In this document: positions 1-64,000 of the stretch, piece after piece
Layout: every line of letters begins with the position of its first letter
How positions within the stretch are numbered: the first letter of the stretch is position 1
Assembly: GCF_027111315.2 (NCBI RefSeq)
Contig: NZ_CP114289.2
Span: forward strand, 4,216,001 to 4,280,000
DNA: 64,000 nt
Direction of reading: 5' to 3'
From: Flavobacterium limnophilum
Lineage (GTDB): Bacteria; Bacteroidota; Bacteroidia; Flavobacteriales; Flavobacteriaceae
The notes under the pieces: model-generated
What the model saw: the letters and a program-made list of their open reading frames with translations, nothing else
What the model was told of the DNA's origin: nothing
Databases searched by the model: none
Program-made: the position numbers and the translations under genes

Positions 1-2016
1 GATTTTTACGTCGGACATTTTTATGTCCAATTCAAAACCTACATTTTGAACGATGTTGAAAGGGATTTTGACGCCTTTTACAATTCTGTAATCTTTGTAA
101 TAAGTTGTTGTGGTTACTTTGTTTCCTCCTTGTTCTTGAGTTTTGGAGTCGGCAACTTTTAGACCGGATTTAACATCATAATACAAAGTGGTTTTTCCGT
201 TTAGGATTACGTAAGCATCATTTCCTTCAAAGGATTCGATTCCAGTTAGAGTAATTCCTGCTTTCTTGGCCAATTGCACTTCTTCAAAAGGAACGGCACT
301 TGCTTTCATCTCGGCTAAATCGGCGCCTTCAATGTTTTTTCTTTGCCCTTGTTGCACCACATAAGCCCCTTTTTCGTTGACCACTTGTTTCATCAAACTC
401 ATTGGTCCCATCGCGATTTCCACCATCAATTTGCCTTTGCTATCGACTTTGTTGGTAAAGGTCAAAGGAGACGGCGCTTGCGGAATGGTTGTAGAACCCA
501 GCATTGAAATTGTTTTTACCGAGGCAACAGCTTTTTCGCCACCAATGGCCTTGATGTAATTATCCAAAACAATTTTGGCGGTTACGCCAGCAGGAACTTC
601 TTTTTTAAGAACCGGTTTTTCTACTGGATTGCCGTATTTGTCAAAATAAAACATCGGGATTTTTAGACTTTCCAAACCTGGAATCACGTCGGCACCTTTT
701 CCGGCAATGACGATTCGGGTGTTGTCAATCAAGAAATATTTGTTGGCTGCAGCCTGTATTTGTTCCGGAGTTACGGCATTCAAGCTTTTGATGTAGTTCT
801 CGTAAAAATCTTCGGGAAGATTTTCTGTCTCGATTCTCAAAGCATATCGCGCCACGGCTTGAGGTTGCTGCACCTGCATTACAAATTTTCCGATGAAAGA
901 AGCTTTGACGCTGTTAAGTAATTCGTCGCTTACTTTTTCGGTCCTGATTTTTTTGATTTCCTTGATAAATTCCACTACGGCGCTGTCGGTAACCACGTTT
1001 CTTACGGCCGATTTTGATTTTAGTTTGGTTACATATTTTCCGCTACCGATGATGGCATTGGCACCATAAGTCCAACCGTGGGCTTCCCTTAAATTCATGT
1101 TCAAATAGCTGTTGAAGTCACCGCCCAAAATATGGGTTGCCAGTGCAGCCGGAAAAAAGTCGGGGTCGTTCATTTTTAAATTCAAGGTGTTTACCAATGC
1201 AATTTCAGATTGTACGGCATTGGGCATATCCACGAAATTAATTTGTGTGAACGGTACATTTTTTGGCTCGTCATAAGTCAATTTTGGAGTGCTTCTTTTT
1301 TGCCAAGTGCCGAATAATTTTTCTACAAAAGGTTTGATTTTTTTGTATTTTACGTCGCCAATGATTACTAAATAAGCGTTTTCGGGTACAAAATAGTTTT
1401 GATAATTCGCTTGAACATCGGCAAGTGTAACGTTGTTCAAGGTTTCTACGGTTACAAATTCCCCGGAAGGATGGCTTTTGCCAAAAGCTAAAGCATCAAC
1501 AACTCTATCTGCAATGGCAGGAACGCTTTTTTCTTCGGCTTTCAGGCCTTCAAGCATTTTGGCTTTTTCCTTGTCAAATTCTACTTGGGTAAAGTTGGGG
1601 TTCAAGGCGCCATCAGCCATCAATTCCAGGATACGGTCGGCATATTTGGAAAGGGCGCTTGCATAAGCTCCATTGGAACTAAAGTTGACGCTGGCACCAA
1701 AAAAGTCGATTTCTTCGTTAAAAATGTCTTTGGTTATTTTTTTGGAACCGTTTCCAATTAAACTACTGGTTAATTCATCGACACCTTTTATTTTGCCTTC
1801 TGCAAAAGGAGCATTGTCCAGAGTAAGATTGTAGGTTACTCGCGGTAATTTATGGTCTTCGACAACCATCACTTTCAAGCCATTTGCCAAAATAAAGGTT
1901 TGCGGTTTCTTGATGTTTACCACCGGGGCTTTGCCGGGTTTGGGTTGCGGACGGTCTTGTGCTTGCATAATTCCGGTTAAGAACAAAATGAATAATAATA
2001 TACTTGTTTTTTTCAT
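1..2016 (-). CDS. M16 family peptidase-like protein, non-catalytic partner (3' end outside window)
   Basis: The reading frame is open from an ATG at 2016 to base 1 (672 codons), so the C-terminus is missing. It starts with a signal peptide (Lys-Lys, hydrophobic stretch, cleavage near Ala-Gln). The next 430 or so residues follow the two-lobed M16 (insulinase/pitrilysin) pattern. Where the catalytic partner has HxxEH this protein reads DELTSSLIG, so the inverted zinc motif is absent. That fits the regulatory or substrate-binding subunit of a heterodimeric M16 pair, as in mitochondrial processing peptidase. The last visible 180 or so residues look like an extra lipoprotein-carrier-like beta domain often found after M16 in Bacteroidota; this is an impression from sequence only. 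Its start lies 13 bases after the stop of the catalytic M16 gene, so the two are very likely co-transcribed. Location is probably periplasmic. Confidence 0.85.
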   Translation of the reverse strand, partial: MKKTSILLFILFLTGIMQAQDRPQPKPGKAPVVNIKKPQTFILANGLKVMVVEDHKLPRVTYNLTLDNAPFAEGKIKGVDELTSSLIGNGSKKITKDIFNEEIDFFGASVNFSSNGAYASALSKYADRILELMADGALNPNFTQVEFDKEKAKMLEGLKAEEKSVPAIADRVVDALAFGKSHPSGEFVTVETLNNVTLADVQANYQNYFVPENAYLVIIGDVKYKKIKPFVEKLFGTWQKRSTPKLTYDEPKNVPFTQINFVDMPNAVQSEIALVNTLNLKMNDPDFFPAALATHILGGDFNSYLNMNLREAHGWTYGANAIIGSGKYVTKLKSKSAVRNVVTDSAVVEFIKEIKKIRTEKVSDELLNSVKASFIGKFVMQVQQPQAVARYALRIETENLPEDFYENYIKSLNAVTPEQIQAAANKYFLIDNTRIVIAGKGADVIPGLESLKIPMFYFDKYGNPVEKPVLKKEVPAGVTAKIVLDNYIKAIGGEKAVASVKTISMLGSTTIPQAPSPLTFTNKVDSKGKLMVEIAMGPMSLMKQVVNEKGAYVVQQGQRKNIEGADLAEMKASAVPFEEVQLAKKAGITLTGIESFEGNDAYVILNGKTTLYYDVKSGLKVADSKTQEQGGNKVTTTTYYKDYRIVKGVKIPFNIVQNVGFELDIKMSDVKI

Positions 2017-2029
2017 GATAGGGAATGTC

Positions 2030-3355
2030 TTAGTTTTGAGCTTGTTCAGTGGAAGGGACGTAATCCAAAATCAATCTTTGATTTGGGTTTAAATATTTTT
2101 TGGCAACTTCTCTAATTTCTTCTCGGGTAATGGAATGATATAAATCAATCTCCGAATTAATCAAATTGATGTCGCCGTAAAGCATGTGGTATTTTGCCAA
2201 GTTTTCGGCAATTCCTTCCACGTTTGTATTGGCATTTACAAATTGATTGTCGAAAGTGTTTTGCAATTTTTGATAGTCTTTCTCTGAAATCAAGTTGGTT
2301 TGGATTTTCACGATTTCCTCATCAATTTCTTTTTGTAAATCTGCCAATGTGAAAGTCCCCATTGGTAATCCGTATATAATGTACATTCCATAATCTTCTT
2401 GACTAAAGCCGACAGCTCCGATTTGTAATGCCATTTTTTTCTGGTCCACTATTTTTTTATATAATTTAGAACTTTTCCCGTCACTTAAGTAGGAAGAAAT
2501 TAAGTCCAGAACTCTGGCATCTCTCGTTTTCATTGATGGTGTTCTATAAGAAGTTACCAGCATTGGGATTTGGATGTTCGAGTCTTGATAAGTCGCTTTG
2601 ATGGTTTGCGTTATCGGTTCTTCGGCGAAAGTCTGTTTTTTAAATACTTCTCCTTTTTTGATTGGGCCAAAATATTTTTGGATCCATTCTTTGGTTTGGG
2701 CAAAATCAATTTGGCCGGCAACAACCAAAACGGCATTGTTTGGCGTATAGAATTTTTTGTTGAAAGCTTGAAATTCTTCCAAAGTGGCAGCATCTAAATG
2801 TTTCATCGAACCAATGGTGTTCCATCGATAGGGATGAACCTTGAACATGTTTTCTTTTACCGCCGTAAGGATGTTTCCATAAGGACGATTGTCGAAACTG
2901 GTTCTTTTTTCTTCCTTTACGACCTCGTTTTGGGTGTCAACGCCAATTTGGTTAATGACAGGGTGCATCATTCTTTCGGATTCCATCCAAAGTCCCAATT
3001 CCAGATTGTTGGAAGGGAAGACCTCATAGTAATAAGTTCTATCGTCCGAAGTGTTTGCATTGTTCATTCCTCCATTTGAAGTCACGATCTTGAACCATTC
3101 GCCACGTTTGATGTTTTCTGTTCCTTCGAACAATAAGTGTTCAAAAAAGTGGGCAAAACCGGTTCTTTCCGGATTTTCGTCTTTTGCGCCCACGTGATAC
3201 ATCACCGAGGTTACGACTACTGGAGCAGAAGGGTCGTTGTGTAAAATTACATGTAGCCCATTGTCTAAGTTGTACTCTACGAAATCCACTTTCTGGGCAG
3301 AAGCGATTCCTCCAAGCAAAAGTGCAGCACTTAACGCCATTATTGATTTTTTCAT
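2030..3355 (-). CDS. M16 family zinc metallopeptidase (catalytic subunit)
   Basis: This 441-residue protein begins with a signal peptide ending near SAQK. It carries the inverted zinc motif HxxEH as HFFEH at about residue 68, followed by the typical downstream Glu region. Its length is close to that of single-unit bacterial M16B peptidases. The family cleaves peptides inside a closed chamber and usually works as a dimer. The adjacent downstream gene lacks the motif and is the obvious partner. The start is the ATG at 3355, which places the signal peptide correctly and follows a good promoter-like sequence at 3413-3444. The natural substrate cannot be told from sequence. Confidence 0.93.
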   Translation of the reverse strand: MKKSIMALSAALLLGGIASAQKVDFVEYNLDNGLHVILHNDPSAPVVVTSVMYHVGAKDENPERTGFAHFFEHLLFEGTENIKRGEWFKIVTSNGGMNNANTSDDRTYYYEVFPSNNLELGLWMESERMMHPVINQIGVDTQNEVVKEEKRTSFDNRPYGNILTAVKENMFKVHPYRWNTIGSMKHLDAATLEEFQAFNKKFYTPNNAVLVVAGQIDFAQTKEWIQKYFGPIKKGEVFKKQTFAEEPITQTIKATYQDSNIQIPMLVTSYRTPSMKTRDARVLDLISSYLSDGKSSKLYKKIVDQKKMALQIGAVGFSQEDYGMYIIYGLPMGTFTLADLQKEIDEEIVKIQTNLISEKDYQKLQNTFDNQFVNANTNVEGIAENLAKYHMLYGDINLINSEIDLYHSITREEIREVAKKYLNPNQRLILDYVPSTEQAQN

Positions 3356-3412
3356 AAGGATTAATAATTTTTTTATTTACAGTTGGTAATCAAATACGTA
3401 TTATTGTTACAT

Positions 3413-3444
3413 CAAAATTACTTTTTTTTAGCGAATAATGACAA
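3413..3444 (-). promoter_or_regulatory. Bacteroidota-type promoter of the M16 operon
   Basis: Read on the minus strand, TTG (3444-3442) is followed after 21 bases by TAATTTTG (3420-3413), an exact TAnnTTTG -7 box. The box lies about 58 bases before the M16 start at 3355. The spacing fits the known Bacteroidota consensus. The assignment rests on motif match alone. Confidence 0.5.
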
Positions 3445-3562
3445 ATTTTTCTTACTTTACAATAAAATTAACATTTTCAGGTCAAAAAAACGCTTTTGAA
3501 TTATCGAAAAACCTTAAAAAACAGGTCGCTATGTAAAGAAACTATTTTTTTGCAGGAACTAA

Positions 3563-3592
3563 TTGCAGGATAAATATTTAATTGTATATTTG
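3563..3592 (+). promoter_or_regulatory. Promoter of rplU-rpmA
   Basis: TTG at 3563-3565, a 19-base spacer and TATATTTG at 3585-3592 match the Bacteroidota -33/-7 consensus exactly. The -7 box ends 29 bases before the rplU ATG, which leaves a short leader of about 20 bases. Confidence 0.7.
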
Positions 3593-3621
3593 CAACCTTA
3601 AAAATTATAAAACAATTTGTT

Positions 3622-4053
3622 ATGTATGCAATCGTAGAGATAGCAGGGCAACAGTTTAAAGTTAGCAAAGACCTAAAGGTTTACGTTCACCGTTTGGCAA
3701 ATGAAGAAGGAACTAAAGTTTCTTTCGACAAAGTTTATTTGTTAGACGACAACGGTACAATCACGATAGGCGCCCCAGCTATAGAAGGTGCTTCAGTAGA
3801 AGCCAAAGTGTTACAACACTTAAAAGGAGATAAAGTAATCGTTTTCAAAAAGAAAAGAAGAAAAGGGTACAAAAAGAGAAACGGTCACCGTCAATATCTT
3901 ACTCAAATTGTAATCGAAGGTATTACAACTTCAGGTTCTAAAAAAGCAGCTCCTAAAAAAGCAGCAGCCGAAGTAGCTACTGAAGAAGTTGTGGAAGCAG
4001 CTCCAAAAGTAAAAAAAGCTCCAAAAGCTAAAAAAGAAGACACACAAGAATAA
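3622..4053 (+). CDS. rplU: 50S ribosomal protein L21 (bL21) with extended basic tail
   Basis: The first 103 or so residues match bL21, beginning MYAIVEIAGQQFKV and including the GDKVIVFKKKRRKGYKKRNGHRQ region that contacts 23S rRNA. The protein binds 23S rRNA in the large subunit. At 143 residues it is about 40 longer than the E. coli protein. The extra part is a low-complexity tail rich in Lys, Ala and Glu (KKAAPKKAAAE and similar). Such tails are common in Flavobacteriia ribosomal proteins, so this is probably genuine and not a frame error. It sits 23 bases upstream of rpmA, the conserved rplU-rpmA arrangement. Confidence 0.98.
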   Translation: MYAIVEIAGQQFKVSKDLKVYVHRLANEEGTKVSFDKVYLLDDNGTITIGAPAIEGASVEAKVLQHLKGDKVIVFKKKRRKGYKKRNGHRQYLTQIVIEGITTSGSKKAAPKKAAAEVATEEVVEAAPKVKKAPKAKKEDTQE

Positions 4054-4076
4054 TAACAATATAAAACTAATACGTC

Positions 4077-4337
4077 ATGGCTCACAAGAAAGGTGTCGGT
4101 AGTTCCAAGAATGGTAGAGAATCAGAATCAAAACGTTTAGGCGTTAAGATTTTTGGTGGACAAGCTGCAATTGCTGGGAACATCATCGTAAGACAAAGAG
4201 GTTCAAAACATAATCCAGGTGAAAACGTTTACATTAGTAAAGATCACACACTACACGCAAGAGTAGATGGAGTTGTTCAGTTCCAAAAGAAAAGAGATAA
4301 TAAATCTTATGTATCTATACTTCCATTCGAAGCATAA
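4077..4337 (+). CDS. rpmA: 50S ribosomal protein L27 (bL27)
   Basis: This 86-residue protein has the bL27 N-terminus [24 protein letters not shown], which extends toward the peptidyl-transferase centre, and the conserved GNIIVRQRG and [14 protein letters not shown] segments. It begins directly at Met-Ala without the cleavable leader seen in Firmicutes. It is the second gene of the rplU-rpmA operon and is followed 24 bases later by a strong terminator. Confidence 0.98.
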
Positions 4338-4361
4338 TCATCAAGATTCTATTTTTTACAA

Positions 4362-4389
4362 AACCCGTTTCGTGAGAAGCGGGTTTTTT
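4362..4389 (+). terminator. Rho-independent terminator of rplU-rpmA
   Basis: A 10-base-pair stem (AACCCGTTTC with GAAGCGGGTT, one G-T pair) closes a GTGA tetraloop at 4372-4375 and runs into a run of six T at 4384-4389. It begins 24 bases after the rpmA stop codon. Confidence 0.9.
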
Positions 4390-4563
4390 GTTTTTGTATT
4401 CTTTTCCAATATTGCGAAACATTTGAATAATTTCCATTTCGAAATTTTGAACAATTTTTTTTGCAACATAAAAACTGGTAGGGTCTGGTTTGTATATTTT
4501 ATGGGTTGTTTTACATTTGGGTTTACTATTACTTTGGAAAAACTAAAATTGGCTGTTGAATCA

Positions 4564-5877
4564 ATGAAAATCAATAAAATAATAAAAGGGCTTTTGGGTG
4601 GACTGATGATTTGTTTATCAGGATGTTCTACAGGAAAAATTGTCCAAACAAACATTGGATATGGTTGGAACAATAATTCTGTGAATACGGTCAAATTCAG
4701 AAAAAATGCTTTAACGACGCACGATCAATACCAATTTACGGCCTATTACGACGAAAATAGCAATCTTGTTCTAGGAAAGCGAAAAATAAACACCTCACAT
4801 TGGGAAATAGTAAAGACTCCTTATAAAGGAAATACAAAAGATGCCCATAATGATATTAGCATAGTTGTTGACGGGGAAGGCTATTTGCATGTAAGTTGGG
4901 ATCATCATGACACGAAGCTTCGATATGCAAAAAGCAAATATCCTTTAAGTTTGGAAGTTGGCGAGGAACAACCCATGACGGGAATGGAAGAAAAGAAGGT
5001 GACTTATCCCGAATTTTATAATTTGCCGAACGGAAATCTGCTCTTTTTTTATAGGTCAGGTGCATCTGGAAGAGGCAATATGGTGATTAATTCCTATGAT
5101 TTGAAAACCAGAAAGTGGACGCAATTACAGCAGAATTTGCTTAATGGTGAAGGGCAACGAAGTGCTTATTGGCAGGCTTGTGTTGACCAACAAGGAGTTA
5201 TTCATCTTTCGTGGGTATGGCGGGAAAGTTGGGATGTGTCCACGAATCATGATTTGTGTTATGCCCGCTCAAAAGACGGAGGCGTAACTTGGGAAAAATC
5301 TACAGGAGAAAAGTATAATTTGCCAATAACGGCTTCGTCATCTGAATACGCTTGGAAAATTCCCCAGAAAAGCAGCTTGATCAACCAAACGGCAATGGCT
5401 ACGGATGAAAACGGTAATCCTTATATTGTAACCTATTGGAGTGAAAAGGGAATTCCCCAATATCAAATCGTGTATTTGGACAAAGGCAATTGGAAAAAAA
5501 TAAATACGGGATTCAGGAAAACTTCTTTCTATCTCGGAGGTGGTGGTACCAAGCAAATTCCTGTTTCAAGACCGGATATAATTGTCAAGAATAATGATGA
5601 CAATCCAATGTTGTATGTTCTTTTCAGGGATGAAGAAAGAGGGAACAAAATCTCGTTGGCCTATAATAATTTGACCAGTATTGAAAATTGGAAAGTAGTT
5701 GATTTGACCAATACTTCCGTAGGTCAATGGGAACCCAACTATGATATTTCCCTTTGGAAAAAGCAACATAAATTACATGTTTTTTTGCAAAATGTCACTC
5801 AAATTGACGGAGAGGGACTGGCAAAATCAGCCCCAACGATGATAAGTGTTTTAGAATTGAATAGTTTGCCCAAATAG
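4564..5877 (+). CDS. BNR-4 repeat lipoprotein, possible PL24/PL25-like lyase
   Basis: The frame is open from 4267, but the rpmA terminator lies inside that extension. The ATG at 4564 gives a proper lipoprotein signal with lipobox LSGC (Cys21), so a 437-residue product is called. The rest is a beta-propeller of the BNR-4 type. His95 (in DAHND) and His114/His115 (in SWDHHD) are 20 residues apart. From memory, this resembles the His-His arrangement of ulvan lyases in PL24/PL25, which cut next to uronic acid in Rha-uronate chains. Specificity here is inferred only. No acidic stretch follows the Cys, so surface export is not indicated. A -7-like TATATTTT lies at 4493-4500. The gene is separated from the main locus by the minus-strand regulator but may share its function. 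Confidence 0.75.
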   Translation: MKINKIIKGLLGGLMICLSGCSTGKIVQTNIGYGWNNNSVNTVKFRKNALTTHDQYQFTAYYDENSNLVLGKRKINTSHWEIVKTPYKGNTKDAHNDISIVVDGEGYLHVSWDHHDTKLRYAKSKYPLSLEVGEEQPMTGMEEKKVTYPEFYNLPNGNLLFFYRSGASGRGNMVINSYDLKTRKWTQLQQNLLNGEGQRSAYWQACVDQQGVIHLSWVWRESWDVSTNHDLCYARSKDGGVTWEKSTGEKYNLPITASSSEYAWKIPQKSSLINQTAMATDENGNPYIVTYWSEKGIPQYQIVYLDKGNWKKINTGFRKTSFYLGGGGTKQIPVSRPDIIVKNNDDNPMLYVLFRDEERGNKISLAYNNLTSIENWKVVDLTNTSVGQWEPNYDISLWKKQHKLHVFLQNVTQIDGEGLAKSAPTMISVLELNSLPK

Positions 5878-5939
5878 TTGAAAATCTACACCAAGTTTAT
5901 CCTGCTCTCCAAAAGAGGTGTATTGGGCTGAGGCAAATT

Positions 5940-6881
5940 CTAATTATTCCTGGTTTCCTGGTTTCTATATCTACCGGGTGTCGTTCCTGTTCTTTGCAAA
6001 AAAGAAGAGGTAAAATGTTGTATCGACGAAAATCCGCAAGAATAAGCAATGTCTGACATCGACTTGTTTTTTGGATTTAGAATCAATTCAATGGCTTTTT
6101 CGATTTTTAGATTAATGATGTAGCTGTTGGGAGGATACCCGGTAAGCTTTTTTACTTCATAAGTGAATTTTGTTTTCCCCATTCCAAATCGATGTGCCAA
6201 GTCGTCAATATTCCATTTCTTGCTGATGTCTTCAGAAACAATTTTGGTGAACTTGTCGATAAAATTGGTTTCTTCTACCGTTTTTAGACCCTTGCTCGAA
6301 AGTTGTCTGTATAAATCTATTAGCAAGTTTTCTAGAATATTGCCCACCATTATTTCATAACCTTCCTCTTGGTTTGCTAATTCTTCTCGGATATCAATAA
6401 AATATTTTTCAAAAGTTTTGGCTTTTTCCAAAACTACATTGCTGTTGTCCGCAATCAAGTTGCCCAGGTTTTCTTGAATACTTTTGGATAATTTAGTCCA
6501 GTTTCCTAGATTTAATTTCTTTTTTTGACCATATTCTTGCGGTTTTAATATAATCCAATTGATGTATCCAATGTCCATTTTGCCATTAGGGCTTCCGTTC
6601 CAATGCCAAGGCGCGGTAACCGATAAATTGCCGGGCAATAATTCAATTTGGTTCCCTTCGACCACCCAATCGTATTTGCCGCTGGTCACAAAATGAATTT
6701 CAATGCCATCATTTAAGTGCGGTCGCATATTTTCATCCATCTGCACTTTGGTAAAACGCATACTTCCAAATTGTTTTATAAACGGAAGACTTGCCAAAGG
6801 GCCAGGATTGTTTTCGTGCCACCAGACGCCCGAATTTCCTGCACTGTTTTTTGATACGCTGTTCGAATTTATATTGTCCAT
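5940..6881 (-). CDS. AraC-family transcriptional regulator
   Basis: This 313-residue protein has an N-terminal cupin-like sensor half (about residues 40-130, with phrases such as GIEIHFVTSGKYDW and ELLPGNLSV) and a C-terminal double helix-turn-helix (about 215-305). The second HTH contains the AraC signature SMSDIAYSCGFSSIQHFTSSF. A TTG 45 bases upstream (6926) could extend it by 15 residues. The ATG at 6881 is preferred because the family normally begins near a sensor domain and the extension is low-complexity. It is transcribed divergently from the pectin locus, and no other regulator is visible in the window. It is therefore the best candidate for controlling the adjacent genes. The ligand is unknown; a sugar such as rhamnose or a uronate is plausible. 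Confidence 0.9.
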   Translation of the reverse strand: MDNINSNSVSKNSAGNSGVWWHENNPGPLASLPFIKQFGSMRFTKVQMDENMRPHLNDGIEIHFVTSGKYDWVVEGNQIELLPGNLSVTAPWHWNGSPNGKMDIGYINWIILKPQEYGQKKKLNLGNWTKLSKSIQENLGNLIADNSNVVLEKAKTFEKYFIDIREELANQEEGYEIMVGNILENLLIDLYRQLSSKGLKTVEETNFIDKFTKIVSEDISKKWNIDDLAHRFGMGKTKFTYEVKKLTGYPPNSYIINLKIEKAIELILNPKNKSMSDIAYSCGFSSIQHFTSSFLQRTGTTPGRYRNQETRNN

Positions 6882-7107
6882 AATTATAAAGGAAGTCGTG
6901 ATTTTTTTTAAGGGGTTAAAGTACAAAAAAAATTATATAATTGTTCGTTGTCTAAAAATAACACAGAATAATTATATAAATGCTACTTTTAACTTTTAAT
7001 TAATTATTTCTTGGATTAAATACAATATTCTCAGAAATAGATTACTATAAATAAGATTAATAAATAAAAGCGCAAATACACAGACACATTCAGAGTGTGA
7101 AAAAATA

Positions 7108-7115
7108 TATATTTG
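7108..7115 (+). promoter_or_regulatory. Candidate -7 box before the first pectin-locus gene
   Basis: TATATTTG is an exact TAnnTTTG box 24 bases before the ATG at 7140. No good TTG lies at the right distance upstream, which would be expected of a promoter that needs the divergent AraC activator. The 258 bases between the two starts are AT-rich and hold nothing else recognised. Confidence 0.4.
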
Positions 7116-7139
7116 TCAAATAAACAATTACAATTTAAA

Positions 7140-9641
7140 ATGAATTTAAAGCAACAACGTAAACTATTTTTGGTTTTTCTTCTGATAGGAATGTTATTTT
7201 CAGCCAGTGCTGCTGAAATTTGGGTTTCGCCTAAAGGCAATGATGCAAATCAAGGAACAAAATCAAGTCCGGTGGCAACCGTTCAGATGGCGGTAAGAAA
7301 AGCCAGAGAACTGCGTCGCCTGAAAGATTCCTCCATAAAAGACGGTATCCATATTATTGTTATGGATGGAACTTATTATTTGAACGAGCCTTTATTTGTT
7401 AGACCCGAAGATTCCGGAACGGCCGAAAGTCCAACCACTATTGAAGCTGATGCCAATGCCAAACCAATCTTAAGCGGTGGATTCGAAATAAAAAACTGGA
7501 AAAAATCTACTATTGCGATAAACGGAAAAAAAGGAATCGTTTGGGAAGCCAATGCACCTGAAAAAGCAGGAGAAATCATCAATTACCGACAATTATGGGT
7601 CAACGGAAAAAAAGCTGTTAGAGCCAAAAGCACTGCCGGAACCAAAATGGATAGAATTCTGTCATGGGATGCTGCCACCGAAACCTGCTGGATTCCTTTC
7701 AAAGACAAATCCGTTAAGTTTGAGCCGGGAATGGAAATGTTCATCGTGCAATGGTGGGCGATTGCTAATTTGCGAATTAAAAATATTGAAGTTGTAAAAG
7801 ACAGCGCCAGACTTTCATTCGAACAACCTGAAAGTCGCATCCAAAGCGAACATCCTTGGCCGGCACCTTGGATTTCTAAAAACAACGGAAACTCGGCTTT
7901 CTATTTAAACAACGGAATTTCGATGCTGAACGAACCTGGAGAATGGTTTTTGGACAGAAAAAAAGCCAAAATTTATTATATTCCAAGAACGGGAGAAAAT
8001 TTGGCTACAGCCAAAGTATCAGTTCCAGTTTTGGAAAATTTGGTAAAAGTAGAAGGAACTTTGGATTCGCCAGTGCTTCATTTTAATTTCAAGGGAATTT
8101 CGTTTCAGTACAGCAATTGGCTTCGTCCTTCTCAGCAAGGTCACGTCCCGTTGCAAGCCGGAATGTATTTGTTGGATGCCTATAAATTGAAAACGCCCGG
8201 AACTCCAAATCAAGCGAGTTTAGAAAATCAAGGTTGGGTAGGCCGACCAAGAGCCGCCGTTGAAGTAAATTATGCCAACAATACTTTGTTCGAATCCTGC
8301 ACTTTTGAACATTTATCTTCCACGGGATTGGATTTGCATAGAGGAACCAATCATAATACCATCAAAGGAAATTTATTCAAGGACATTGGTGGAAACGGAA
8401 TCAATTTGGGTGTTTTTTCCGAAGAACCTTTCGAGGCGCATTTGCCTTATACCGTGAAAGACGACCGAATCGTTTGCTCGGATGAATTGGTTGCCGATAA
8501 TCTGATTACCAATGTAGCCAACGAAGATTGGGGATGTCTGGGAATCGCGGCTGGTTTTATAAAAAATATCACCATCGAACACAACGAAATTTCGGATGTG
8601 GCTTACAGCGGCATTTCGATGGGCTGGGGCTGGACACACACCGAAAATGTGATGAAAAACAACAAAATTATAGCGAACAAAATTCATCATTATGCGAAAA
8701 ATCTGCATGATGTGGCCGGAATTTACACGCTTTCATCGCAGCCAGTAAGCAGGATAGAAGAAAATTACATCGACAAAGTTTACAATAGTCCGTATGCACA
8801 CGACCCGTTTTTGTGGTTGTACTTGTACACTGATGAAGGAACGCAGGGTTTTACCATCAAAAATAACTGGATTCCGATTCAAAAAACATTGAAAAACCAT
8901 AATGGTCCAGTTGGAAATGTTTGGCAAGACAATTATGCGTTTGTAGATTCTAAAATCAAGGAAAATGCCGGTATTAGAACTCCATACAGCAATTTATTGG
9001 CTAAAGAAGTGGTTGTTGACGAAGCTTGGGGTTTGCAAGAAATGCCAAAATCGGTTGCCATTGAAGTAATCGGAAAAGATTTGGATGTCGAAAAAATTAA
9101 ATCGACCATAAAAGGTTTCCGAATCGTGGGCGAAGAATTGTACCAATGGGAAAATCATTTGATGATTTACGGTTTGATGAACCAACCGGAAAGAACCAAA
9201 AGAAAACTGGCTTTGGCCTTTCCAGCATTGGAAATTAAAATCTATGAAAACCCGGTTTACGATTTCCAAAATTTCGAAAGATGCAAGGATGTAAAAGTAG
9301 CATCCGAATGGGAAAATATCGTTTTGACTGCCAATTTGGTCGAAGACGAAAAAATGCAAAAAGAATATATTGATTATCACAAAACTCAATTCGAAAAATG
9401 GCCGGAAATTGCCAAAGGATTCTGTAATGCCGATTTCCAACAATTGCAGGTTTTCAAAAACGGAAGACAATTAATGTTGGTCATCAGTATTCCAAAAGGC
9501 GAAAGCTTGGATAAATTGAATCCAAAAACCACCGAAAATAATCCACGTGTTGACGATTGGAATGCTTTAATGAAAAAATATCAAACGGGAATTGAAGGAA
9601 CAAAACCCGGAGAAGTTTGGATGTTTTTGAAGAAGATTTAG
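7140..9641 (+). CDS. Secreted right-handed beta-helix glycoside hydrolase, GH141-like
   Basis: The protein has 833 residues from the ATG at 7140; an in-frame TTG at 7113 is less likely. A signal peptide ends near SASA (residue 24). The mature N-terminus (EIWVSPKGNDANQGTKSSP, then DGTYYLNEPLFVRPEDSGT) is the usual opening of parallel beta-helix enzymes such as GH141. A strand-rich middle region (about 340-600) has repeated Asn-rich turns typical of beta-helix coils. The segment around RQLWVNGKKAVRA also fits. GH141 includes an enzyme removing a fucose derivative from rhamnogalacturonan II and a xylanase. Its final 200 or so residues form an additional region not recognised. It is the first gene of the plus-strand locus and diverges from the AraC gene. 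Confidence 0.65.
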   Translation: MNLKQQRKLFLVFLLIGMLFSASAAEIWVSPKGNDANQGTKSSPVATVQMAVRKARELRRLKDSSIKDGIHIIVMDGTYYLNEPLFVRPEDSGTAESPTTIEADANAKPILSGGFEIKNWKKSTIAINGKKGIVWEANAPEKAGEIINYRQLWVNGKKAVRAKSTAGTKMDRILSWDAATETCWIPFKDKSVKFEPGMEMFIVQWWAIANLRIKNIEVVKDSARLSFEQPESRIQSEHPWPAPWISKNNGNSAFYLNNGISMLNEPGEWFLDRKKAKIYYIPRTGENLATAKVSVPVLENLVKVEGTLDSPVLHFNFKGISFQYSNWLRPSQQGHVPLQAGMYLLDAYKLKTPGTPNQASLENQGWVGRPRAAVEVNYANNTLFESCTFEHLSSTGLDLHRGTNHNTIKGNLFKDIGGNGINLGVFSEEPFEAHLPYTVKDDRIVCSDELVADNLITNVANEDWGCLGIAAGFIKNITIEHNEISDVAYSGISMGWGWTHTENVMKNNKIIANKIHHYAKNLHDVAGIYTLSSQPVSRIEENYIDKVYNSPYAHDPFLWLYLYTDEGTQGFTIKNNWIPIQKTLKNHNGPVGNVWQDNYAFVDSKIKENAGIRTPYSNLLAKEVVVDEAWGLQEMPKSVAIEVIGKDLDVEKIKSTIKGFRIVGEELYQWENHLMIYGLMNQPERTKRKLALAFPALEIKIYENPVYDFQNFERCKDVKVASEWENIVLTANLVEDEKMQKEYIDYHKTQFEKWPEIAKGFCNADFQQLQVFKNGRQLMLVISIPKGESLDKLNPKTTENNPRVDDWNALMKKYQTGIEGTKPGEVWMFLKKI

Positions 9642-9700
9642 GAGAGAAAAGAATAAGGAAAATAGAGAAAGTATAATGCCAATACTTAATGTCTTTCAAT

Positions 9701-9742
9701 CCAGTTTCGGCTCCCTCTCCTTCGGAGAGGGCTGGGGTGAGG
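9701..9742 (+). repeat. 42-base GAGAGGG hairpin repeat, copy 1 of 6
   Basis: The unit reads CCAGTTTCGG, then a hairpin CCCTCTCCTTCGGAGAGGG, then CTGGGGTGAGG. This copy has a TTCG loop; the others have TTTG. It ends 12 bases before the ATG of the oxidoreductase gene. Confidence 0.9.
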
Positions 9743-9754
9743 AAAAATAAATAA

Positions 9755-10819
9755 ATGTTAAAAATAGCCATTTTAGGTCTCGGAGAGGGACGCAGTACGA
9801 TGTCAGCCGCTTTGGCAAGTTCCAAATTGGAGTTGGTAAAAATATGTGACAGGAATGAGGAATTGTGCCAACAAAGAGCAAAGGAGTTTGATTTTCATTC
9901 ACACACAACCAATTATGATGATTTATTGAATGACAGTGCAATCGATATCATCGCTATTTATACGCCAGACCATTTGCACGCCGAGCACGTAAAACAAGCT
10001 TTGTTGGCCGGAAAACACGTGGTTTGCACCAAGCCTTTCATTGACGATCTTTCGGATGCCGCAGCATTATTGGAACTGAGCGAGAAAACAGGAAAGAAAG
10101 TTTTCATCGGCCAAAGTTCTCGATTTTTCGAACCGGCAAAAAGACAAAGAGCCGATTTTGAAGTCGGATTAATAGGAGATTTAATTACGATTGAGTCGCA
10201 TTACCACGCAGATCACCATTGGTTTTTGGAAAAAGAATGGTCGTTGTTGCAATCATTCAAATGGTTGTATGGCGGTTTAAGTCATCCCGTGGATTTCATC
10301 AGATGGTATTTACCTGATATTGAAGAAGTTATGGGTTATGGAATGATCAGCAGCAACGGAAGCGTGGCAGGTTTGAAAAACGAAGACACTATGCACTTTA
10401 TTTTCAAAGCCACCGATGGAAGAATTGCCAGAGTGAGCGGTGTTTATACTTCGCCAACACAGCCGACACAAAGGGATAGTGGGATGAGCGTAATTTTACG
10501 AGCAACCGAAGGAGCCAGCCAGGCCGATTATCATGAATTGCGTTATGCCATTACTGACAAAACCGGCGAAGAAAAAGTCGTGACTTGGGGCGACAGTACT
10601 TTAAAACATTATTTCCGTTTTGAAGGACAAAGCCATCATGCGGGAGAATATCAAAATTATTTGGAATATTTCGTGGATAGTATCGAACAAGATTTTATGG
10701 CTTATCCGGATATGAAAGAAGGGATTGGAACCGTGGCATTATTACAGGCAATGGACAAATCTTTACAAACCGGAATGCCAGTAAAAATTGCTGATGTTCT
10801 TAACGAATACGGATTATGA
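9755..10819 (+). CDS. Gfo/Idh/MocA family NAD(P)-dependent oxidoreductase
   Basis: The 354-residue protein opens with a Rossmann fold (MLKIAILGLGEGRS, glycine-rich loop at residues 8-12) and carries KPFIDD, in which Lys is the usual active-site residue of the EKP motif. A C-terminal alpha/beta substrate domain follows. No signal peptide is present, so it is cytoplasmic. The family oxidises or reduces sugars and sugar acids. The stop overlaps the symporter start (ATGA), so translation of the two is coupled and they probably act on the same imported sugar. The exact substrate is not known. Confidence 0.9.
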   Translation: MLKIAILGLGEGRSTMSAALASSKLELVKICDRNEELCQQRAKEFDFHSHTTNYDDLLNDSAIDIIAIYTPDHLHAEHVKQALLAGKHVVCTKPFIDDLSDAAALLELSEKTGKKVFIGQSSRFFEPAKRQRADFEVGLIGDLITIESHYHADHHWFLEKEWSLLQSFKWLYGGLSHPVDFIRWYLPDIEEVMGYGMISSNGSVAGLKNEDTMHFIFKATDGRIARVSGVYTSPTQPTQRDSGMSVILRATEGASQADYHELRYAITDKTGEEKVVTWGDSTLKHYFRFEGQSHHAGEYQNYLEYFVDSIEQDFMAYPDMKEGIGTVALLQAMDKSLQTGMPVKIADVLNEYGL

Positions 10820-12396
10820 ACAGTATCTACGATAAATTAACCGCCTTGGATTTTATAATTGTTGCCATTTACTTGGTGATATTATTGGTCATTGGTTATG
10901 TCGTGAGCGTGAAGCAAAGCAAGAAGAACGAAACGCTTTTTATGGCCGGAAATTCCTTGAATTGGTACAACATCGGGTTCAATATGTGGGGGACAAATGT
11001 TGGGCCTTCGTCTTTATTGGCTTTTGCCAGTATTGGTTATGCAACGGGAATCGTGGCGGGAAATTTCGAATGGTATGCCTTTGTTTTTTTATTGCTTTTG
11101 GCAATGGTTTTTGCTCCAAAATATATTGCCAGCAAGGTTAGCACGATGCCCGAATATATGGGAAAACGCTATGGTGACAGTACGCAAACCATTTTGGCTT
11201 GGTATGCAATGGTCAAGATTTTGGTAAGTTGGTTGTCCTTGGGATTGTTTAGCGGAGGAATTTTGGTACGCCAAATTTTAGGAATTCCGATGTGGCAAAG
11301 CGTGACGGTTTTAGTCATTTTTTCAGGGATTTTTACTTTCGCTGGAGGTTTGAAAGCCATTGCCAAAGTGAATGTTTTTCAGATGATTTTATTAATTGTC
11401 GTTTCGCTTACACTTTCTTATTTAGGTTTGCAAAAAGTGGGTGGAATCGAAGCCTTGATTGCCAAAACACCTTCCAATTTCTGGAATTTGGTTCAACCGG
11501 CAAACGACGCACATTATCCTTGGCCTGCCATTTTATTGGGGTATCCCGTAGCCGCAGTGGCTTTCTTTTGCACGGACCAATCGATGGTCCAGAGTGTTTT
11601 GGGGGCAAAGAATTTGGAACAAGGACAATTGGGAGTGAACTTCATCGGTTGGCTGAAAGTATTGGCGTTGCCATTGTTTATTTTACCAGGAATTCTGTGT
11701 TCCGTTTTGTATCCAGAGTTAGGCGAAAATTCCGATTTGGCTTATATGACGATGGTAACCAATTTATTTCCAAGTGGAATGAACGGTTTGGTAATTTGTG
11801 TGATGATTGCTGTATTGGTGGCAACGATTGGCTCATCTTTGAATGCCTTGAGCACGGTTTACACCAATGATATTTACGTGAAGAAAATCAATCCAGCGGC
11901 GACGATTAAAGAGCAAATAAAAATGGGTCGCATTACCGTTGCGGCAGGTTGCGTGTTTGCAATCCTTATTGCGATTGCGATAGACAACATCAAAGGTCAA
12001 AATTTATTCAACATTTTTCAGGCGGTTTTGGGCTTTTTGGCACCTTCTTTGTCGGTGGTGTTTTTGTTGAGTATTTTTTGGAAACGTACGACCAAAAAAG
12101 CGGTAAATGGGATTTTATCTTGGGGTTCGGCTTTTAGTTTGTTTATTGGAGTATTGTATTTGTGGATTTTTCCTGCGGATGTTTACACCGCTTGGCCCCA
12201 TTTCTTGTTGATTTCCTTTTACATTTTTGCAGTGTTAATGTTGGCAGCCATTATCATTTCATTGGTAGATAAAAGTCCAGAAACCAATTTCGTGAGCGAA
12301 ACCGATGTGCCAAAAACTAGCAAAAAAGTGAAAATTTTATTCGCCTTGCTTGGACTAACTATTTTGAGTTTATACCTCATTTTTAATTTTAATTAA
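10816..12396 (+). CDS. Sodium:solute symporter family transporter
   Basis: This 526-residue membrane protein has about 13 or 14 hydrophobic segments and the SSS-family pattern (LDFIIVAIYLVILLVIGY near the start, MPEYMGKRYGDS near residue 115, CTDQSMVQSVLGAKN near 255). It imports a small solute with Na+ across the inner membrane. The start overlaps the preceding oxidoreductase gene by four bases, and the rhamnosidase gene begins one base after its stop. That context suggests a monosaccharide or uronate released by the locus as the cargo; this is inference. Confidence 0.93.
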   Translation: MNSIYDKLTALDFIIVAIYLVILLVIGYVVSVKQSKKNETLFMAGNSLNWYNIGFNMWGTNVGPSSLLAFASIGYATGIVAGNFEWYAFVFLLLLAMVFAPKYIASKVSTMPEYMGKRYGDSTQTILAWYAMVKILVSWLSLGLFSGGILVRQILGIPMWQSVTVLVIFSGIFTFAGGLKAIAKVNVFQMILLIVVSLTLSYLGLQKVGGIEALIAKTPSNFWNLVQPANDAHYPWPAILLGYPVAAVAFFCTDQSMVQSVLGAKNLEQGQLGVNFIGWLKVLALPLFILPGILCSVLYPELGENSDLAYMTMVTNLFPSGMNGLVICVMIAVLVATIGSSLNALSTVYTNDIYVKKINPAATIKEQIKMGRITVAAGCVFAILIAIAIDNIKGQNLFNIFQAVLGFLAPSLSVVFLLSIFWKRTTKKAVNGILSWGSAFSLFIGVLYLWIFPADVYTAWPHFLLISFYIFAVLMLAAIIISLVDKSPETNFVSETDVPKTSKKVKILFALLGLTILSLYLIFNFN

Positions 12397-12397
12397 C

Positions 12398-14581
12398 ATG
12401 AAAATATTTTCTTCTGTACGACAGAGTTTTAAAACTATTGTTTGCGTTGTTGCCTTATTCTTTTTGTCAGAAGCGGCTTCGGCTCAAACTTGGATTTGGT
12501 ATCCGGGCGATTTCGAAGTGTGGTTAAGCAATAAAATGCAGGTAAGACGTACAGAACGTGAAGCGGTATTTCCACCGCTTTGGCAATATTACAGTCCTTA
12601 TGCCTTGGTAACTTTTCAGTCAGAAGTGGATATTCCAGAAGCTGATGAAGTGAAAATCTACTCGGAAGGAACTTTTCAATTGCTTTTAGATGGAGTTCAG
12701 GTTTACGGCCAACCAAAATCAATAAAAATTCCTGCCGGGAAACACAAAATTTCCTTTAAAGTATATAATCAGGAAGTGTTGCCAGCTATTTACATTGCCG
12801 GTAAGCATGTTAAATCTGACGCATCTTGGAAGGTTACCAATGAAGATAAACTTTGGATTGACGAAAATGGAAAAGCACAACAATCTGGCACACCTTGGGT
12901 ACCGGTTGGCTCTTGGAATTTTAATTCACCAGAGAGTAAACCTTCTGGTTTTAAACTAACAACTACACCTTGGAACGCAAAAAAAACAGAAAAAATAGGA
13001 GATGGTAAGTTGGTGGATTTTGGTAAAGAAACTTTTGGTTATATTAAAATTCACGGTTTAAAAGGAAAAGGCAAAGTGGCACTTTATTATGGTGAATCTC
13101 GTGAGGAAGCTATAGATACTGCCCGATGTGAAACATTAGATCACTTATATTTTGATGGAAAACAGCCTGAAACCTACACACACAATGGATCAAAAGCATT
13201 CCGCTATGTTTGGGTACAAGCAGATCCAACGGTAAAATATGATTCTATTTCGATGCTTTATGAGTATTTGTCATTGGACTATCGTGGGGCTTTCAAATCT
13301 TCTGACCAAGAATTGAATAAAATTTGGGAGGTGTCGGCTTATACAATGCATTTGACCTCTCGCGAATTTTTTATAGACGGAATTAAACGCGACCGTTGGG
13401 TCTGGTCTGGCGACGCGTATCAAAGTTATTTAATGAATTATTATTTATTCTTTGATTCGGCTTCCGTAGAACGAACGCTGTTGGCGCTGCGTGGCAAAGA
13501 ACCTGTAACGGCTCACGTTAATATCATAATGGATTATTCGCTGTATTGGTTTGTGGGTGTTTACGATTACTATTTACACACGGGCGACACGAAATTTATC
13601 AAAACTTTTTATCCACGAATGAAATCATTGATGGAATTCTGCTTGGAAAGAAGAAACAAAAACGGATTCCTGGAACCTTTAGAAGGTGATTGGGTTTTTA
13701 TTGATTGGGCGAACGGATTACCAAAAACTGGCGAGGTTAGTTTTGAGCAAATGCTTTTAGCGAGAAGTTTAGAAGCTATGGCTGTTAGTGCTGAAATTGC
13801 AGGTAAAAACGAAGACCAAAAACAATATCAAAAATTAGCTGCTGATTTAAAAACAAAATTATTTGATGTGTTTTGGGATAAGAAAGAAAACGTGATGAAG
13901 CATCAGCGTATTGATGGTAAAATGCAAGATATTGTAACGAGATACGCTAATATGTTCGGTATTTTTTTCAATTATTTTAATGAAGAACAAAAACAAAGTA
14001 TAAAAAAGAAGGTTTTGCTCAATAAAGATATTCTTCAAATCACAACACCATATATGCGTTTTTATGAGTTGGAAGCTTTGTGTGCGATGGGCGAGCAAAA
14101 TTATGTTTTGAAAGAAATGAAAGACTATTGGGGCGGAATGTTAAAAGAAGGCGCAACTTCTTTCTGGGAAGAATACAATCCAAACAAAAAAGGAACGGAA
14201 CATTTAGCGATGTACGGACGCCCTTATGGAAAAAGCCTTTGCCACGCCTGGGGTTCTAGTCCAATTTATTTGTTAGGGAAATATTATTTAGGCGTGAAAC
14301 CAACTGCTCCGGGTTATTCCGAATATGAAATCAAACCGAATTTAGGTGGTTTGGAATGGATGGAAGGAAAAGTGCCAACACCAAAAGGCGAAGTAAGCGT
14401 GTATTGCAGTACTAAAGAAATCAAAGTAAAAGCTGCCGAAGGAGAAGGAAAATTGATTTTCGAAAGTCAATCAAAACCAAAAACCAACTCGGGAACAATT
14501 ACGGAATTGTCTAAAAACAAATACCAATTGACGGTTCAACCGAATGTGGAATATCAAATAAGTTATAAAGCAGTTAAATAA
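12398..14581 (+). CDS. Alpha-L-rhamnosidase, GH78 family
   Basis: This 727-residue protein has a signal peptide ending at ASAQ. It has N-terminal beta-sandwich regions (about 30-270) and an (alpha/alpha)6 barrel (about 290-640) with the GH78 hallmark FFIDGIKRDRWVWSGD near residue 325, which contains the proposed acidic residues. A C-terminal beta domain closes it. Family members hydrolyse terminal alpha-L-rhamnose from rhamnogalacturonans and glycosides. It starts one base after the symporter stop, and its stop overlaps the next ATG (TAATG), so the group 9755-16239 is translationally coupled. Confidence 0.88.
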   Translation: MKIFSSVRQSFKTIVCVVALFFLSEAASAQTWIWYPGDFEVWLSNKMQVRRTEREAVFPPLWQYYSPYALVTFQSEVDIPEADEVKIYSEGTFQLLLDGVQVYGQPKSIKIPAGKHKISFKVYNQEVLPAIYIAGKHVKSDASWKVTNEDKLWIDENGKAQQSGTPWVPVGSWNFNSPESKPSGFKLTTTPWNAKKTEKIGDGKLVDFGKETFGYIKIHGLKGKGKVALYYGESREEAIDTARCETLDHLYFDGKQPETYTHNGSKAFRYVWVQADPTVKYDSISMLYEYLSLDYRGAFKSSDQELNKIWEVSAYTMHLTSREFFIDGIKRDRWVWSGDAYQSYLMNYYLFFDSASVERTLLALRGKEPVTAHVNIIMDYSLYWFVGVYDYYLHTGDTKFIKTFYPRMKSLMEFCLERRNKNGFLEPLEGDWVFIDWANGLPKTGEVSFEQMLLARSLEAMAVSAEIAGKNEDQKQYQKLAADLKTKLFDVFWDKKENVMKHQRIDGKMQDIVTRYANMFGIFFNYFNEEQKQSIKKKVLLNKDILQITTPYMRFYELEALCAMGEQNYVLKEMKDYWGGMLKEGATSFWEEYNPNKKGTEHLAMYGRPYGKSLCHAWGSSPIYLLGKYYLGVKPTAPGYSEYEIKPNLGGLEWMEGKVPTPKGEVSVYCSTKEIKVKAAEGEGKLIFESQSKPKTNSGTITELSKNKYQLTVQPNVEYQISYKAVK

Positions 14582-16239
14582 TGATTCAAAAATCTAAACA
14601 TATTTATTGCCTATTCCTGATTTTTGTGGGCTTTTCAGTTTTGGCTCAAAATACCAGTTGGCAAGCCGCTCCTTTTGAAGTGGTGAATTCGAATTACAAA
14701 ACTTTCAAAACGACTCAATATGCACAGGTATTTTCGGGCAGTAAACATAATATTGTTCGATTGGCTCCTGAATTGCAAGGATTAACAGGTCTCGAACTTC
14801 CATTAGAAAGTTATAAAAACGGAACGAATACCCCATTAAAACTAAAATTCAAGGAGCCAGTTCAAGTGCTTATTGGAATTTTTCAAGAAAAAAATAATTC
14901 AGATTACCGCCAATTAAACAATGCCAAATTGGTTCTCGAAAATGGAGTAACCATAACAGGTTTGCCTCCGGTTAATGTGTATGCAATTACTTTTCCAAAG
15001 GGAGCGCATATCATTAATCCAGAAGGAAAAGGGTTATTTGCCGTTTTGGGAGTTGTAAAAGCTTCCCAAAAATTGGAATTCAGAAACGCTGAACTTCCAG
15101 ACGGAAAATTATGGAATCCCACTTTTATCGTTGAAGGATTCTCGGATGAAAAACCACTTTTTGAAATTATCGGTGGAGAAAACAAACCCGTAATTGATGA
15201 AGGATTTCCCGGAACCGAAGGAATTCAAGGTGGTTTTGAAGGAGGTCGTGTCGTAAAAGTCGGTAACACCTACCATATGTTTCCAACGGAGAGAGCGGGA
15301 GAAGTTGGTATAGAAATGTATTACGACCGTGTAAAAACCAAAATCGGACATTGGACAAGCAAGGATGCGATTCATTGGAAAAGAGAATCCACGATTTTGC
15401 AGGCAAGCGGAACATATGCAATTACCGAAGATGACAATCCGATGAACGATCGTCGTGCTGCGATTTGGTCGTATATGCCTGTTTTTAACGAAAAAGCAAA
15501 CAAATGGTATGGCTATTATTTGGCTTACACCGTTCACAAAGAAATCCAACCCAATCATTCTTTTGGGAGAATTTGGCGTTGTGAATCCGAAAAGGAAGGA
15601 ATTGCAGGAATTGCCGGCCCATACAAAGATACTGGTATAATTATTGAACCGGGATTGGACTCAGAACCTTGGGAAGGACGTCAAGGCGTGGCTTCATTTT
15701 TTCCGTATAAAGTCGGCGATAAATATTTTGGATTTTATAGTGGAGCATTTCCGTTTCAATCTTGGGCAGATTATCCAAAGAAATCCAGTAAAGGCTGGTT
15801 TGTTGGTTTGGCAGAATCGAATAGTTTGGAAGGACCTTGGTCACGAATAAAAGACGGTAGCAATCCTATCAAAACGATGCATCCATTTTTTGTGGAGAAT
15901 CCAATTGTCAGCCAACTTCCAAACGGAATGTATATAGCAGTTTTTGATGGAGGCCCAGACGGTTGGGGACATCATTTACCTAATATGATGGCGTATTCGT
16001 TATCCAAAGATGGTCATAAATGGAGTGAGGCGCATTATTTGCCAATAGAAACCAAGGTCAATAAATGGTGGGATATTATGAGAACGCCGCTTTGTCTGAT
16101 TCCCGAAGGAAACGATGTTTACACTATCGTTTATAATGCCATTGATCTGAAAAAAAGATTTCATCCTACGGGAATGGTAAAGTTGAAATTGAATAAGGAA
16201 GTAATGGAATCTCGATTGAAGGAATTGGAAAAAGAATAA
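14581..16239 (+). CDS. Secreted beta-propeller glycoside hydrolase-like protein, family unclear
   Basis: The 552-residue product has a signal peptide ending at VLAQ. An N-terminal beta domain (about 20-180) is followed by a five-bladed propeller-like region (about 200-540). That region shows GH43/GH32-clan phrases such as GGRVVKVGNTYHMFPTE, WTSKDAIHWKRE and YGYYLAYTVH, each blade carrying a 'substrate-in, Trp-strand' pattern. Conserved acidic residues sit in DDNPMNDRR and in EPWEGRQG. I could not place it in a CAZy family; GH43, GH117 or GH143 are possibilities. It overlaps the GH78 stop by one base, so it probably acts on the same side chain. Confidence 0.7.
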   Translation: MIQKSKHIYCLFLIFVGFSVLAQNTSWQAAPFEVVNSNYKTFKTTQYAQVFSGSKHNIVRLAPELQGLTGLELPLESYKNGTNTPLKLKFKEPVQVLIGIFQEKNNSDYRQLNNAKLVLENGVTITGLPPVNVYAITFPKGAHIINPEGKGLFAVLGVVKASQKLEFRNAELPDGKLWNPTFIVEGFSDEKPLFEIIGGENKPVIDEGFPGTEGIQGGFEGGRVVKVGNTYHMFPTERAGEVGIEMYYDRVKTKIGHWTSKDAIHWKRESTILQASGTYAITEDDNPMNDRRAAIWSYMPVFNEKANKWYGYYLAYTVHKEIQPNHSFGRIWRCESEKEGIAGIAGPYKDTGIIIEPGLDSEPWEGRQGVASFFPYKVGDKYFGFYSGAFPFQSWADYPKKSSKGWFVGLAESNSLEGPWSRIKDGSNPIKTMHPFFVENPIVSQLPNGMYIAVFDGGPDGWGHHLPNMMAYSLSKDGHKWSEAHYLPIETKVNKWWDIMRTPLCLIPEGNDVYTIVYNAIDLKKRFHPTGMVKLKLNKEVMESRLKELEKE

Positions 16240-16254
16240 TTTAGGGCTGTTTTT

Positions 16255-16394
16255 GAATTGCCTCCAGCTTTAGCTGGAGGGAAAAAATGAAATAGATTTA
16301 TGGGCTGGGCTTTAGCCAAAATTAATTTTTATTTGGCTAAAGCCAATGAGCAAAATACTTGATTTGTACCTCCAGCTAAAGCTGGAGGCAATTC
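16255..16394 (+). repeat. Mirror-hairpin (BIME-like) element, copy A of 4
   Basis: The 140-base unit is built as H1-H2...H2'-H1'. H1 is CCTCCAGCTTTAGCTGGAGG, H2 contains GGCTTTAGCC, H2' is TTGGCTAAAGCCAA and H1' is CCTCCAGCTAAAGCTGGAGG. Each is a hairpin around GCTttAGC or GCTaaAGC. GAATTG and CAATTC bound the ends as inverted repeats. It begins 15 bases after a stop codon. Confidence 0.92.
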
Positions 16395-16414
16395 AAAAAA
16401 GTAATGGTACTCCG

Positions 16415-16458
16415 CAAAGTCTCCGACTTTGAGGATGTGTTTCTCAGTCTTTGACTGA
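16415..16458 (+). repeat. Two small back-to-back hairpins
   Basis: CAAAGTC-tcc-GACTTTG (16415-16431) is followed by TCAGTC-ttt-GACTGA (16444-16458). They fill the rest of the 253-base junction between the two propeller genes. There is no T tract, so termination is not claimed. Confidence 0.6.
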
Positions 16459-16492
16459 CCAAAGAAGAATGTAATAAAATTGAAGGAAATAA

Positions 16493-17623
16493 ATGAAAAA
16501 TACAATGAAATATCTCTTTTTTGGAATTGCAACTTTGCTAATAGCAAGTTGCGCCACCAAATTCAAAAAAAGAGAAATCAACGAAACCGTAATGCAGGAG
16601 ATTTACAATGAAATCAAAACGCCTTATAAATACGGTTTGGTTATGGTGCCAACGGACAACTCCTATAAAATGGATTGTCCGAGCGTTTTCAGAAAAGACG
16701 GAAAATGGTTTATGACCTATTTGATTTATGATGGAAGAGGTTACGAAACCTGGCTGGCCGAAAGCGACGATTTATTGCATTGGAAACATTTAGGAAAAGT
16801 AATGTCTTTTTCGGAAAACGAGAAGCATTGGGACGTGAACCAAAAAGCGGGATACATTTCGTTGCAAGATCCAACTTGGGGCGGAAGCTACGAATGGGAA
16901 AAATATGATGACAAATACTGGATGAGTTATTTTGGTGGAGACAGCAAAGGTTACGAAGCCGGAATATTGTCAATTGGAATGGCTTATACCAAGGAATCTC
17001 CAACCAAAGCTCATGAATTTCAAAGATTAGAAAATCCAGTTCTAACACCAAAAGACAAAGATGTAAGTTGGTGGGATAACAGCACGATGTACAAAAACAG
17101 TGTCATTCGTGACAAAGATAAATTGACGGGGCATAATTTTGTGATGTATTACAATGCCCGTGGCGACAGTTTGAAACCTGCTAAAGGTGCAGAAAGAATA
17201 GGGATGGCGGTTTCAAATGATATGAAAACCTGGAAACGTTTCGGGAAAAATCCGGTGCTAAATAACCATAAAGGAATCACAGGTGATGCTTACATCCAAA
17301 GAATCAATGATACTTGGGTGATGTTTTATTTCGGAGCTTTTTGGAGAGATTGGAATCAGGGAGCTTTCAACCGTTTTGCCGTGTCGAACGATTTAATTCA
17401 TTGGAACGATTGGAAAGGCGACAATTTAATTCAGTCATCAGAACCGTATGACAATATGTTTGCACACAAATCATTCGTGGTAAAACACAATGGCGTGGTT
17501 TATCATTTCTATTGTGCAGTAAACAAAGCAGAACAAAGAGGAATTGCAGTAGCAACTTCCAAGGATTTAGGTAAAAGCGAAATAAATTTTGTGGCACCAC
17601 CAGAGAAAAAAGAGAAGAAGTAA
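16493..17623 (+). CDS. Beta-propeller glycoside hydrolase lipoprotein (GH43/GH32-clan-like)
   Basis: This 376-residue lipoprotein has lipobox IASC with Cys20 as the lipidated residue. No acidic cluster follows the Cys, so it may face the periplasm. The body shows five-bladed propeller phrases (MDCPSVFRKDGKWFMTYLIYDGRG, SDDLLHWKHLGK, ISLQDPTWGGSYEWEKYDDKYWMSYFGG). DCPSVF supplies an Asp at the position where GH43-like enzymes carry an active-site Asp. It is distinct from the upstream propeller protein and shorter. Linkage specificity cannot be read from the sequence; arabinose or galactose removal is a reasonable guess within a pectin locus. Confidence 0.75.
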   Translation: MKNTMKYLFFGIATLLIASCATKFKKREINETVMQEIYNEIKTPYKYGLVMVPTDNSYKMDCPSVFRKDGKWFMTYLIYDGRGYETWLAESDDLLHWKHLGKVMSFSENEKHWDVNQKAGYISLQDPTWGGSYEWEKYDDKYWMSYFGGDSKGYEAGILSIGMAYTKESPTKAHEFQRLENPVLTPKDKDVSWWDNSTMYKNSVIRDKDKLTGHNFVMYYNARGDSLKPAKGAERIGMAVSNDMKTWKRFGKNPVLNNHKGITGDAYIQRINDTWVMFYFGAFWRDWNQGAFNRFAVSNDLIHWNDWKGDNLIQSSEPYDNMFAHKSFVVKHNGVVYHFYCAVNKAEQRGIAVATSKDLGKSEINFVAPPEKKEKK

Positions 17624-17652
17624 GTATTAAGAATTAAGACGTTGGAAGTTTT

Positions 17653-17694
17653 CCAGTTTCGACTCCCTCTCCTTTGGAGAGGGTCGGGGTGAGG
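17653..17694 (+). repeat. 42-base GAGAGGG hairpin repeat, copy 2 of 6
   Basis: It is the same unit as at 9701 with two changes (TTTCGACTCC, and GGTCGGGG in place of GCTGGGG). The hairpin CCCTCTCCTTTGGAGAGGG is intact. It ends 27 bases before the GH2 ATG, in the same orientation as the gene. Confidence 0.9.
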
Positions 17695-17709
17695 TTTTTA
17701 TAAGTATAA

Positions 17710-21084
<3,375 letters not shown>

Positions 21085-21098
21085 TTTTTATAAGTACA

Positions 21099-21170
21099 GT
21101 TTGTCATTCCGTACGAATCTCTGCAACTGGAGCAACTAACGTGAGATTCCTTCGGAATGACAAAGCAAAC
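21099..21170 (+). repeat. GTCATTCCG dispersed palindromic repeat, copy 1 of 2
   Basis: The element opens with GTTTGTCATTCCGTA and closes with CGGAATGACAAAG. Its ends pair, and its middle shares GAGCAACTAACGTGAGATT with the copy at 63492. It lies between GH2 and GH106 and ends 17 bases before the GH106 start. Confidence 0.8.
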
Positions 21171-21187
21171 GGATAATAACAACAATA

Positions 21188-24100
21188 ATGTTCAACAAAA
21201 AAAACTTCTTTTTTATATTACTCCTCGCGGGTTTCGTTTCCGCACAGGAAGTTCCTAAAAAAGAAACAACGGAGTTTTCCACCATCGCATCCTCAAGACC
21301 TTGGGTGTATTGGTATTGGATGCAAAGTGCGTATTCAAAAGAAGGCATCACCGCCGATTTGGAAGCGATGAAACAAGCCGGAATTGGAGGTGCTTATTTG
21401 ATGACGATTAAAGGTCCGGCAAATCCGCCGTTAATGAATCCTCCCGTTTTACAATTAAGTCCAGAATTTTGGAATTTGGTGCATTGGGCATTAACCGAAG
21501 CAGACCGATTGGGCGTGAAAATTGCGTTCCATCCCGCCGATGGTTTTGCCGTAGCCGGAGGGCCTTGGATAACTCCCGAAATGTCGATGCAAAAAGTCGT
21601 TTGGGCGGACACTTTCGTGAATGGTGGAGCTAAAATTCAAACGAAATTACCGGTTCCAAATCATTACAAAGATTATTATAAAGATATTGCCACTTTTGCC
21701 ATTCCGGTAAAGGAAAGTTACGTTACATCAAATCAAAACCGTCCAAAAATCACTTCTACTTTAGCCGATTTTGACGCTTCTTTTTTAAGTGATTCCAATA
21801 AAGATGATCAATTTCGATTAAAGGAAAAAGGATGGATCCAGTATGAATTTGACCAGCCATTTCTATGCAAATCGATTCAAATAGAAACCAAAGGCAACAA
21901 TTTTCAAGCGCATCGTTTACTAATTGAGGTAAGTGATGATGGTGTGAATTTCAAAAGCCTCGGTCGATTGTCCACGCCACGCCAAGGCTGGCAAGATACA
22001 GATGCGTTTTACACCCATAGCATCGTTCCAACAAAAGCCAAATATTTCCGCTTTGTTTACAATCCCGAAGGAACAGAACCGGGAGCAGAAGATTTGGATC
22101 CTGCCAAATGGAATCAGGGATTGAAAGTAGCCAAAATATATTTGTCGAATGAACCGCTGATTGACAATTACCAAGGAAAATCAGGTGCGATTTGGCGTTT
22201 GAGTCCACAAACATCTGAAGAACAAATTGGAAAATCGGATTGTGTTGACCAATCAAAAATGATTAATATCTCCAAATTTGTCGATGCCAACGGTACGCTG
22301 TCTTGGCTTTCGCCAAAAGGGAAATGGAGGATTATTCGAATGGGATACACTTCTACTGGTCACGAAAATGCTACCGCTGGCGCAGCAAGAGGGTTGGAAG
22401 TGGATAAATTCAATGCCGAAGCCGTTCGTTTTCAACTGGACCATTGGTTTGGCGAAATGCTACGAACTGCAGGGCCTGAATTGGCATCCAAAGTAGTCAA
22501 GATCTTGCATATGGACAGTTGGGAATGTGGAAGTCAAAACTGGTCGCCTGTTTTTCAGGAGGAATTTAAAAAGCGCAGAGGTTATGATTTGGTAGATTAT
22601 TTGCCTGTTATGGCGGGAATTCCTTTAAATGATATTGAAACTTCCGAAAAAGTATTGTACGATGTGCGCAAAACGATTTCAGAATTGATTGTCGATAATT
22701 TCTTTGGCACTTTGGCGGATGAAGCCAAAAAAGCCAACGTAAAATTCAGTTCCGAAAATGTGGCGCCAACGATGATGAGTGACGGACTTTTGCATTTCAA
22801 GCACATCGATTATCCGAGTGGTGAATTTTGGCTGAAAAGTCCAACCCACGACAAACCCAATGATATGCTTGATGCGATTTCGGGTGGACATATTTACGGA
22901 AAAGACATTATTCAGGCGGAAGCTTTCACGGAGTTGAAAATGGATTGGGATGAACATCCCGGAAATTTGAAAACTTTGGCCGACAGAAATTACGCAATCG
23001 GAATCAACCGATTTTTCTATCACGTTTTTGTACACAATCCTTGGACGGACAGAAAACCCGGTCTGACTTTGGACGGAGTTGGTTCTTATTTTCAAAGAGA
23101 CCAAACATGGTGGAAACCCGGAAAAGCTTGGGTAGATTATTGCCAGCGAGTGCAGTTTCAATTGCAAAAAGGAAAACCGGTTATTGATTTGGCAGTCTTT
23201 ATTGGCGAAGATTTGCCGTCGCGTTCGGTTCTCCCCGATCGATTGGTGCCTTTTATTCCGAATGTTTTTGGGAAGGAACGTTTGGAAAGTGAAGCTATTC
23301 GGTTAAAAAATGAAGGTCAGCCCAGCATTAAAATGCCGAAAGAAGTAAGTTCAACTAAAAATTCAACGGATTTATCACAATGGGTTAATGCAATGAATGG
23401 TTACCAATACGATTCTTTCAATGCGGATGTGTTGTTGAATAATGCCAAAGTCGAAAACGGAAAAGTGGTTTTCAGCAATAGCATAGAATATGGTGCTTTA
23501 TTGTTTCCGGGAAGTCACAAAATGGCGCCGAACAAAATGATTTCTTTGGCTTCAGCAGAAAAAATATTGGAATTGATAAAAGAAGGAGCGACAGTTTTTA
23601 TTGATGAAAAACCAAATTTACAACCGGGAATGCAATCAGAAGCAGAACATAAAAAGTGGCAGAATGTAGTTGGGGAAATTTGGAACAATTCAAATTCATC
23701 AACCTGGAAAATTGGAAAAGGAACTATAATTAAACTGCCTTATTTAGGAAATGATTTTGCTTCCATCGGAATCGAGCAAGATGTTTATTTTCCTAAATTA
23801 AACAGAGCCGATTCAGAAACAATCGCTTGGACACACCGAAAATCAGAAACCGAAGATGTTTATTTCTTGACTAATCAAAAAGAACAAAAAAGACAATTTG
23901 AAGCTTCGTTTCGTGTTACTGGAAAAATTCCCCAATGGTATAATCCTGTAAATGATAAAACTACAACTTTAGCCAATTGGAAGATGGAGAACGGAAGAAC
24001 AATTGTTTCGATAAATTTAGAGGCAAATGAATCCGGTTTTGTAATTTTTAAAGACCAAACAAAAGAAGTTCTGGCTCAAGGTTATCAAAAAGGTATAGAA

Positions 24101-24586
24101 TTTGAGAGTGTCCAGACTTTAGATGAAAACTGGGAATTGCAATTTGATCCAGAATTCAAAGGCCCAAAAGAAGTGGTTAAAACGAACAAACTTTTCGATT
24201 GGAGTACTTCTACAAACGATCAAATTAAATATTATTCGGGAACGGTTATTTATAAAAAGGATTTTGTCTGGAAAGGAAATAACAAAGATAAAATCTGGCT
24301 CGATTTAGGGACAATTGCCAATATTGCTGAAGTAAGCATCAACGGAAAAGACTGCGGAACTCTTTGGACTTTTCCTTATAAAGTGGCTATTTCGGAGGCA
24401 TTAAAAAAAGGTAAAAATACGATTGAAATTAAAGTAACCAATACTTGGGCAAACCGATTAATTGGTGATGAAAAATTACCAAAAGAACAAAGATTAACTT
24501 GGACAACCGCTCCTTTTAGATTGGAAGGAGAACCATTGCTAAAAGCGGGATTGTTGGGGCCGGTTGTAATTGTAAAAGAAAAATAG
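21188..24586 (+). CDS. GH106 alpha-L-rhamnosidase
   Basis: The 1132-residue secreted protein (signal peptide ending at VSAQ) opens with SSRPWVYWYWMQSAYSKEGI. A barrel segment follows with GIGGAYLMTIKGP and KIAFHPADGFAVAGGPW. This is the recognisable start of GH106, and the overall length of about 1100 residues is normal for the family. A carbohydrate-binding-like jelly-roll is inserted at about 200-320, and GH2-like beta domains end the protein (LDLGTIANIAEVSINGKDCGTLW, about 1035-1060). GH106 removes alpha-L-rhamnose by inversion, including from rhamnogalacturonan II and RG-I. Repeats occupy both flanking junctions. Confidence 0.88.
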   Translation: MFNKKNFFFILLLAGFVSAQEVPKKETTEFSTIASSRPWVYWYWMQSAYSKEGITADLEAMKQAGIGGAYLMTIKGPANPPLMNPPVLQLSPEFWNLVHWALTEADRLGVKIAFHPADGFAVAGGPWITPEMSMQKVVWADTFVNGGAKIQTKLPVPNHYKDYYKDIATFAIPVKESYVTSNQNRPKITSTLADFDASFLSDSNKDDQFRLKEKGWIQYEFDQPFLCKSIQIETKGNNFQAHRLLIEVSDDGVNFKSLGRLSTPRQGWQDTDAFYTHSIVPTKAKYFRFVYNPEGTEPGAEDLDPAKWNQGLKVAKIYLSNEPLIDNYQGKSGAIWRLSPQTSEEQIGKSDCVDQSKMINISKFVDANGTLSWLSPKGKWRIIRMGYTSTGHENATAGAARGLEVDKFNAEAVRFQLDHWFGEMLRTAGPELASKVVKILHMDSWECGSQNWSPVFQEEFKKRRGYDLVDYLPVMAGIPLNDIETSEKVLYDVRKTISELIVDNFFGTLADEAKKANVKFSSENVAPTMMSDGLLHFKHIDYPSGEFWLKSPTHDKPNDMLDAISGGHIYGKDIIQAEAFTELKMDWDEHPGNLKTLADRNYAIGINRFFYHVFVHNPWTDRKPGLTLDGVGSYFQRDQTWWKPGKAWVDYCQRVQFQLQKGKPVIDLAVFIGEDLPSRSVLPDRLVPFIPNVFGKERLESEAIRLKNEGQPSIKMPKEVSSTKNSTDLSQWVNAMNGYQYDSFNADVLLNNAKVENGKVVFSNSIEYGALLFPGSHKMAPNKMISLASAEKILELIKEGATVFIDEKPNLQPGMQSEAEHKKWQNVVGEIWNNSNSSTWKIGKGTIIKLPYLGNDFASIGIEQDVYFPKLNRADSETIAWTHRKSETEDVYFLTNQKEQKRQFEASFRVTGKIPQWYNPVNDKTTTLANWKMENGRTIVSINLEANESGFVIFKDQTKEVLAQGYQKGIEFESVQTLDENWELQFDPEFKGPKEVVKTNKLFDWSTSTNDQIKYYSGTVIYKKDFVWKGNNKDKIWLDLGTIANIAEVSINGKDCGTLWTFPYKVAISEALKKGKNTIEIKVTNTWANRLIGDEKLPKEQRLTWTTAPFRLEGEPLLKAGLLGPVVIVKEK

Positions 24587-24594
24587 TTTTATCT

Positions 24595-24746
24595 GAATTG
24601 CCTCCAGCTTTAGCTGAATTGCCTCCAGCTTTAGCTGGAGGGGTACATAATAATTGTATTTGTTGGCTTTAGCCAAATAACTATAAATTTTGGCTATAGC
24701 CAATTGCACATAATTTAAAACCCTCCAGCTAAAGCTGGAGGCAATT
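24595..24746 (+). repeat. Mirror-hairpin (BIME-like) element, copy B of 4, with duplicated first arm
   Basis: It has the same H1-H2...H2'-H1' plan as copy A. The first arm GAATTGCCTCCAGCTTTAGCT occurs twice in direct tandem (24595 and 24616), the first time truncated. H2' has one change (TTTTGGCTATAGCCAA). It starts nine bases after the GH106 stop. Confidence 0.92.
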
Positions 24747-24785
24747 GAAAAAGCAGAAAACATAGATTAAAATAAAAAAGAAGAA

Positions 24786-26219
24786 ATGAAAATAATAAGA
24801 CACATTTTTATAGTCATTGCAATGCTTTTAACAAGCTTTCAAATCAGTGCCAAAATCAAATTGCCGGCTTTGTTTTCGGATAATATGATGCTACAGCAAA
24901 AGTCCAATGCGCCAATGTGGGGTTGGGCTTCAATCAATGCAAATGTTACAATAAAAACATCTTGGAACGCAAAAATCTACAAAGTAAAAGCAGACAATTT
25001 AGGAAAATGGAAAACTGAATTGCAGACACCATCTTTTGGCGGGCCATTTACCATTGAAGTTTCGGAAGGAAGCGAAAAAGTAGTCGTAAAAAACGTTTTG
25101 ATTGGTGAAGTTTGGCTGTGTTCCGGTCAGTCGAATATGGAAATGCCCTTGAAAGGATTTCAAGGTCAACCCGTAAAAAACGGCAATGAAACCATTGTAA
25201 GATCAACAAATAATAACATCCGCTTAATTACGGTTCCACGCACTACTGTTTTAGAACCTAAAGATGATTTTGAAGGAAAATGGGAAACAGCTTCTCCAAA
25301 ATCAACGGCAAATTTTAGTGCAACGGCTTGGTATTTTGGTTCGCTTTTACAAGATGTTTTAAATGTTCCGGTGGGATTGATTCACGTTTCGTACGGCGGT
25401 TCGAGTATGGAAGCTTGGATGAATCAAGAAATGCTCAAAGACTTTGCAACTGCCAAAATTCCAACAACAAAAGAAGAACTGGCCAAAGATCCAAATCGTG
25501 TTCCGACGACTTTATTTAATGGGATGCTGTCGCCCGTTATTGGTTACGGAATCAAAGGCTGTATCTGGTATCAAGGAGAATCGAATTACGAGAGAGCTTC
25601 GGAATATACGGCTTTGATGAAAAAGATGGTGAGCAGTTGGAGAGGCTTGTGGAAACAAGGCGATTTTCCGTTTTACTATGCCCAAATCGCCCCGTTTAAT
25701 TATGCCCAATTTCATCCAAAAGATTATTTGGAGAAATACAATTCTGCTTATTTGAGAGAAGCGCAATTGAAAGCATCAAAGGAAATTCCGAATTCGGGAA
25801 TGGCGGTTTTGATGGATGTTGGCGAAGAAAATAATATCCACCCAATGGACAAGGAAAAAGGTGGAAACCGATTGGCGTTTCAGGCTTTGGCGAAAACCTA
25901 CGGTATCGAAGGCTTTGAATTTGAAAGCCCAAAATACAAATCGATGGAAATAAAAGACAATGCGGTAACGGTTTCTTTTGACAATGTTGAAAACGGAATT
26001 ACATCCTACGATGCAGCAGTTTTAGGTTTTGAATTGGCAGGAGAAGATAAGATTTTCTATCCAGCCAAAACGGTTGTTCGCAGAAAATCGGTGGTTTTGA
26101 CTTCGGATAAAGTTGCCAAGCCAGTAGCGATTCGTTATTTGTTCAAAGATTTTGCAAAAGCAGAATTGTTTAGTGGGGGCGGTTTGCCGGTTTCATCTTT
26201 CAGGACGGATGATTGGTAA
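24786..26219 (+). CDS. Sialate O-acetylesterase-type (SASA domain) carbohydrate esterase
   Basis: This 477-residue secreted protein (signal peptide ending at ISAK) has the SASA/SGNH motifs LCSGQSNMEMP, with Ser116 as the predicted nucleophile, YQGESN in block V, and a C-terminal H-containing block (NIHPMDKEKGGNRLA). Family members remove acetyl groups from sialic acids but, in plant-polysaccharide loci, more often from acetylated hemicellulose or pectin sugars. An N-terminal Ig-like domain (about 20-100) is typical. The gene is bracketed on both sides by mirror-hairpin elements (copies B and C), so it looks like a cassette between repeats. Confidence 0.9.
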   Translation: MKIIRHIFIVIAMLLTSFQISAKIKLPALFSDNMMLQQKSNAPMWGWASINANVTIKTSWNAKIYKVKADNLGKWKTELQTPSFGGPFTIEVSEGSEKVVVKNVLIGEVWLCSGQSNMEMPLKGFQGQPVKNGNETIVRSTNNNIRLITVPRTTVLEPKDDFEGKWETASPKSTANFSATAWYFGSLLQDVLNVPVGLIHVSYGGSSMEAWMNQEMLKDFATAKIPTTKEELAKDPNRVPTTLFNGMLSPVIGYGIKGCIWYQGESNYERASEYTALMKKMVSSWRGLWKQGDFPFYYAQIAPFNYAQFHPKDYLEKYNSAYLREAQLKASKEIPNSGMAVLMDVGEENNIHPMDKEKGGNRLAFQALAKTYGIEGFEFESPKYKSMEIKDNAVTVSFDNVENGITSYDAAVLGFELAGEDKIFYPAKTVVRRKSVVLTSDKVAKPVAIRYLFKDFAKAELFSGGGLPVSSFRTDDW

Positions 26220-26225
26220 TTTTAT

Positions 26226-26356
26226 GAATTGCCTCCAGCTTTAGCTGGAGGGAACAAAAATGACAGCATTTATTGGCTTTAGCCAAAATTTATAGTTATT
26301 TGGCTAAAGCCAATTGAACATAATTTTAATCCCTCCAGCTAAAGCTGGAGGCAATT
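26226..26356 (+). repeat. Mirror-hairpin (BIME-like) element, copy C of 4
   Basis: This 131-base unit has the same four-hairpin plan as copy A. It starts six bases after the SASA stop and ends 12 bases before the next ATG. It is the most complete inner pair (TTGGCTTTAGCCAA and TTGGCTAAAGCCAA). Confidence 0.92.
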
Positions 26357-26368
26357 GAAAAGATTGTA

Positions 26369-28699
26369 ATGAAAAACACAATAATCTTATTTTTTCTATT
26401 CGTAACGCTTTCCGCTAAAGCGCAACTTCCCGTGCTCGAAAATTACAATCCAATTTGGACTACTCAAAGCAACAATTCATCCGAATCGATGCCTTTGGGT
26501 GGCGGTGATATTGGGGCGAATGTCTGGGTAGAAAAAGGCGATTTGTATTTTTATTTTTCTCGTAGCGGAACTTTCGACGAACACAATACTTTATTGAAAT
26601 TGGGTCGTGTAAAAGTGAGTTTAACTCCCAATCCGTTTGTAGATAATGAGGGCTTTCACCAAGAATTGGTTTTGAAAGACGGATACATTTCGATTGCTCA
26701 AAAGGATGTGAAAATCAAGCTTTGGGTCGATGTTTTCAAGCCGATAATCCATTTGGATTTAGAAAGCGAAAACCCGCTGCAAATGACGGCTTCTTATGAA
26801 AGTTGGCGACATAAAAACAGAGAGTCAAAAGGAAAAGCGAATAATGCCAATTCCTATAAATGGGCTCCGCAGGGAGAAATTATTACTTTTAAAGATTCGA
26901 TTGCTTTTAAAAACAATGGAGTTCAATTTTATCATAGGAACCGAGAAAATACCGTTTTTGACGTTGCGGTAAAACAGCAAAAAATGGAATCGGTTGAAGA
27001 TGAAATGATGAATCCGATTGTGGATTTGACGTTCGGCGGATTTATGAAAGGTGACAATCTCATACCGGTCGGTAATTATCTTGGAAAATATCAGGATACG
27101 GATTTCAGGGGATTCAGTCTTTCAAGCATAAAACCTTCCAAGAAACAGTCGGTAGAGATTTATTTAAACACGAGCCAATTTGATTTTAATACTTGGAATA
27201 ACGGTTTGAAAATTTTGATTGCTGCAAATAAGAGTAGAGCAAAGCAAGCAGAAAAAAATACGATGGTTTGGTGGAATGAATTTTGGAATCGCAGTTTTAT
27301 TTATACCCAAGAAAGCAATGTTTCGGCAAAAGATTCAGTGTATCAAATCGGGCAGAATTACCAATTGTTTCGCTATATGCTCGGTTGCAATGCTTATGGA
27401 AAATATCCAACGAAATTCAATGGTGGTTTGTTTACAGTTGATCCTGTTTTTACCAATCCCGATTTGAATTTTACACCTGATTTCAGGAATTGGGGAGGCG
27501 GGACAATGACGGCCCAAAACCAGCGATTGGTTTATTTTCCAATGGTGAAAAGCGGTGATTTTGATATGATGAAATCGCAATTGGATTATTATTTGAGCTT
27601 GCAAAAAAATGCCGAATTGCGTTCGAAAGTCTATTGGAAACACGGTGGGGCATCATTTACGGAGCAATTGGAAAATTTTGGTTTACCCAATCCTGCCGAA
27701 TACGAATGGAAGCGCCCTGCCGATTATGACCCCGGAATGGAATACAACGCTTGGCTCGAATACGAATGGGACACGGTTTTCGAGTTTTGTCAAATGATGT
27801 TGCAACAGAAAGAATACGCGGGCGAAGACATCTCGAAATACAATCAATTTATCATCAGCTGTCTTCGTTTTTTCGATGAACATTACCAATATTTAGCAAA
27901 ACAAAGAGGTCGAAAAGCCTTGGATGGAAACGGTCATTTGATTCTTTTTCCGGGTTCGGGAGCTGAAACCTATAAAATGGCGTATAATTCGAACAGTACC
28001 ATTTCTGCTTTGCAAGTAATTACGGAAAAGCTTTTGAATCTTTCCGAAAAGGAATTATCGAAAGAAGATCTAGTGTATTTGAAGGCTTTTCAAACCCGAA
28101 TTCCGCCTTTGAATTTTGGCCAGATAGAAAATCATAAAGTTTTAGTTCCTGCAAAATCTTGGGAAAGAATCAATAATACTGAAGTCCCGCAGTTGTATCC
28201 TGTGTATCCTTGGGGAATTTACGGCATCGGAAAACCTGATTTGCAAACGGCTTTGAATACTTGGAAATACGATACCGATGCGATAAAATTCCGTAGTCAT
28301 ATTGGTTGGAAACAGGATAATATTTTTGCGGCTCGTTTGGGGTTGACCAATGAAGCGGCGAAATACAATTTGTTGAAAATGGCCAATTCCGACCGACGAT
28401 TTCCAGCCTTTTGGGGGCCGGGTTATGATTGGGTTCCCGACCACAATTGGGGAGGAAGCGGGATGATTGGTATGCAAGAAATGCTTTTGCAGGAAGCGAA
28501 TGGAAAAATTTATCTTTTCCCGGCTTGGCCAAAAGACTGGAATGTGCATTTCAAATTGCACGTCAAACAAAACACGACGGTTGAGGTGGAACTCGTAAAC
28601 GGCAAATTGAAAGTTTTAAACGTAATTCCCGAAGAACGGAAAAAAGATATTATAAGCCTGCTTGGCAAATCAGAAGCAGAAAAAATCAAATTAAATTAG
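26369..28699 (+). CDS. DUF5703-type secreted protein with (alpha/alpha)6 barrel
   Basis: The 776-residue protein has a signal peptide ending at AKAQ. The N-terminal beta region contains MPLGGGDIGANVWVEKGDLYFYFSRSGTF, which resembles the 'lovely pattern' PLGNGRLGAM of GH95/GH65-clan enzymes and which I recall as DUF5703. The C-terminal half (about 290-700) is alpha-helical, compatible with a six-hairpin barrel, and includes HGGASFTEQ and FWGPGYDWVPDHNWGGSGM. No activity is known to me for this group; a debranching glycosidase role is inferred from fold and context. It is followed by a long perfect hairpin at 28741. Confidence 0.75.
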   Translation: MKNTIILFFLFVTLSAKAQLPVLENYNPIWTTQSNNSSESMPLGGGDIGANVWVEKGDLYFYFSRSGTFDEHNTLLKLGRVKVSLTPNPFVDNEGFHQELVLKDGYISIAQKDVKIKLWVDVFKPIIHLDLESENPLQMTASYESWRHKNRESKGKANNANSYKWAPQGEIITFKDSIAFKNNGVQFYHRNRENTVFDVAVKQQKMESVEDEMMNPIVDLTFGGFMKGDNLIPVGNYLGKYQDTDFRGFSLSSIKPSKKQSVEIYLNTSQFDFNTWNNGLKILIAANKSRAKQAEKNTMVWWNEFWNRSFIYTQESNVSAKDSVYQIGQNYQLFRYMLGCNAYGKYPTKFNGGLFTVDPVFTNPDLNFTPDFRNWGGGTMTAQNQRLVYFPMVKSGDFDMMKSQLDYYLSLQKNAELRSKVYWKHGGASFTEQLENFGLPNPAEYEWKRPADYDPGMEYNAWLEYEWDTVFEFCQMMLQQKEYAGEDISKYNQFIISCLRFFDEHYQYLAKQRGRKALDGNGHLILFPGSGAETYKMAYNSNSTISALQVITEKLLNLSEKELSKEDLVYLKAFQTRIPPLNFGQIENHKVLVPAKSWERINNTEVPQLYPVYPWGIYGIGKPDLQTALNTWKYDTDAIKFRSHIGWKQDNIFAARLGLTNEAAKYNLLKMANSDRRFPAFWGPGYDWVPDHNWGGSGMIGMQEMLLQEANGKIYLFPAWPKDWNVHFKLHVKQNTTVEVELVNGKLKVLNVIPEERKKDIISLLGKSEAEKIKLN

Positions 28700-28740
28700 G
28701 TTTGCCATTTTTGTGTGGTTAGACCAATAAAAAAAATAAA

Positions 28741-28794
28741 CCATTAAGAAAATTAAGGTTCATTAAGGCTTAATTCTCTTAATTTTCTTAATGG
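28741..28794 (+). terminator. Long perfect hairpin after the DUF5703 gene
   Basis: CCATTAAGAAAATTAAG (28741-28757) pairs without mismatch with CTTAATTTTCTTAATGG (28778-28794) across a 20-base loop. No T tract follows (TAAAAAAAC), so it may be an mRNA-stabilising or dispersed repeat and not a true terminator. Confidence 0.5.
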
Positions 28795-28812
28795 TAAAAA
28801 AACAACACTGTT

Positions 28813-28854
28813 CCAGTTTCGGCTCCCTCTCCTTTGGAGAGGGCTGGGGTGAGG
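28813..28854 (+). repeat. 42-base GAGAGGG hairpin repeat, copy 3 of 6
   Basis: This is an intact consensus copy (CCAGTTTCGG, hairpin CCCTCTCCTTTGGAGAGGG, CTGGGGTGAGG), co-directional with the next gene. It ends 40 bases before the PL1 ATG at 28895. Confidence 0.92.
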
Positions 28855-28894
28855 TTCAATAGTAATAGAGAAAAAATAAATTTAAAATAAAAAG

Positions 28895-31351
28895 ATGAAA
28901 AAATTAGTAAGTGGTTTGGTTTTGTCAGCTATTTTGGCCGTAAATGCGCAATCACAAGCATTAAAAAGTGGAACGGAAAAACAAATCGTAAAAGTTGATT
29001 TCGATTTTTCGCAACGAAGAGTGGAAGAAGTAAATGATACTAATTATAATTCTTGGCCAATAAGCGAACAAAAGCAAGCCGAAAAATCTTTCAATAGCCT
29101 AACCTTCAAATTGAAAGGAAACTTCAATGCAAAATGGTACAAGGTGGGGATGAATGCGCCATTTTACAGCAAATTGGCTAGTGATGGCTTGGCTACAGCC
29201 GAAAACTTGGAATTAACAATCAGCGGTCTGAAAGCGGGTCAACATTCGTTGTTGACTTTTCACAACACCTTTGACAAAATCGAAGGCAAAACATTTTCTC
29301 CGGTAAAAATTTACGTGAATGGTACATTGGCAGAAACCGTTTCGCCAAGCAATCGTTCCAATTCCAAAATTGAAACCGCCACGGCCTATATTCTTTTTAA
29401 TGCCGAAGCAAATAAGGATGTGGTGATTCGTTTTGAATTGGATTCAAAATCAACTGATTTTATCCAACAAATGGTGATTAATGGTTTTGAAATCGACACA
29501 CCCAATTTGAAAAAACAAGCCCATACGCCAAAGCCATCAAATGCTGACGAACACGTGGTGATGGACAACAATTTGATGTTGAAATGGGAATCGGCAAAAG
29601 ATGCCGTAGCGCACCAAATCTATTTTGGAACCGATAAAAATGCGGTTACAGATGCCACAGATAAGTCTCCAGAATTTAAAGGAAAATTAACCGAGAACAA
29701 ATTCGATCTTGGAAAGTTATACAGTGGAACTACTTATTACTGGCGTGTGGATGAATTGGATGCCAAAGGAATAGCGACATTGGGAACCGTTTGGTCGTTC
29801 AAACCGGCGCAATTGGCTTTTCCGGGAGCGGAAGGTTACGGTCGTTTTGCCGTTGGAGGAAGAGGCGGAAAAGTGATTGAAGTGACCAACTTGAATGATA
29901 GTGGTCCGGGTAGTTTGCGTGATGCCGTAGATCAAACTATTGGTGCAAGAACCATTGTATTCAATGTTTCTGGAAATATAAAATTAGCTTCAAGATTAGT
30001 GGTGAATCAACCGTATATTACCATTGCTGGGCAAACTGCTCCGGGAGAAGGAATTACGATTTCTAGAGCACCGATTGGGCTGACTGGAAATGATGGTGTT
30101 GTGCGGTTTTTGAAAGTTAGAATTGGTGGAGGAACTACTTATGACGGAATGGGACTGACGGGTGCCAACCATAGTATTATTGACCACTGTTCTATCAGTT
30201 GGACGATTGACGAATCCTTTAGTTCTAGAGGATCACACAACATTACCCTGCAACGCACAATGATTTCAGAGGCCTTGAATGTGGCGGGTCACGACAAATA
30301 TCCTGCGGGTAAAATGCACGGATATGCCGCTACCATTGGCGGCGATGTGGGTAGTTTTCACCATAATTTATTGGCTCACAACTACGGTCGAAACTGGAGT
30401 ATTGGCGGAGGATTGAATGGAGATGGTTATTACGGAGGAAAATTGGATATCAGAAATAATGTGGTGTACAACTGGGGACATCGTGCTACAGATGGCGGTG
30501 CCAGTGAAGTGAATTTTGTGAATAATTTTTATAAACCGGGAGTTTCTACTGATATTTTTGTGGCCTTGAATGCACAAATTGAAGGCGTTGGAAAAGGGAA
30601 ACAACAATATTATTTTGATGGAAACGTGATGCCAGGTTATTTTAACGAAAAGAACCAAGATAAAGGAAGAAAATTTACATTATCAAATAAAGCGACCGCA
30701 GATTATGACGTGTTTTTGCCAAAACCATTTTTCGAATCGTATGTAAACACGCAAAGTGCAGAAGCAGCATACAAAAACGTGCTTTCGGATGTAGGAGCGA
30801 ATGAACCTTTCTTCGATAAACACGATATTCGTATTGTTGAGGAAACTTTGAAAGGAACTTATACTTTCAAAGGAAGTAAAAGTGGTTTGGGAGGCATGAT
30901 TGACAACGAAGCCGACCAAGGAGGTTGGCCAAATTTTGCGTCTGAAACTCGTCCTGCAGATTGGGATACCGACCACGATGGATTGCCAAACTGGTGGGAA
31001 AAAGCCAAAGGTTTGAATGTGAATTCGGCTGCAAATGATTTCTCGGATGCTAATTCGGACAAGGACAAAGACGGATTTACCCAATTGGACGAGTATTTGG
31101 ATTGGATGGCAAAACCACATTTTTTCATCAATTCAGGGGGAAAATTGACCTTGAATGCCAAAGATTATTTCAAGGGATACGAGAAAAAACCGGTATATGC
31201 TTTCTCTGATGTTGTTAACGGAAAAGTAAACTTGAAAGGTTCTACGATTGAATTTACAGCTGCCCAAAAAGGTTTGGCTTCGTTCAAAATAACCGTAACA
31301 GACAAAGATGGAGACACGATGAGTCGTATTATCAACGTCTTTGTGAAATAA
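28895..31351 (+). CDS. Multidomain pectate lyase, PL1-like
   Basis: The 818-residue secreted protein has a signal peptide near NAQS and an N-terminal beta-sandwich (about 25-205). An Fn3-like module (about 215-305) has the pattern MLKWESAKDAVAHQIYFGTD. The catalytic parallel beta-helix follows (about 310-640), opening FPGAEGYGRFAVGGRGGKV and including TIVFNVSGNI, ITIAGQTAPGEG and NHSIIDHCSISWTIDE. A calcium-binding thrombospondin-3-like stretch with Asp repeats (DTDHDGLPNWWEKAKGL, about 690-735) and a cadherin-like C-terminus end it. PL1 enzymes cleave polygalacturonate by beta-elimination using Ca2+. It is the largest of three PL1-like genes here and the only one with extra N-terminal modules. 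Confidence 0.88.
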   Translation: MKKLVSGLVLSAILAVNAQSQALKSGTEKQIVKVDFDFSQRRVEEVNDTNYNSWPISEQKQAEKSFNSLTFKLKGNFNAKWYKVGMNAPFYSKLASDGLATAENLELTISGLKAGQHSLLTFHNTFDKIEGKTFSPVKIYVNGTLAETVSPSNRSNSKIETATAYILFNAEANKDVVIRFELDSKSTDFIQQMVINGFEIDTPNLKKQAHTPKPSNADEHVVMDNNLMLKWESAKDAVAHQIYFGTDKNAVTDATDKSPEFKGKLTENKFDLGKLYSGTTYYWRVDELDAKGIATLGTVWSFKPAQLAFPGAEGYGRFAVGGRGGKVIEVTNLNDSGPGSLRDAVDQTIGARTIVFNVSGNIKLASRLVVNQPYITIAGQTAPGEGITISRAPIGLTGNDGVVRFLKVRIGGGTTYDGMGLTGANHSIIDHCSISWTIDESFSSRGSHNITLQRTMISEALNVAGHDKYPAGKMHGYAATIGGDVGSFHHNLLAHNYGRNWSIGGGLNGDGYYGGKLDIRNNVVYNWGHRATDGGASEVNFVNNFYKPGVSTDIFVALNAQIEGVGKGKQQYYFDGNVMPGYFNEKNQDKGRKFTLSNKATADYDVFLPKPFFESYVNTQSAEAAYKNVLSDVGANEPFFDKHDIRIVEETLKGTYTFKGSKSGLGGMIDNEADQGGWPNFASETRPADWDTDHDGLPNWWEKAKGLNVNSAANDFSDANSDKDKDGFTQLDEYLDWMAKPHFFINSGGKLTLNAKDYFKGYEKKPVYAFSDVVNGKVNLKGSTIEFTAAQKGLASFKITVTDKDGDTMSRIINVFVK

Positions 31352-31360
31352 TTCCAATTT

Positions 31361-31397
31361 TTAACCCTGTCAGGGTTAAAAACCCTGACAGGGTTAA
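31361..31397 (+). repeat. CCCTGTCAGGG double palindrome, copy 1 of 2
   Basis: AACCCTGTCAGGGTT and AACCCTGACAGGGTT are themselves palindromic and are also inverted copies of each other around TAAA. It begins 9 bases after the PL1 stop and ends 20 bases before the GH127 ATG. The second copy is at 54331. Confidence 0.85.
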
Positions 31398-31417
31398 ACT
31401 TAAAACAAAATTTTAAA

Positions 31418-33439
31418 ATGAAAAAGCATTTAATTCTATTATCAACGATACTTTTTTCAACCGCTTTTGTGGCGCAGAACAAAGGCTTGGTAGCCAATTC
31501 TGAAAGTCCTTATTCCAAATTGCAAAGCGTGAATTTGCAAGATGTGCAATGGACAAACGGTTTTTGGAAAGAACAATTTGATGTGGAAACCAAAAATACT
31601 TTGCCTTATATGTGGGATTTGTATCATAATGATTCGATTTCTCACGCCTACAAAAACTTCGAAATTGCAGCTGGCGAAAGCAAAGGAACTTTCAAAGGGC
31701 CTTCTTTTCACGATGGGGATTTTTACAAGATTTTCGAAGGAATGGCGGCCACTTATGCCGTTACGAAAGACAAGAAATTGGATACCGAAATGGACAAAGC
31801 TATCACACTTTTCGCCAAAACACAACGCAAAGACGGCTATTTGCACACGCCGGTTTTAATTGATGAGCGCTGGGGAACTTTGGGGCCTGAAGAAGTGAAA
31901 AAACAACTGGGTTTCGAGAAATACAATATGGGACATTTGATGACTGCGGCTTGTATTCATTATCGTGCCACAGGAAAAACCAATTTTTTGAATGTTGCCA
32001 AAGGCGTGGCTGATTTTCTGTATGATTTCTATAAAAAAGCATCGCCGGAATTAGCCCGAAACGCCATTTGCCCTTCACATTATATGGGAATTGTCGAAAT
32101 GTATCGCACAACCAAAAACCCAAAATATCTGGAATTGGCGAATAATCTAATTGATATTAGAGGAACCACGAATGACGGAACCGATGATAATCAGGACAGA
32201 ATTCCGTTTAGAAAACAAACCACGGCAATGGGTCACGCCGTAAGAGCCAATTATTTGTACGCAGGAGTTGCTGATTTGTATGCCGAAACGGGAGAGAAAA
32301 AATTATTGGACAATCTGGAATCTATTTGGGATGATGTGACTTATCGTAAAATGTACATCACGGGAGCTTGCGGTTCTTTGTATGATGGGGTTTCGCCAGA
32401 CGGAACTTCGTATAATCCAACCGATGTACAAAAAATTCATCAGGCATACGGAAGACCTTTTCAATTGCCAAATGCCACGGCGCACACAGAAACCTGTGCC
32501 AATATTGGAAACGTTTTGTGGAATTGGAGAATGCTTCAAATCACGGCTGATGCCAAATATGCGGATATCGTGGAATTGGCCTTGTACAATAGCGTTTTGT
32601 CAGGGATAAGTTTGGAAGGAAAGGAATTTTTCTATAACAATCCGTTGAATGTTTCCAAAGATTTACCTTTTAAACAAAGATGGAGCAAAGAACGCGAAGG
32701 CTATATTGCATTGTCGAATTGTTGTGCGCCAAACGTGACAAGAACCATTGCCGAGATCAGCAATTACGCTTATAATTTTTCGAAAGAAGGATTGTATGTG
32801 AATTTATACGGAAGCAACAATCTGAATTCAACGACACTTAATGGAGAAAAAATTGAAATCGAACAGCAAACCAATTACCCTTGGGATGGAAAAATAACCT
32901 TAAAAATTGTAAAAGCTCCAAAAGATATTTATGCTTTTTTCTTGCGAATTCCGGGTTGGAGTCAGGGAACAACAATTGCAATCAATGGTAAAAATGTTGA
33001 TGATGCAATTGTTTCTGGTTCATACCAAAAAATAGCACAAAAATGGAAAAAAGGAGATGTCGTTGAATTGAACATTCCGATGCCTGTTGAATTGATGCAA
33101 GCCAATCCGCTTGTAGAAGAAATCAAAAATCAAGTTGCCGTGAAAAGAGGGCCAATTGTGTATTGTTTAGAATCAAATGAGCTTCCTGCTAACACTAAAG
33201 TTAATGATGTTCTTTTGAATGTGAATTCTAAATTCACTACCGATTTTATTAAAATAGACAATCGAAATTTACTCAGCATTAATGCCAGTTCGTCAATTGC
33301 TCCAGATAATTCTTGGGATAAAAAGTTATACCAACCCATTCCTAAAGATGAGGGTAAAACCTATTCCATAAAATTAATTCCTTATTTTGCGTGGGGAAAT
33401 CAAGGCAAAGGCGAAATGTCGGTTTGGTTGTCGCATTAA
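31418..33439 (+). CDS. GH127 family beta-L-arabinofuranosidase-like enzyme
   Basis: This 673-residue secreted protein has a signal peptide ending near FVAQ, an (alpha/alpha)6 barrel (about 30-450) and C-terminal beta domains. Active-site residues of GH127 are visible: Glu358 and Cys360 in HTETCANIG, and the Cys pair Cys435-Cys436 in SNCCAPNV. In the characterised enzyme HypBA1 the set is, from memory, Glu338, Cys340, Cys417 and Cys418, so the spacing agrees closely. One Cys acts as nucleophile and the set binds zinc. GH127 also contains an aceric acid hydrolase of the rhamnogalacturonan II pathway, so either arabinofuranose or aceric acid could be the leaving sugar. The next three genes follow within 6-15 bases. 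Confidence 0.92.
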   Translation: MKKHLILLSTILFSTAFVAQNKGLVANSESPYSKLQSVNLQDVQWTNGFWKEQFDVETKNTLPYMWDLYHNDSISHAYKNFEIAAGESKGTFKGPSFHDGDFYKIFEGMAATYAVTKDKKLDTEMDKAITLFAKTQRKDGYLHTPVLIDERWGTLGPEEVKKQLGFEKYNMGHLMTAACIHYRATGKTNFLNVAKGVADFLYDFYKKASPELARNAICPSHYMGIVEMYRTTKNPKYLELANNLIDIRGTTNDGTDDNQDRIPFRKQTTAMGHAVRANYLYAGVADLYAETGEKKLLDNLESIWDDVTYRKMYITGACGSLYDGVSPDGTSYNPTDVQKIHQAYGRPFQLPNATAHTETCANIGNVLWNWRMLQITADAKYADIVELALYNSVLSGISLEGKEFFYNNPLNVSKDLPFKQRWSKEREGYIALSNCCAPNVTRTIAEISNYAYNFSKEGLYVNLYGSNNLNSTTLNGEKIEIEQQTNYPWDGKITLKIVKAPKDIYAFFLRIPGWSQGTTIAINGKNVDDAIVSGSYQKIAQKWKKGDVVELNIPMPVELMQANPLVEEIKNQVAVKRGPIVYCLESNELPANTKVNDVLLNVNSKFTTDFIKIDNRNLLSINASSSIAPDNSWDKKLYQPIPKDEGKTYSIKLIPYFAWGNQGKGEMSVWLSH

Positions 33440-33454
33440 TATAATTTAAAAAAT

Positions 33455-34447
33455 ATGAAAAAAATTGTAACCTTATTTTTGATCTTTAGCTCCATTGTTT
33501 TATCTGCTCAAACTACTGATAATCGCTTTGAATTGACCGTTGCGCAGGACGGTTCTGGAGATTTTAAAACCATACAAGAAGCCATCAACAAAGTCAGAGA
33601 CCACGCCGAATTTAGAGTTGTAATTACTGTAAAGTCGGGTGTTTATAACGAGAAAGTAGTTATTCCAGCTTTCAAAAGAAATATTACTTTGAAAGGGTTA
33701 GACAGAGAGAAAACCGTTATTTCGTATAATGACTATTCTGGAAAACCATTCCGTGGAATTGATGTTACGGGTGATGCTAAATTCAGTACTTACACCTCAT
33801 ACACTTTGTTGATTCAAGGAAATGATTGCACAATTGAGAATTTGACCGTCGAAAACACGGCAGGAAGAATAGGTCAGGCAGTAGCTTTGCACACAGAAGG
33901 GGACAGAGTTTCAGTGACAAACTGCTCCATTTTAGGAAATCAAGATACTTTGTATTTGGCCAAAGGCGGAACCAGAAATTATTTCGAAAACTGCTACATC
34001 AACGGAACTACCGATTTTATTTTCGGTGCAGCAACTGCTTATTTTTATAATTGTACTATCGAAAGTTTGACCAATTCCTATGTTACGGCAGCATCAACCA
34101 CCAAGCAAGATGGGTATGGATTTGTTTTCGTGGATTGCAAACTTATTGCAAAAGATGAAACCGTAAACAAAGTTTTCTTGGGAAGACCTTGGCGACCTTA
34201 TGCACAAACTGTTTTTATCAATACAGAAATGGGAGCACATATTGTTCCGGAAGGTTGGAATCCGTGGAAAGGCGACAAGAATTTTCCAGACAAGGAAAAA
34301 ACCGTGTTTTATGCTGAATATGGAAGTAAAGGTGCAGGAGCAAAAGATTTAACGGCTAGAGCTTCTTGGTCACACCAATTAAAAAAAGCCGATCTTAAAA
34401 AATACGATTTGCTTAAAGTGTTGAATGGTTGGAATCCTAAATTATAG
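33455..34447 (+). CDS. Pectin methylesterase, CE8
   Basis: This 330-residue secreted protein has a signal peptide ending at LSAQ and a right-handed beta-helix. It opens VAQDGSGDFKTIQEAI as CE8 proteins do. Catalytic residues are visible: Gln163-Asp164 in NQDTLY, Asp187 in GTTDFIFG and Arg244 in LGRPWRPYA. It removes methyl esters from homogalacturonan, which exposes substrate for the PL1 lyases and the GH28 encoded nearby. It lies 15 bases after GH127 and six bases before the CE12 gene, so these genes form a compact sub-operon. Confidence 0.95.
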   Translation: MKKIVTLFLIFSSIVLSAQTTDNRFELTVAQDGSGDFKTIQEAINKVRDHAEFRVVITVKSGVYNEKVVIPAFKRNITLKGLDREKTVISYNDYSGKPFRGIDVTGDAKFSTYTSYTLLIQGNDCTIENLTVENTAGRIGQAVALHTEGDRVSVTNCSILGNQDTLYLAKGGTRNYFENCYINGTTDFIFGAATAYFYNCTIESLTNSYVTAASTTKQDGYGFVFVDCKLIAKDETVNKVFLGRPWRPYAQTVFINTEMGAHIVPEGWNPWKGDKNFPDKEKTVFYAEYGSKGAGAKDLTARASWSHQLKKADLKKYDLLKVLNGWNPKL

Positions 34448-34453
34448 ATTAAC

Positions 34454-35236
34454 ATGAATAATTTTAAAGTTGTATTAATTGCTTTTGTCTCCATGCTGGT
34501 TTTAAGCGCCTCTAGTCCAAAATCGAAGGTAACCACAATTTTCTTGATTGGAGATTCCACGGTAGCCGATTATTCTTTGGAAGACAATTATCAAACCAAG
34601 AGATTTCCTTTGGTAGGTTGGGGACAAGTGTTTCAACCGTTTTTCCAAAAAGACAGTTTGAAATTGGTCAAGAATATTTTGGGAAATGCCAAAGAAATAA
34701 AAATCGACGATAGGGCAAAAGGAGGTCGAAGCACCAGAACCTTTTTTCAAGAAGGACGATGGGTTACGGTTTATAAATCCTTGCAAAAAGGAGATGTCGT
34801 GATGATGCAATTCGGACATAACGATGGTTCGGTAGAAAAAACCGAGCGTTATGTTGACATTCAGGGGTATAAAGAATTCTTGAGACTTTTCATCAATCAA
34901 ACCCGTGAAAAAGGAGCAACACCAATAGTGATGACGCCAGTTGCCAGAAATTATCCTTGGAAAGATGGCAAGCTGACCAATGTGCACGGTGAATACCCGC
35001 AAGCGGCAAAAGACGTGGCAAAAGAACTCAACGTGAAATTGATCGATTTAAATGAATTGTCTATGGAATTCTTCAGTGGCAAAGGGCAAGATTTTGTTAC
35101 AAAAACGTATTTTATGAATTTTGAAGCTGGTTTGTATGAAGCTTATCCCAATGGTCAAAAAGACAACACACATTTTCAAGGTATAGGGGGAAAGGAAGTG
35201 GCAAAATTGGTCTTTGATGCAATGAAAAAGTTATAA
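34454..35236 (+). CDS. Rhamnogalacturonan acetylesterase, CE12 (SGNH hydrolase)
   Basis: The 260-residue secreted protein (signal sequence ending around SASS) has the SGNH blocks of CE12. These are IFLIGDSTVADY with the nucleophile Ser, GGRSTRTF with the oxyanion Gly, MQFGHND with Asn, and DNTHFQGIGG with the catalytic Asp/His. The size is normal for the family. It removes acetyl groups from the galacturonic acid of the RG-I backbone. Position between CE8 and another esterase shows a dedicated de-esterification block. Confidence 0.93.
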   Translation: MNNFKVVLIAFVSMLVLSASSPKSKVTTIFLIGDSTVADYSLEDNYQTKRFPLVGWGQVFQPFFQKDSLKLVKNILGNAKEIKIDDRAKGGRSTRTFFQEGRWVTVYKSLQKGDVVMMQFGHNDGSVEKTERYVDIQGYKEFLRLFINQTREKGATPIVMTPVARNYPWKDGKLTNVHGEYPQAAKDVAKELNVKLIDLNELSMEFFSGKGQDFVTKTYFMNFEAGLYEAYPNGQKDNTHFQGIGGKEVAKLVFDAMKKL

Positions 35237-35246
35237 AACATCTAAT

Positions 35247-36197
35247 ATGCAGCGACTTAATTTAATTTTCATTCTATTTTTAGTTTCTGCAGTGGCGTTG
35301 GCGCAGCAACCAATTCCAAGAGATACTTCTTTTACTATTCAAAGCACTTTTGTCAAAGAAAAAAAACACAGGCCTTACATAGAAATTGCTCGACCCGAAA
35401 TGAGTGATGGGGTTGTTTTTCTAAAAGACCAAGTCTATAAAAAACTGGGAGAAAGAACATTGACGGCCGATGTTTATTACCCCAAAAAGAAAATAAAAGG
35501 AAATTACCCGGGCGTGATTTTGATTCACGGTGGAGGTTGGCGATCGGGCGATAAATCCCAAACCACTTCTATGGCAATTGCTTTGGCAAATGCGGGTTAT
35601 GTGGCAGCTTGTGTAGAATATAGACTGTCTTTGGAAGCCAAATTTCCCGCTGCCGTGTACGATGTCAAATCGGCGATTAGGTGGATGAGAGCCAATTCGA
35701 AAAAGTTCCATCTCGACTCCGAGAAGATGGCCACATTGGGAATGTCGGCAGGAGGACAATTGGCAACTTTGGTAGGTTTTACCAACTTCAACAAAGAGTA
35801 TGAAGACGCTACAGGAAACCCAAAACAATCCAGTGCAATTCAAGCGGTAGTAAACATTGACGGAACCTTGTCTTTTCATCATCAAGAATCACGGGAAGGC
35901 ACGGCGACTTCATTTTGGCTAAACGGCACTTTTGAAGAGAATCCAAAGGTTTGGGAATCCGCTTCACCATTAGATCATGTTTCTAAACAAGCTCCACCTA
36001 TCGTATTTATCAACAGTTCGATTCCAAGATATCATGCAGGAAGAGATGATATGATCAAAAGATTAAATTCATTCCATATTTATTCAGAAGTGCACACCTT
36101 GCCAGACACTCCACATCCTTTTTGGTTTTTCAATCCTTGGTTTACTCCAACGGTAAATCATGCGGTTCGTTTTCTGGATCAAAGATTTAAGAATTAG
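35247..36197 (+). CDS. Secreted alpha/beta-hydrolase esterase
   Basis: This 316-residue protein has a signal peptide ending at ALAQ and the alpha/beta-hydrolase motifs HGGGWRSGD (oxyanion hole) and GMSAGGQLA (nucleophile Ser in GxSxG). A His occurs near the end in DTPHPFWFF. It belongs with BD-FAE/CE10-like esterases. Substrates in such loci are acetyl or feruloyl esters on pectin; which one applies here is not visible. It is the last gene of the first block, 10 bases after CE12, and is followed by the long gene-free region. Confidence 0.88.
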   Translation: MQRLNLIFILFLVSAVALAQQPIPRDTSFTIQSTFVKEKKHRPYIEIARPEMSDGVVFLKDQVYKKLGERTLTADVYYPKKKIKGNYPGVILIHGGGWRSGDKSQTTSMAIALANAGYVAACVEYRLSLEAKFPAAVYDVKSAIRWMRANSKKFHLDSEKMATLGMSAGGQLATLVGFTNFNKEYEDATGNPKQSSAIQAVVNIDGTLSFHHQESREGTATSFWLNGTFEENPKVWESASPLDHVSKQAPPIVFINSSIPRYHAGRDDMIKRLNSFHIYSEVHTLPDTPHPFWFFNPWFTPTVNHAVRFLDQRFKN

Positions 36198-37030
36198 TGA
36201 ATTGAAAATTCATTTTTGTCAAATGAGATGATTTTGACAGAAACAGCTCGATAATTACTCCAAAAAAACTCTCGAATCAGGGTTTTTACGATTCCGTTCA
36301 GCGACCAATTCTTGAGGCTGTAAAAAATGCTTTAATTGCTTGCTTAATCGTTAAAGCAAAACTGTAAGAATTTACTTTTTTAGCAAAAAAAAATGCTATT
36401 GAGAATGAATTTTAACACTTTTTAATTAATCAGAAATTACTATCTTGAAGTTGTGAATTGAGACGACATTTTTGTCTTTTTTTGAAATAGTTGTTTTTAA
36501 TTAATTATTTATTTAATTTTTTTTAATTTGCTGTAAATAAGTGTTTTGTATGTTTTTTTTTGGGTTGAATGAAATGTTTTAGAACAAAAAAGGCAAGATT
36601 ATAATGAAGAAAATTGATTTTGTTAATTTACTTTAATGATTTAGATTTAGCTTTTTCTATTGCCAAAAATGCATCTAAAAAATCATTTATTATCTGTTCT
36701 ATTATGATTTTTTTGTATTTACCTTAACAAAATTTGCAAATACTGACTTAAAATTAATTATAATTAGTATTTCCTCTATATTTTTTGTTAATTTTATTTT
36801 TGAGCTGTTTTTTTAATAATATGATTTATTTTTTGCTACTTTTATTTCATAAAAATACCGAACCAGCATAGTGCAGGATAGTTTCGATTAATTGACCTAA
36901 TAAATTTGGCTCAAATATGATAATTGTGTTTTTCACATTTATTTTTTTCGAAACAAATCCGAAGGGATGTTTAACCGGTTTTTATATTTTTACTAACTAA
37001 ACTAACTATTAATTTTAACTTAAAACACTT
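36198..37030 (+). other. 833-base gene-free AT-rich leader upstream of susC
   Basis: No credible coding frame is present. A short hairpin TGTCAAA...TTTGACA lies at 36217-36239 without a T tract. Exact TAnnTTTG boxes occur at 36795-36802 (TATTTTTG) and 36901-36908 (TAAATTTG), the latter leaving a leader of about 115 bases before the susC ATG. Neither has a good TTG at 19-21 bases upstream, so the promoter is probably activator-dependent. A small ACTAACTA direct repeat sits at about 36992-37008. The region is likely to contain the main promoter and regulator site of the import system, but no operator could be defined. Confidence 0.45.
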
Positions 37031-40000
37031 ATGAAACAAACTATTAAACAGGTGTGTGGTGTGCTGTTATTTGCTCTGTTGAGTTTGTCGGGCTTTGCCC
37101 AAAAAACGAATGGAGATAAAGTAATCATCACTGGGAAGGTAATCGATAACACGGGTGCTGGTGTACCTGGAGCAAACGTTGTCGAGAAGGGAACAAAAAG
37201 CAGTACGGTTACTGACTTTGACGGAAGTTATAAAATAACCGTGAATAAAGGAGGGGTTCTTGTTTTTGCTTTTGTTGGAATGGACAAGGTGGAAAGAGCC
37301 GTTGGGAATAGTGCCGTTATTAATGTAACAATGAAGGATGAGGCAACATCTCTTAAGGAAGTTGTTGTTGTGGGGTATGGTACTCAGAAGAAAGCTCACC
37401 TTACCGGAGCTGTTGGAACTATCCCGATGAAAGATATTGAAAATATTCCAACAGGTGATGTAGGTGCTGCGTTGCAAGGACGTGTTATTGGGGTTTCGGT
37501 TTCTGGAGGAGCAACTCGACCAGGTGTAAAATCTACATTAAAAATTCGTAACCCAATGTCAACTGCTAAAGATGGTGGTACAACTGCGCCTTTGTATGTA
37601 ATTGACGGAGTTTTGCAAATTGGTGCTGATGGAACAAATGATACTACTTTATTTGACAATATCGATTCTTCTGAGATAGAAAGTTTGTCTTTCCTTAAAG
37701 ACGGTTCTGCTGTTGTATATGGTGCAAGAGCCGCTCAAGGGGTTATTATTGTTACAACTAAAAGAGGTAAAATTGGTGCTGCAAAATTCAGCTACAGTGG
37801 TTCTTATGGTGCAAATGATGAGGCTTTTAGGACAAAAATGATGTCTGCTTATGATTTTGGTAACTATATTAATATTGCCAATGGTCCTAACGGAGCCAAC
37901 AAAGGTGTTGAGAAAGATTATTATTTTACACCTGATGAAATGGATTATTTTAAAACACTTAATTATAATCCATTAGAAGAAGAGTGGAAACCCTCATTCA
38001 ATTCGCGTCATAATCTAAATATTAGTGGTGGTACCGAAAAAGCAACTTACTTTGCAGGAGTATCTTATTATACCCAGAATGGTAATTTAAGTACCTTGGA
38101 TTATGAAAAATGGACTTACAGGGCGGGTGCAGATCTTAATATCTCGTCTAGTTTGAAAGCAGGTTTGCAATTGTCTGGTTTTTATTCAGATAAAACAAAA
38201 ACTTTCAACAAAATTGGTGGTGAGAATGACGAAAATGATTATAGAACTTTATTAAGTGCTTTGCCATTTATGCCTCAATACATTAATGATTTGCCGGTTC
38301 TGGCCAATACAACCAATGCTTTGTCTCAATATCATTATGGAGAGATACAACGTCTTGGAAATTTAGCTACAACTAATAGTAGTAATATGACTTTGAATAT
38401 GTATGTTGACTACAAGGTACCAATTGTAAAAGGATTGTCACTTAGAGGTTCTTATGCTCGTAATATGGGGAATAGTAGAGGTACTCAGGTAGGAACAAGT
38501 TATAGATTGTATCAATTTAATCCTAGTACAACATTAAATGATGCTGGATTACCAATTGGTGGAGTAAATGGTCATATTATAAATGAAACTTCTACTGTTA
38601 AATCTAGTGCTTTGTACAAAAACGGTGACCGTTTGTATTATGACAACAATAATTCATTATTAACCCAAACCAACTTTACTGCTACTTACAATCGTGACTT
38701 CGGAAAACATAGTTTTAGTGGTTTATTCTCTATCGAGAAATCTGAATCAGGAAGTACTAAAGAAGTTGTTTTCAAAGAAGGTGTGATAGCAAGTACAAAC
38801 GGACAATTTGGTTCAGCTTTTGGAGCAATATCAGGAAGTACTTCTAAAAGTGAACAAGGTTCATTAGGTTATATCGGAAGGTTTAATTATGCTTACGGTG
38901 ATAAATATTTAGCAGAGTTATTGGTTAGAACAGATGCTTCTACCAAGTTTGCACCGGGTTATTATTGGGGAACTTTTTACTCTTTATCTGCTGGTTGGGT
39001 AATTTCTAAAGAAGATTTCTTCAAATCATCGGTTATCGATTTCCTTAAAGTAAGATATTCTATTGGTCACCTTGGAAAAGACGATACCAAAGCTTGGCAA
39101 TGGAGACAAAGATATACCTATCAAGATGGTAAAGGGATTGTGCTTGGTGAATCTAACAATGGAGTTAATAGTTCAACAGGTATGAAAATGGAAGTATCTC
39201 CTAATCCAGATGCACATTGGAGTGATGAAATAAAAACCAATTTCGGTCTTGAAATGAAGTTTTTGGATAACAGATTGTCATTTACAGGAGAATCTTATTA
39301 CAATATTGGAACTAACGTGTTTATGGAAAACACGGGTAATGTGCCTTTCACAGTTGGAGGAAGCGTTGCAGCTGAGAATTTTGGCTCAATCGATACTTTT
39401 GGTTACGAACTATCTCTTGGGTGGGATGATAGAGTAGGTAATGATTTTCAATATGGAATAGACGTTCGTTTTGGTTGGGCTGATAACAAAGTGGTTAAAG
39501 GAAATTATAATGCTGAGGACATCTTGAAACCTTGGAATCCAAAACCTGGTCAGTCAACTGATAATGGAGTTTGGGGATATGATTATCTTGGGATGTTCAA
39601 AACTCAGGCAGATATAGATGCTTATGTAGCTCAATATAATATAACAGCTGTTAAAGATATTGCTGGTAGTGTATCATATGCACCATCTCAACTAAGACCA
39701 GGTATGTTGTACTACAGAGATGTTAGGGGGGCTTATTTAGGAAACGGACAATTTGCAGCTCCAGATGGTATTATCGATGTAAATGACCAAATTCAATTAG
39801 CAAAAAGAGCAAACACTAAGTATGGCGCTGGAACTACTCTAAAAGTTGCTTACAAATCATTTAGTTTAAATACAGTAATTAATGCTTCTTTCGGAGGCGG
39901 ATGGTCTGAGGTTGATACTCAAACTAGAAAACCATTATACAATCAAATTTCTCGTAACTTTGATAGCAGACCGGAAATTTGGAATAATATTTACGACCCA

Positions 40001-40297
40001 ACTCTTAATCCTAATGGAACTATGCCAAACCCTTATTGGTCAGCTATTAATATGGTTCCTACATCTACTTTTTGGTCAAGAGATCCATTCCGTATCGAAT
40101 GTAGAAATATTACATTGGCATATAAATTTAATGAAAAAGTATTGGATGCAATTAAAATTAGTAACTGTAATTTGAATTTAGTAGTAATGAATCCATTTAA
40201 TCTTTATAATCCTTTTGGTTATAAAAATCCAAATGGAGCTTACGATACTTACCCTGCGTTACGAACAGTTTCTTTGGGACTTAATATAGGATTCTAA
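37031..40297 (+). CDS. SusC-like TonB-dependent outer-membrane transporter
   Basis: The 1088-residue protein has a signal peptide ending at GFAQ and a carboxypeptidase-regulatory-like domain (about 30-105, ITGKVIDNTGAGVPGANVVEKGT). The TonB-box/plug entry is EVVVVGYGTQKK (about 115-126), followed by a plug domain to about 240 and a 22-strand barrel ending in the typical aromatic C-terminus LGLNIGF. It imports oligosaccharides with energy from TonB. It is followed 26 bases later by susD, the diagnostic pair, and it is the only importer of this type in the window. Codons here look biased toward a few forms (GGT, AGA, AAA), in keeping with high expression. Confidence 0.98.
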   Translation: MKQTIKQVCGVLLFALLSLSGFAQKTNGDKVIITGKVIDNTGAGVPGANVVEKGTKSSTVTDFDGSYKITVNKGGVLVFAFVGMDKVERAVGNSAVINVTMKDEATSLKEVVVVGYGTQKKAHLTGAVGTIPMKDIENIPTGDVGAALQGRVIGVSVSGGATRPGVKSTLKIRNPMSTAKDGGTTAPLYVIDGVLQIGADGTNDTTLFDNIDSSEIESLSFLKDGSAVVYGARAAQGVIIVTTKRGKIGAAKFSYSGSYGANDEAFRTKMMSAYDFGNYINIANGPNGANKGVEKDYYFTPDEMDYFKTLNYNPLEEEWKPSFNSRHNLNISGGTEKATYFAGVSYYTQNGNLSTLDYEKWTYRAGADLNISSSLKAGLQLSGFYSDKTKTFNKIGGENDENDYRTLLSALPFMPQYINDLPVLANTTNALSQYHYGEIQRLGNLATTNSSNMTLNMYVDYKVPIVKGLSLRGSYARNMGNSRGTQVGTSYRLYQFNPSTTLNDAGLPIGGVNGHIINETSTVKSSALYKNGDRLYYDNNNSLLTQTNFTATYNRDFGKHSFSGLFSIEKSESGSTKEVVFKEGVIASTNGQFGSAFGAISGSTSKSEQGSLGYIGRFNYAYGDKYLAELLVRTDASTKFAPGYYWGTFYSLSAGWVISKEDFFKSSVIDFLKVRYSIGHLGKDDTKAWQWRQRYTYQDGKGIVLGESNNGVNSSTGMKMEVSPNPDAHWSDEIKTNFGLEMKFLDNRLSFTGESYYNIGTNVFMENTGNVPFTVGGSVAAENFGSIDTFGYELSLGWDDRVGNDFQYGIDVRFGWADNKVVKGNYNAEDILKPWNPKPGQSTDNGVWGYDYLGMFKTQADIDAYVAQYNITAVKDIAGSVSYAPSQLRPGMLYYRDVRGAYLGNGQFAAPDGIIDVNDQIQLAKRANTKYGAGTTLKVAYKSFSLNTVINASFGGGWSEVDTQTRKPLYNQISRNFDSRPEIWNNIYDPTLNPNGTMPNPYWSAINMVPTSTFWSRDPFRIECRNITLAYKFNEKVLDAIKISNCNLNLVVMNPFNLYNPFGYKNPNGAYDTYPALRTVSLGLNIGF

Positions 40298-40323
40298 TTA
40301 GAGATCAATTAAAAATTAAAACT

Positions 40324-42342
40324 ATGAAAATGAAAAAAATAAAATATATAGGGTTGTTTACTGTCCTTGCAACATTTTCTCTAGGAAGTTGTAATGATGA
40401 TTTCCTAGCTGAGAAAAAAGATTATGCTGGTGTAAACGAAGAAGTTTTTCAAGATCCTATTCAGGCTCAGGCATATGTTGATTATGTTTACAGTCAATTT
40501 TTACCAGGTGATAATGCAGTTACTTCCACTTGGGATCTTGCAGCAGGAGCATCGGATGATTTTGCACAAACTTCTGAAGAACTTGCTGGTGAAGTAAACT
40601 TCAACAAACCTTGGACATCAATTGCTCCTACTGGAGCAAACTGTTTGACTTATTTGGGTGCTAGAATGTCATCTAGTGTTACAAATAACACTTGGACAAG
40701 ATTGAAACAAATCAATCTATTCCTTGAGAATGTTGAAAAATATGGAATGGATAAAGCTACAAAGGACAAATTAAAAGGTCAGTTGTACTTCTGGAGAGCT
40801 TGGCAATATTTTGATATGGTGAAATTATACGGAGGAGTTCCTTTGGTTTTAACACCTCAAAACCCAATTTTAGATGAAGCATCAAACAATCAAGTTCCAA
40901 GAAGTTCAACTTCAGCTTGTATTGAGCAAATAGTATCTGACTTAGATATGGCAAAATCATTATTGCCAGTTAAATGGACAGGAGCTGATTATGGAAGAAT
41001 TGGTGGTGCAGCAGTAGCAGCTTTCAAAGGGCGTGTATTGTTGACTTGGGCAAGTCCTCTTTTTAACCCAACTGATGATACACAACGTTGGCAACGTGCT
41101 TATGATGCTAACCTTGAAGCGAAAACACTTTTAGAAGCTAATGGATTCGGTCTTGAAGCAAATTGGGCTACAATGTGGACAAAAGAAGGTAGTGCAAACA
41201 AAGAAGCGGTTATCGTTTATGGTTATAATACAGTGCCTACTCAAAATTTAGAGAGAAATAACGGTTCCGAAAGAGCTTGTCGTTCTAAAGAATCACTAGG
41301 AGCGGGTTCAATTTCTCCAACTAAACAAATGGTGGATGCATTCCCGATGGCTGATGGTCAGGATATTACAAATTCGTCTGCAGCCTATCCTTATTCAGCA
41401 GGGAAATTCTTTAAAAATAGAGACCCAAGGTTTTATAGCACTTTTGCTTATAATGGAGCGAAATGGCCTTATGCCGAAAATCCTAATTTCAAACAATGGA
41501 CTTATAGCTGGTATGATAAAGCACCTGCTAACGCTACCACAAATCCAAATAAATTTACGGAAACATTAGGAGCTAATTCAAGTGGGATCTATTTGAATAA
41601 AGCAACTTCTGCAACAGCAAGTAATGCTAATTCTGGCTTTGCATATAGTGGAACTGATTATATGGAAATGCGTTTTGCTGAAGTAGTTTTAAATTTAGCT
41701 GAGTGTGCAATAGGTGTCAACAAATTGACCGAAGGTAAAGACTTGATTAAATCAATCAGAATCCGTGCAGGAATAAAAATCGGAGATGGTCAATACGGTT
41801 TGGCAACTGCTACAACTAGAGATCAGCTTTTTGCTGCAGCATTAAAAGAAAGAAAAGTAGAATTTGCTTATGAAAACAAACGTTTTTATGATTTAAGAAG
41901 ATGGATGCTTTTTGAAAATGGTGCTACAACAGCAAGATTGGGTGTAGCTCCTCTTAACGGAACAAGAAGAACTGGATATTTTATTGTCGCCAAAAAAACC
42001 GACGGTACTAAATATGTTCACGCATCGGTAGATCCATTCTTGGCAAATGCGGCTGGAGTTGCTCCAATTGTAAATAGAGATCCAGTTTTTCCTTATACAA
42101 TACCTCCAACAGGAAAAAATCCAGGCACATCAATTACTAGCTATGAGGCTTATATGGATTATTTGTATGACAATTATTTTGATGTAGTAGAAAGAGATAA
42201 TTTAGATCCAAATACTAACAATTGGAAGTTTTCTTGGTACAAAGAATACTACTATTTTGGTATTTATCAATCCTTGTTAGATACAGCTCCTTATTTGGAA
42301 CAAACCAAAGGTTGGGGTGGTACTTTCGATCCACTTAAATAA
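40324..42342 (+). CDS. SusD-like outer-membrane glycan-binding lipoprotein
   Basis: This 672-residue RagB/SusD-family lipoprotein has lipobox LGSC with Cys23. The acidic CNDDF stretch after the Cys fits surface export signals in Flavobacteriia. The helical TPR-like scaffold is evident (RLKQINLFLENVEKYGM, GQLYFWRAWQYFDMVKLYGGVPLV), and the C-terminal half includes ERKVEFAYENKRFYDLRRW, typical of the family. It caps the SusC barrel and captures glycan. The length is above the 500-600 usual for SusD, which suggests extra loops. A strong terminator-like hairpin follows at 42449. Confidence 0.97.
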   Translation: MKMKKIKYIGLFTVLATFSLGSCNDDFLAEKKDYAGVNEEVFQDPIQAQAYVDYVYSQFLPGDNAVTSTWDLAAGASDDFAQTSEELAGEVNFNKPWTSIAPTGANCLTYLGARMSSSVTNNTWTRLKQINLFLENVEKYGMDKATKDKLKGQLYFWRAWQYFDMVKLYGGVPLVLTPQNPILDEASNNQVPRSSTSACIEQIVSDLDMAKSLLPVKWTGADYGRIGGAAVAAFKGRVLLTWASPLFNPTDDTQRWQRAYDANLEAKTLLEANGFGLEANWATMWTKEGSANKEAVIVYGYNTVPTQNLERNNGSERACRSKESLGAGSISPTKQMVDAFPMADGQDITNSSAAYPYSAGKFFKNRDPRFYSTFAYNGAKWPYAENPNFKQWTYSWYDKAPANATTNPNKFTETLGANSSGIYLNKATSATASNANSGFAYSGTDYMEMRFAEVVLNLAECAIGVNKLTEGKDLIKSIRIRAGIKIGDGQYGLATATTRDQLFAAALKERKVEFAYENKRFYDLRRWMLFENGATTARLGVAPLNGTRRTGYFIVAKKTDGTKYVHASVDPFLANAAGVAPIVNRDPVFPYTIPPTGKNPGTSITSYEAYMDYLYDNYFDVVERDNLDPNTNNWKFSWYKEYYYFGIYQSLLDTAPYLEQTKGWGGTFDPLK

Positions 42343-42448
42343 TAAATGTTAATTTTACAATTATTAATGATTATGGCATCATATTTGATTTTATCCCAAC
42401 GAAATCAAGGGTTCAGTTATCCAATTAATATTAATAATTAGTTATAAA

Positions 42449-42482
42449 AAATCACCTGTATTTCAAAAAATACAGGTGATTT
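42449..42482 (+). terminator. Strong hairpin terminator after susD
   Basis: A perfect 15-base-pair stem built on ATCACCTGTATTT/AAATACAGGTGAT encloses a four-base CAAA loop (42464-42467). It lies 107 bases after the susD stop and 33 bases before the next ATG. The T tract is short (TTTAG), so some read-through into the lyase genes is likely. It may set the high susCD to low enzyme ratio. Confidence 0.7.
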
Positions 42483-42515
42483 AGTTATAGCACAAAACGA
42501 AAATCAAAAATTACC

Positions 42516-44219
42516 ATGAAAAAATCTATTTTGTTTATTTTAGTTCTACTTTTTTTAGGGAATGCAAAAACTTTTGCGCAGTACCCAAAATTGAGTCCTG
42601 AAGTACAAGCCAAAGAAAAAGCAATCAAGGACGAAGCCAACAAACTTTCGGACGAAGCTTGGGAAAAAGCACTAGTCATTATCGAACAAGAAGCCAAACA
42701 AGGCAAACCTTATATTCCTTGGGCCTCTAGACCAAACGATTTGCCGCAAGCATCAATTCCAGCTTTCCCTGGTGCCGAAGGTGGAGGAATGTACACCTAC
42801 GGAGGTCGTGGTGGAAATGTGTACACCGTTACCAGTCTTGAAGATAGAGGGCCAGGAACTCTGAGAGAAGCCTGCGAACAAGGAGGAGCCAGAATAGTGG
42901 TTTTCAACGTTTCTGGAATTATCAAAATCAAAAGTCCTTTAATCATCCGTGCGCCATATATCACAATCGCAGGTCAAACTGCTCCCGGTGATGGAATTTG
43001 CGTGGCTGGAGAATCTATTTGGATTGATACTCACGATGTAATTATACGTCATATGCGTTTTCGTAGAGGAGAAACTTTTGTTGGTCGTCGTGATGATGCC
43101 ATCGGAGGAAATCCAGTGGGGAACATCATGATTGACCACGTTTCGGCCACTTGGGGATTAGACGAAAATATGTCTATGTATCGTCATATGTACAGTCCAG
43201 GCGCTGGTTATCCAGACGAAAAGAAACCGACTGTAAACATTACCATTCAAAACAGTTTGTTCGGAGAAGCATTGGACACTTACAACCATGCTTTTGGTAG
43301 TACTTTAGGTGGAGAAAATTGTTCGTTTATGCGAAATATGTGGGCAAACAATGCAGGTAGAAACCCATCTATTGGTTGGAATGGTATTTTCAATTTTGTG
43401 AACAATGTGGTATTTAACTGGAGCAATCGTTCTATTGATGGTGGAGATTATACGGCCAATTACAATATCATCAACAACTATTTCAAACCAGGGCCTGTTA
43501 CCAATTTGAAAGAACCTATTAGCTATAGAATCTTAAAACCAGAATCAGGAAGAAGCAAATTGCCTTATATGGTTTATGGTAGAGCACACGTTGTGGGTAA
43601 CATTGTAGAAAACAACGAAAAAGTGACCAAAAACAACTGGGATGGTGGCGTTCAAATCGAAAACAAAAAAGGCGAATTGATGACTTACGAAGAGTCTAAA
43701 CCGTATTTCGACAAAATGAACAGCGACAGACCTTTTCCAATGCCTTGGTTTAAAAACATTTTGAAAGCGGAAGAAGCTTATGATTTTGTACTAAAAAATG
43801 TGGGAGCAACTTTGCCAATCAGAGACAAAGTGGACGAAAGAATCGTGAGAACAGTAAAAACGGGAGTTCCTGAATATGCCAAAGGATTGGAGAAAAAAGA
43901 ATTTTACCAATTCGAACACCGTCGTTTGCCTGCAGATTCATACAAGCAAGGTATCATCACCGATATTTCGCAAGTAGGTGGTTACCCAGAATACAAAGGA
44001 AAACCTTATGTTGATACCGACAAAGACGGAATGCCGGATGCTTGGGAGAAAAGATACGGACTGAATCCAAAAGATCCATCGGATGCCAAAGGAGATTTAA
44101 ACAACGATGGCTATTCCAATATCGAAGATTACATCAATGGGAATAACCCTGCGATAAAAGTAGATTGGAAAGATTTAGCCAATAATAAAGAAACATTGGT
44201 TAGACCTTTGTTGGATTAA
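42516..44219 (+). CDS. Pectate lyase-like protein, PL1 (first of a close pair)
   Basis: The 567-residue secreted protein has a signal peptide ending at TFAQ. After a helical N-terminal stretch (about 25-75), the parallel beta-helix opens with FPGAEGGGMYTYGGRGG. It contains IVVFNVSGIIKIK, ITIAGQTAPGDG, VIIRHMRFRRGE and RRDDAIGGNP...IDHVSATWGLDE, where Asp/Glu residues are placed for Ca2+ binding. A C-terminal Asp-rich calcium loop (DTDKDGMPDAWEKRYGLNP) closes it. It is highly similar along its whole length to the gene at 45103, so the two are a duplication separated by the DUF3826 gene. Confidence 0.9.
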   Translation: MKKSILFILVLLFLGNAKTFAQYPKLSPEVQAKEKAIKDEANKLSDEAWEKALVIIEQEAKQGKPYIPWASRPNDLPQASIPAFPGAEGGGMYTYGGRGGNVYTVTSLEDRGPGTLREACEQGGARIVVFNVSGIIKIKSPLIIRAPYITIAGQTAPGDGICVAGESIWIDTHDVIIRHMRFRRGETFVGRRDDAIGGNPVGNIMIDHVSATWGLDENMSMYRHMYSPGAGYPDEKKPTVNITIQNSLFGEALDTYNHAFGSTLGGENCSFMRNMWANNAGRNPSIGWNGIFNFVNNVVFNWSNRSIDGGDYTANYNIINNYFKPGPVTNLKEPISYRILKPESGRSKLPYMVYGRAHVVGNIVENNEKVTKNNWDGGVQIENKKGELMTYEESKPYFDKMNSDRPFPMPWFKNILKAEEAYDFVLKNVGATLPIRDKVDERIVRTVKTGVPEYAKGLEKKEFYQFEHRRLPADSYKQGIITDISQVGGYPEYKGKPYVDTDKDGMPDAWEKRYGLNPKDPSDAKGDLNNDGYSNIEDYINGNNPAIKVDWKDLANNKETLVRPLLD

Positions 44220-44270
44220 GGTTTTAACCGCAAAGACACAAGGTCGCAAAGAAATAAGTATAACAATAAT

Positions 44271-44309
44271 CAAGTCTCGGCTCCTCCTTTGGAGAGGGCT
44301 GGGGTGAGG
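44271..44309 (+). repeat. GAGAGGG hairpin repeat, copy 4 of 6 (shortened)
   Basis: This copy reads AAGTCTCGGCTCCTCCTTTGG onward and lacks three bases of the left stem. GAGAGGGCTGGGGTGAGG is intact. It ends 30 bases before the DUF3826 ATG and is preceded at 44225-44251 by a degenerate AACCGCAAAGACACAAGG repeat. Confidence 0.85.
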
Positions 44310-44339
44310 TTTTATACTTTCAATCATAAAATTTTTAAG

Positions 44340-45011
44340 ATGAAGTCAATAAAAAAAATAAGTCTGTTGTTCCTGCTTTTTGCTTTTTGCAAACTAAGTG
44401 CTCAACAGCATGCAGATCCAGAATACATCAAGGTTACCAATGAAAGAGCGGCGAAAATTGTCGAAAAACTAGCCTTGGGAAATAAGGAAAAAGAAGCGTC
44501 CGTGACCAATATCATTGCACAACAATTCCGTGATTTAAGCAAAATACAAGACGCAAGAGATGCCCAAATCAAGAAAGTGAAAGAAGACGCTACTTTGTCT
44601 AAAGAAAAGCAAAACGCGGCTGTTGAAAAATTGAAAGCCGACGCAGAAAAATCAATCGATAAATTGCACAAATCCTATTTAAATAAATTAGGAAAGCAAA
44701 TAAACGAAGCTAAAATTACCGAAGTCAAAGACGGAATGACCTATGGCGTTTTGCCAATTACTGTTGATGGTTATAACGATATGTTGCCTAATTTAACTGA
44801 AGCACAAAAAAAATACATTTATGATGCTTTGGTCGAAGCCAGAGAACACGCAATGGACGGTGGTTCATCCAAAGAAAAACACGCTTGGTTTGGTAAATAC
44901 AAAGGAAGAATCAATAATTATTTATCGAAAGAAGGATACGACTTGAACAAAGAAAGCGCAGATTGGCATAAACGTTTGGAAGAACGCGAAAAAGCTAAAG
45001 CGGCTAAATAA
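44340..45011 (+). CDS. DUF3826 family small secreted protein
   Basis: The ATG at 44340 gives 223 residues and a signal peptide ending at LSAQ. An in-frame ATG at 44289 lies inside a hairpin repeat and is rejected. The mature protein is highly charged and helical, opening ADPEYIKVTNERAAKIVEKL, with a Lys/Glu-rich middle (about 60-110). It ends with the conserved block EAREHAMDGGSSKEKHAWF, which I recall as DUF3826. No enzymatic motif is visible. Its placement between two paralogous PL1 lyases, and the known recurrence of this family in pectin loci, suggest an accessory role for the lyases; this is inference. Confidence 0.85.
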   Translation: MKSIKKISLLFLLFAFCKLSAQQHADPEYIKVTNERAAKIVEKLALGNKEKEASVTNIIAQQFRDLSKIQDARDAQIKKVKEDATLSKEKQNAAVEKLKADAEKSIDKLHKSYLNKLGKQINEAKITEVKDGMTYGVLPITVDGYNDMLPNLTEAQKKYIYDALVEAREHAMDGGSSKEKHAWFGKYKGRINNYLSKEGYDLNKESADWHKRLEEREKAKAAK

Positions 45012-45016
45012 TTTAC

Positions 45017-45077
45017 TAGTGATTAGCTTTTAGTAATTAGCTCTCAATATCAGCTATTCACTAAAGTCTAATCACTA
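45017..45077 (+). repeat. Inverted repeat TAGTGATTAG...CTAATCACTA
   Basis: Two perfect 10-base arms (45017-45026 and 45068-45077) are separated by 41 bases. They lie in the 91-base junction between DUF3826 and the second PL1 gene. The purpose is unknown. Confidence 0.55.
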
Positions 45078-45102
45078 AATATAACTCTCAATAAGGATTC
45101 CA

Positions 45103-46809
45103 ATGGGTAACATTTTACAAAAAAACAGTTTACAAAGTACGATGACGGCAGTTATTCTCTGCCTGACTTTTTCATCCGCTTTTGCCCAATATCCAGAAAT
45201 TCCAAAAGAACTTCAAGCCAAGACGGATTCTATTTTGGCCAAAGAAGAAATCCGTTTGGGAGAAATCTGGAAAAATAATGCAAACATTCTTAAAGAAGAA
45301 GCAAAACACGGCAAACCTTATTTGCCTTGGGCTTCCTATCCTAAAGATTTTGTACCTGCCGAAATTCCGGCATTTCCGGGAGCTGAAGGTGGTGGTGCAT
45401 ATACTCAAGGTGGTCGTGGCGGAAAAATTTTCGTAGTAACCAGCTTGGAAGACAGCGGAAAAGGAACTTTCAGGGAAGCTTGCGAAGCAGTGGGTGCGAG
45501 GACCATTGTATTCAACGTTTCGGGAATTATCCACTTGAAAAACCGCATCAGTATGCGAGCGCCTTATGTGACCATTGCGGGACAAACTGCACCGGGCGAC
45601 GGAATTTGTATTGCTGGCGAAACTTTAGAAATCGATACGCACGATGTTATTATTCGTCATATGCGTTTTCGTCGAGGTGCTACCGATGTGACTCGAAGAG
45701 ACGATGCGTTGGGCGGAAATCCAATGGGCAATCTTATCATTGATCACTGCTCGGTAAGTTGGGGTTTGGATGAGAATATTTCACTTTACAGACACCAATT
45801 TAAAGCCAATGAAAAATCAACTTTAGATAAATTACCAGCGGTTAATATTACCATTCAAAACACCATTTCTTCGGAAGGAATGGATACTTACAATCACGCT
45901 TTCGGAAGTACGATTGGCGGATTAAATAGCACCTTTATGCGAAATTTATGGGCCGATAACATTTCCAGAAATGCTTCTATCGGAATGTATGGCGACTTTA
46001 ATTTTGTAAACAACGTGATTTTCAATTGGTGGAATCGTTCCTTGGATGGCGGCGATTATCGTTCGTTGTTCAACATCATCAACAATTATTTCAAACCGGG
46101 ACCAATAACCCCAACGGATCAACCCATTCGTTACAGAATCCTGAAACCAGAATCGGGTTATATGAAGCCAAAAACCTTTGGTCGTGCTTATGTTTCTGGT
46201 AATTATATCGATGGTTCTCCAGAAGTTACCGCCGATAACTGGAATGGCGGAATTCAATTGGAAGACTTTTCTTTACAGGCTTCAAAAGAATATTTGGAAC
46301 TAATCAAACAGCCAAAACCATTTCCAATGCCCCAGTTTAAAATAATGTCTGCAGAAGAAGCATACGAATTTGTATTAAATAATGTTGGTGCAAACATCCC
46401 CAAAAGAGATGCCGTTGACGAACGCATTATCAAACAAGTTCGTACCGGAAAAATTGAGGTTAAAGACGGATTGGAAAATGCAATTGGGAAAGAATTTATC
46501 AAAAGAAGATTGCCTGCCGATTCCTATAAAAAAGGAATCATCACGCATCCAGACCAAGTGGGCGGTTATCCAGATTACAAAGGAAAAGCCTATAAAGACT
46601 CGGATAATGATGGAATTCCTGATGCTTGGGAAATTAAATACGGCTTGAATCCAAAAGACGCCTCCGATGCGAACAAAGATTTGAATGGCGATGGTTATAC
46701 CAATTTGGAAAAATATTTTAACGGTATCGATCCAACTAAAAAAACAGATTGGAAGAAAGCCGAAAATAACATTGATACATTGGCGAAGTCCAAAGGATTA
46801 TTGCAATAA
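45103..46809 (+). CDS. Pectate lyase-like protein, PL1 (second of a close pair)
   Basis: The 568-residue secreted protein (signal peptide ending at AFAQ after a longer N-region) shares the architecture of the gene at 42516. It has a helical N-terminal stretch, then FPGAEGGGAYTQGGRGG, TIVFNVSGII, VTIAGQTAPGDG, VIIRHMRFRRGA and RRDDALGGNP...IDHCSVSWGLDE. The same C-terminal Asp loop follows (DSDNDGIPDAWEIKYGLNP). Near-identical length but many substitutions mean an old duplication that has diverged, perhaps toward differently methylated or acetylated substrate. Either the first ATG or Met14 could start it; the first is used because it supplies a basic N-region. Confidence 0.9.
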   Translation: MGNILQKNSLQSTMTAVILCLTFSSAFAQYPEIPKELQAKTDSILAKEEIRLGEIWKNNANILKEEAKHGKPYLPWASYPKDFVPAEIPAFPGAEGGGAYTQGGRGGKIFVVTSLEDSGKGTFREACEAVGARTIVFNVSGIIHLKNRISMRAPYVTIAGQTAPGDGICIAGETLEIDTHDVIIRHMRFRRGATDVTRRDDALGGNPMGNLIIDHCSVSWGLDENISLYRHQFKANEKSTLDKLPAVNITIQNTISSEGMDTYNHAFGSTIGGLNSTFMRNLWADNISRNASIGMYGDFNFVNNVIFNWWNRSLDGGDYRSLFNIINNYFKPGPITPTDQPIRYRILKPESGYMKPKTFGRAYVSGNYIDGSPEVTADNWNGGIQLEDFSLQASKEYLELIKQPKPFPMPQFKIMSAEEAYEFVLNNVGANIPKRDAVDERIIKQVRTGKIEVKDGLENAIGKEFIKRRLPADSYKKGIITHPDQVGGYPDYKGKAYKDSDNDGIPDAWEIKYGLNPKDASDANKDLNGDGYTNLEKYFNGIDPTKKTDWKKAENNIDTLAKSKGLLQ

Positions 46810-46823
46810 AATTTTAAATTTAT

Positions 46824-46852
46824 ACCTGGAAGGTTTCTAAAACCGGTCAGGT
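46824..46852 (+). repeat. Degenerate ACCTG...CAGGT palindrome
   Basis: ACCTGGAAGGTTT and AACCGGTCAGGT pair imperfectly around CTAA. It resembles a decayed relative of the double palindromes at 31361 and 54331. It lies in the 73-base junction before the next gene. Confidence 0.5.
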
Positions 46853-46882
46853 CTAAATTATAAACTCAAATAATATTTTAAA

Positions 46883-49800
46883 GTGAATTTTATCCAACTA
46901 AAAAATATAATTTCTTTCCAAAAAGGTAAAATGATTTTGTCTGCTTTTGCTTTGCTTTTTTGCATCTGCATTGGAATGGCACAAAACACATTTCCCGATA
47001 TTATAAAAACCAAAGAAGGAAAACTTTCTTTCAAGGCCGACAATCAAGGAAACCAAATTCCTGATTTTTCGTATGCCGGATATATGGCTTCTGAAAAAGC
47101 AATTCCGAATGTCGAAAACAAAATTTTTGTTCCAAAACAAGAACAAGATGCTACTCAAATTATCCAAGCTGCGATTGATTATGTAAGTGCATTAAAACCA
47201 AACAAGTCCGGTTTTCGTGGTGCGGTTCTTTTGGACAAAGGCACTTTTAAAATCAGCGGCACTTTATACATCAAAACTTCAGGAGTTGTCTTGCGAGGAA
47301 GCGGCAACAATGAGAATGGAACAATATTGTTGGGAACTGGATTGAAAAGAGAATCGGTAATCCGCGTTCTTGGAGTCGATGACAAAAAATTGGGAGAAAC
47401 TTTTGAATTCAATACAACTTATACACCACTTGGAACTCAAAAAATCCAATTGAAAAATGCTTCCAAACTAAAAGTTTCCGACGAAATCATCATTAGCAAA
47501 GCTTTGACCGATAATTGGATCAAGGAATTAAAGATGGACGATTTTGGAGCAGAAACGGCTTGGATTGGCTGGAAAAAAAATGATTGGGACATCAGTTGGA
47601 ATAGAGTCGTGACTATAATCAACGGCAATGAAGTGACCTTGAATGCTCCTTTGACAATGGCTTTGGACGATGTTTATGGAACTTCAACAGCAACAACATA
47701 CATTTGGTCAGGAAGAATAGAACATATCGGAATCGAAAATATTTTGATGAAATCGACTTTCAATGCTTCCAATCCAAAAGATGAAGAGCATAGGTGGCAA
47801 GCCATTAGCATCGAAAACGCAAAGAATATTTGGGTGAAACAAGTAAATTTCAAGCATTTTGCTGGAGGTGCAGTTTCAGTATTAAAATCAGCCCAACAAA
47901 TTACGGTGGAAGATTGTATTGCAACCGAACCTATTTCGGAAATTGCAGGATTCAGAAGACTTACTTTTTATACTGAAGGCCAACAAACCTTGTTCCAACG
48001 TTGCTACTCCGAAAATGGGTACCACGATTTTGCAGTGGGCGGTTTTGGAACTACGGGACCCAATGTTTTTGTACAATGCGAATCGCATTTGCCTTTCAAT
48101 AATAGCGGAGCCATTGGCAGTTGGGCAACGGGCGTTTTATTTGATATTGCTTATATTGATGGCAATGCTTTGAGCTATAACAACCGAGAGCAAAACGGTA
48201 GAGGCGCTGGTTGGACGGCCGCCAATAGCGTAATTTGGGAAACTTCGGCTTCTAAAATTGAATGTTACACTCCACCGACGGCACAAAACTGGGCGTTTGG
48301 AGTTTGGGGCGGAATTATGGCAGGGTACTGTCATTGGAAAGAGGTAAATGGTCATATCAATCCTAGAAGTTTGTTTTATGCACAGTTAGCGAATAGACTT
48401 GAAAAACTTCCCGTAGATCCTCATATTTACGATTTAGGTTCGGAGCCTTCTTCAAGTCCTACAGTGGAAGTCGCAATGGAATTAACTAAAAATTCAGTCG
48501 CTGAAAAACAGACTTTACCAGAATTTATTGCTGAAGTTTCTAAAGCCAATCCAATTAACACGAACGCTTCAGGTCTTAAAAATGCCAACGATTTAAAAAT
48601 AAATGCAATAATTGCTGACAATAAATCGAAAGTAATAACCCAAAACGGTTGGCTGACTTATGAAGGCAAATTAATTGCAGGAAACCGATTGAGCGTGCCT
48701 TGGTGGCGAGGAAGTCTTAGGGATAGCGATATATCCAAAGCATCACCAAGCGTTACCAGATTTGTTCCGGGTAGAATCGGTACGGGACTTACGGACAATA
48801 TCGATGAAGTGGTGGATTATTTGAACGCCAATAATATGGTAGCTTTAGAGCATAATTATGGTTTGTGGTACGAACGAAGAATGGACGATCACGAACGCGT
48901 TCGCCGTTTCGATGCCGATGTATGGCCACCGTTTTACGAACAGCCATTTGCGAGAAGCGGACAGGATTTGGCTTGGGATCAATTGAGTAAATACGATTTG
49001 ACCAAATTCAATGATTGGTATTGGAATCGTTTGGCTCTTTTTGCCAATTTAGCGGAAACGAACGGTCAAATGTTGGTTAATCAACAGTATTTTCAGCATA
49101 ATATTATAGAAGCTGGAGCGCATTGGTCAAGTTCTCCTTGGCGTTCGGCCAATAATATCAACAGCACCGGTTTTCCTGAACCGCCGCCGTATGCTGGAGA
49201 CAAACGTATTTTTATGGCGGAACAATTTTATGATGTTACCAATCCAGTTCGAAGAAAATTGCACCAAGGTTTCATCCGAAAATCATTCGAAAACTTTCAA
49301 GACAATTCCAATGTAATTCAATTGACAAGTGCCGAATATACAGGGCCACTTCATTTTATGGAATTTTGGTTGGATGAAGCCCAAAAATGGAAAACCGAAA
49401 CCGGTAAAAAAGGAATTATCGGCTTGAGTGCCACCAAAGATGTGCAAGACGCTATTTTGAACGATGCCAACAGAGCCAAAACGGTGGATGCCATTGACAT
49501 TCGTTATTGGTATTACAAAGAAGACGGAACTGCTTATGCTCCACAAGGTGGTGTAAATTTAGCACCAAGACAACACGCTCGAAAATTGAAAACCGGAAAA
49601 GAAACCGATGACCAAGTTTACAGGGCAGTTCGTGAATATCGTGAGAAGTATCCAGAAAAAGTAATCTTGTATTCTACAGATGGTTCTTCCCGATTTGGAT
49701 GGTCGGTTTTAATGGCCGGAGGGTCATTACCAAATATACCAAAAATTCAACTTTCTGCTTTCTATTCGGCCATTAGTGGTATGAAATTTGTAAATGGAAC

Positions 49801-50041
49801 CACGTTTTCAGATGCTGTTTGGAAGCTTGAAAATAAAGGGAAAGCCTATCTTTTTTATGCAAAAAATTCCCAAGACGTTTCAATTGACCTTTCCGAATTC
49901 AAAGGAGATTTCGAAGTGTATTCAATAAATGCAACAACCGGAAGCGTATTGAAAAATACAAACATCAGCGGAGGAAAAACGGTGGTGATTCCCGCTTCTG
50001 AAGTGAAGGAAAAAGTACTGTTCGTGGTAAAGAAAAATTAA
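46883..50041 (+). CDS. Two-domain secreted protein: N-terminal beta-helix plus C-terminal barrel-like region (DUF6298-like)
   Basis: This 1052-residue protein starts with GTG at 46883, which supplies a basic N-region. An ATG at 46931 would leave a signal peptide with no positive charge. Cleavage is likely near GMAQ. Residues about 75-540 look like a pectate-lyase-type beta-helix (GFRGAVLLDKGTFKISGTLYI, GVVLRGSGN). Residues about 590-960 look like an alpha/beta or barrel domain rich in Trp and acidic residues (VPWWRGSLRDSD, VALEHNYGLWYERRMDDHER, HFMEFWLDEAQKW, DAIDIRYWYYKEDG). A small beta domain ends it. I recall DUF6298 for the second half, with low certainty. Glu residues in LEHNYG and FMEFWLD are candidate catalytic acids. 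No activity is known to me, and it is among the most promising unknowns here. Confidence 0.75.
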   Translation: MNFIQLKNIISFQKGKMILSAFALLFCICIGMAQNTFPDIIKTKEGKLSFKADNQGNQIPDFSYAGYMASEKAIPNVENKIFVPKQEQDATQIIQAAIDYVSALKPNKSGFRGAVLLDKGTFKISGTLYIKTSGVVLRGSGNNENGTILLGTGLKRESVIRVLGVDDKKLGETFEFNTTYTPLGTQKIQLKNASKLKVSDEIIISKALTDNWIKELKMDDFGAETAWIGWKKNDWDISWNRVVTIINGNEVTLNAPLTMALDDVYGTSTATTYIWSGRIEHIGIENILMKSTFNASNPKDEEHRWQAISIENAKNIWVKQVNFKHFAGGAVSVLKSAQQITVEDCIATEPISEIAGFRRLTFYTEGQQTLFQRCYSENGYHDFAVGGFGTTGPNVFVQCESHLPFNNSGAIGSWATGVLFDIAYIDGNALSYNNREQNGRGAGWTAANSVIWETSASKIECYTPPTAQNWAFGVWGGIMAGYCHWKEVNGHINPRSLFYAQLANRLEKLPVDPHIYDLGSEPSSSPTVEVAMELTKNSVAEKQTLPEFIAEVSKANPINTNASGLKNANDLKINAIIADNKSKVITQNGWLTYEGKLIAGNRLSVPWWRGSLRDSDISKASPSVTRFVPGRIGTGLTDNIDEVVDYLNANNMVALEHNYGLWYERRMDDHERVRRFDADVWPPFYEQPFARSGQDLAWDQLSKYDLTKFNDWYWNRLALFANLAETNGQMLVNQQYFQHNIIEAGAHWSSSPWRSANNINSTGFPEPPPYAGDKRIFMAEQFYDVTNPVRRKLHQGFIRKSFENFQDNSNVIQLTSAEYTGPLHFMEFWLDEAQKWKTETGKKGIIGLSATKDVQDAILNDANRAKTVDAIDIRYWYYKEDGTAYAPQGGVNLAPRQHARKLKTGKETDDQVYRAVREYREKYPEKVILYSTDGSSRFGWSVLMAGGSLPNIPKIQLSAFYSAISGMKFVNGTTFSDAVWKLENKGKAYLFYAKNSQDVSIDLSEFKGDFEVYSINATTGSVLKNTNISGGKTVVIPASEVKEKVLFVVKKN

Positions 50042-50117
50042 TTACAGATTTTAAGACTATCGGTGAAAATCCGTTTAATCCGTAAAATCTGTGGCCTAAA
50101 ATAAATATTAACAATAT

Positions 50118-50159
50118 CCACTTTCGGCTCCCTCTCCTTTGGAGAGGGCTGGGCTGAGG
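50118..50159 (+). repeat. 42-base GAGAGGG hairpin repeat, copy 5 of 6
   Basis: It carries two single-base changes from consensus (CCACTTTCGG, CTGGGCTGAGG). It ends 17 bases before the GH140-like ATG and is co-directional. Bases 50042-50117 hold a degenerate sequence of the 'AAATCCGTTTAATCCGTAAAATCTGTGG' type, which also recurs weakly elsewhere. Confidence 0.9.
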
Positions 50160-50176
50160 TTTTAAAAACAAACAAA

Positions 50177-51580
50177 ATGAATCTGAAAATTAAATATTTA
50201 TACACCCTTTGTATAAGCTTGATGTTTACTGCACAAAGCGGATTTTCGCAATCCAAAAACTTACCAAAACTTAAAGTTTCTGAAAATCAACATTATTTTG
50301 TTACCGAAGACGGAAAGCCATTTTTCTGGTTGGGAGACACGGGCTGGCTGACATTCGGAAAATTAGACAGAGAAGGCGTGGTAAAATATTTGGAAGATAG
50401 AAAAGCAAAAGGATTCAATGTCGTTCAGGTAATGGTGTTGCATAATGTGAATGCTGTAAATGCTTATGGCGATCAGGCATTAATGAATGATAATCTGTCG
50501 TATCAGATTACTTCACCGGGCAATGATCCAAACAATGCTCCCGAATACGATTACTGGGATCACGTTGATTACACCTTGGAAGTAGCCCAAAAAAACGGAA
50601 TCTATTTAGCAATGGTTCCGGTTTGGGGAACTAATATAAGTAGTGCTAAAAGCAACGTTACGAAAGCGGATGTTGAAAAATACGCCAAGTTTTTAGCTGA
50701 CAGATATAAAAACAAAACCAATGTAATCTGGCTGAACGGTGGCGATACCTACGGAGATAAATTTCAGGACATTTGGAACGCACTCGGAAGTATATTAAAA
50801 ACAAGTAACCCGAATCAGTTAGTGACTTTTCACCCATTCGGAAGAACCGATTCATCAGAGAATTATCATAATGCAAGCTGGCTGGATTTCAATATGTTCC
50901 AATCAGGACACAGAAGATATGATCAGGATTCGGTGAAACCATTCAAAGAAGACAATTTCAAGTTTGTGCATAGAGACTGGGATTTAAAACCAACAAAACC
51001 AACCCTTGACGGAGAACCATCTTACGAGGGAATTCCACACGGTTTGCACGATACTTTGCAGCCATTATGGAAAGCTAGCGATGTGAGACGTTACGGTTAT
51101 TGGTCTGTTTTTGCAGGAGCAGCGGGTTATACTTACGGTCATAATGCCGTGATGCAAATGTTCAGAAAAGGCGACAAACCAGCTTATGGGAATAAAATTT
51201 TATGGAATGACGCCATCAATGCACCGGGAGCGGGACAAATGGTGCACATCAAAAATCTGATGTTGGAGTTTCCGTATTTGGAAAGAGTTCCAGACCAAAG
51301 TTTAATCGCGAATCAAGGTCAAAAATACGATTATCAGGTAGCAACAAGAGGAAATGATTATGCTTTGATTTATACCTACACCGGAAGAAAAATTACCGTG
51401 AATATGGGTAAAATCACCGGAGATAAAGTAACTGCAACCTGGTTCGACCCACGAAACGGACAAAAAACAAAGATTGGAATTTTTGATAACAAAGGAACTA
51501 AAGAATTCCAGCCTTCCGGCAAAAAAGAAGACGGAAACGATTGGGTTTTAATTTTACAATCAATTTATCCAAAAATATAA
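50177..51580 (+). CDS. GH140-like apiosidase (DUF4038 barrel with C-terminal beta domain)
   Basis: This 467-residue secreted protein (signal peptide ending near GFSQ) has a TIM barrel opening LKVSENQHYFVTEDGKPFFWLGDTGWLTF, the hallmark of DUF4038/GH140. Candidate catalytic residues are Asp190 in WLNGGDTYGD and Glu280 in LDGEPSYEG. Their separation is close to that of the Asp/Glu pair I recall for the B. thetaiotaomicron apiosidase. A C-terminal beta-sandwich (about 375-465) matches the collagen-binding-like domain usual in this family. GH140 releases apiose-containing oligosaccharide from rhamnogalacturonan II, so this gene is the strongest single pointer to RG-II or apiogalacturonan as a substrate. 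Confidence 0.8.
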   Translation: MNLKIKYLYTLCISLMFTAQSGFSQSKNLPKLKVSENQHYFVTEDGKPFFWLGDTGWLTFGKLDREGVVKYLEDRKAKGFNVVQVMVLHNVNAVNAYGDQALMNDNLSYQITSPGNDPNNAPEYDYWDHVDYTLEVAQKNGIYLAMVPVWGTNISSAKSNVTKADVEKYAKFLADRYKNKTNVIWLNGGDTYGDKFQDIWNALGSILKTSNPNQLVTFHPFGRTDSSENYHNASWLDFNMFQSGHRRYDQDSVKPFKEDNFKFVHRDWDLKPTKPTLDGEPSYEGIPHGLHDTLQPLWKASDVRRYGYWSVFAGAAGYTYGHNAVMQMFRKGDKPAYGNKILWNDAINAPGAGQMVHIKNLMLEFPYLERVPDQSLIANQGQKYDYQVATRGNDYALIYTYTGRKITVNMGKITGDKVTATWFDPRNGQKTKIGIFDNKGTKEFQPSGKKEDGNDWVLILQSIYPKI

Positions 51581-51616
51581 TTTGTGAAAATTTGTGAAAT
51601 TTGTGGTGAAAAAACA
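51581..51616 (+). repeat. ATTTGTG-type degenerate repeat
   Basis: ATTTGTGAAAATTTGTG, AATTTGTGGT and AAAAAA form a unit that recurs at 56331 and, more degenerate, at 60881. It sits right after a stop codon. The remaining bases to 51705 hold no other recognised feature. Confidence 0.6.
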
Positions 51617-51705
51617 ATCTGTGAATCTGTGGCAAAGCAAGTTAGCGTTGCTTTGTCAAAGTCCGATCACTTTCTTTAAATCTGCGTACAAAAAATAAAA
51701 ACACT

Positions 51706-53280
51706 ATGAAAGTCAAAAACATCATAATAGTACTCTTCTTCATAACCGGACTAAACACCGCTTTCGCAAACGACGGCTGGCTAAACATCCTGAACGAAGG
51801 TGGAAACAACAAAGGCATAAAATGCACCGAAGCCATTCAAAACGCTATCGAAAAAGCATCTAAAAACGGAGGCGGAACCATATTTTTCCCAGCGGGGGAA
51901 TATCTAACAGGAGCTTTAAAATTAAAAAGCAATATCACAATTCACTTAGATTCCGGAGCACTTTTGAAATTTTCAGAGAATTTCGATGATTACCTTCCTT
52001 ACGTAGAAATGCGTTACGAAGGAATCGTGATGCAGTCATTCTCGCCATTATTTTATGCCAAAGACGTCGAAAACATCACCATCAAAGGAAGAGGCGTAAT
52101 CGACGGACAAGGAAAAGCGTGGTGGAATGAAGTGTACCGAATTGAAAGTGCAAAAGGCCCGATTCCGGAAACCAAATACCAAAAAATGTGGACCGAACAA
52201 AACCCAGAAATTGTTTACGAGCCTTATTACAAAAGAACAATTGACAAACACTTTTTCAGACCTTCTTTTTTTCAGGCCTACAATTGCAAAAATATTTTAA
52301 TCGAAGGTGTTACGTTCAAAAACTCTCCTTTCTGGACGATAAATCCAGAATTTTGCGACAATGTAACCGTAACTGGAATTACAATTAACAATCCGCATTC
52401 GCCAAACACAGACGGAATCAATCCTTCGTCTTGTACAAACGTTCACATTTCGAACTGCCACATCAGCGTGGGCGACGATTGTATCACCATCAAATCGGGC
52501 AGGGATGCAGACGGTCGTAAATACGGAAAAGCAACCGAAAACGTAACCATCACCAACTGCACAATGTTAAGCGGTCACGGAGGTGTCGTTATCGGAAGCG
52601 AAATGTCGGGCGGAATAAAAAAAATCACGATATCCAACTGCGTTTTCGACGGAACCGACAGAGGAATCCGTATCAAAGCCGCTCGTGGAAGAGGTGGTGT
52701 TGTCGAAGACATTCGGGTGGACAATATCGTAATGAAAAACATCAAGGAAGAAGCCATTATTTTGGATCTTTTCTACGACAAAGACAATCCCGTAGAGCCT
52801 GTTACCGAGCGCACGCCGATTTTCAGAAACATTCACATCAGCAACGTTACGGGCGGAAACGTCAACAAAGCCGGATTCGTTCGTGGCATTGTTGAAATGC
52901 CAATTCAAAACATATCTTTCTCCAACATCAATATGGATGGCAAAGAAGGTTTTACGGTAATTACCGCAACAGACGTTGAATTTCACGATGTAAAAGTGAA
53001 TGCAACAATTGGTTCTTCTTTCAAAATTTCGGATGCCAAGAATCTAATTTTGGATAATGTTGGTTCTTCAACACCGATAAAAGGAGTTCCGGTTATCAAA
53101 ATCGATAATGCGTCAAATATTATGATCAACAACAATTTTCCATTCAATGCCACCGATGTTTTCATCGAAGCTGATGGAAAAGACACCAAAAATATTTTCC
53201 TAAAAAACAATGTTTTTAACAATGTAAATACCGTTGTGAAAAAAGGAAAAGACTTGGATAAAAAAGCAATCGTTGAATAA
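51706..53280 (+). CDS. GH28 polygalacturonase
   Basis: This 524-residue secreted protein has a signal peptide ending at AFAN and a right-handed beta-helix with all GH28 active-site signatures. These are Asp236 in NTDGIN, Asp257-Asp258 in GDDC, His291 in GHGG and Arg322/Lys324 in RIK. The opening NKGIKCTEAIQNAIEKASKNGGGTIFFPAGEY is standard for the family. It hydrolyses alpha-1,4-galacturonic acid linkages, in endo or exo mode. Exo or xylogalacturonan/RG-type variants cannot be excluded. It complements the PL1 lyases and CE8 esterase encoded upstream. Confidence 0.95.
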   Translation: MKVKNIIIVLFFITGLNTAFANDGWLNILNEGGNNKGIKCTEAIQNAIEKASKNGGGTIFFPAGEYLTGALKLKSNITIHLDSGALLKFSENFDDYLPYVEMRYEGIVMQSFSPLFYAKDVENITIKGRGVIDGQGKAWWNEVYRIESAKGPIPETKYQKMWTEQNPEIVYEPYYKRTIDKHFFRPSFFQAYNCKNILIEGVTFKNSPFWTINPEFCDNVTVTGITINNPHSPNTDGINPSSCTNVHISNCHISVGDDCITIKSGRDADGRKYGKATENVTITNCTMLSGHGGVVIGSEMSGGIKKITISNCVFDGTDRGIRIKAARGRGGVVEDIRVDNIVMKNIKEEAIILDLFYDKDNPVEPVTERTPIFRNIHISNVTGGNVNKAGFVRGIVEMPIQNISFSNINMDGKEGFTVITATDVEFHDVKVNATIGSSFKISDAKNLILDNVGSSTPIKGVPVIKIDNASNIMINNNFPFNATDVFIEADGKDTKNIFLKNNVFNNVNTVVKKGKDLDKKAIVE

Positions 53281-53292
53281 AAAACGAGTTGT

Positions 53293-53321
53293 CCTGCAAG
53301 GTCTTTTTTTGACCTTGTAGG
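53293..53321 (+). repeat. CCTGCAAGGTC hairpin
   Basis: CCTGCAAGGTC (53293-53303) pairs with GACCTTGTAGG (53311-53321) across seven T, with one G-T pair. It follows the GH28 stop by 12 bases. It could act as a stability element. Confidence 0.6.
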
Positions 53322-53348
53322 TATTTCAATAGATAAAATAACAACTCT

Positions 53349-53390
53349 CCAGTTTCGGCTCCCTCTCCTTTGGAGAGGGTTGGGGTGAGG
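53349..53390 (+). repeat. 42-base GAGAGGG hairpin repeat, copy 6 of 6
   Basis: This is a near-consensus copy (CTGGGGTGAGG reads TTGGGGTGAGG) that ends 12 bases before the GH43 ATG. That spacing is the same as in copy 1. Confidence 0.92.
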
Positions 53391-53402
53391 TAAAATACAA
53401 CA

Positions 53403-54320
53403 ATGAAAAAAATATTCATCATACTAACGCTTTCACTTTTCGCGGTAAGCTATTCCCAGAAAAAGAAAGATATTTATCTTTTCACTTCTTTCAGGGAACC
53501 AGCGACTGAGGGATTGTACTTGGCGTACAGCGAAGACGGTTACAACTGGAAAGGTTTGGAAGGTTCATTCCTAAAACCAGAAATCGGAGCTAGCAAAATA
53601 ATGCGTGATCCATCCATCGCTAAAGGTACTGACGGTACCTATCATATGGTTTGGACAACCGATTGGAAAGGTGGAAATGGTTTTGGATATGCCAGTTCCA
53701 AAGATTTAATTCATTGGTCAAAACAGGAATACATTCCCGTAATGAAACACGAACCCGAAGTCGTAAATGTCTGGGCACCCGAAATTTTTTACGACGATGT
53801 CAAAAAAGAATACATTATTATCTGGGCATCCACAATCCCATTCCGATTTGAAAAGGGAGTAGAAGACGAGAAAAACAACCACCGTATGTATTACGTAACC
53901 ACCAAAGATTTCAAAACCTTTTCAGATACCAAATTATATTACGACCCCGGTTTTAGCGTCATCGATTGTGTGATTGTCAAAAAAGGGAAAAAAGATTACG
54001 TTCTGGTTCTAAAAGACAACACCAGACCAATGCGAAACATAGAAGTAGCTTTCGGAAAATCGCCTTTAGGGCCATTCGAAAAAAGATCAAAACCCTTGAC
54101 AGAATATTTATCAGAAGGACCAACAGTCGTAAAAGTCGGTAAAAACTGGTTGCTGTATTATGACAATTACGGATTCAAAAATTACAAAGCCTTAAGCACT
54201 TCAGATTTTGTGCATTTCGAAGATGTTTCATCTAAAATAAGTCTTCCTGAAGGGCACAAACACGGAACAATTACCACAATTTCGTCAGCAGTTCTAAAAG
54301 GATTAATGGAGAAAAAATAA
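53403..54320 (+). CDS. GH43 family beta-propeller glycosidase
   Basis: The 305-residue secreted protein (signal peptide ending near YSQK) is a compact five-bladed propeller. It opens KKDIYLFTSFREPATEGLYLAYSEDGYNW and carries Asp69 in MRDPSI, the VWAPEIFYDD strand and Glu238 in SEGPTVVKV, the likely general acid. These are GH43 hallmarks. Activity is probably alpha-L-arabinofuranosidase or exo-galactanase-like; subfamily cannot be told by eye. It is one blade-only domain with no accessory module. Confidence 0.88.
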   Translation: MKKIFIILTLSLFAVSYSQKKKDIYLFTSFREPATEGLYLAYSEDGYNWKGLEGSFLKPEIGASKIMRDPSIAKGTDGTYHMVWTTDWKGGNGFGYASSKDLIHWSKQEYIPVMKHEPEVVNVWAPEIFYDDVKKEYIIIWASTIPFRFEKGVEDEKNNHRMYYVTTKDFKTFSDTKLYYDPGFSVIDCVIVKKGKKDYVLVLKDNTRPMRNIEVAFGKSPLGPFEKRSKPLTEYLSEGPTVVKVGKNWLLYYDNYGFKNYKALSTSDFVHFEDVSSKISLPEGHKHGTITTISSAVLKGLMEKK

Positions 54321-54330
54321 TGGATTTACT

Positions 54331-54362
54331 ACCCTGTCAGGGTTCAAAACCCTGACAGGGTT
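54331..54362 (+). repeat. CCCTGTCAGGG double palindrome, copy 2 of 2
   Basis: ACCCTGTCAGGGTT and AACCCTGACAGGGTT face each other around CAA. It starts ten bases after the GH43 stop and ends 26 bases before the next ATG. It is the same element as at 31361. Confidence 0.85.
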
Positions 54363-54388
54363 GGCAAGTCTAAAAATAATAAAGAACA

Positions 54389-56263
54389 ATGATTGCATTT
54401 CAAAACATAAAAACCAATATCGTAACATCACTAACTGTTTTGTTGAGCAGTGTCGCAGTCAATTCGGCGCAAGCCCAACAAGATACCATTCGATATGTAG
54501 GCAAAACACTTTCCAATGTGGATTACCACCACGGGCAATTGAGTCCAGCGGTTGGAGTTCACGCAACACAAATTATGCGTGCCAGCCGTGAACATCCTGA
54601 AAAAGCCGATGGTTTTGGCTGGACCTACAATCACCAGTCGATGATGGCGTATTGGAACAATACTTTTTATTTGCATTATTTAAGCGACCCGTCCGGAGAA
54701 CACATTCCGCCGAGCCAGACTTTTATTATGACTTCCAAAGATGGGGTAAACTGGACAAAACCAGCCGTGCTTTTTCCAATCTACCACGTTCCCGACGGTT
54801 TCAAAAAAGAAGGCGTGGAAGGTGTTGCCAAAAATCTGGATGCCATTATGCACCAGCGTATGGGCTTTTATGTTACTTCCGATAAAAGATTGCTTGCTCT
54901 GGGTTATTACGGAGTGGCGATGGATAAAAAAGATGATCCCAACGATGGAAAAGGAATCGGTCGTGTGGTTAGAGAAATTTATAAAGACGGAAGTTTTGGA
55001 CCAATTTATTTTATTCGATACAATAAAAACGGAAATCCATTGCCAACAACATTTCCATTTTATACAAAAAGCAAAGACAAAAAATTCATAAAAGCTTGTG
55101 ATGAGCTACTTTCCAAACCATTGTTAATGCAACAATGGGTCGAAGAAGCCGATAGAGATGATGTTTTGATTCCATTAAAAAAACAATACAAAGCCTTCAA
55201 TTATTACCATTTACCAAACGGGAATGTGGTGGGTTTATGGAAATTTGCTTTAACATCTTTAAGTAAAGACGAAGGCAAAACCTGGGAATACACACCGTTG
55301 AGAGCGCCTGGATTTGTAAACAGCAACGCCAAAATCTGGGGGCAAAAAACCTCGGATAACCGTTATGCAACCGTTTATAATCCATCAGAATACCGTTGGC
55401 CATTGGCAATATCCACCAGCGATGACGGATTGAATTACAAAGATTTATTATTGGTTCACGGCGAAGTAAGTCCGATGCGTTACGGAGGAAACTACAAATC
55501 TGCAGGACCGCAATACGTCCGCGGAATCCTCGAAGGCAACGGAACTCCTCCCGACGGAAAACTGTGGGTAAGTTACAGCGTCAACAAAGAAGACATTTGG
55601 GTGGCTTCAATCCCCGTTCCCGTAACAAGTGAAGTAAAAGAAAATGCCAATGATGTTTTCAATGATTTAGCAAACGGCGAAGAATTAAAACTATGGAACA
55701 CCTACGATTTGTCTTGGGCTTCCGCCAAAGTGGAAAAGAAAACCGATGGCAAAAAATGGCTGACCTTAAGAGATCAGGACTTTTTTGATTATTCCCGAGC
55801 CGAACGTGTAATTCCTTTTGCCCAAAAAATGGAAGCAACTTTTACAGTAAAACCGGAACAAAACAATCACGGATTACTGCAGGTGGAATTCCAAAACAAA
55901 CAAGGATTGCCTGCAATTCGCATCGTTTTCGATTCGGATGGAGAAATGAAAGTAAAGCACGGAGCCCGTCACGGCGGAATTGGAAAATACGAAGCTGGAA
56001 AAGATTACACAATTACCGTCAAACTGGATGTGACTTCCCGTTCCTACACCGTAAAAGTGAATGAAGGCAAAGAAACCAACAAGATATTCTATGCGCCGGT
56101 TGATGGAATTTCACGCATTATGTTCCGTACAGGCGATCAGCGTTACACACCAAATGCCGACACAGAACCAGATACACCGGATTTTACTGATTTACCGCAT
56201 ACAGGAAAATTAATCCCGGAAGCGGTTTTTAATATTAAATCATTGGTTACGAAAAAAATGTAA
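54389..56263 (+). CDS. Secreted seven-bladed-propeller protein, GH145/PL42-like
   Basis: This 624-residue protein has a signal peptide ending at AQAQ. The N-terminal 430 residues form a propeller with the phrases DYHHGQLSPAVGVHATQIMRASREHP and GFGWTYNHQSMMAYWNNTFYLHYLSDPSGEHIPPSQTF. I recall these as typical of the GH145 and PL42 families, which act on L-rhamnose-alpha-1,4-glucuronate ends. The C-terminus (about 455-620) is a jelly-roll, laminin-G-like domain. His residues in HHGQ and NHQ are candidates for the active site. Recognition is from memory and the catalytic mode (hydrolase or lyase) cannot be decided. Confidence 0.65.
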   Translation: MIAFQNIKTNIVTSLTVLLSSVAVNSAQAQQDTIRYVGKTLSNVDYHHGQLSPAVGVHATQIMRASREHPEKADGFGWTYNHQSMMAYWNNTFYLHYLSDPSGEHIPPSQTFIMTSKDGVNWTKPAVLFPIYHVPDGFKKEGVEGVAKNLDAIMHQRMGFYVTSDKRLLALGYYGVAMDKKDDPNDGKGIGRVVREIYKDGSFGPIYFIRYNKNGNPLPTTFPFYTKSKDKKFIKACDELLSKPLLMQQWVEEADRDDVLIPLKKQYKAFNYYHLPNGNVVGLWKFALTSLSKDEGKTWEYTPLRAPGFVNSNAKIWGQKTSDNRYATVYNPSEYRWPLAISTSDDGLNYKDLLLVHGEVSPMRYGGNYKSAGPQYVRGILEGNGTPPDGKLWVSYSVNKEDIWVASIPVPVTSEVKENANDVFNDLANGEELKLWNTYDLSWASAKVEKKTDGKKWLTLRDQDFFDYSRAERVIPFAQKMEATFTVKPEQNNHGLLQVEFQNKQGLPAIRIVFDSDGEMKVKHGARHGGIGKYEAGKDYTITVKLDVTSRSYTVKVNEGKETNKIFYAPVDGISRIMFRTGDQRYTPNADTEPDTPDFTDLPHTGKLIPEAVFNIKSLVTKKM

Positions 56264-56330
56264 AAAAAATATAACCGCAAATTCCACAAATTCCGCAAAT
56301 CTTTAACTGAAAGAAAAAGAATAATTTGTG

Positions 56331-56358
56331 AAAATTTGTGCAATTTGTGGTAAAAAAA
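56331..56358 (+). repeat. ATTTGTG-type degenerate repeat, second copy
   Basis: ATAATTTGTGAAAATTTGTG, AATTTGTGG and TAAAAAAA match 51579-51616 closely. Upstream, 56275-56302 carries CCGCAAATTCCACAAATTCC, roughly the inverse complement. It ends eight bases before the GTG start of GH78. Confidence 0.6.
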
Positions 56359-56365
56359 ATAAAGC

Positions 56366-59158
56366 GTGAAGTTTTTCAAAAACATATTATCCCTCTTTTT
56401 ACTATTAGTAACTTTCATCTCGAATGGACAAATTTCTGCCGTTCATTTAAGATGTGAAATGACAGAAAATCCATTGGCAGTAAACACAACTCAACCAAGA
56501 TTAAGCTGGCAATTGGTCTCAAAACAACAGAATGTTACACAAAAAGCTTATCAGATTTTAGTTGCTTCATCAGAAGAAAAATTAAAGAAAAATGAAGGAG
56601 ATATCTGGAATACTGGAAAAGTAATTTCCAATAAAAATCTTCAAATTACTTATAACGGAACTCCATTAAAAAACGAGTCCAAATATTTCTGGAAAGTAAA
56701 AGTCTGGAATCAAAAAGACAAATCTTCCAATTGGAGCCAAACAACTTCTTTCAGGATCGCACCTTCAGTACCAGCATTAAATCCAATCTGGATTGGCGCG
56801 GTTACCAAAGCCGACAGTCATTTACCGGAAGGCAGAAATTACCATACCGCTACTTTCAACAGACTGAAAAAAGACGCTTTAATCAATGCTTCCGATTCCT
56901 TGTCACGCAGAAGTATTATGCTTCGCAAACCTATTTCGGTTAACAAAGAAATCAAAGAAGCCGTAGTGTATATTTCCGGTTTGGGACATTACGAATTAAC
57001 AATTAACGGCAAGAAAATTGGCAACAGCGAGTTTGCCCCCTTATGGACAGATTACGACAAAACGGTTAATTTTAATACCTATGAATTATCTGTAAAAGAA
57101 CTAAAAAAAGGCGAAAACGTAATTGGCGTTTTATTAGGAAACGGAATGTATAACACACTTGCCGAACGCTATTCAAAATTCTACGTAAGTTTTGGCCCGC
57201 CGACTTTATTTTTCAAAATGAAGGTGATTTATAAAGACGGTTCCGAAGACATCATAAAATCAGATGAAAGCTGGAAATACAGCAAAAGCCCAATTACCTA
57301 CAACAGTATTTTTGGAGGAGAAGATTACAACGCCAATTTAGAGCAAAAAGGCTGGAACAAAACCGGATTCAATGATAACAATTGGAGAAAAGTAATCGTT
57401 CAGGAAGCACCAAAAGGTGTTTTGAGACCACAGATTACAACACCAATTACAATCCAAAAACAATACGAAGTTGCTACAGCAAAAGAACTGAAACCTAATT
57501 TCTATGTTTTCAATATGGGCCAAAATCTTTCGGGATTCACAACCATAAAAGTCAAAGGAAAAAAAGGACAAACTGTTCGGGTTTGGGTAGGCGAAAGCCT
57601 GAATGAAGACGGAACTGTCGGGCAGGGAAAAACGGGAAAACCATACTATTACGACTATACTTTGAAAGGCGAAGGCGTTGAAGAATGGCAACCGAAATTC
57701 AGTTATTACGGTTTTCAATATGTGCAGATTGAGAACATCAATTACAAAGAAACCAAGAACGAAAATCTGCCGACATTAGTAGATTTAAAATCGAATTTCA
57801 TTTACAATTCCGCAGGAGAAGCAGGAACTTTTGAATCGTCCAATGATATTTTCAACAAAACACACTTGTTGATTAACAACGCTATAAAAAGTAATTTTCA
57901 AAGCGTTTTGACTGATTGTCCGCACCGTGAAAAATTGGGTTGGATAGAGGAAATTCATTTGAACGGTCCAGGTTTGCTATTCAATTATAATCTGGAAAGT
58001 TTTATTCCTGCTACGATGCAAAACATCTCCGATTCGCAACGAGATAACGGTCTGATTCCAACCATCGTTCCAGAATATGTAGTCTTCGGAGGCGATTTCA
58101 CCGATTCACCTGAATGGGGTGTGACAGGCGTAATTCTGCCGTGGATGTATTATGAATACTACGGCGATGCTTCGTTAATCGAAAAATATTATCTCGTAAT
58201 GAAAAGATATGTGGATTATTTAGGAACCAAAGCCACCAATCATATCGTCTCACACGGTTTGGGCGATTGGTACGATTACGGAACACATCCAGCGGGTTAT
58301 TCAAAAAACAGTCCGATTGCACTTTCTGCAACTTCACATTATTTTTATGGAGCGAGTTTAGTTGCAAAAGCGGCAAAACTATTGAATAAAACGGAAGATA
58401 TTACGAAATATGAAACTTTGACTTCGGATATTAAAAACGCTTTCAACAAGGAATTTTTCAATCCAGAAACCAAACAATACGGAACCAGCAGTCAGTTCAG
58501 CAATGCCGTTCCCGTTTTTATGAATATCGTAGAACCGCAATACAAACAGGCTGTGATGCAGAATTTATTGGCTGACATAAAAGCAAAAGGCGACCGATTG
58601 ACCACTGGCGATGTTGGAAACCGCTATTTGTTTCAGGCTTTGGCACGAAACGGCGAAAATGAAACGATGTACAAAATGAACAACCATTACGATGCGCCGG
58701 GTTATGGTTTTCAGATTAAATTTGGCCTGACAACCTTGACCGAACAATGGGATCCGCGTAAAGGAAATTCGTGGAATCACTTTATGATGGGACAAATCGA
58801 AGAATGGTTCTATCAAAGTTTAGCCGGAATTGTGCCTGATGAAAAAAATCCGGGATTCAAACATTTCTTCATTCAGCCGGAAATTGTGGGCGATATGACT
58901 TTTGTAAAAGCAACTTATCAATCGATTTATGGAAATATTGCCTCGGCCTGGGAGAAAAAAGACGGAAAGTTAATCCTGAAAATTGAAATTCCAGCCAATA
59001 CATCAGCGACAGTAAAATTGCCAGTTTCGAAAAATACAGAAATAGCAGTAAATGGTAAATCCTTGGAGAAACTAAAATTAGATTTAGGTTATGATGCGCA
59101 TCAAAAGAAATCCACTTTGAAATTAGGTTCTGGAATTTATACAATTGAATGTGAATAA
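56366..59158 (+). CDS. Alpha-L-rhamnosidase, GH78 (second GH78)
   Basis: This 930-residue secreted protein starts with GTG; no in-frame ATG nearby keeps the signal peptide (ends at SNGQ). Domains follow the full GH78 plan: N-terminal Ig-like (about 22-130, LRCEMTENPLAVNTTQPRLSW), beta-sandwich with VYISGLGHYELTINGKKIG (about 170-340), another beta domain, then the (alpha/alpha)6 barrel (about 475-820). The barrel carries VLTDCPHREKLGWIEEIHLNG, whose acidic residues are characteristic. A C-terminal beta domain ends it. It is longer than, and clearly different from, the GH78 at 12398, suggesting the two remove rhamnose from different positions. Confidence 0.94.
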   Translation: MKFFKNILSLFLLLVTFISNGQISAVHLRCEMTENPLAVNTTQPRLSWQLVSKQQNVTQKAYQILVASSEEKLKKNEGDIWNTGKVISNKNLQITYNGTPLKNESKYFWKVKVWNQKDKSSNWSQTTSFRIAPSVPALNPIWIGAVTKADSHLPEGRNYHTATFNRLKKDALINASDSLSRRSIMLRKPISVNKEIKEAVVYISGLGHYELTINGKKIGNSEFAPLWTDYDKTVNFNTYELSVKELKKGENVIGVLLGNGMYNTLAERYSKFYVSFGPPTLFFKMKVIYKDGSEDIIKSDESWKYSKSPITYNSIFGGEDYNANLEQKGWNKTGFNDNNWRKVIVQEAPKGVLRPQITTPITIQKQYEVATAKELKPNFYVFNMGQNLSGFTTIKVKGKKGQTVRVWVGESLNEDGTVGQGKTGKPYYYDYTLKGEGVEEWQPKFSYYGFQYVQIENINYKETKNENLPTLVDLKSNFIYNSAGEAGTFESSNDIFNKTHLLINNAIKSNFQSVLTDCPHREKLGWIEEIHLNGPGLLFNYNLESFIPATMQNISDSQRDNGLIPTIVPEYVVFGGDFTDSPEWGVTGVILPWMYYEYYGDASLIEKYYLVMKRYVDYLGTKATNHIVSHGLGDWYDYGTHPAGYSKNSPIALSATSHYFYGASLVAKAAKLLNKTEDITKYETLTSDIKNAFNKEFFNPETKQYGTSSQFSNAVPVFMNIVEPQYKQAVMQNLLADIKAKGDRLTTGDVGNRYLFQALARNGENETMYKMNNHYDAPGYGFQIKFGLTTLTEQWDPRKGNSWNHFMMGQIEEWFYQSLAGIVPDEKNPGFKHFFIQPEIVGDMTFVKATYQSIYGNIASAWEKKDGKLILKIEIPANTSATVKLPVSKNTEIAVNGKSLEKLKLDLGYDAHQKKSTLKLGSGIYTIECE

Positions 59159-59162
59159 AATT

Positions 59163-59294
59163 GAATTGCCTCCAGCTTTAGCTGGAGGAACAAGGAATGA
59201 ATATCAGATTGGCTTTAGCCAAATTAGATGTGATTTTGGCTAAAGCCATTTAAGGAATTTCTATTTATCACTCCAGCTAAAGCTGGAGGCAATT
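59163..59294 (+). repeat. Mirror-hairpin (BIME-like) element, copy D of 4
   Basis: This 132-base unit has the four-hairpin plan. Its first arm is CCTCCAGCTTTAGCTGGAGG, and its last arm has lost one base of the left stem (CTCCAGCTAAAGCTGGAGG). It starts four bases after the GH78 stop and ends 21 bases before the next ATG. Confidence 0.92.
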
Positions 59295-59315
59295 GAAAAA
59301 AATGTTAACACACAA

Positions 59316-60743
59316 ATGAAAAATTTAAAAAACATAACTTTTACTTTACTAGTTTCAATCTTTACATTGACGCTTGCAAACGCACAATGTACATCTGATA
59401 CTAATTTCAGAAAGCCAGTTACGGAAACCATCAAAAAGATGGAGACAATTTTTCATATCACGGTTATTGACGACCGAGGTTTATTGAAAGGTAAAGAACT
59501 CGATTACGCCGATTGGCGAATCGAACAAGGCAATCTGGAAGTTTCTCTGGCGAATGTTTTGGTGCCTTTTGGACTGACGTATTTCAAACAGCCGGACGGG
59601 AAATACCAAATTCGAAAATATGAAAACCACAAAGTTTCAGTCGATAAAGGAAAAGAGCGTTTGGATTATTTGACCACTTTATATTCCAATGTTTCCGACT
59701 GGGAAAAACGAAAAAACGAAATCAAAGCCTGTATGATCAGCTCATTTGGTTTGGATAAAGCACCGCCAACGCCCAAATCAAAACCCATTTTAACCCAAAA
59801 ACGAATCTACAAAGATTACAGCGTCGAAAATATCGCATTGGAAATTCTGCCGGGCGTTTACACAACCGGATCGATTTACAAACCCTATCCATTAAACAAA
59901 AAATCGGCAATTATCTTAACGCCCGACGGACATTTTGGCGATGGAAGATATAGAAAAGACGAGCAATACCGTTGCGCCATAATGGCCAAAATGGGCGCAA
60001 TCGTAGTGAGTTACGACCTGTTTGCCTGGGGCGAATCCCTATTGCAATTCCCCGAAGAAACGCACCGAAACAGCATCGCCTCAACCGTTCAGGTCTTGAG
60101 CGGAATCCGTTTATTGGATTATTTGGTAACGATTAAAAATGCCGATGTTTCGCGAGTTGGCGTTACTGGAGGTTCTGGAGGCGGTTCGCACACAATGTTT
60201 TTGGCCGCTTTAGATGATAGAATTAAGGTTTCTGCTCCGGTTGTGATGGTTTCTTCCCATTTTTCTGGAGGCTGTCCTTGCGAAAGCGGTCGTGGCATTC
60301 ACCTTTGCGGAAACGGAACCAATAATGCCGAAATTTCGGCAATGATGGCGCCAAAACCACAGTTGATTGTGTCTGACGGAAAAGACTGGACGCTAGCCGT
60401 TCCCGAATTGGAATTCCCTTTTATCCAAAGAACTTATGGTTTTTACGGTAAAAAAGAGTTGTTAGAAAATGCCCATTTTCCTCAAGAAGGACACGATTTT
60501 GGTGTTTCAAAACGTATGGCGCTTTACCCGTTTATGGCGAAATATTTAGGTTTGGATCTGAGCAAAGTGAAGAACGAAAAAGGCGAAATCGATGAATCGA
60601 CTTGTGTGATTGAGCCTTACGACAAATTATATGTTTTTGGCAATAAAGCCGAAAATTTGCCAAAAAACGCACTAAAGGACATCAACAAATTATATGAAAT
60701 GTTCGGAGAAAAAAATAATAAAGTATATGAAGTCAAGAAGTAA
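59316..60743 (+). CDS. Alpha/beta-hydrolase esterase with extra N-terminal STN-like domain
   Basis: The 475-residue secreted protein has a signal peptide ending at ANAQ. Residues about 25-108 (ETIKKMETIFHITVIDDRG...LANVLVPFGLTYFKQPDGKYQIRK) look like an STN/secretin-N-type small alpha-beta domain. That is unusual on an esterase. Residues about 150-450 form an alpha/beta-hydrolase with nucleophile Ser287 in TGGSGGGSHT and a late His in EGHDFGVS. An acetylxylan-esterase-like or pectin-esterase role is likely. A Cys-rich loop (GGCPCESGRGIHLCGNG) may be disulphide-bonded. The gene is flanked by a mirror-hairpin element and a long hairpin. Confidence 0.8.
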   Translation: MKNLKNITFTLLVSIFTLTLANAQCTSDTNFRKPVTETIKKMETIFHITVIDDRGLLKGKELDYADWRIEQGNLEVSLANVLVPFGLTYFKQPDGKYQIRKYENHKVSVDKGKERLDYLTTLYSNVSDWEKRKNEIKACMISSFGLDKAPPTPKSKPILTQKRIYKDYSVENIALEILPGVYTTGSIYKPYPLNKKSAIILTPDGHFGDGRYRKDEQYRCAIMAKMGAIVVSYDLFAWGESLLQFPEETHRNSIASTVQVLSGIRLLDYLVTIKNADVSRVGVTGGSGGGSHTMFLAALDDRIKVSAPVVMVSSHFSGGCPCESGRGIHLCGNGTNNAEISAMMAPKPQLIVSDGKDWTLAVPELEFPFIQRTYGFYGKKELLENAHFPQEGHDFGVSKRMALYPFMAKYLGLDLSKVKNEKGEIDESTCVIEPYDKLYVFGNKAENLPKNALKDINKLYEMFGEKNNKVYEVKK

Positions 60744-60754
60744 TAGTTGGGCGT

Positions 60755-60871
60755 GACCCAATTTGAAAAAGGGGGCAACTCTCGTAACCGTTCAGTAGCC
60801 CCCTTTCCCAAATCGGGTCGGGCTATCCGCGCTACTTCGGTAGCTTGCTTCTATCCCTCACGCGCTCTGGT
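60755..60871 (-). repeat. Long structured intergenic element, likely minus-oriented
   Basis: A 22-base stem joins 60755-60776 and 60798-60819 across a 21-base loop. On the plus strand three positions are A-C mismatches; on the minus strand the same positions become G-U pairs, so the folded RNA is better on the minus strand. It is followed by GGGCTATCCGCGCTACTTCGG and related sequence to about 60871. I recall similar 'AAGCCCGACCC' elements dispersed in Flavobacteriia. Confidence 0.6.
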
Positions 60872-60880
60872 AACTTGAAG

Positions 60881-60916
60881 AAATTTGCGCTAATTTGTGG
60901 AATTTGTGGTTAAAAA
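60881..60916 (+). repeat. ATTTGTG-type degenerate repeat, third copy
   Basis: AATTTGCGCTAATTTGTGG, AATTTGTGG and TTAAAAAAA resemble the units at 51581 and 56331. It ends 34 bases before the GH95 ATG. Confidence 0.5.
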
Positions 60917-60950
60917 AAATAATTAGGGTCTTACCTAAAAAATATAAAAT

Positions 60951-63416
60951 ATGAGTTTAAGAAATAAAATAACAGCAATCTGTTTCGGAATTGTTTCCTT
61001 CGCCACAACAGCGCAAACCAAAAGCGAATTGAAACTTTGGTACGACAAACCCGCAACCATCTGGAATGAAGCTTTGCCTTTGGGTAACGGCCGTTTGGGT
61101 GCAATGGTTTTTGGAGATCCCGCTGTCGAGCGTTTGCAATTGAACGAAGAAACCATTTGGGCAGGTTCACCAAATAGCAATGCACACACCAAATCAATCG
61201 AGGCTCTACCAAAAGTAAGACAATTGGTTTTCGAAGGGAAATTTGATGAAGCACAGGCTTTGGCAACGCAGGATATTATGTCGCAAACCAACGACGGAAT
61301 GCCGTACCAAACTTTTGGAAGCGCTTACATTTCGTTTCCGGGACATCAAAAATATACCAATTATTACCGCGATTTAGATATCGAAAATGCTACTGCAAAA
61401 GTAAAATACACGGTAAACGGAGTAGAATTTACCAGAGAGATACTGACTTCGTTTTCAGATCAGGTGATTGTGGTAAAATTGTCCGCAAGTCAGCCGGGAC
61501 AGATTACGGCGAATGTTTTTATGAATAGCCCGATAGACAAAACCGTTCCGTCAACAGAAGGGAACCAAATTATCCTTTCTGGAGTTGGGACTAATTTCGA
61601 AAACGTAAAAGGAAAAGTAAAATTTCAGGGACGAATCGAAGCCAAAAATAAAGGCGGAGAAGTTTCGGCGAGCAACGGAATCCTGAGCATCAACAAAGCC
61701 GATGAAGTGACGCTTTACATTTCGATAGCTACCAATTTCAAAAACTATCAGGATATTACAGAAGATGAAATAACAAAAAGTAAATCGTATTTAGACAAAG
61801 CTTTACCAAAAAGTTTTGACGATATCAAAAAAGCGCATGTTGCCTATTATCAAAAATTCTTCAACAGAGTTTCTTTGGATTTAGGTTCGAACAATCTCAT
61901 CAAGAAACCAACGAACGAAAGAATCCGTGATTTCAAAAATCAATTCGATCCGCAATTGGCGAGTTTATATTTTCAGTTTGGACGTTATTTATTAATTTCG
62001 AGTTCACAACCTGGTGGTCAGCCAGCCAATTTACAAGGAATTTGGAACGATATGGTGACTCCGCCTTGGGATTCTAAATACACCACAAACATCAATGCCG
62101 AGATGAATTATTGGCCAGCAGAAGTAACCAATCTTACCGAAATGCACGAGCCTTTTATCCAGATGGCAAAAGAATTGAGCGTTACGGGAGCTGTAACTGC
62201 AAAGACAATGTACAATGCAAACGGCTGGGTCTTGCATCACAACACCGATATTTGGCGCGTAACTGCTCCGGTAGATTCGGCTGCGTCAGGAATGTGGCCA
62301 ACAGGTGGTGCCTGGGTTTCGCAGGATTTGTGGGAACGTTATTTGTACACCGGCGATATCAATTATTTAAAAGAAATTTATCCTGTAATTAAAGGTGCCG
62401 CAGATTTCTTTTTGGATTTTATGATTACCGATCCAAACACAGGTTATTTGGTGGTGGTTCCATCCAGTTCTCCTGAAAATACACACGCTGGCGGAACCGG
62501 AAAAGCGACTATTGCTTCGGGAACTACGATGGACAATCAGTTGGTTTTTGATTTGTTTACCAATGTAATCAAAGCTTCGAAATTGGTGTCTCCAGATGAG
62601 AATTATACTAAAAAATTAAGCGATGCTTTGGTAAAAATGCCTCCGATGAAAGTGGGAAAACACAGTCAGTTGCAGGAATGGCAAGAAGATTGGGACAACC
62701 CGAAAGACAATCACCGTCACGTTTCGCATTTGTATGGTTTGTTTCCAAGTAACCAAATTTCACCAATCAAAACACCAGAATTATTTGGAGCTGCCAAACA
62801 ATCGTTGATTTACAGAACAGACGAATCGACAGGATGGTCAATGGGTTGGAAAGTGAATTTATGGGCAAGATTGTTGGACGGAAATCACGCTTACAAATTG
62901 ATTCAGGATCAATTGCATTTGGTAACTGCTGACCAAAGAAAAGGCGGTGGAACGTATCCAAATATGCTCGATGCACACCAGCCATTTCAGATTGACGGTA
63001 ACTTTGGCTGTACTGCCGGAATCGCCGAAATGCTGATGCAGAGTCAGGAAGATGCGATTCATTTATTGCCTGCTTTGCCAACGGTTTGGAAAGACGGAAG
63101 CATCAAAGGTTTGGTAACCCGAGGCGGATTTGTAATTGATATGACCTGGAAAAACAATAAAGTTTCGAATTTGAAAGTGTACTCAAAATTAGGAGGAAAC
63201 TGCCGATTGAAATTGGAAAATACTTTGAAAGCTGATAAAGGAATTACGTTTAAAAAAGCAAAAGGTAAAAACCCGAATCCGTTGTTTTATGATGTGGAAG
63301 TGAAGAAACCAATCATTTCCAAAGAAGCAAAATTGCCTAAAGTACAATTACCAAAGTATAATGAATATGATGTGGAGATGAAAGCGGGACAGACGTATAG
63401 TTTTTCTGCGAATTAA
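60951..63416 (+). CDS. GH95 family alpha-L-fucosidase/alpha-L-galactosidase
   Basis: The 821-residue secreted protein has a signal peptide ending near TAQT and the unmistakable GH95 N-terminal beta region (LWYDKPATIWNEALPLGNGRLGAMVFGDP...LQLNEETIWAGSP). Its (alpha/alpha)6 barrel includes Asn380 and Asn382 in TNINAEMNYWPAE, Glu509 in SSSPEN and Asp682 in QIDGNFGCTAG. I match these tentatively to the Asn/Asn, Glu and Asp set of characterised family members. Substrates are terminal alpha-1,2-L-fucose or alpha-L-galactose. In pectin the latter occurs on rhamnogalacturonan II and fucose on both RG-II and xyloglucan. The length is normal. Confidence 0.95.
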   Translation: MSLRNKITAICFGIVSFATTAQTKSELKLWYDKPATIWNEALPLGNGRLGAMVFGDPAVERLQLNEETIWAGSPNSNAHTKSIEALPKVRQLVFEGKFDEAQALATQDIMSQTNDGMPYQTFGSAYISFPGHQKYTNYYRDLDIENATAKVKYTVNGVEFTREILTSFSDQVIVVKLSASQPGQITANVFMNSPIDKTVPSTEGNQIILSGVGTNFENVKGKVKFQGRIEAKNKGGEVSASNGILSINKADEVTLYISIATNFKNYQDITEDEITKSKSYLDKALPKSFDDIKKAHVAYYQKFFNRVSLDLGSNNLIKKPTNERIRDFKNQFDPQLASLYFQFGRYLLISSSQPGGQPANLQGIWNDMVTPPWDSKYTTNINAEMNYWPAEVTNLTEMHEPFIQMAKELSVTGAVTAKTMYNANGWVLHHNTDIWRVTAPVDSAASGMWPTGGAWVSQDLWERYLYTGDINYLKEIYPVIKGAADFFLDFMITDPNTGYLVVVPSSSPENTHAGGTGKATIASGTTMDNQLVFDLFTNVIKASKLVSPDENYTKKLSDALVKMPPMKVGKHSQLQEWQEDWDNPKDNHRHVSHLYGLFPSNQISPIKTPELFGAAKQSLIYRTDESTGWSMGWKVNLWARLLDGNHAYKLIQDQLHLVTADQRKGGGTYPNMLDAHQPFQIDGNFGCTAGIAEMLMQSQEDAIHLLPALPTVWKDGSIKGLVTRGGFVIDMTWKNNKVSNLKVYSKLGGNCRLKLENTLKADKGITFKKAKGKNPNPLFYDVEVKKPIISKEAKLPKVQLPKYNEYDVEMKAGQTYSFSAN

Positions 63417-63424
63417 GAGAGGGA

Positions 63425-63479
63425 CACGAATTTCACGAATTAACACGAATTCGTTGTTTTGAAAATTTCACGAATTCCT
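63425..63479 (+). repeat. CACGAATT short direct repeats
   Basis: CACGAATT occurs four times (about 63426, 63436, 63447 and 63470) in the sequence after the GH95 stop. Similar 'TTCACGAATT' runs are frequent in this group of bacteria. Confidence 0.5.
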
Positions 63480-63491
63480 GTAATAACTCTA

Positions 63492-63600
63492 GTTTGTCAT
63501 TCCGTAGGAATCTCAAACAACTTGAGCAACTAACGTGAGATTGCTTCGCCAATTCACTATCGCTCGTGTCCTACGGAATGACAAAGTTTACGGACAATAA
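63492..63600 (+). repeat. GTCATTCCG dispersed palindromic repeat, copy 2 of 2
   Basis: It begins GTTTGTCATTCCGTAGGAATCTC and ends GTCCTACGGAATGACAAAG, with arms that pair. The middle shares GAGCAACTAACGTGAGATT with the copy at 21099 and has an extra 38 or so bases. It ends 19 bases before the last gene's ATG. Confidence 0.8.
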
Positions 63601-63619
63601 TTAAAATAATAATTTGAAT

Positions 63620-64000
63620 ATGTTACAGAATTTTAAATACAAAATAATCGCTTTCGTAATCCTGATGGCAGCTTTCAGTAGTTGTAAATCGGGTGCGGGG
63701 CATTCTAAAAAAGGAACTTCAGCTGTTTTGAAAGCCAATAATTTTAAGCATTATGTGGATTATTTCAACACGATGGAAGACGAGAATCTGAAATTTGCGA
63801 TTCCGAATGACAGTGCGTGGACGTGGATGGAAAAGAATGTTCCGTTGTTTGAATGTCCACAGCAAAATTTTGAGGAGATTTATTATTATCGTTGGTGGAC
63901 GGCTCGAAAACACATCAAAAAAACGCCACTTGGTTTCGGAATTACCGAGTTTTTGGTGCAACGTTCGTATGCCGATAAATACAATTTGATTGCCTGTGCC
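63620..64000 (+). CDS. Lipoprotein glycosidase, MGH1/GH63-like (3' end outside window)
   Basis: The visible 127 residues begin with a lipoprotein signal (lipobox FSSC, Cys22) and continue NDSAWTWMEKNVPLFECPQQNFEEIYYYRWWTARKHIKKTPLGFGITEFL. This is the start of a family I recall as MGH1-like (alpha/alpha)6 glycosidase, with an aromatic-rich EIYYYRWW entry to the barrel. The catalytic part lies beyond the window. It is co-directional with the preceding pectin genes, so the locus continues to the right. Confidence 0.75.
   Translation, partial: MLQNFKYKIIAFVILMAAFSSCKSGAGHSKKGTSAVLKANNFKHYVDYFNTMEDENLKFAIPNDSAWTWMEKNVPLFECPQQNFEEIYYYRWWTARKHIKKTPLGFGITEFLVQRSYADKYNLIACA

Follow-up and report, generated by a model that had tools for sequence, protein, structure and literature searches.

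Why should almost every long gene junction of a single polysaccharide locus carry a palindromic or dispersed repeat? The question is raised by a window of 64,000 nucleotides of the Flavobacterium limnophilum chromosome (NZ_CP114289.2, positions 4,216,001 to 4,280,000), which contains a unidirectional gene cluster, at least 56 kb long and with its junctions filled, that includes genes for GH141, GH106, GH78, GH127, GH140, GH28, a BT_1020-like protein and SusC/SusD. Mobile REP-type DNA gathering at the 3' ends of genes is the best-supported reading. It is quite probable that this is an old, conserved pectin cluster of the rhamnogalacturonan II type, whose uncoupled junctions have been recurrently invaded by REP-type mobile palindromes.

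Layout of the locus and repeats at its junctions

Gene calls in the window gave 29 plus-strand genes, from 7191 to past 63614, separated by 28 junctions, of which 21 reach 60 nt or more; the junction ends were estimated from alignments and the output of an in-house gene caller. When read against the repeat families, 17 of the 28 junctions held a firm dispersed or palindromic repeat (the repeat-bearing entries below that are not called weak) and two more a weak one, in agreement with the 19 counted in the initial annotation. The nine junctions that it gave as repeat-free are also as it described them, namely three overlapping ones (9755-16239), three tight ones (31418-36197), the SusC leader, the SusC-SusD gap and the SusD terminator. 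One correction concerns the gene after 44219, which is called from 44340 with a shortened F1 copy inside the gap. An Rfam search at gathering scores gave no match anywhere in the window. The junctions are as follows, with the strand where one is assigned.

9642..9754, plus: F1 element (CTCCCTCTCC-TTY-GGAGAGGG, tail GGGGTGAGG); repeat families, exact genome copies
16240..16492: F2 composite, built of two REPs in inverted orientation with an inner GGCTTTAGCC pair, and a further hairpin; fold -101 kcal/mol
17624..17721, plus: F1 element; repeat families
21085..21187: F4 inverted repeat (GTCATTCC..GGAATGACA); the F4 pattern recurs at the orthologous site of 13 of 16 relatives
24587..24785: GH106/esterase junction, F2 composite; F2 here in 8 of 16 relatives too, one decayed (read by eye)
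26220..26368: F2 composite; repeat families, F2 site scan
28700..28894, plus: DUF5703/g28895 junction, F1 element and second inverted repeat; in 16 of 17 relatives the site is empty, at 7-16 nt
31352..31417: F3 palindrome (CCCTGTCAGGG..CCCTGACAGGG)
36198..37030, plus: SusC leader, 833 nt, AT-rich, without repeat family
40298..40323, plus: SusC-SusD gap; shorter than 60 nt in every one of the 57 relatives
42343..42515, plus: gap after SusD, hairpin terminator-like by eye, not a dispersed family; strong stem here in 48 of 57 relatives
44220..44339, plus: shortened F1 copy, plus repeats of the CGCAAAGAC type; repeat families
45012..45102: inverted repeat of the GTGATTAG type, weak; below the 40-bit BLAST threshold
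46810..46882: weak degenerate F3-like repeat; below the 40-bit BLAST threshold
50042..50176, plus: F1 element and F5 (tandem 8/9-mer) repeat; repeat families
51581..51705: F5 tandem AATTTGTGG-type repeat; repeat families
53281..53402, plus: F1 element and CCTGCAAGGTC palindrome; repeat families
54321..54388: F3 palindrome
56264..56365: F5 inverted tandem repeats; repeat families
59159..59315: F2 composite; F2 site scan
60744..60950: GGGCGTGACCC/TCGGGCT repeat and F5; repeat families
63417..63613: F4 inverted repeat and F5 repeat; repeat families

Excess of repeats over the rest of the genome

A de novo comparison ran each junction by BLAST against the intergenic DNA of a systematic genome sample (40 stretches of 20 kb); matches of at least 40 bits were kept and those within 65 kb dropped. 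Among junctions of at least 60 nt, repeats were borne by 16 of 21 in the locus (one positive being the AT-rich SusC leader, not counted as a repeat), by 79 of 246 in the sample and by 13 of 62 in other SusD operons; for junctions of 60-260 nt the corresponding counts were 15/20, 55/194 and 4/44. The junctions at 31352 (39.7 bits), 45012, 46810 and 54321 stayed below the threshold. Without the 65 kb exclusion the locus scored 18/21 and the sample 80/246, while the shuffled sample gave 7/246 and the shuffled locus 1/21. Five of the 21 exact F1 copies in the genome lie inside the locus (binomial 5e-6), as do four of the nine F2 composites (3e-6).

The locus junctions are richer in repeats than the sampled rest of the genome. 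According to the initial annotation, the locus would not be special if random long junctions were equally repeat-rich; they are not, though about a third of the ordinary long junctions in the sample do bear repeats. Mobility alone does not explain the excess over other SusD operons. With the background stretches near orthologous loci left out (L185, L186, L214-L216), the excess recurs in two of three other Flavobacterium genomes (8/10 vs 26/151 in G003 and 6/9 vs 20/101 in G001) and is not significant in the third, F. fluvii (G002, 2/8 vs 15/106).

Families F2 and F1 as putative mobile elements

Copies of F2 look as if derived from a RAYT (IS200-like HUH/Y1 transposase) element of the same chromosome by loss of the gene, and such a RAYT would have moved them into the junctions. 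A Y1_Tnp gene at 2096117-2096458 (stretch L023; PF01797, E 2.7e-27) is flanked left and right by F2 ends, arranged as they are in the junction elements; the right-hand end has a one-base gap, and tandem F2 arrays lie nearby. A different palindrome family lies at the genes of L022 and L024. Allowing at most two mismatches, 45 F2 sites were found genome-wide and none in a reversed-pattern control, and nine paired composites were read from the site list. F2 is palindromic, extragenic and multi-copy, the same palindromes stand beside a Y1 (HUH) transposase gene, and its inverted REP pairs form a hairpin; a distance of 100-108 nt separates the paired REPs in the four composites of the locus, and the junctions holding these have sense-strand fold z below -10 (12 shuffles each). 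Because the GT[AG]G foot is missing (TGAATTG precedes CCTCC in the left REPs), F2 is classified only as REP-like, of an atypical type, and not as a canonical GTAG REP.

At least one carbohydrate gene neighbours each of the nine F2 composites in this genome, some matches being weak; as a control, 2 glycosidases were seen among 10 of the 20 genes flanking 10 drawn junctions. In a second genome (G050; ten neighbour proteins scanned), the neighbours of F2 also include a Gfo/Idh gene, an M1 peptidase and still other genes, and among the matches listed 9 of 15 F2 regions lie in convergent gaps and 6 in co-directional ones. Given these neighbours and convergent gaps, a tie of F2 to carbohydrate genes is not general.

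The orientation of F1 tracks replication rather than transcription. Its strand agrees with the replichore in 21 of 21 copies, where the replichores were drawn from the GC skew of 57 stretches and not from a mapped origin (boundaries near 1.55 and 3.45-3.72 Mb), the skew sign is opposite in 6 of the 57 and the copies at 3.58 and 3.71 Mb fall in the uncertain boundary zone. Relative to the called genes, 10 of the 21 copies are co-oriented (5 of these in the locus), 7 opposed and 4 mixed, and 5 of 21 lie inside a called reading frame. As in single-strand insertion of the IS200/IS605 type, the insertion strand follows the inferred replication direction; F1 was not assigned to that type because none of the four Y1_Tnp genes is flanked by it, the motif being absent within about 1.5 kb of them. 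Local spreading of F1 was considered and set aside as not decisive, the locus copies being only slightly more alike (similarity 0.877 within the locus, 0.823 between locus and outside, 0.801 outside). Since F2 shares its ends with a RAYT gene and F1 follows the replication strand, the repeats are read as REP-type mobile DNA, and those of the locus are probably mobile.

Orthologous loci: conserved order and repeat turnover

Gene order is common to 57 relatives with few exceptions, compact loci included. The relatives, split by record titles, are 47 of the Flavobacterium group and 10 others, and compactness was judged at the locus junctions. In the ten others the junctions are mostly compact: over nine junctions from g42516/DUF3826 to GH78/g59316, at least 60 nt was seen in 361 of 419 cases in the Flavobacterium group vs 12 of 83. 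In the Flavobacterium relatives L063, L071 and L073, some junctions filled elsewhere are compact.

The initial annotation had proposed aligning orthologous loci, and there the same junction is filled or empty among relatives while the flanking genes are conserved. The DUF5703/g28895 site is filled in the window and empty in nearly all relatives covering it, with unchanged flanking genes, and the GH127/PME junction of the window lacks an insert. At the GH28/GH43 junction, filled in 38, F3 is seen in 15 and F5 in 14, never both together, with classes assigned by regular expressions, of which the loose F4 matches 13 of 400 coding pieces and which gave false labels for F4 at 26220 and for one of nine F2 at GH106/esterase (L264). 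Two fragments (L100, L103) were counted only at junctions that they cover, and a compact Flavobacterium assembly (L266) was left out of repeat classing and stem-pair counts. Newer palindromes are nested between the arms of older ones at orthologous junctions. As judged from these alignments, the comparison shows gene order to be older than the repeats, and the repeats to turn over and nest at orthologous junctions.

Weighing the explanations

Under the preferred reading, several REP-type palindrome families would have entered translationally uncoupled junctions one by one and repeatedly, and would survive there because a hairpin after the stop codon does the mRNA no harm or helps it slightly. 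The tolerated site would lie just 3' of the stop codon, leaving some 20 nt or more to the start codon that follows; insertions at coupled junctions would be purged. The initial annotation had instead offered scars of gene-by-gene assembly or RNA punctuation. Assembly scars would fit the esterase gene (24786-26219), flanked like a cassette by two similar F2 composites, but this gene keeps the same two neighbours in all 17 relatives compared, and 0 of 16 classified relatives have F2 in the gap after it. Since gene order is conserved, in compact loci as well, and both filled and empty sites exist, that origin is very improbable. Neutral accumulation in any long co-directional junction, with nothing special about the locus, draws on the repeat-bearing ordinary junctions and on another 20 kb stretch (L120) scoring 9/12; the length-matched counts and the recurrence in other genomes oppose it, and we regard it as unlikely.

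Selected RNA punctuation, in which hairpins would be needed to tune the stability or processing of the mRNA for each gene, with mobile repeats as replaceable raw material, is possible, if rather unlikely. It is favoured by different palindromes at the same junctions across species and by strong folding, the median fold z being -4.7 for locus junctions and -5.6 for 150 sampled relative junctions vs -3.0 for other repeat-bearing and -1.8 for repeat-free co-directional ones (70 sampled; 12 shuffles each, a floor on the spread, divergent regions left out); convergent regions reach -4.6. Imperfect stems at the relatives' locus junctions also have more sense-strand G-U than A-C, in 44 vs 14 clusters against a background of 41 vs 34 (Fisher 0.018 at 0.75 clustering, 0.022 at 0.65, 0.17 at 0.85; stem-pair counts exclude junctions above 450 nt). 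However, own-genome stems give G-U:A-C of 10:5 on the leading and 8:13 on the lagging strand, so that the excess is confounded by replication strand and may stem from leading-strand mutation bias. The window's own stems have no G-U excess (2 vs 4), and whole predicted folds in relatives have fewer G-U pairs on the sense than on the antisense strand (398 vs 542), as in repeat-free junctions (219 vs 363). Intrinsic terminators were rejected as the identity of the repeats, terminator-like sites (G+C stem, then sense-strand T-run) not being enriched above shuffles (19, 12, 14 vs 19.0, 15.4, 15.5), and those in repeat junctions on the sense strand are only 26273 and 60831. The strand preference of F1, the inserts missing at DUF5703/g28895 in relatives and at GH127/PME in the window, and the existence of compact relatives also count against punctuation. 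The Bacteroidetes promoter consensus TTG-N17-23-TAnnTTTG matched none of 22 gaps, and since the SusC leader was among them the scan is uninformative. That some operons select a hairpin at each uncoupled junction regardless of family is a tentative view that we consider rather unlikely; the Flavobacterium RG-II operon would recruit whichever palindromic mobile repeat is active, and with repeats replaced and nested, junction structure would persist while the sequence family turns over.

Comparison with known systems

Rhamnogalacturonan II utilisation loci are present in Bacteroides, and the present locus resembles them in the gene content given above; it differs in being one unidirectional cluster of such length with filled junctions. 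REP-type repeats are usually described as scattered, and a search of titles and abstract openings, with most subscription papers outside it, found no description of repeat-filled junctions in a polysaccharide locus. Here, one conserved operon has filled junctions in many species with partly different families. The locus offers many natural comparisons with and without a repeat between constant flanking genes, which would permit a direct test of whether the hairpins matter to mRNA.

Intergenic REPs of E. coli are described as mRNA stabilisers (PMC12306157). The likeness lies in predicted hairpins between the genes of what looks like a polycistronic operon, and the difference in the several unrelated families within one operon. 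REPINs and REP elements with RAYT (TnpA_REP) transposases are short extragenic palindromes, also in inverted pairs (PMC3116915, PMC6006769). F2 resembles them in its inverted extragenic pairs, its many copies and its place beside a Y1/HUH gene in the same genome; it differs in lacking the GT[AG]G foot and in being a composite with an extra inner inverted repeat, and the copies here are clustered in one operon whereas the known ones are scattered. Subclass 2.6 of TnpA_REP is mostly from Bacteroidetes and has atypical flanking structures (PMC6006769), and a Bacteroidota host with atypical gene-side structures that have copies elsewhere makes F2 a candidate for kinship with it.

Repeats at the junctions of the pectin locus

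The window spans bases 4216001-4280000 in a genome of 4.5 Mb, whose closest loci place it with Flavobacterium. It carries 29 plus-strand genes running from 7191 to its right end. They encode the glycosidases GH141, GH78, GH106, GH2, GH127, GH140, GH28, GH43 and GH95, esterases, one pectinesterase (PME), a BT_1020-like protein and a single SusC/SusD pair, the set associated with rhamnogalacturonan II use. No Pfam match was found for the products of 14581-16239 (552 aa) and 28895-31351 (818 aa), the latter having an ortholog in 17/17 relatives of the 5'-half comparison. Genes 42516-44219 and 45103-46809, one of them without a Pfam match, are paralogous (DNA identity 68-76% in stretches) and both occur in 55 of 57 larger relative loci.

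The initial annotation had counted repeats at 19 of 28 junctions, and the count holds, with a firm repeat at 17 and a weak one at two. Besides other repeats, the junctions contain five families:

F1: hairpin CTCCCTCTCC with tail GGGGTGAGG; six copies in the locus, one of them shortened
F2: palindromes CCTCCAGC surrounding a GGCTTTAGCC pair; four composites in the locus
F3: CCCTGTCAGGG
F4: GTCATTCC..GGAATGACA
F5: tandem units AATTTGTGG / AATCTGTGG, often as inverted pairs

Relatives of these repeats are present elsewhere in the same genome, however, ordinary junctions are not as repeat-rich, the possibility against which the annotation was to be checked. Among junctions of 60-260 nt, repeats were found in 15/20 of the locus; a systematic genome sample totalling 800 kb gave 55/194 and other SusD operons 4/44, and therefore being a polysaccharide locus is insufficient to explain the density. 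A second dense stretch (G000:C1:1587540-1607539; 9/12 co-directional junctions, many small genes) has repeat types absent from the window. For the 3' half of the locus, the excess recurs in F. hungaricum (8/10 vs background 26/151, p 6e-5) and in the Flavobacterium genome G001 (6/9 vs 20/101, p 0.005), but is not significant in F. fluvii (2/8 vs 15/106).

Conservation of the operon and turnover of its junctions

A search baited with the DUF6298 protein retrieved 59 loci, two of them short fragments. The SusC-SusD-...-GH78 order is kept in 57, with exceptions (genes without a family name are given by window start):

L073, L095: g45103 absent
L101: GH28 absent
L092: an extra g42516-like gene
six loci: no g59316 within the extracted stretch

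In the 5' half, the order GH2-GH106-esterase-DUF5703-g28895-GH127 is identical in 17 relatives (18/101 genomes match at E 1e-100, own genome included). From g42516|DUF3826 to GH78|g59316, junctions of at least 60 nt make up 361/419 in the Flavobacterium group as against 12/83 in ten other loci, although three Flavobacterium loci (L063, L071, L073) are compact at several junctions; the SusC-SusD gap is short in 57/57. A strong stem was observed in 112/150 sampled filled junctions and in 4/150 once shuffled. Across relatives L047-L105, identity is 34-62% for SusC, 32-71% for SusD and mostly 60-97% for the enzymes around; this usually greater divergence of SusC and SusD would fit an exchange of the transporter pair within a fixed operon.

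Individual junctions differ in what they hold. DUF5703|g28895 measures 7-16 nt in 16/17 relatives; in the remaining one it has 150 nt, including an F1-like insert, and in the window 195 nt. GH127|PME spans 15 nt in the window, and 14 relatives have 51-954 nt there. Some insertions are likely to be old: F2 was read by eye at GH106|esterase in 8/16 relatives (the pattern gives 9, of which one is false), its spacers being common to several species, and the F4 pattern was matched at GH2|GH106 in 13/16. At others the insertion is replaced, as at GH28|GH43, where 38 filled junctions include F3 in 15, F5 in 14 and both together in none. Nesting is also seen: similar outer arms, of the CCACAGATTAAAA..TTTTAATCTGTGG type, enclose F2 in L250, L252, L258 and L260, whereas those of L253, L255 and L262 enclose a GTCACCCTGAGC palindrome.

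The chromosome has four Y1_Tnp matches, and F2 has a link to one of them. This IS200-like/RAYT gene, in stretch L023, has TTGAATTGCCTCC..GGAGG..GGCTTTAGCC on its left side and GGCTAAAG..CCTCCAGCTAAAGCT.GAGGCAATTGAA on its right; each F2 junction element has the same order of parts, with the gene itself absent. Tandem arrays of F2 palindromes at ~84-nt spacing lie just upstream of this gene (L023:644-1270) and ~6 kb further upstream (G000:C1:2088770-2090214). The Y1_Tnp genes of L022 and L024 are surrounded by another palindrome family, which also occurs at GH106|esterase in two relatives (L256, L264). Each of the nine F2 composites of the genome (four lie in the window, the others at G000:C1 780942, 812640, 3894664, 3916172 and 3933091) adjoins a carbohydrate-active gene, but such a neighbour is not general for F2 in a second genome, G050.

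Replication, transcription or RNA

The 21 exact F1 copies are plus-oriented over 3.58-4.5-1.32 Mb and minus-oriented over 1.83-3.43 Mb. This pattern fits two replichores inferred from GC skew, which is noisy (opposite sign in 6/57 stretches: 572450, 800475, 1923204, 2058183, 3273248, 3323000) and uncertain in its boundary near 3.45-3.72 Mb. Compared with the called genes, F1 is co-oriented in 10 cases (5 of them within the locus), opposed in 7 and mixed in 4, and replication strand is thus a better predictor of its orientation than transcription; 5/21 fall within a called frame.

Median fold z is -4.7 for the locus junctions and -5.6 for sampled locus junctions of relatives, as against -3.0 and -1.8 for repeat-bearing and repeat-free co-directional junctions elsewhere; convergent regions without repeats reach -4.6. 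Sense folds exceed antisense in the sampled relatives (-5.6 vs -4.1), but not significantly in the window, and no enrichment of terminators was found at junctions. Imperfect sense-strand stems of the relatives' locus show 44 G-U against 14 A-C clusters (background 41 vs 34), counts in which related species are not independent, with G-U preferred in 13/16 junctions showing a difference. This contrast with background fades under the strictest clustering (p 0.17), the window alone has no G-U excess (2 vs 4), whole predicted folds of relatives hold 398 G-U pairs sense vs 542 antisense, and stems of the own genome give a hint that G-U/A-C follows the leading strand; the sense-strand excess is a lead only.

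Overall, the operon appears to have been assembled first and then invaded again and again, across several species, by mobile REP-type palindromes. Between tolerance of the repeats and their use by the operon, the evidence leans towards tolerance with possible use.
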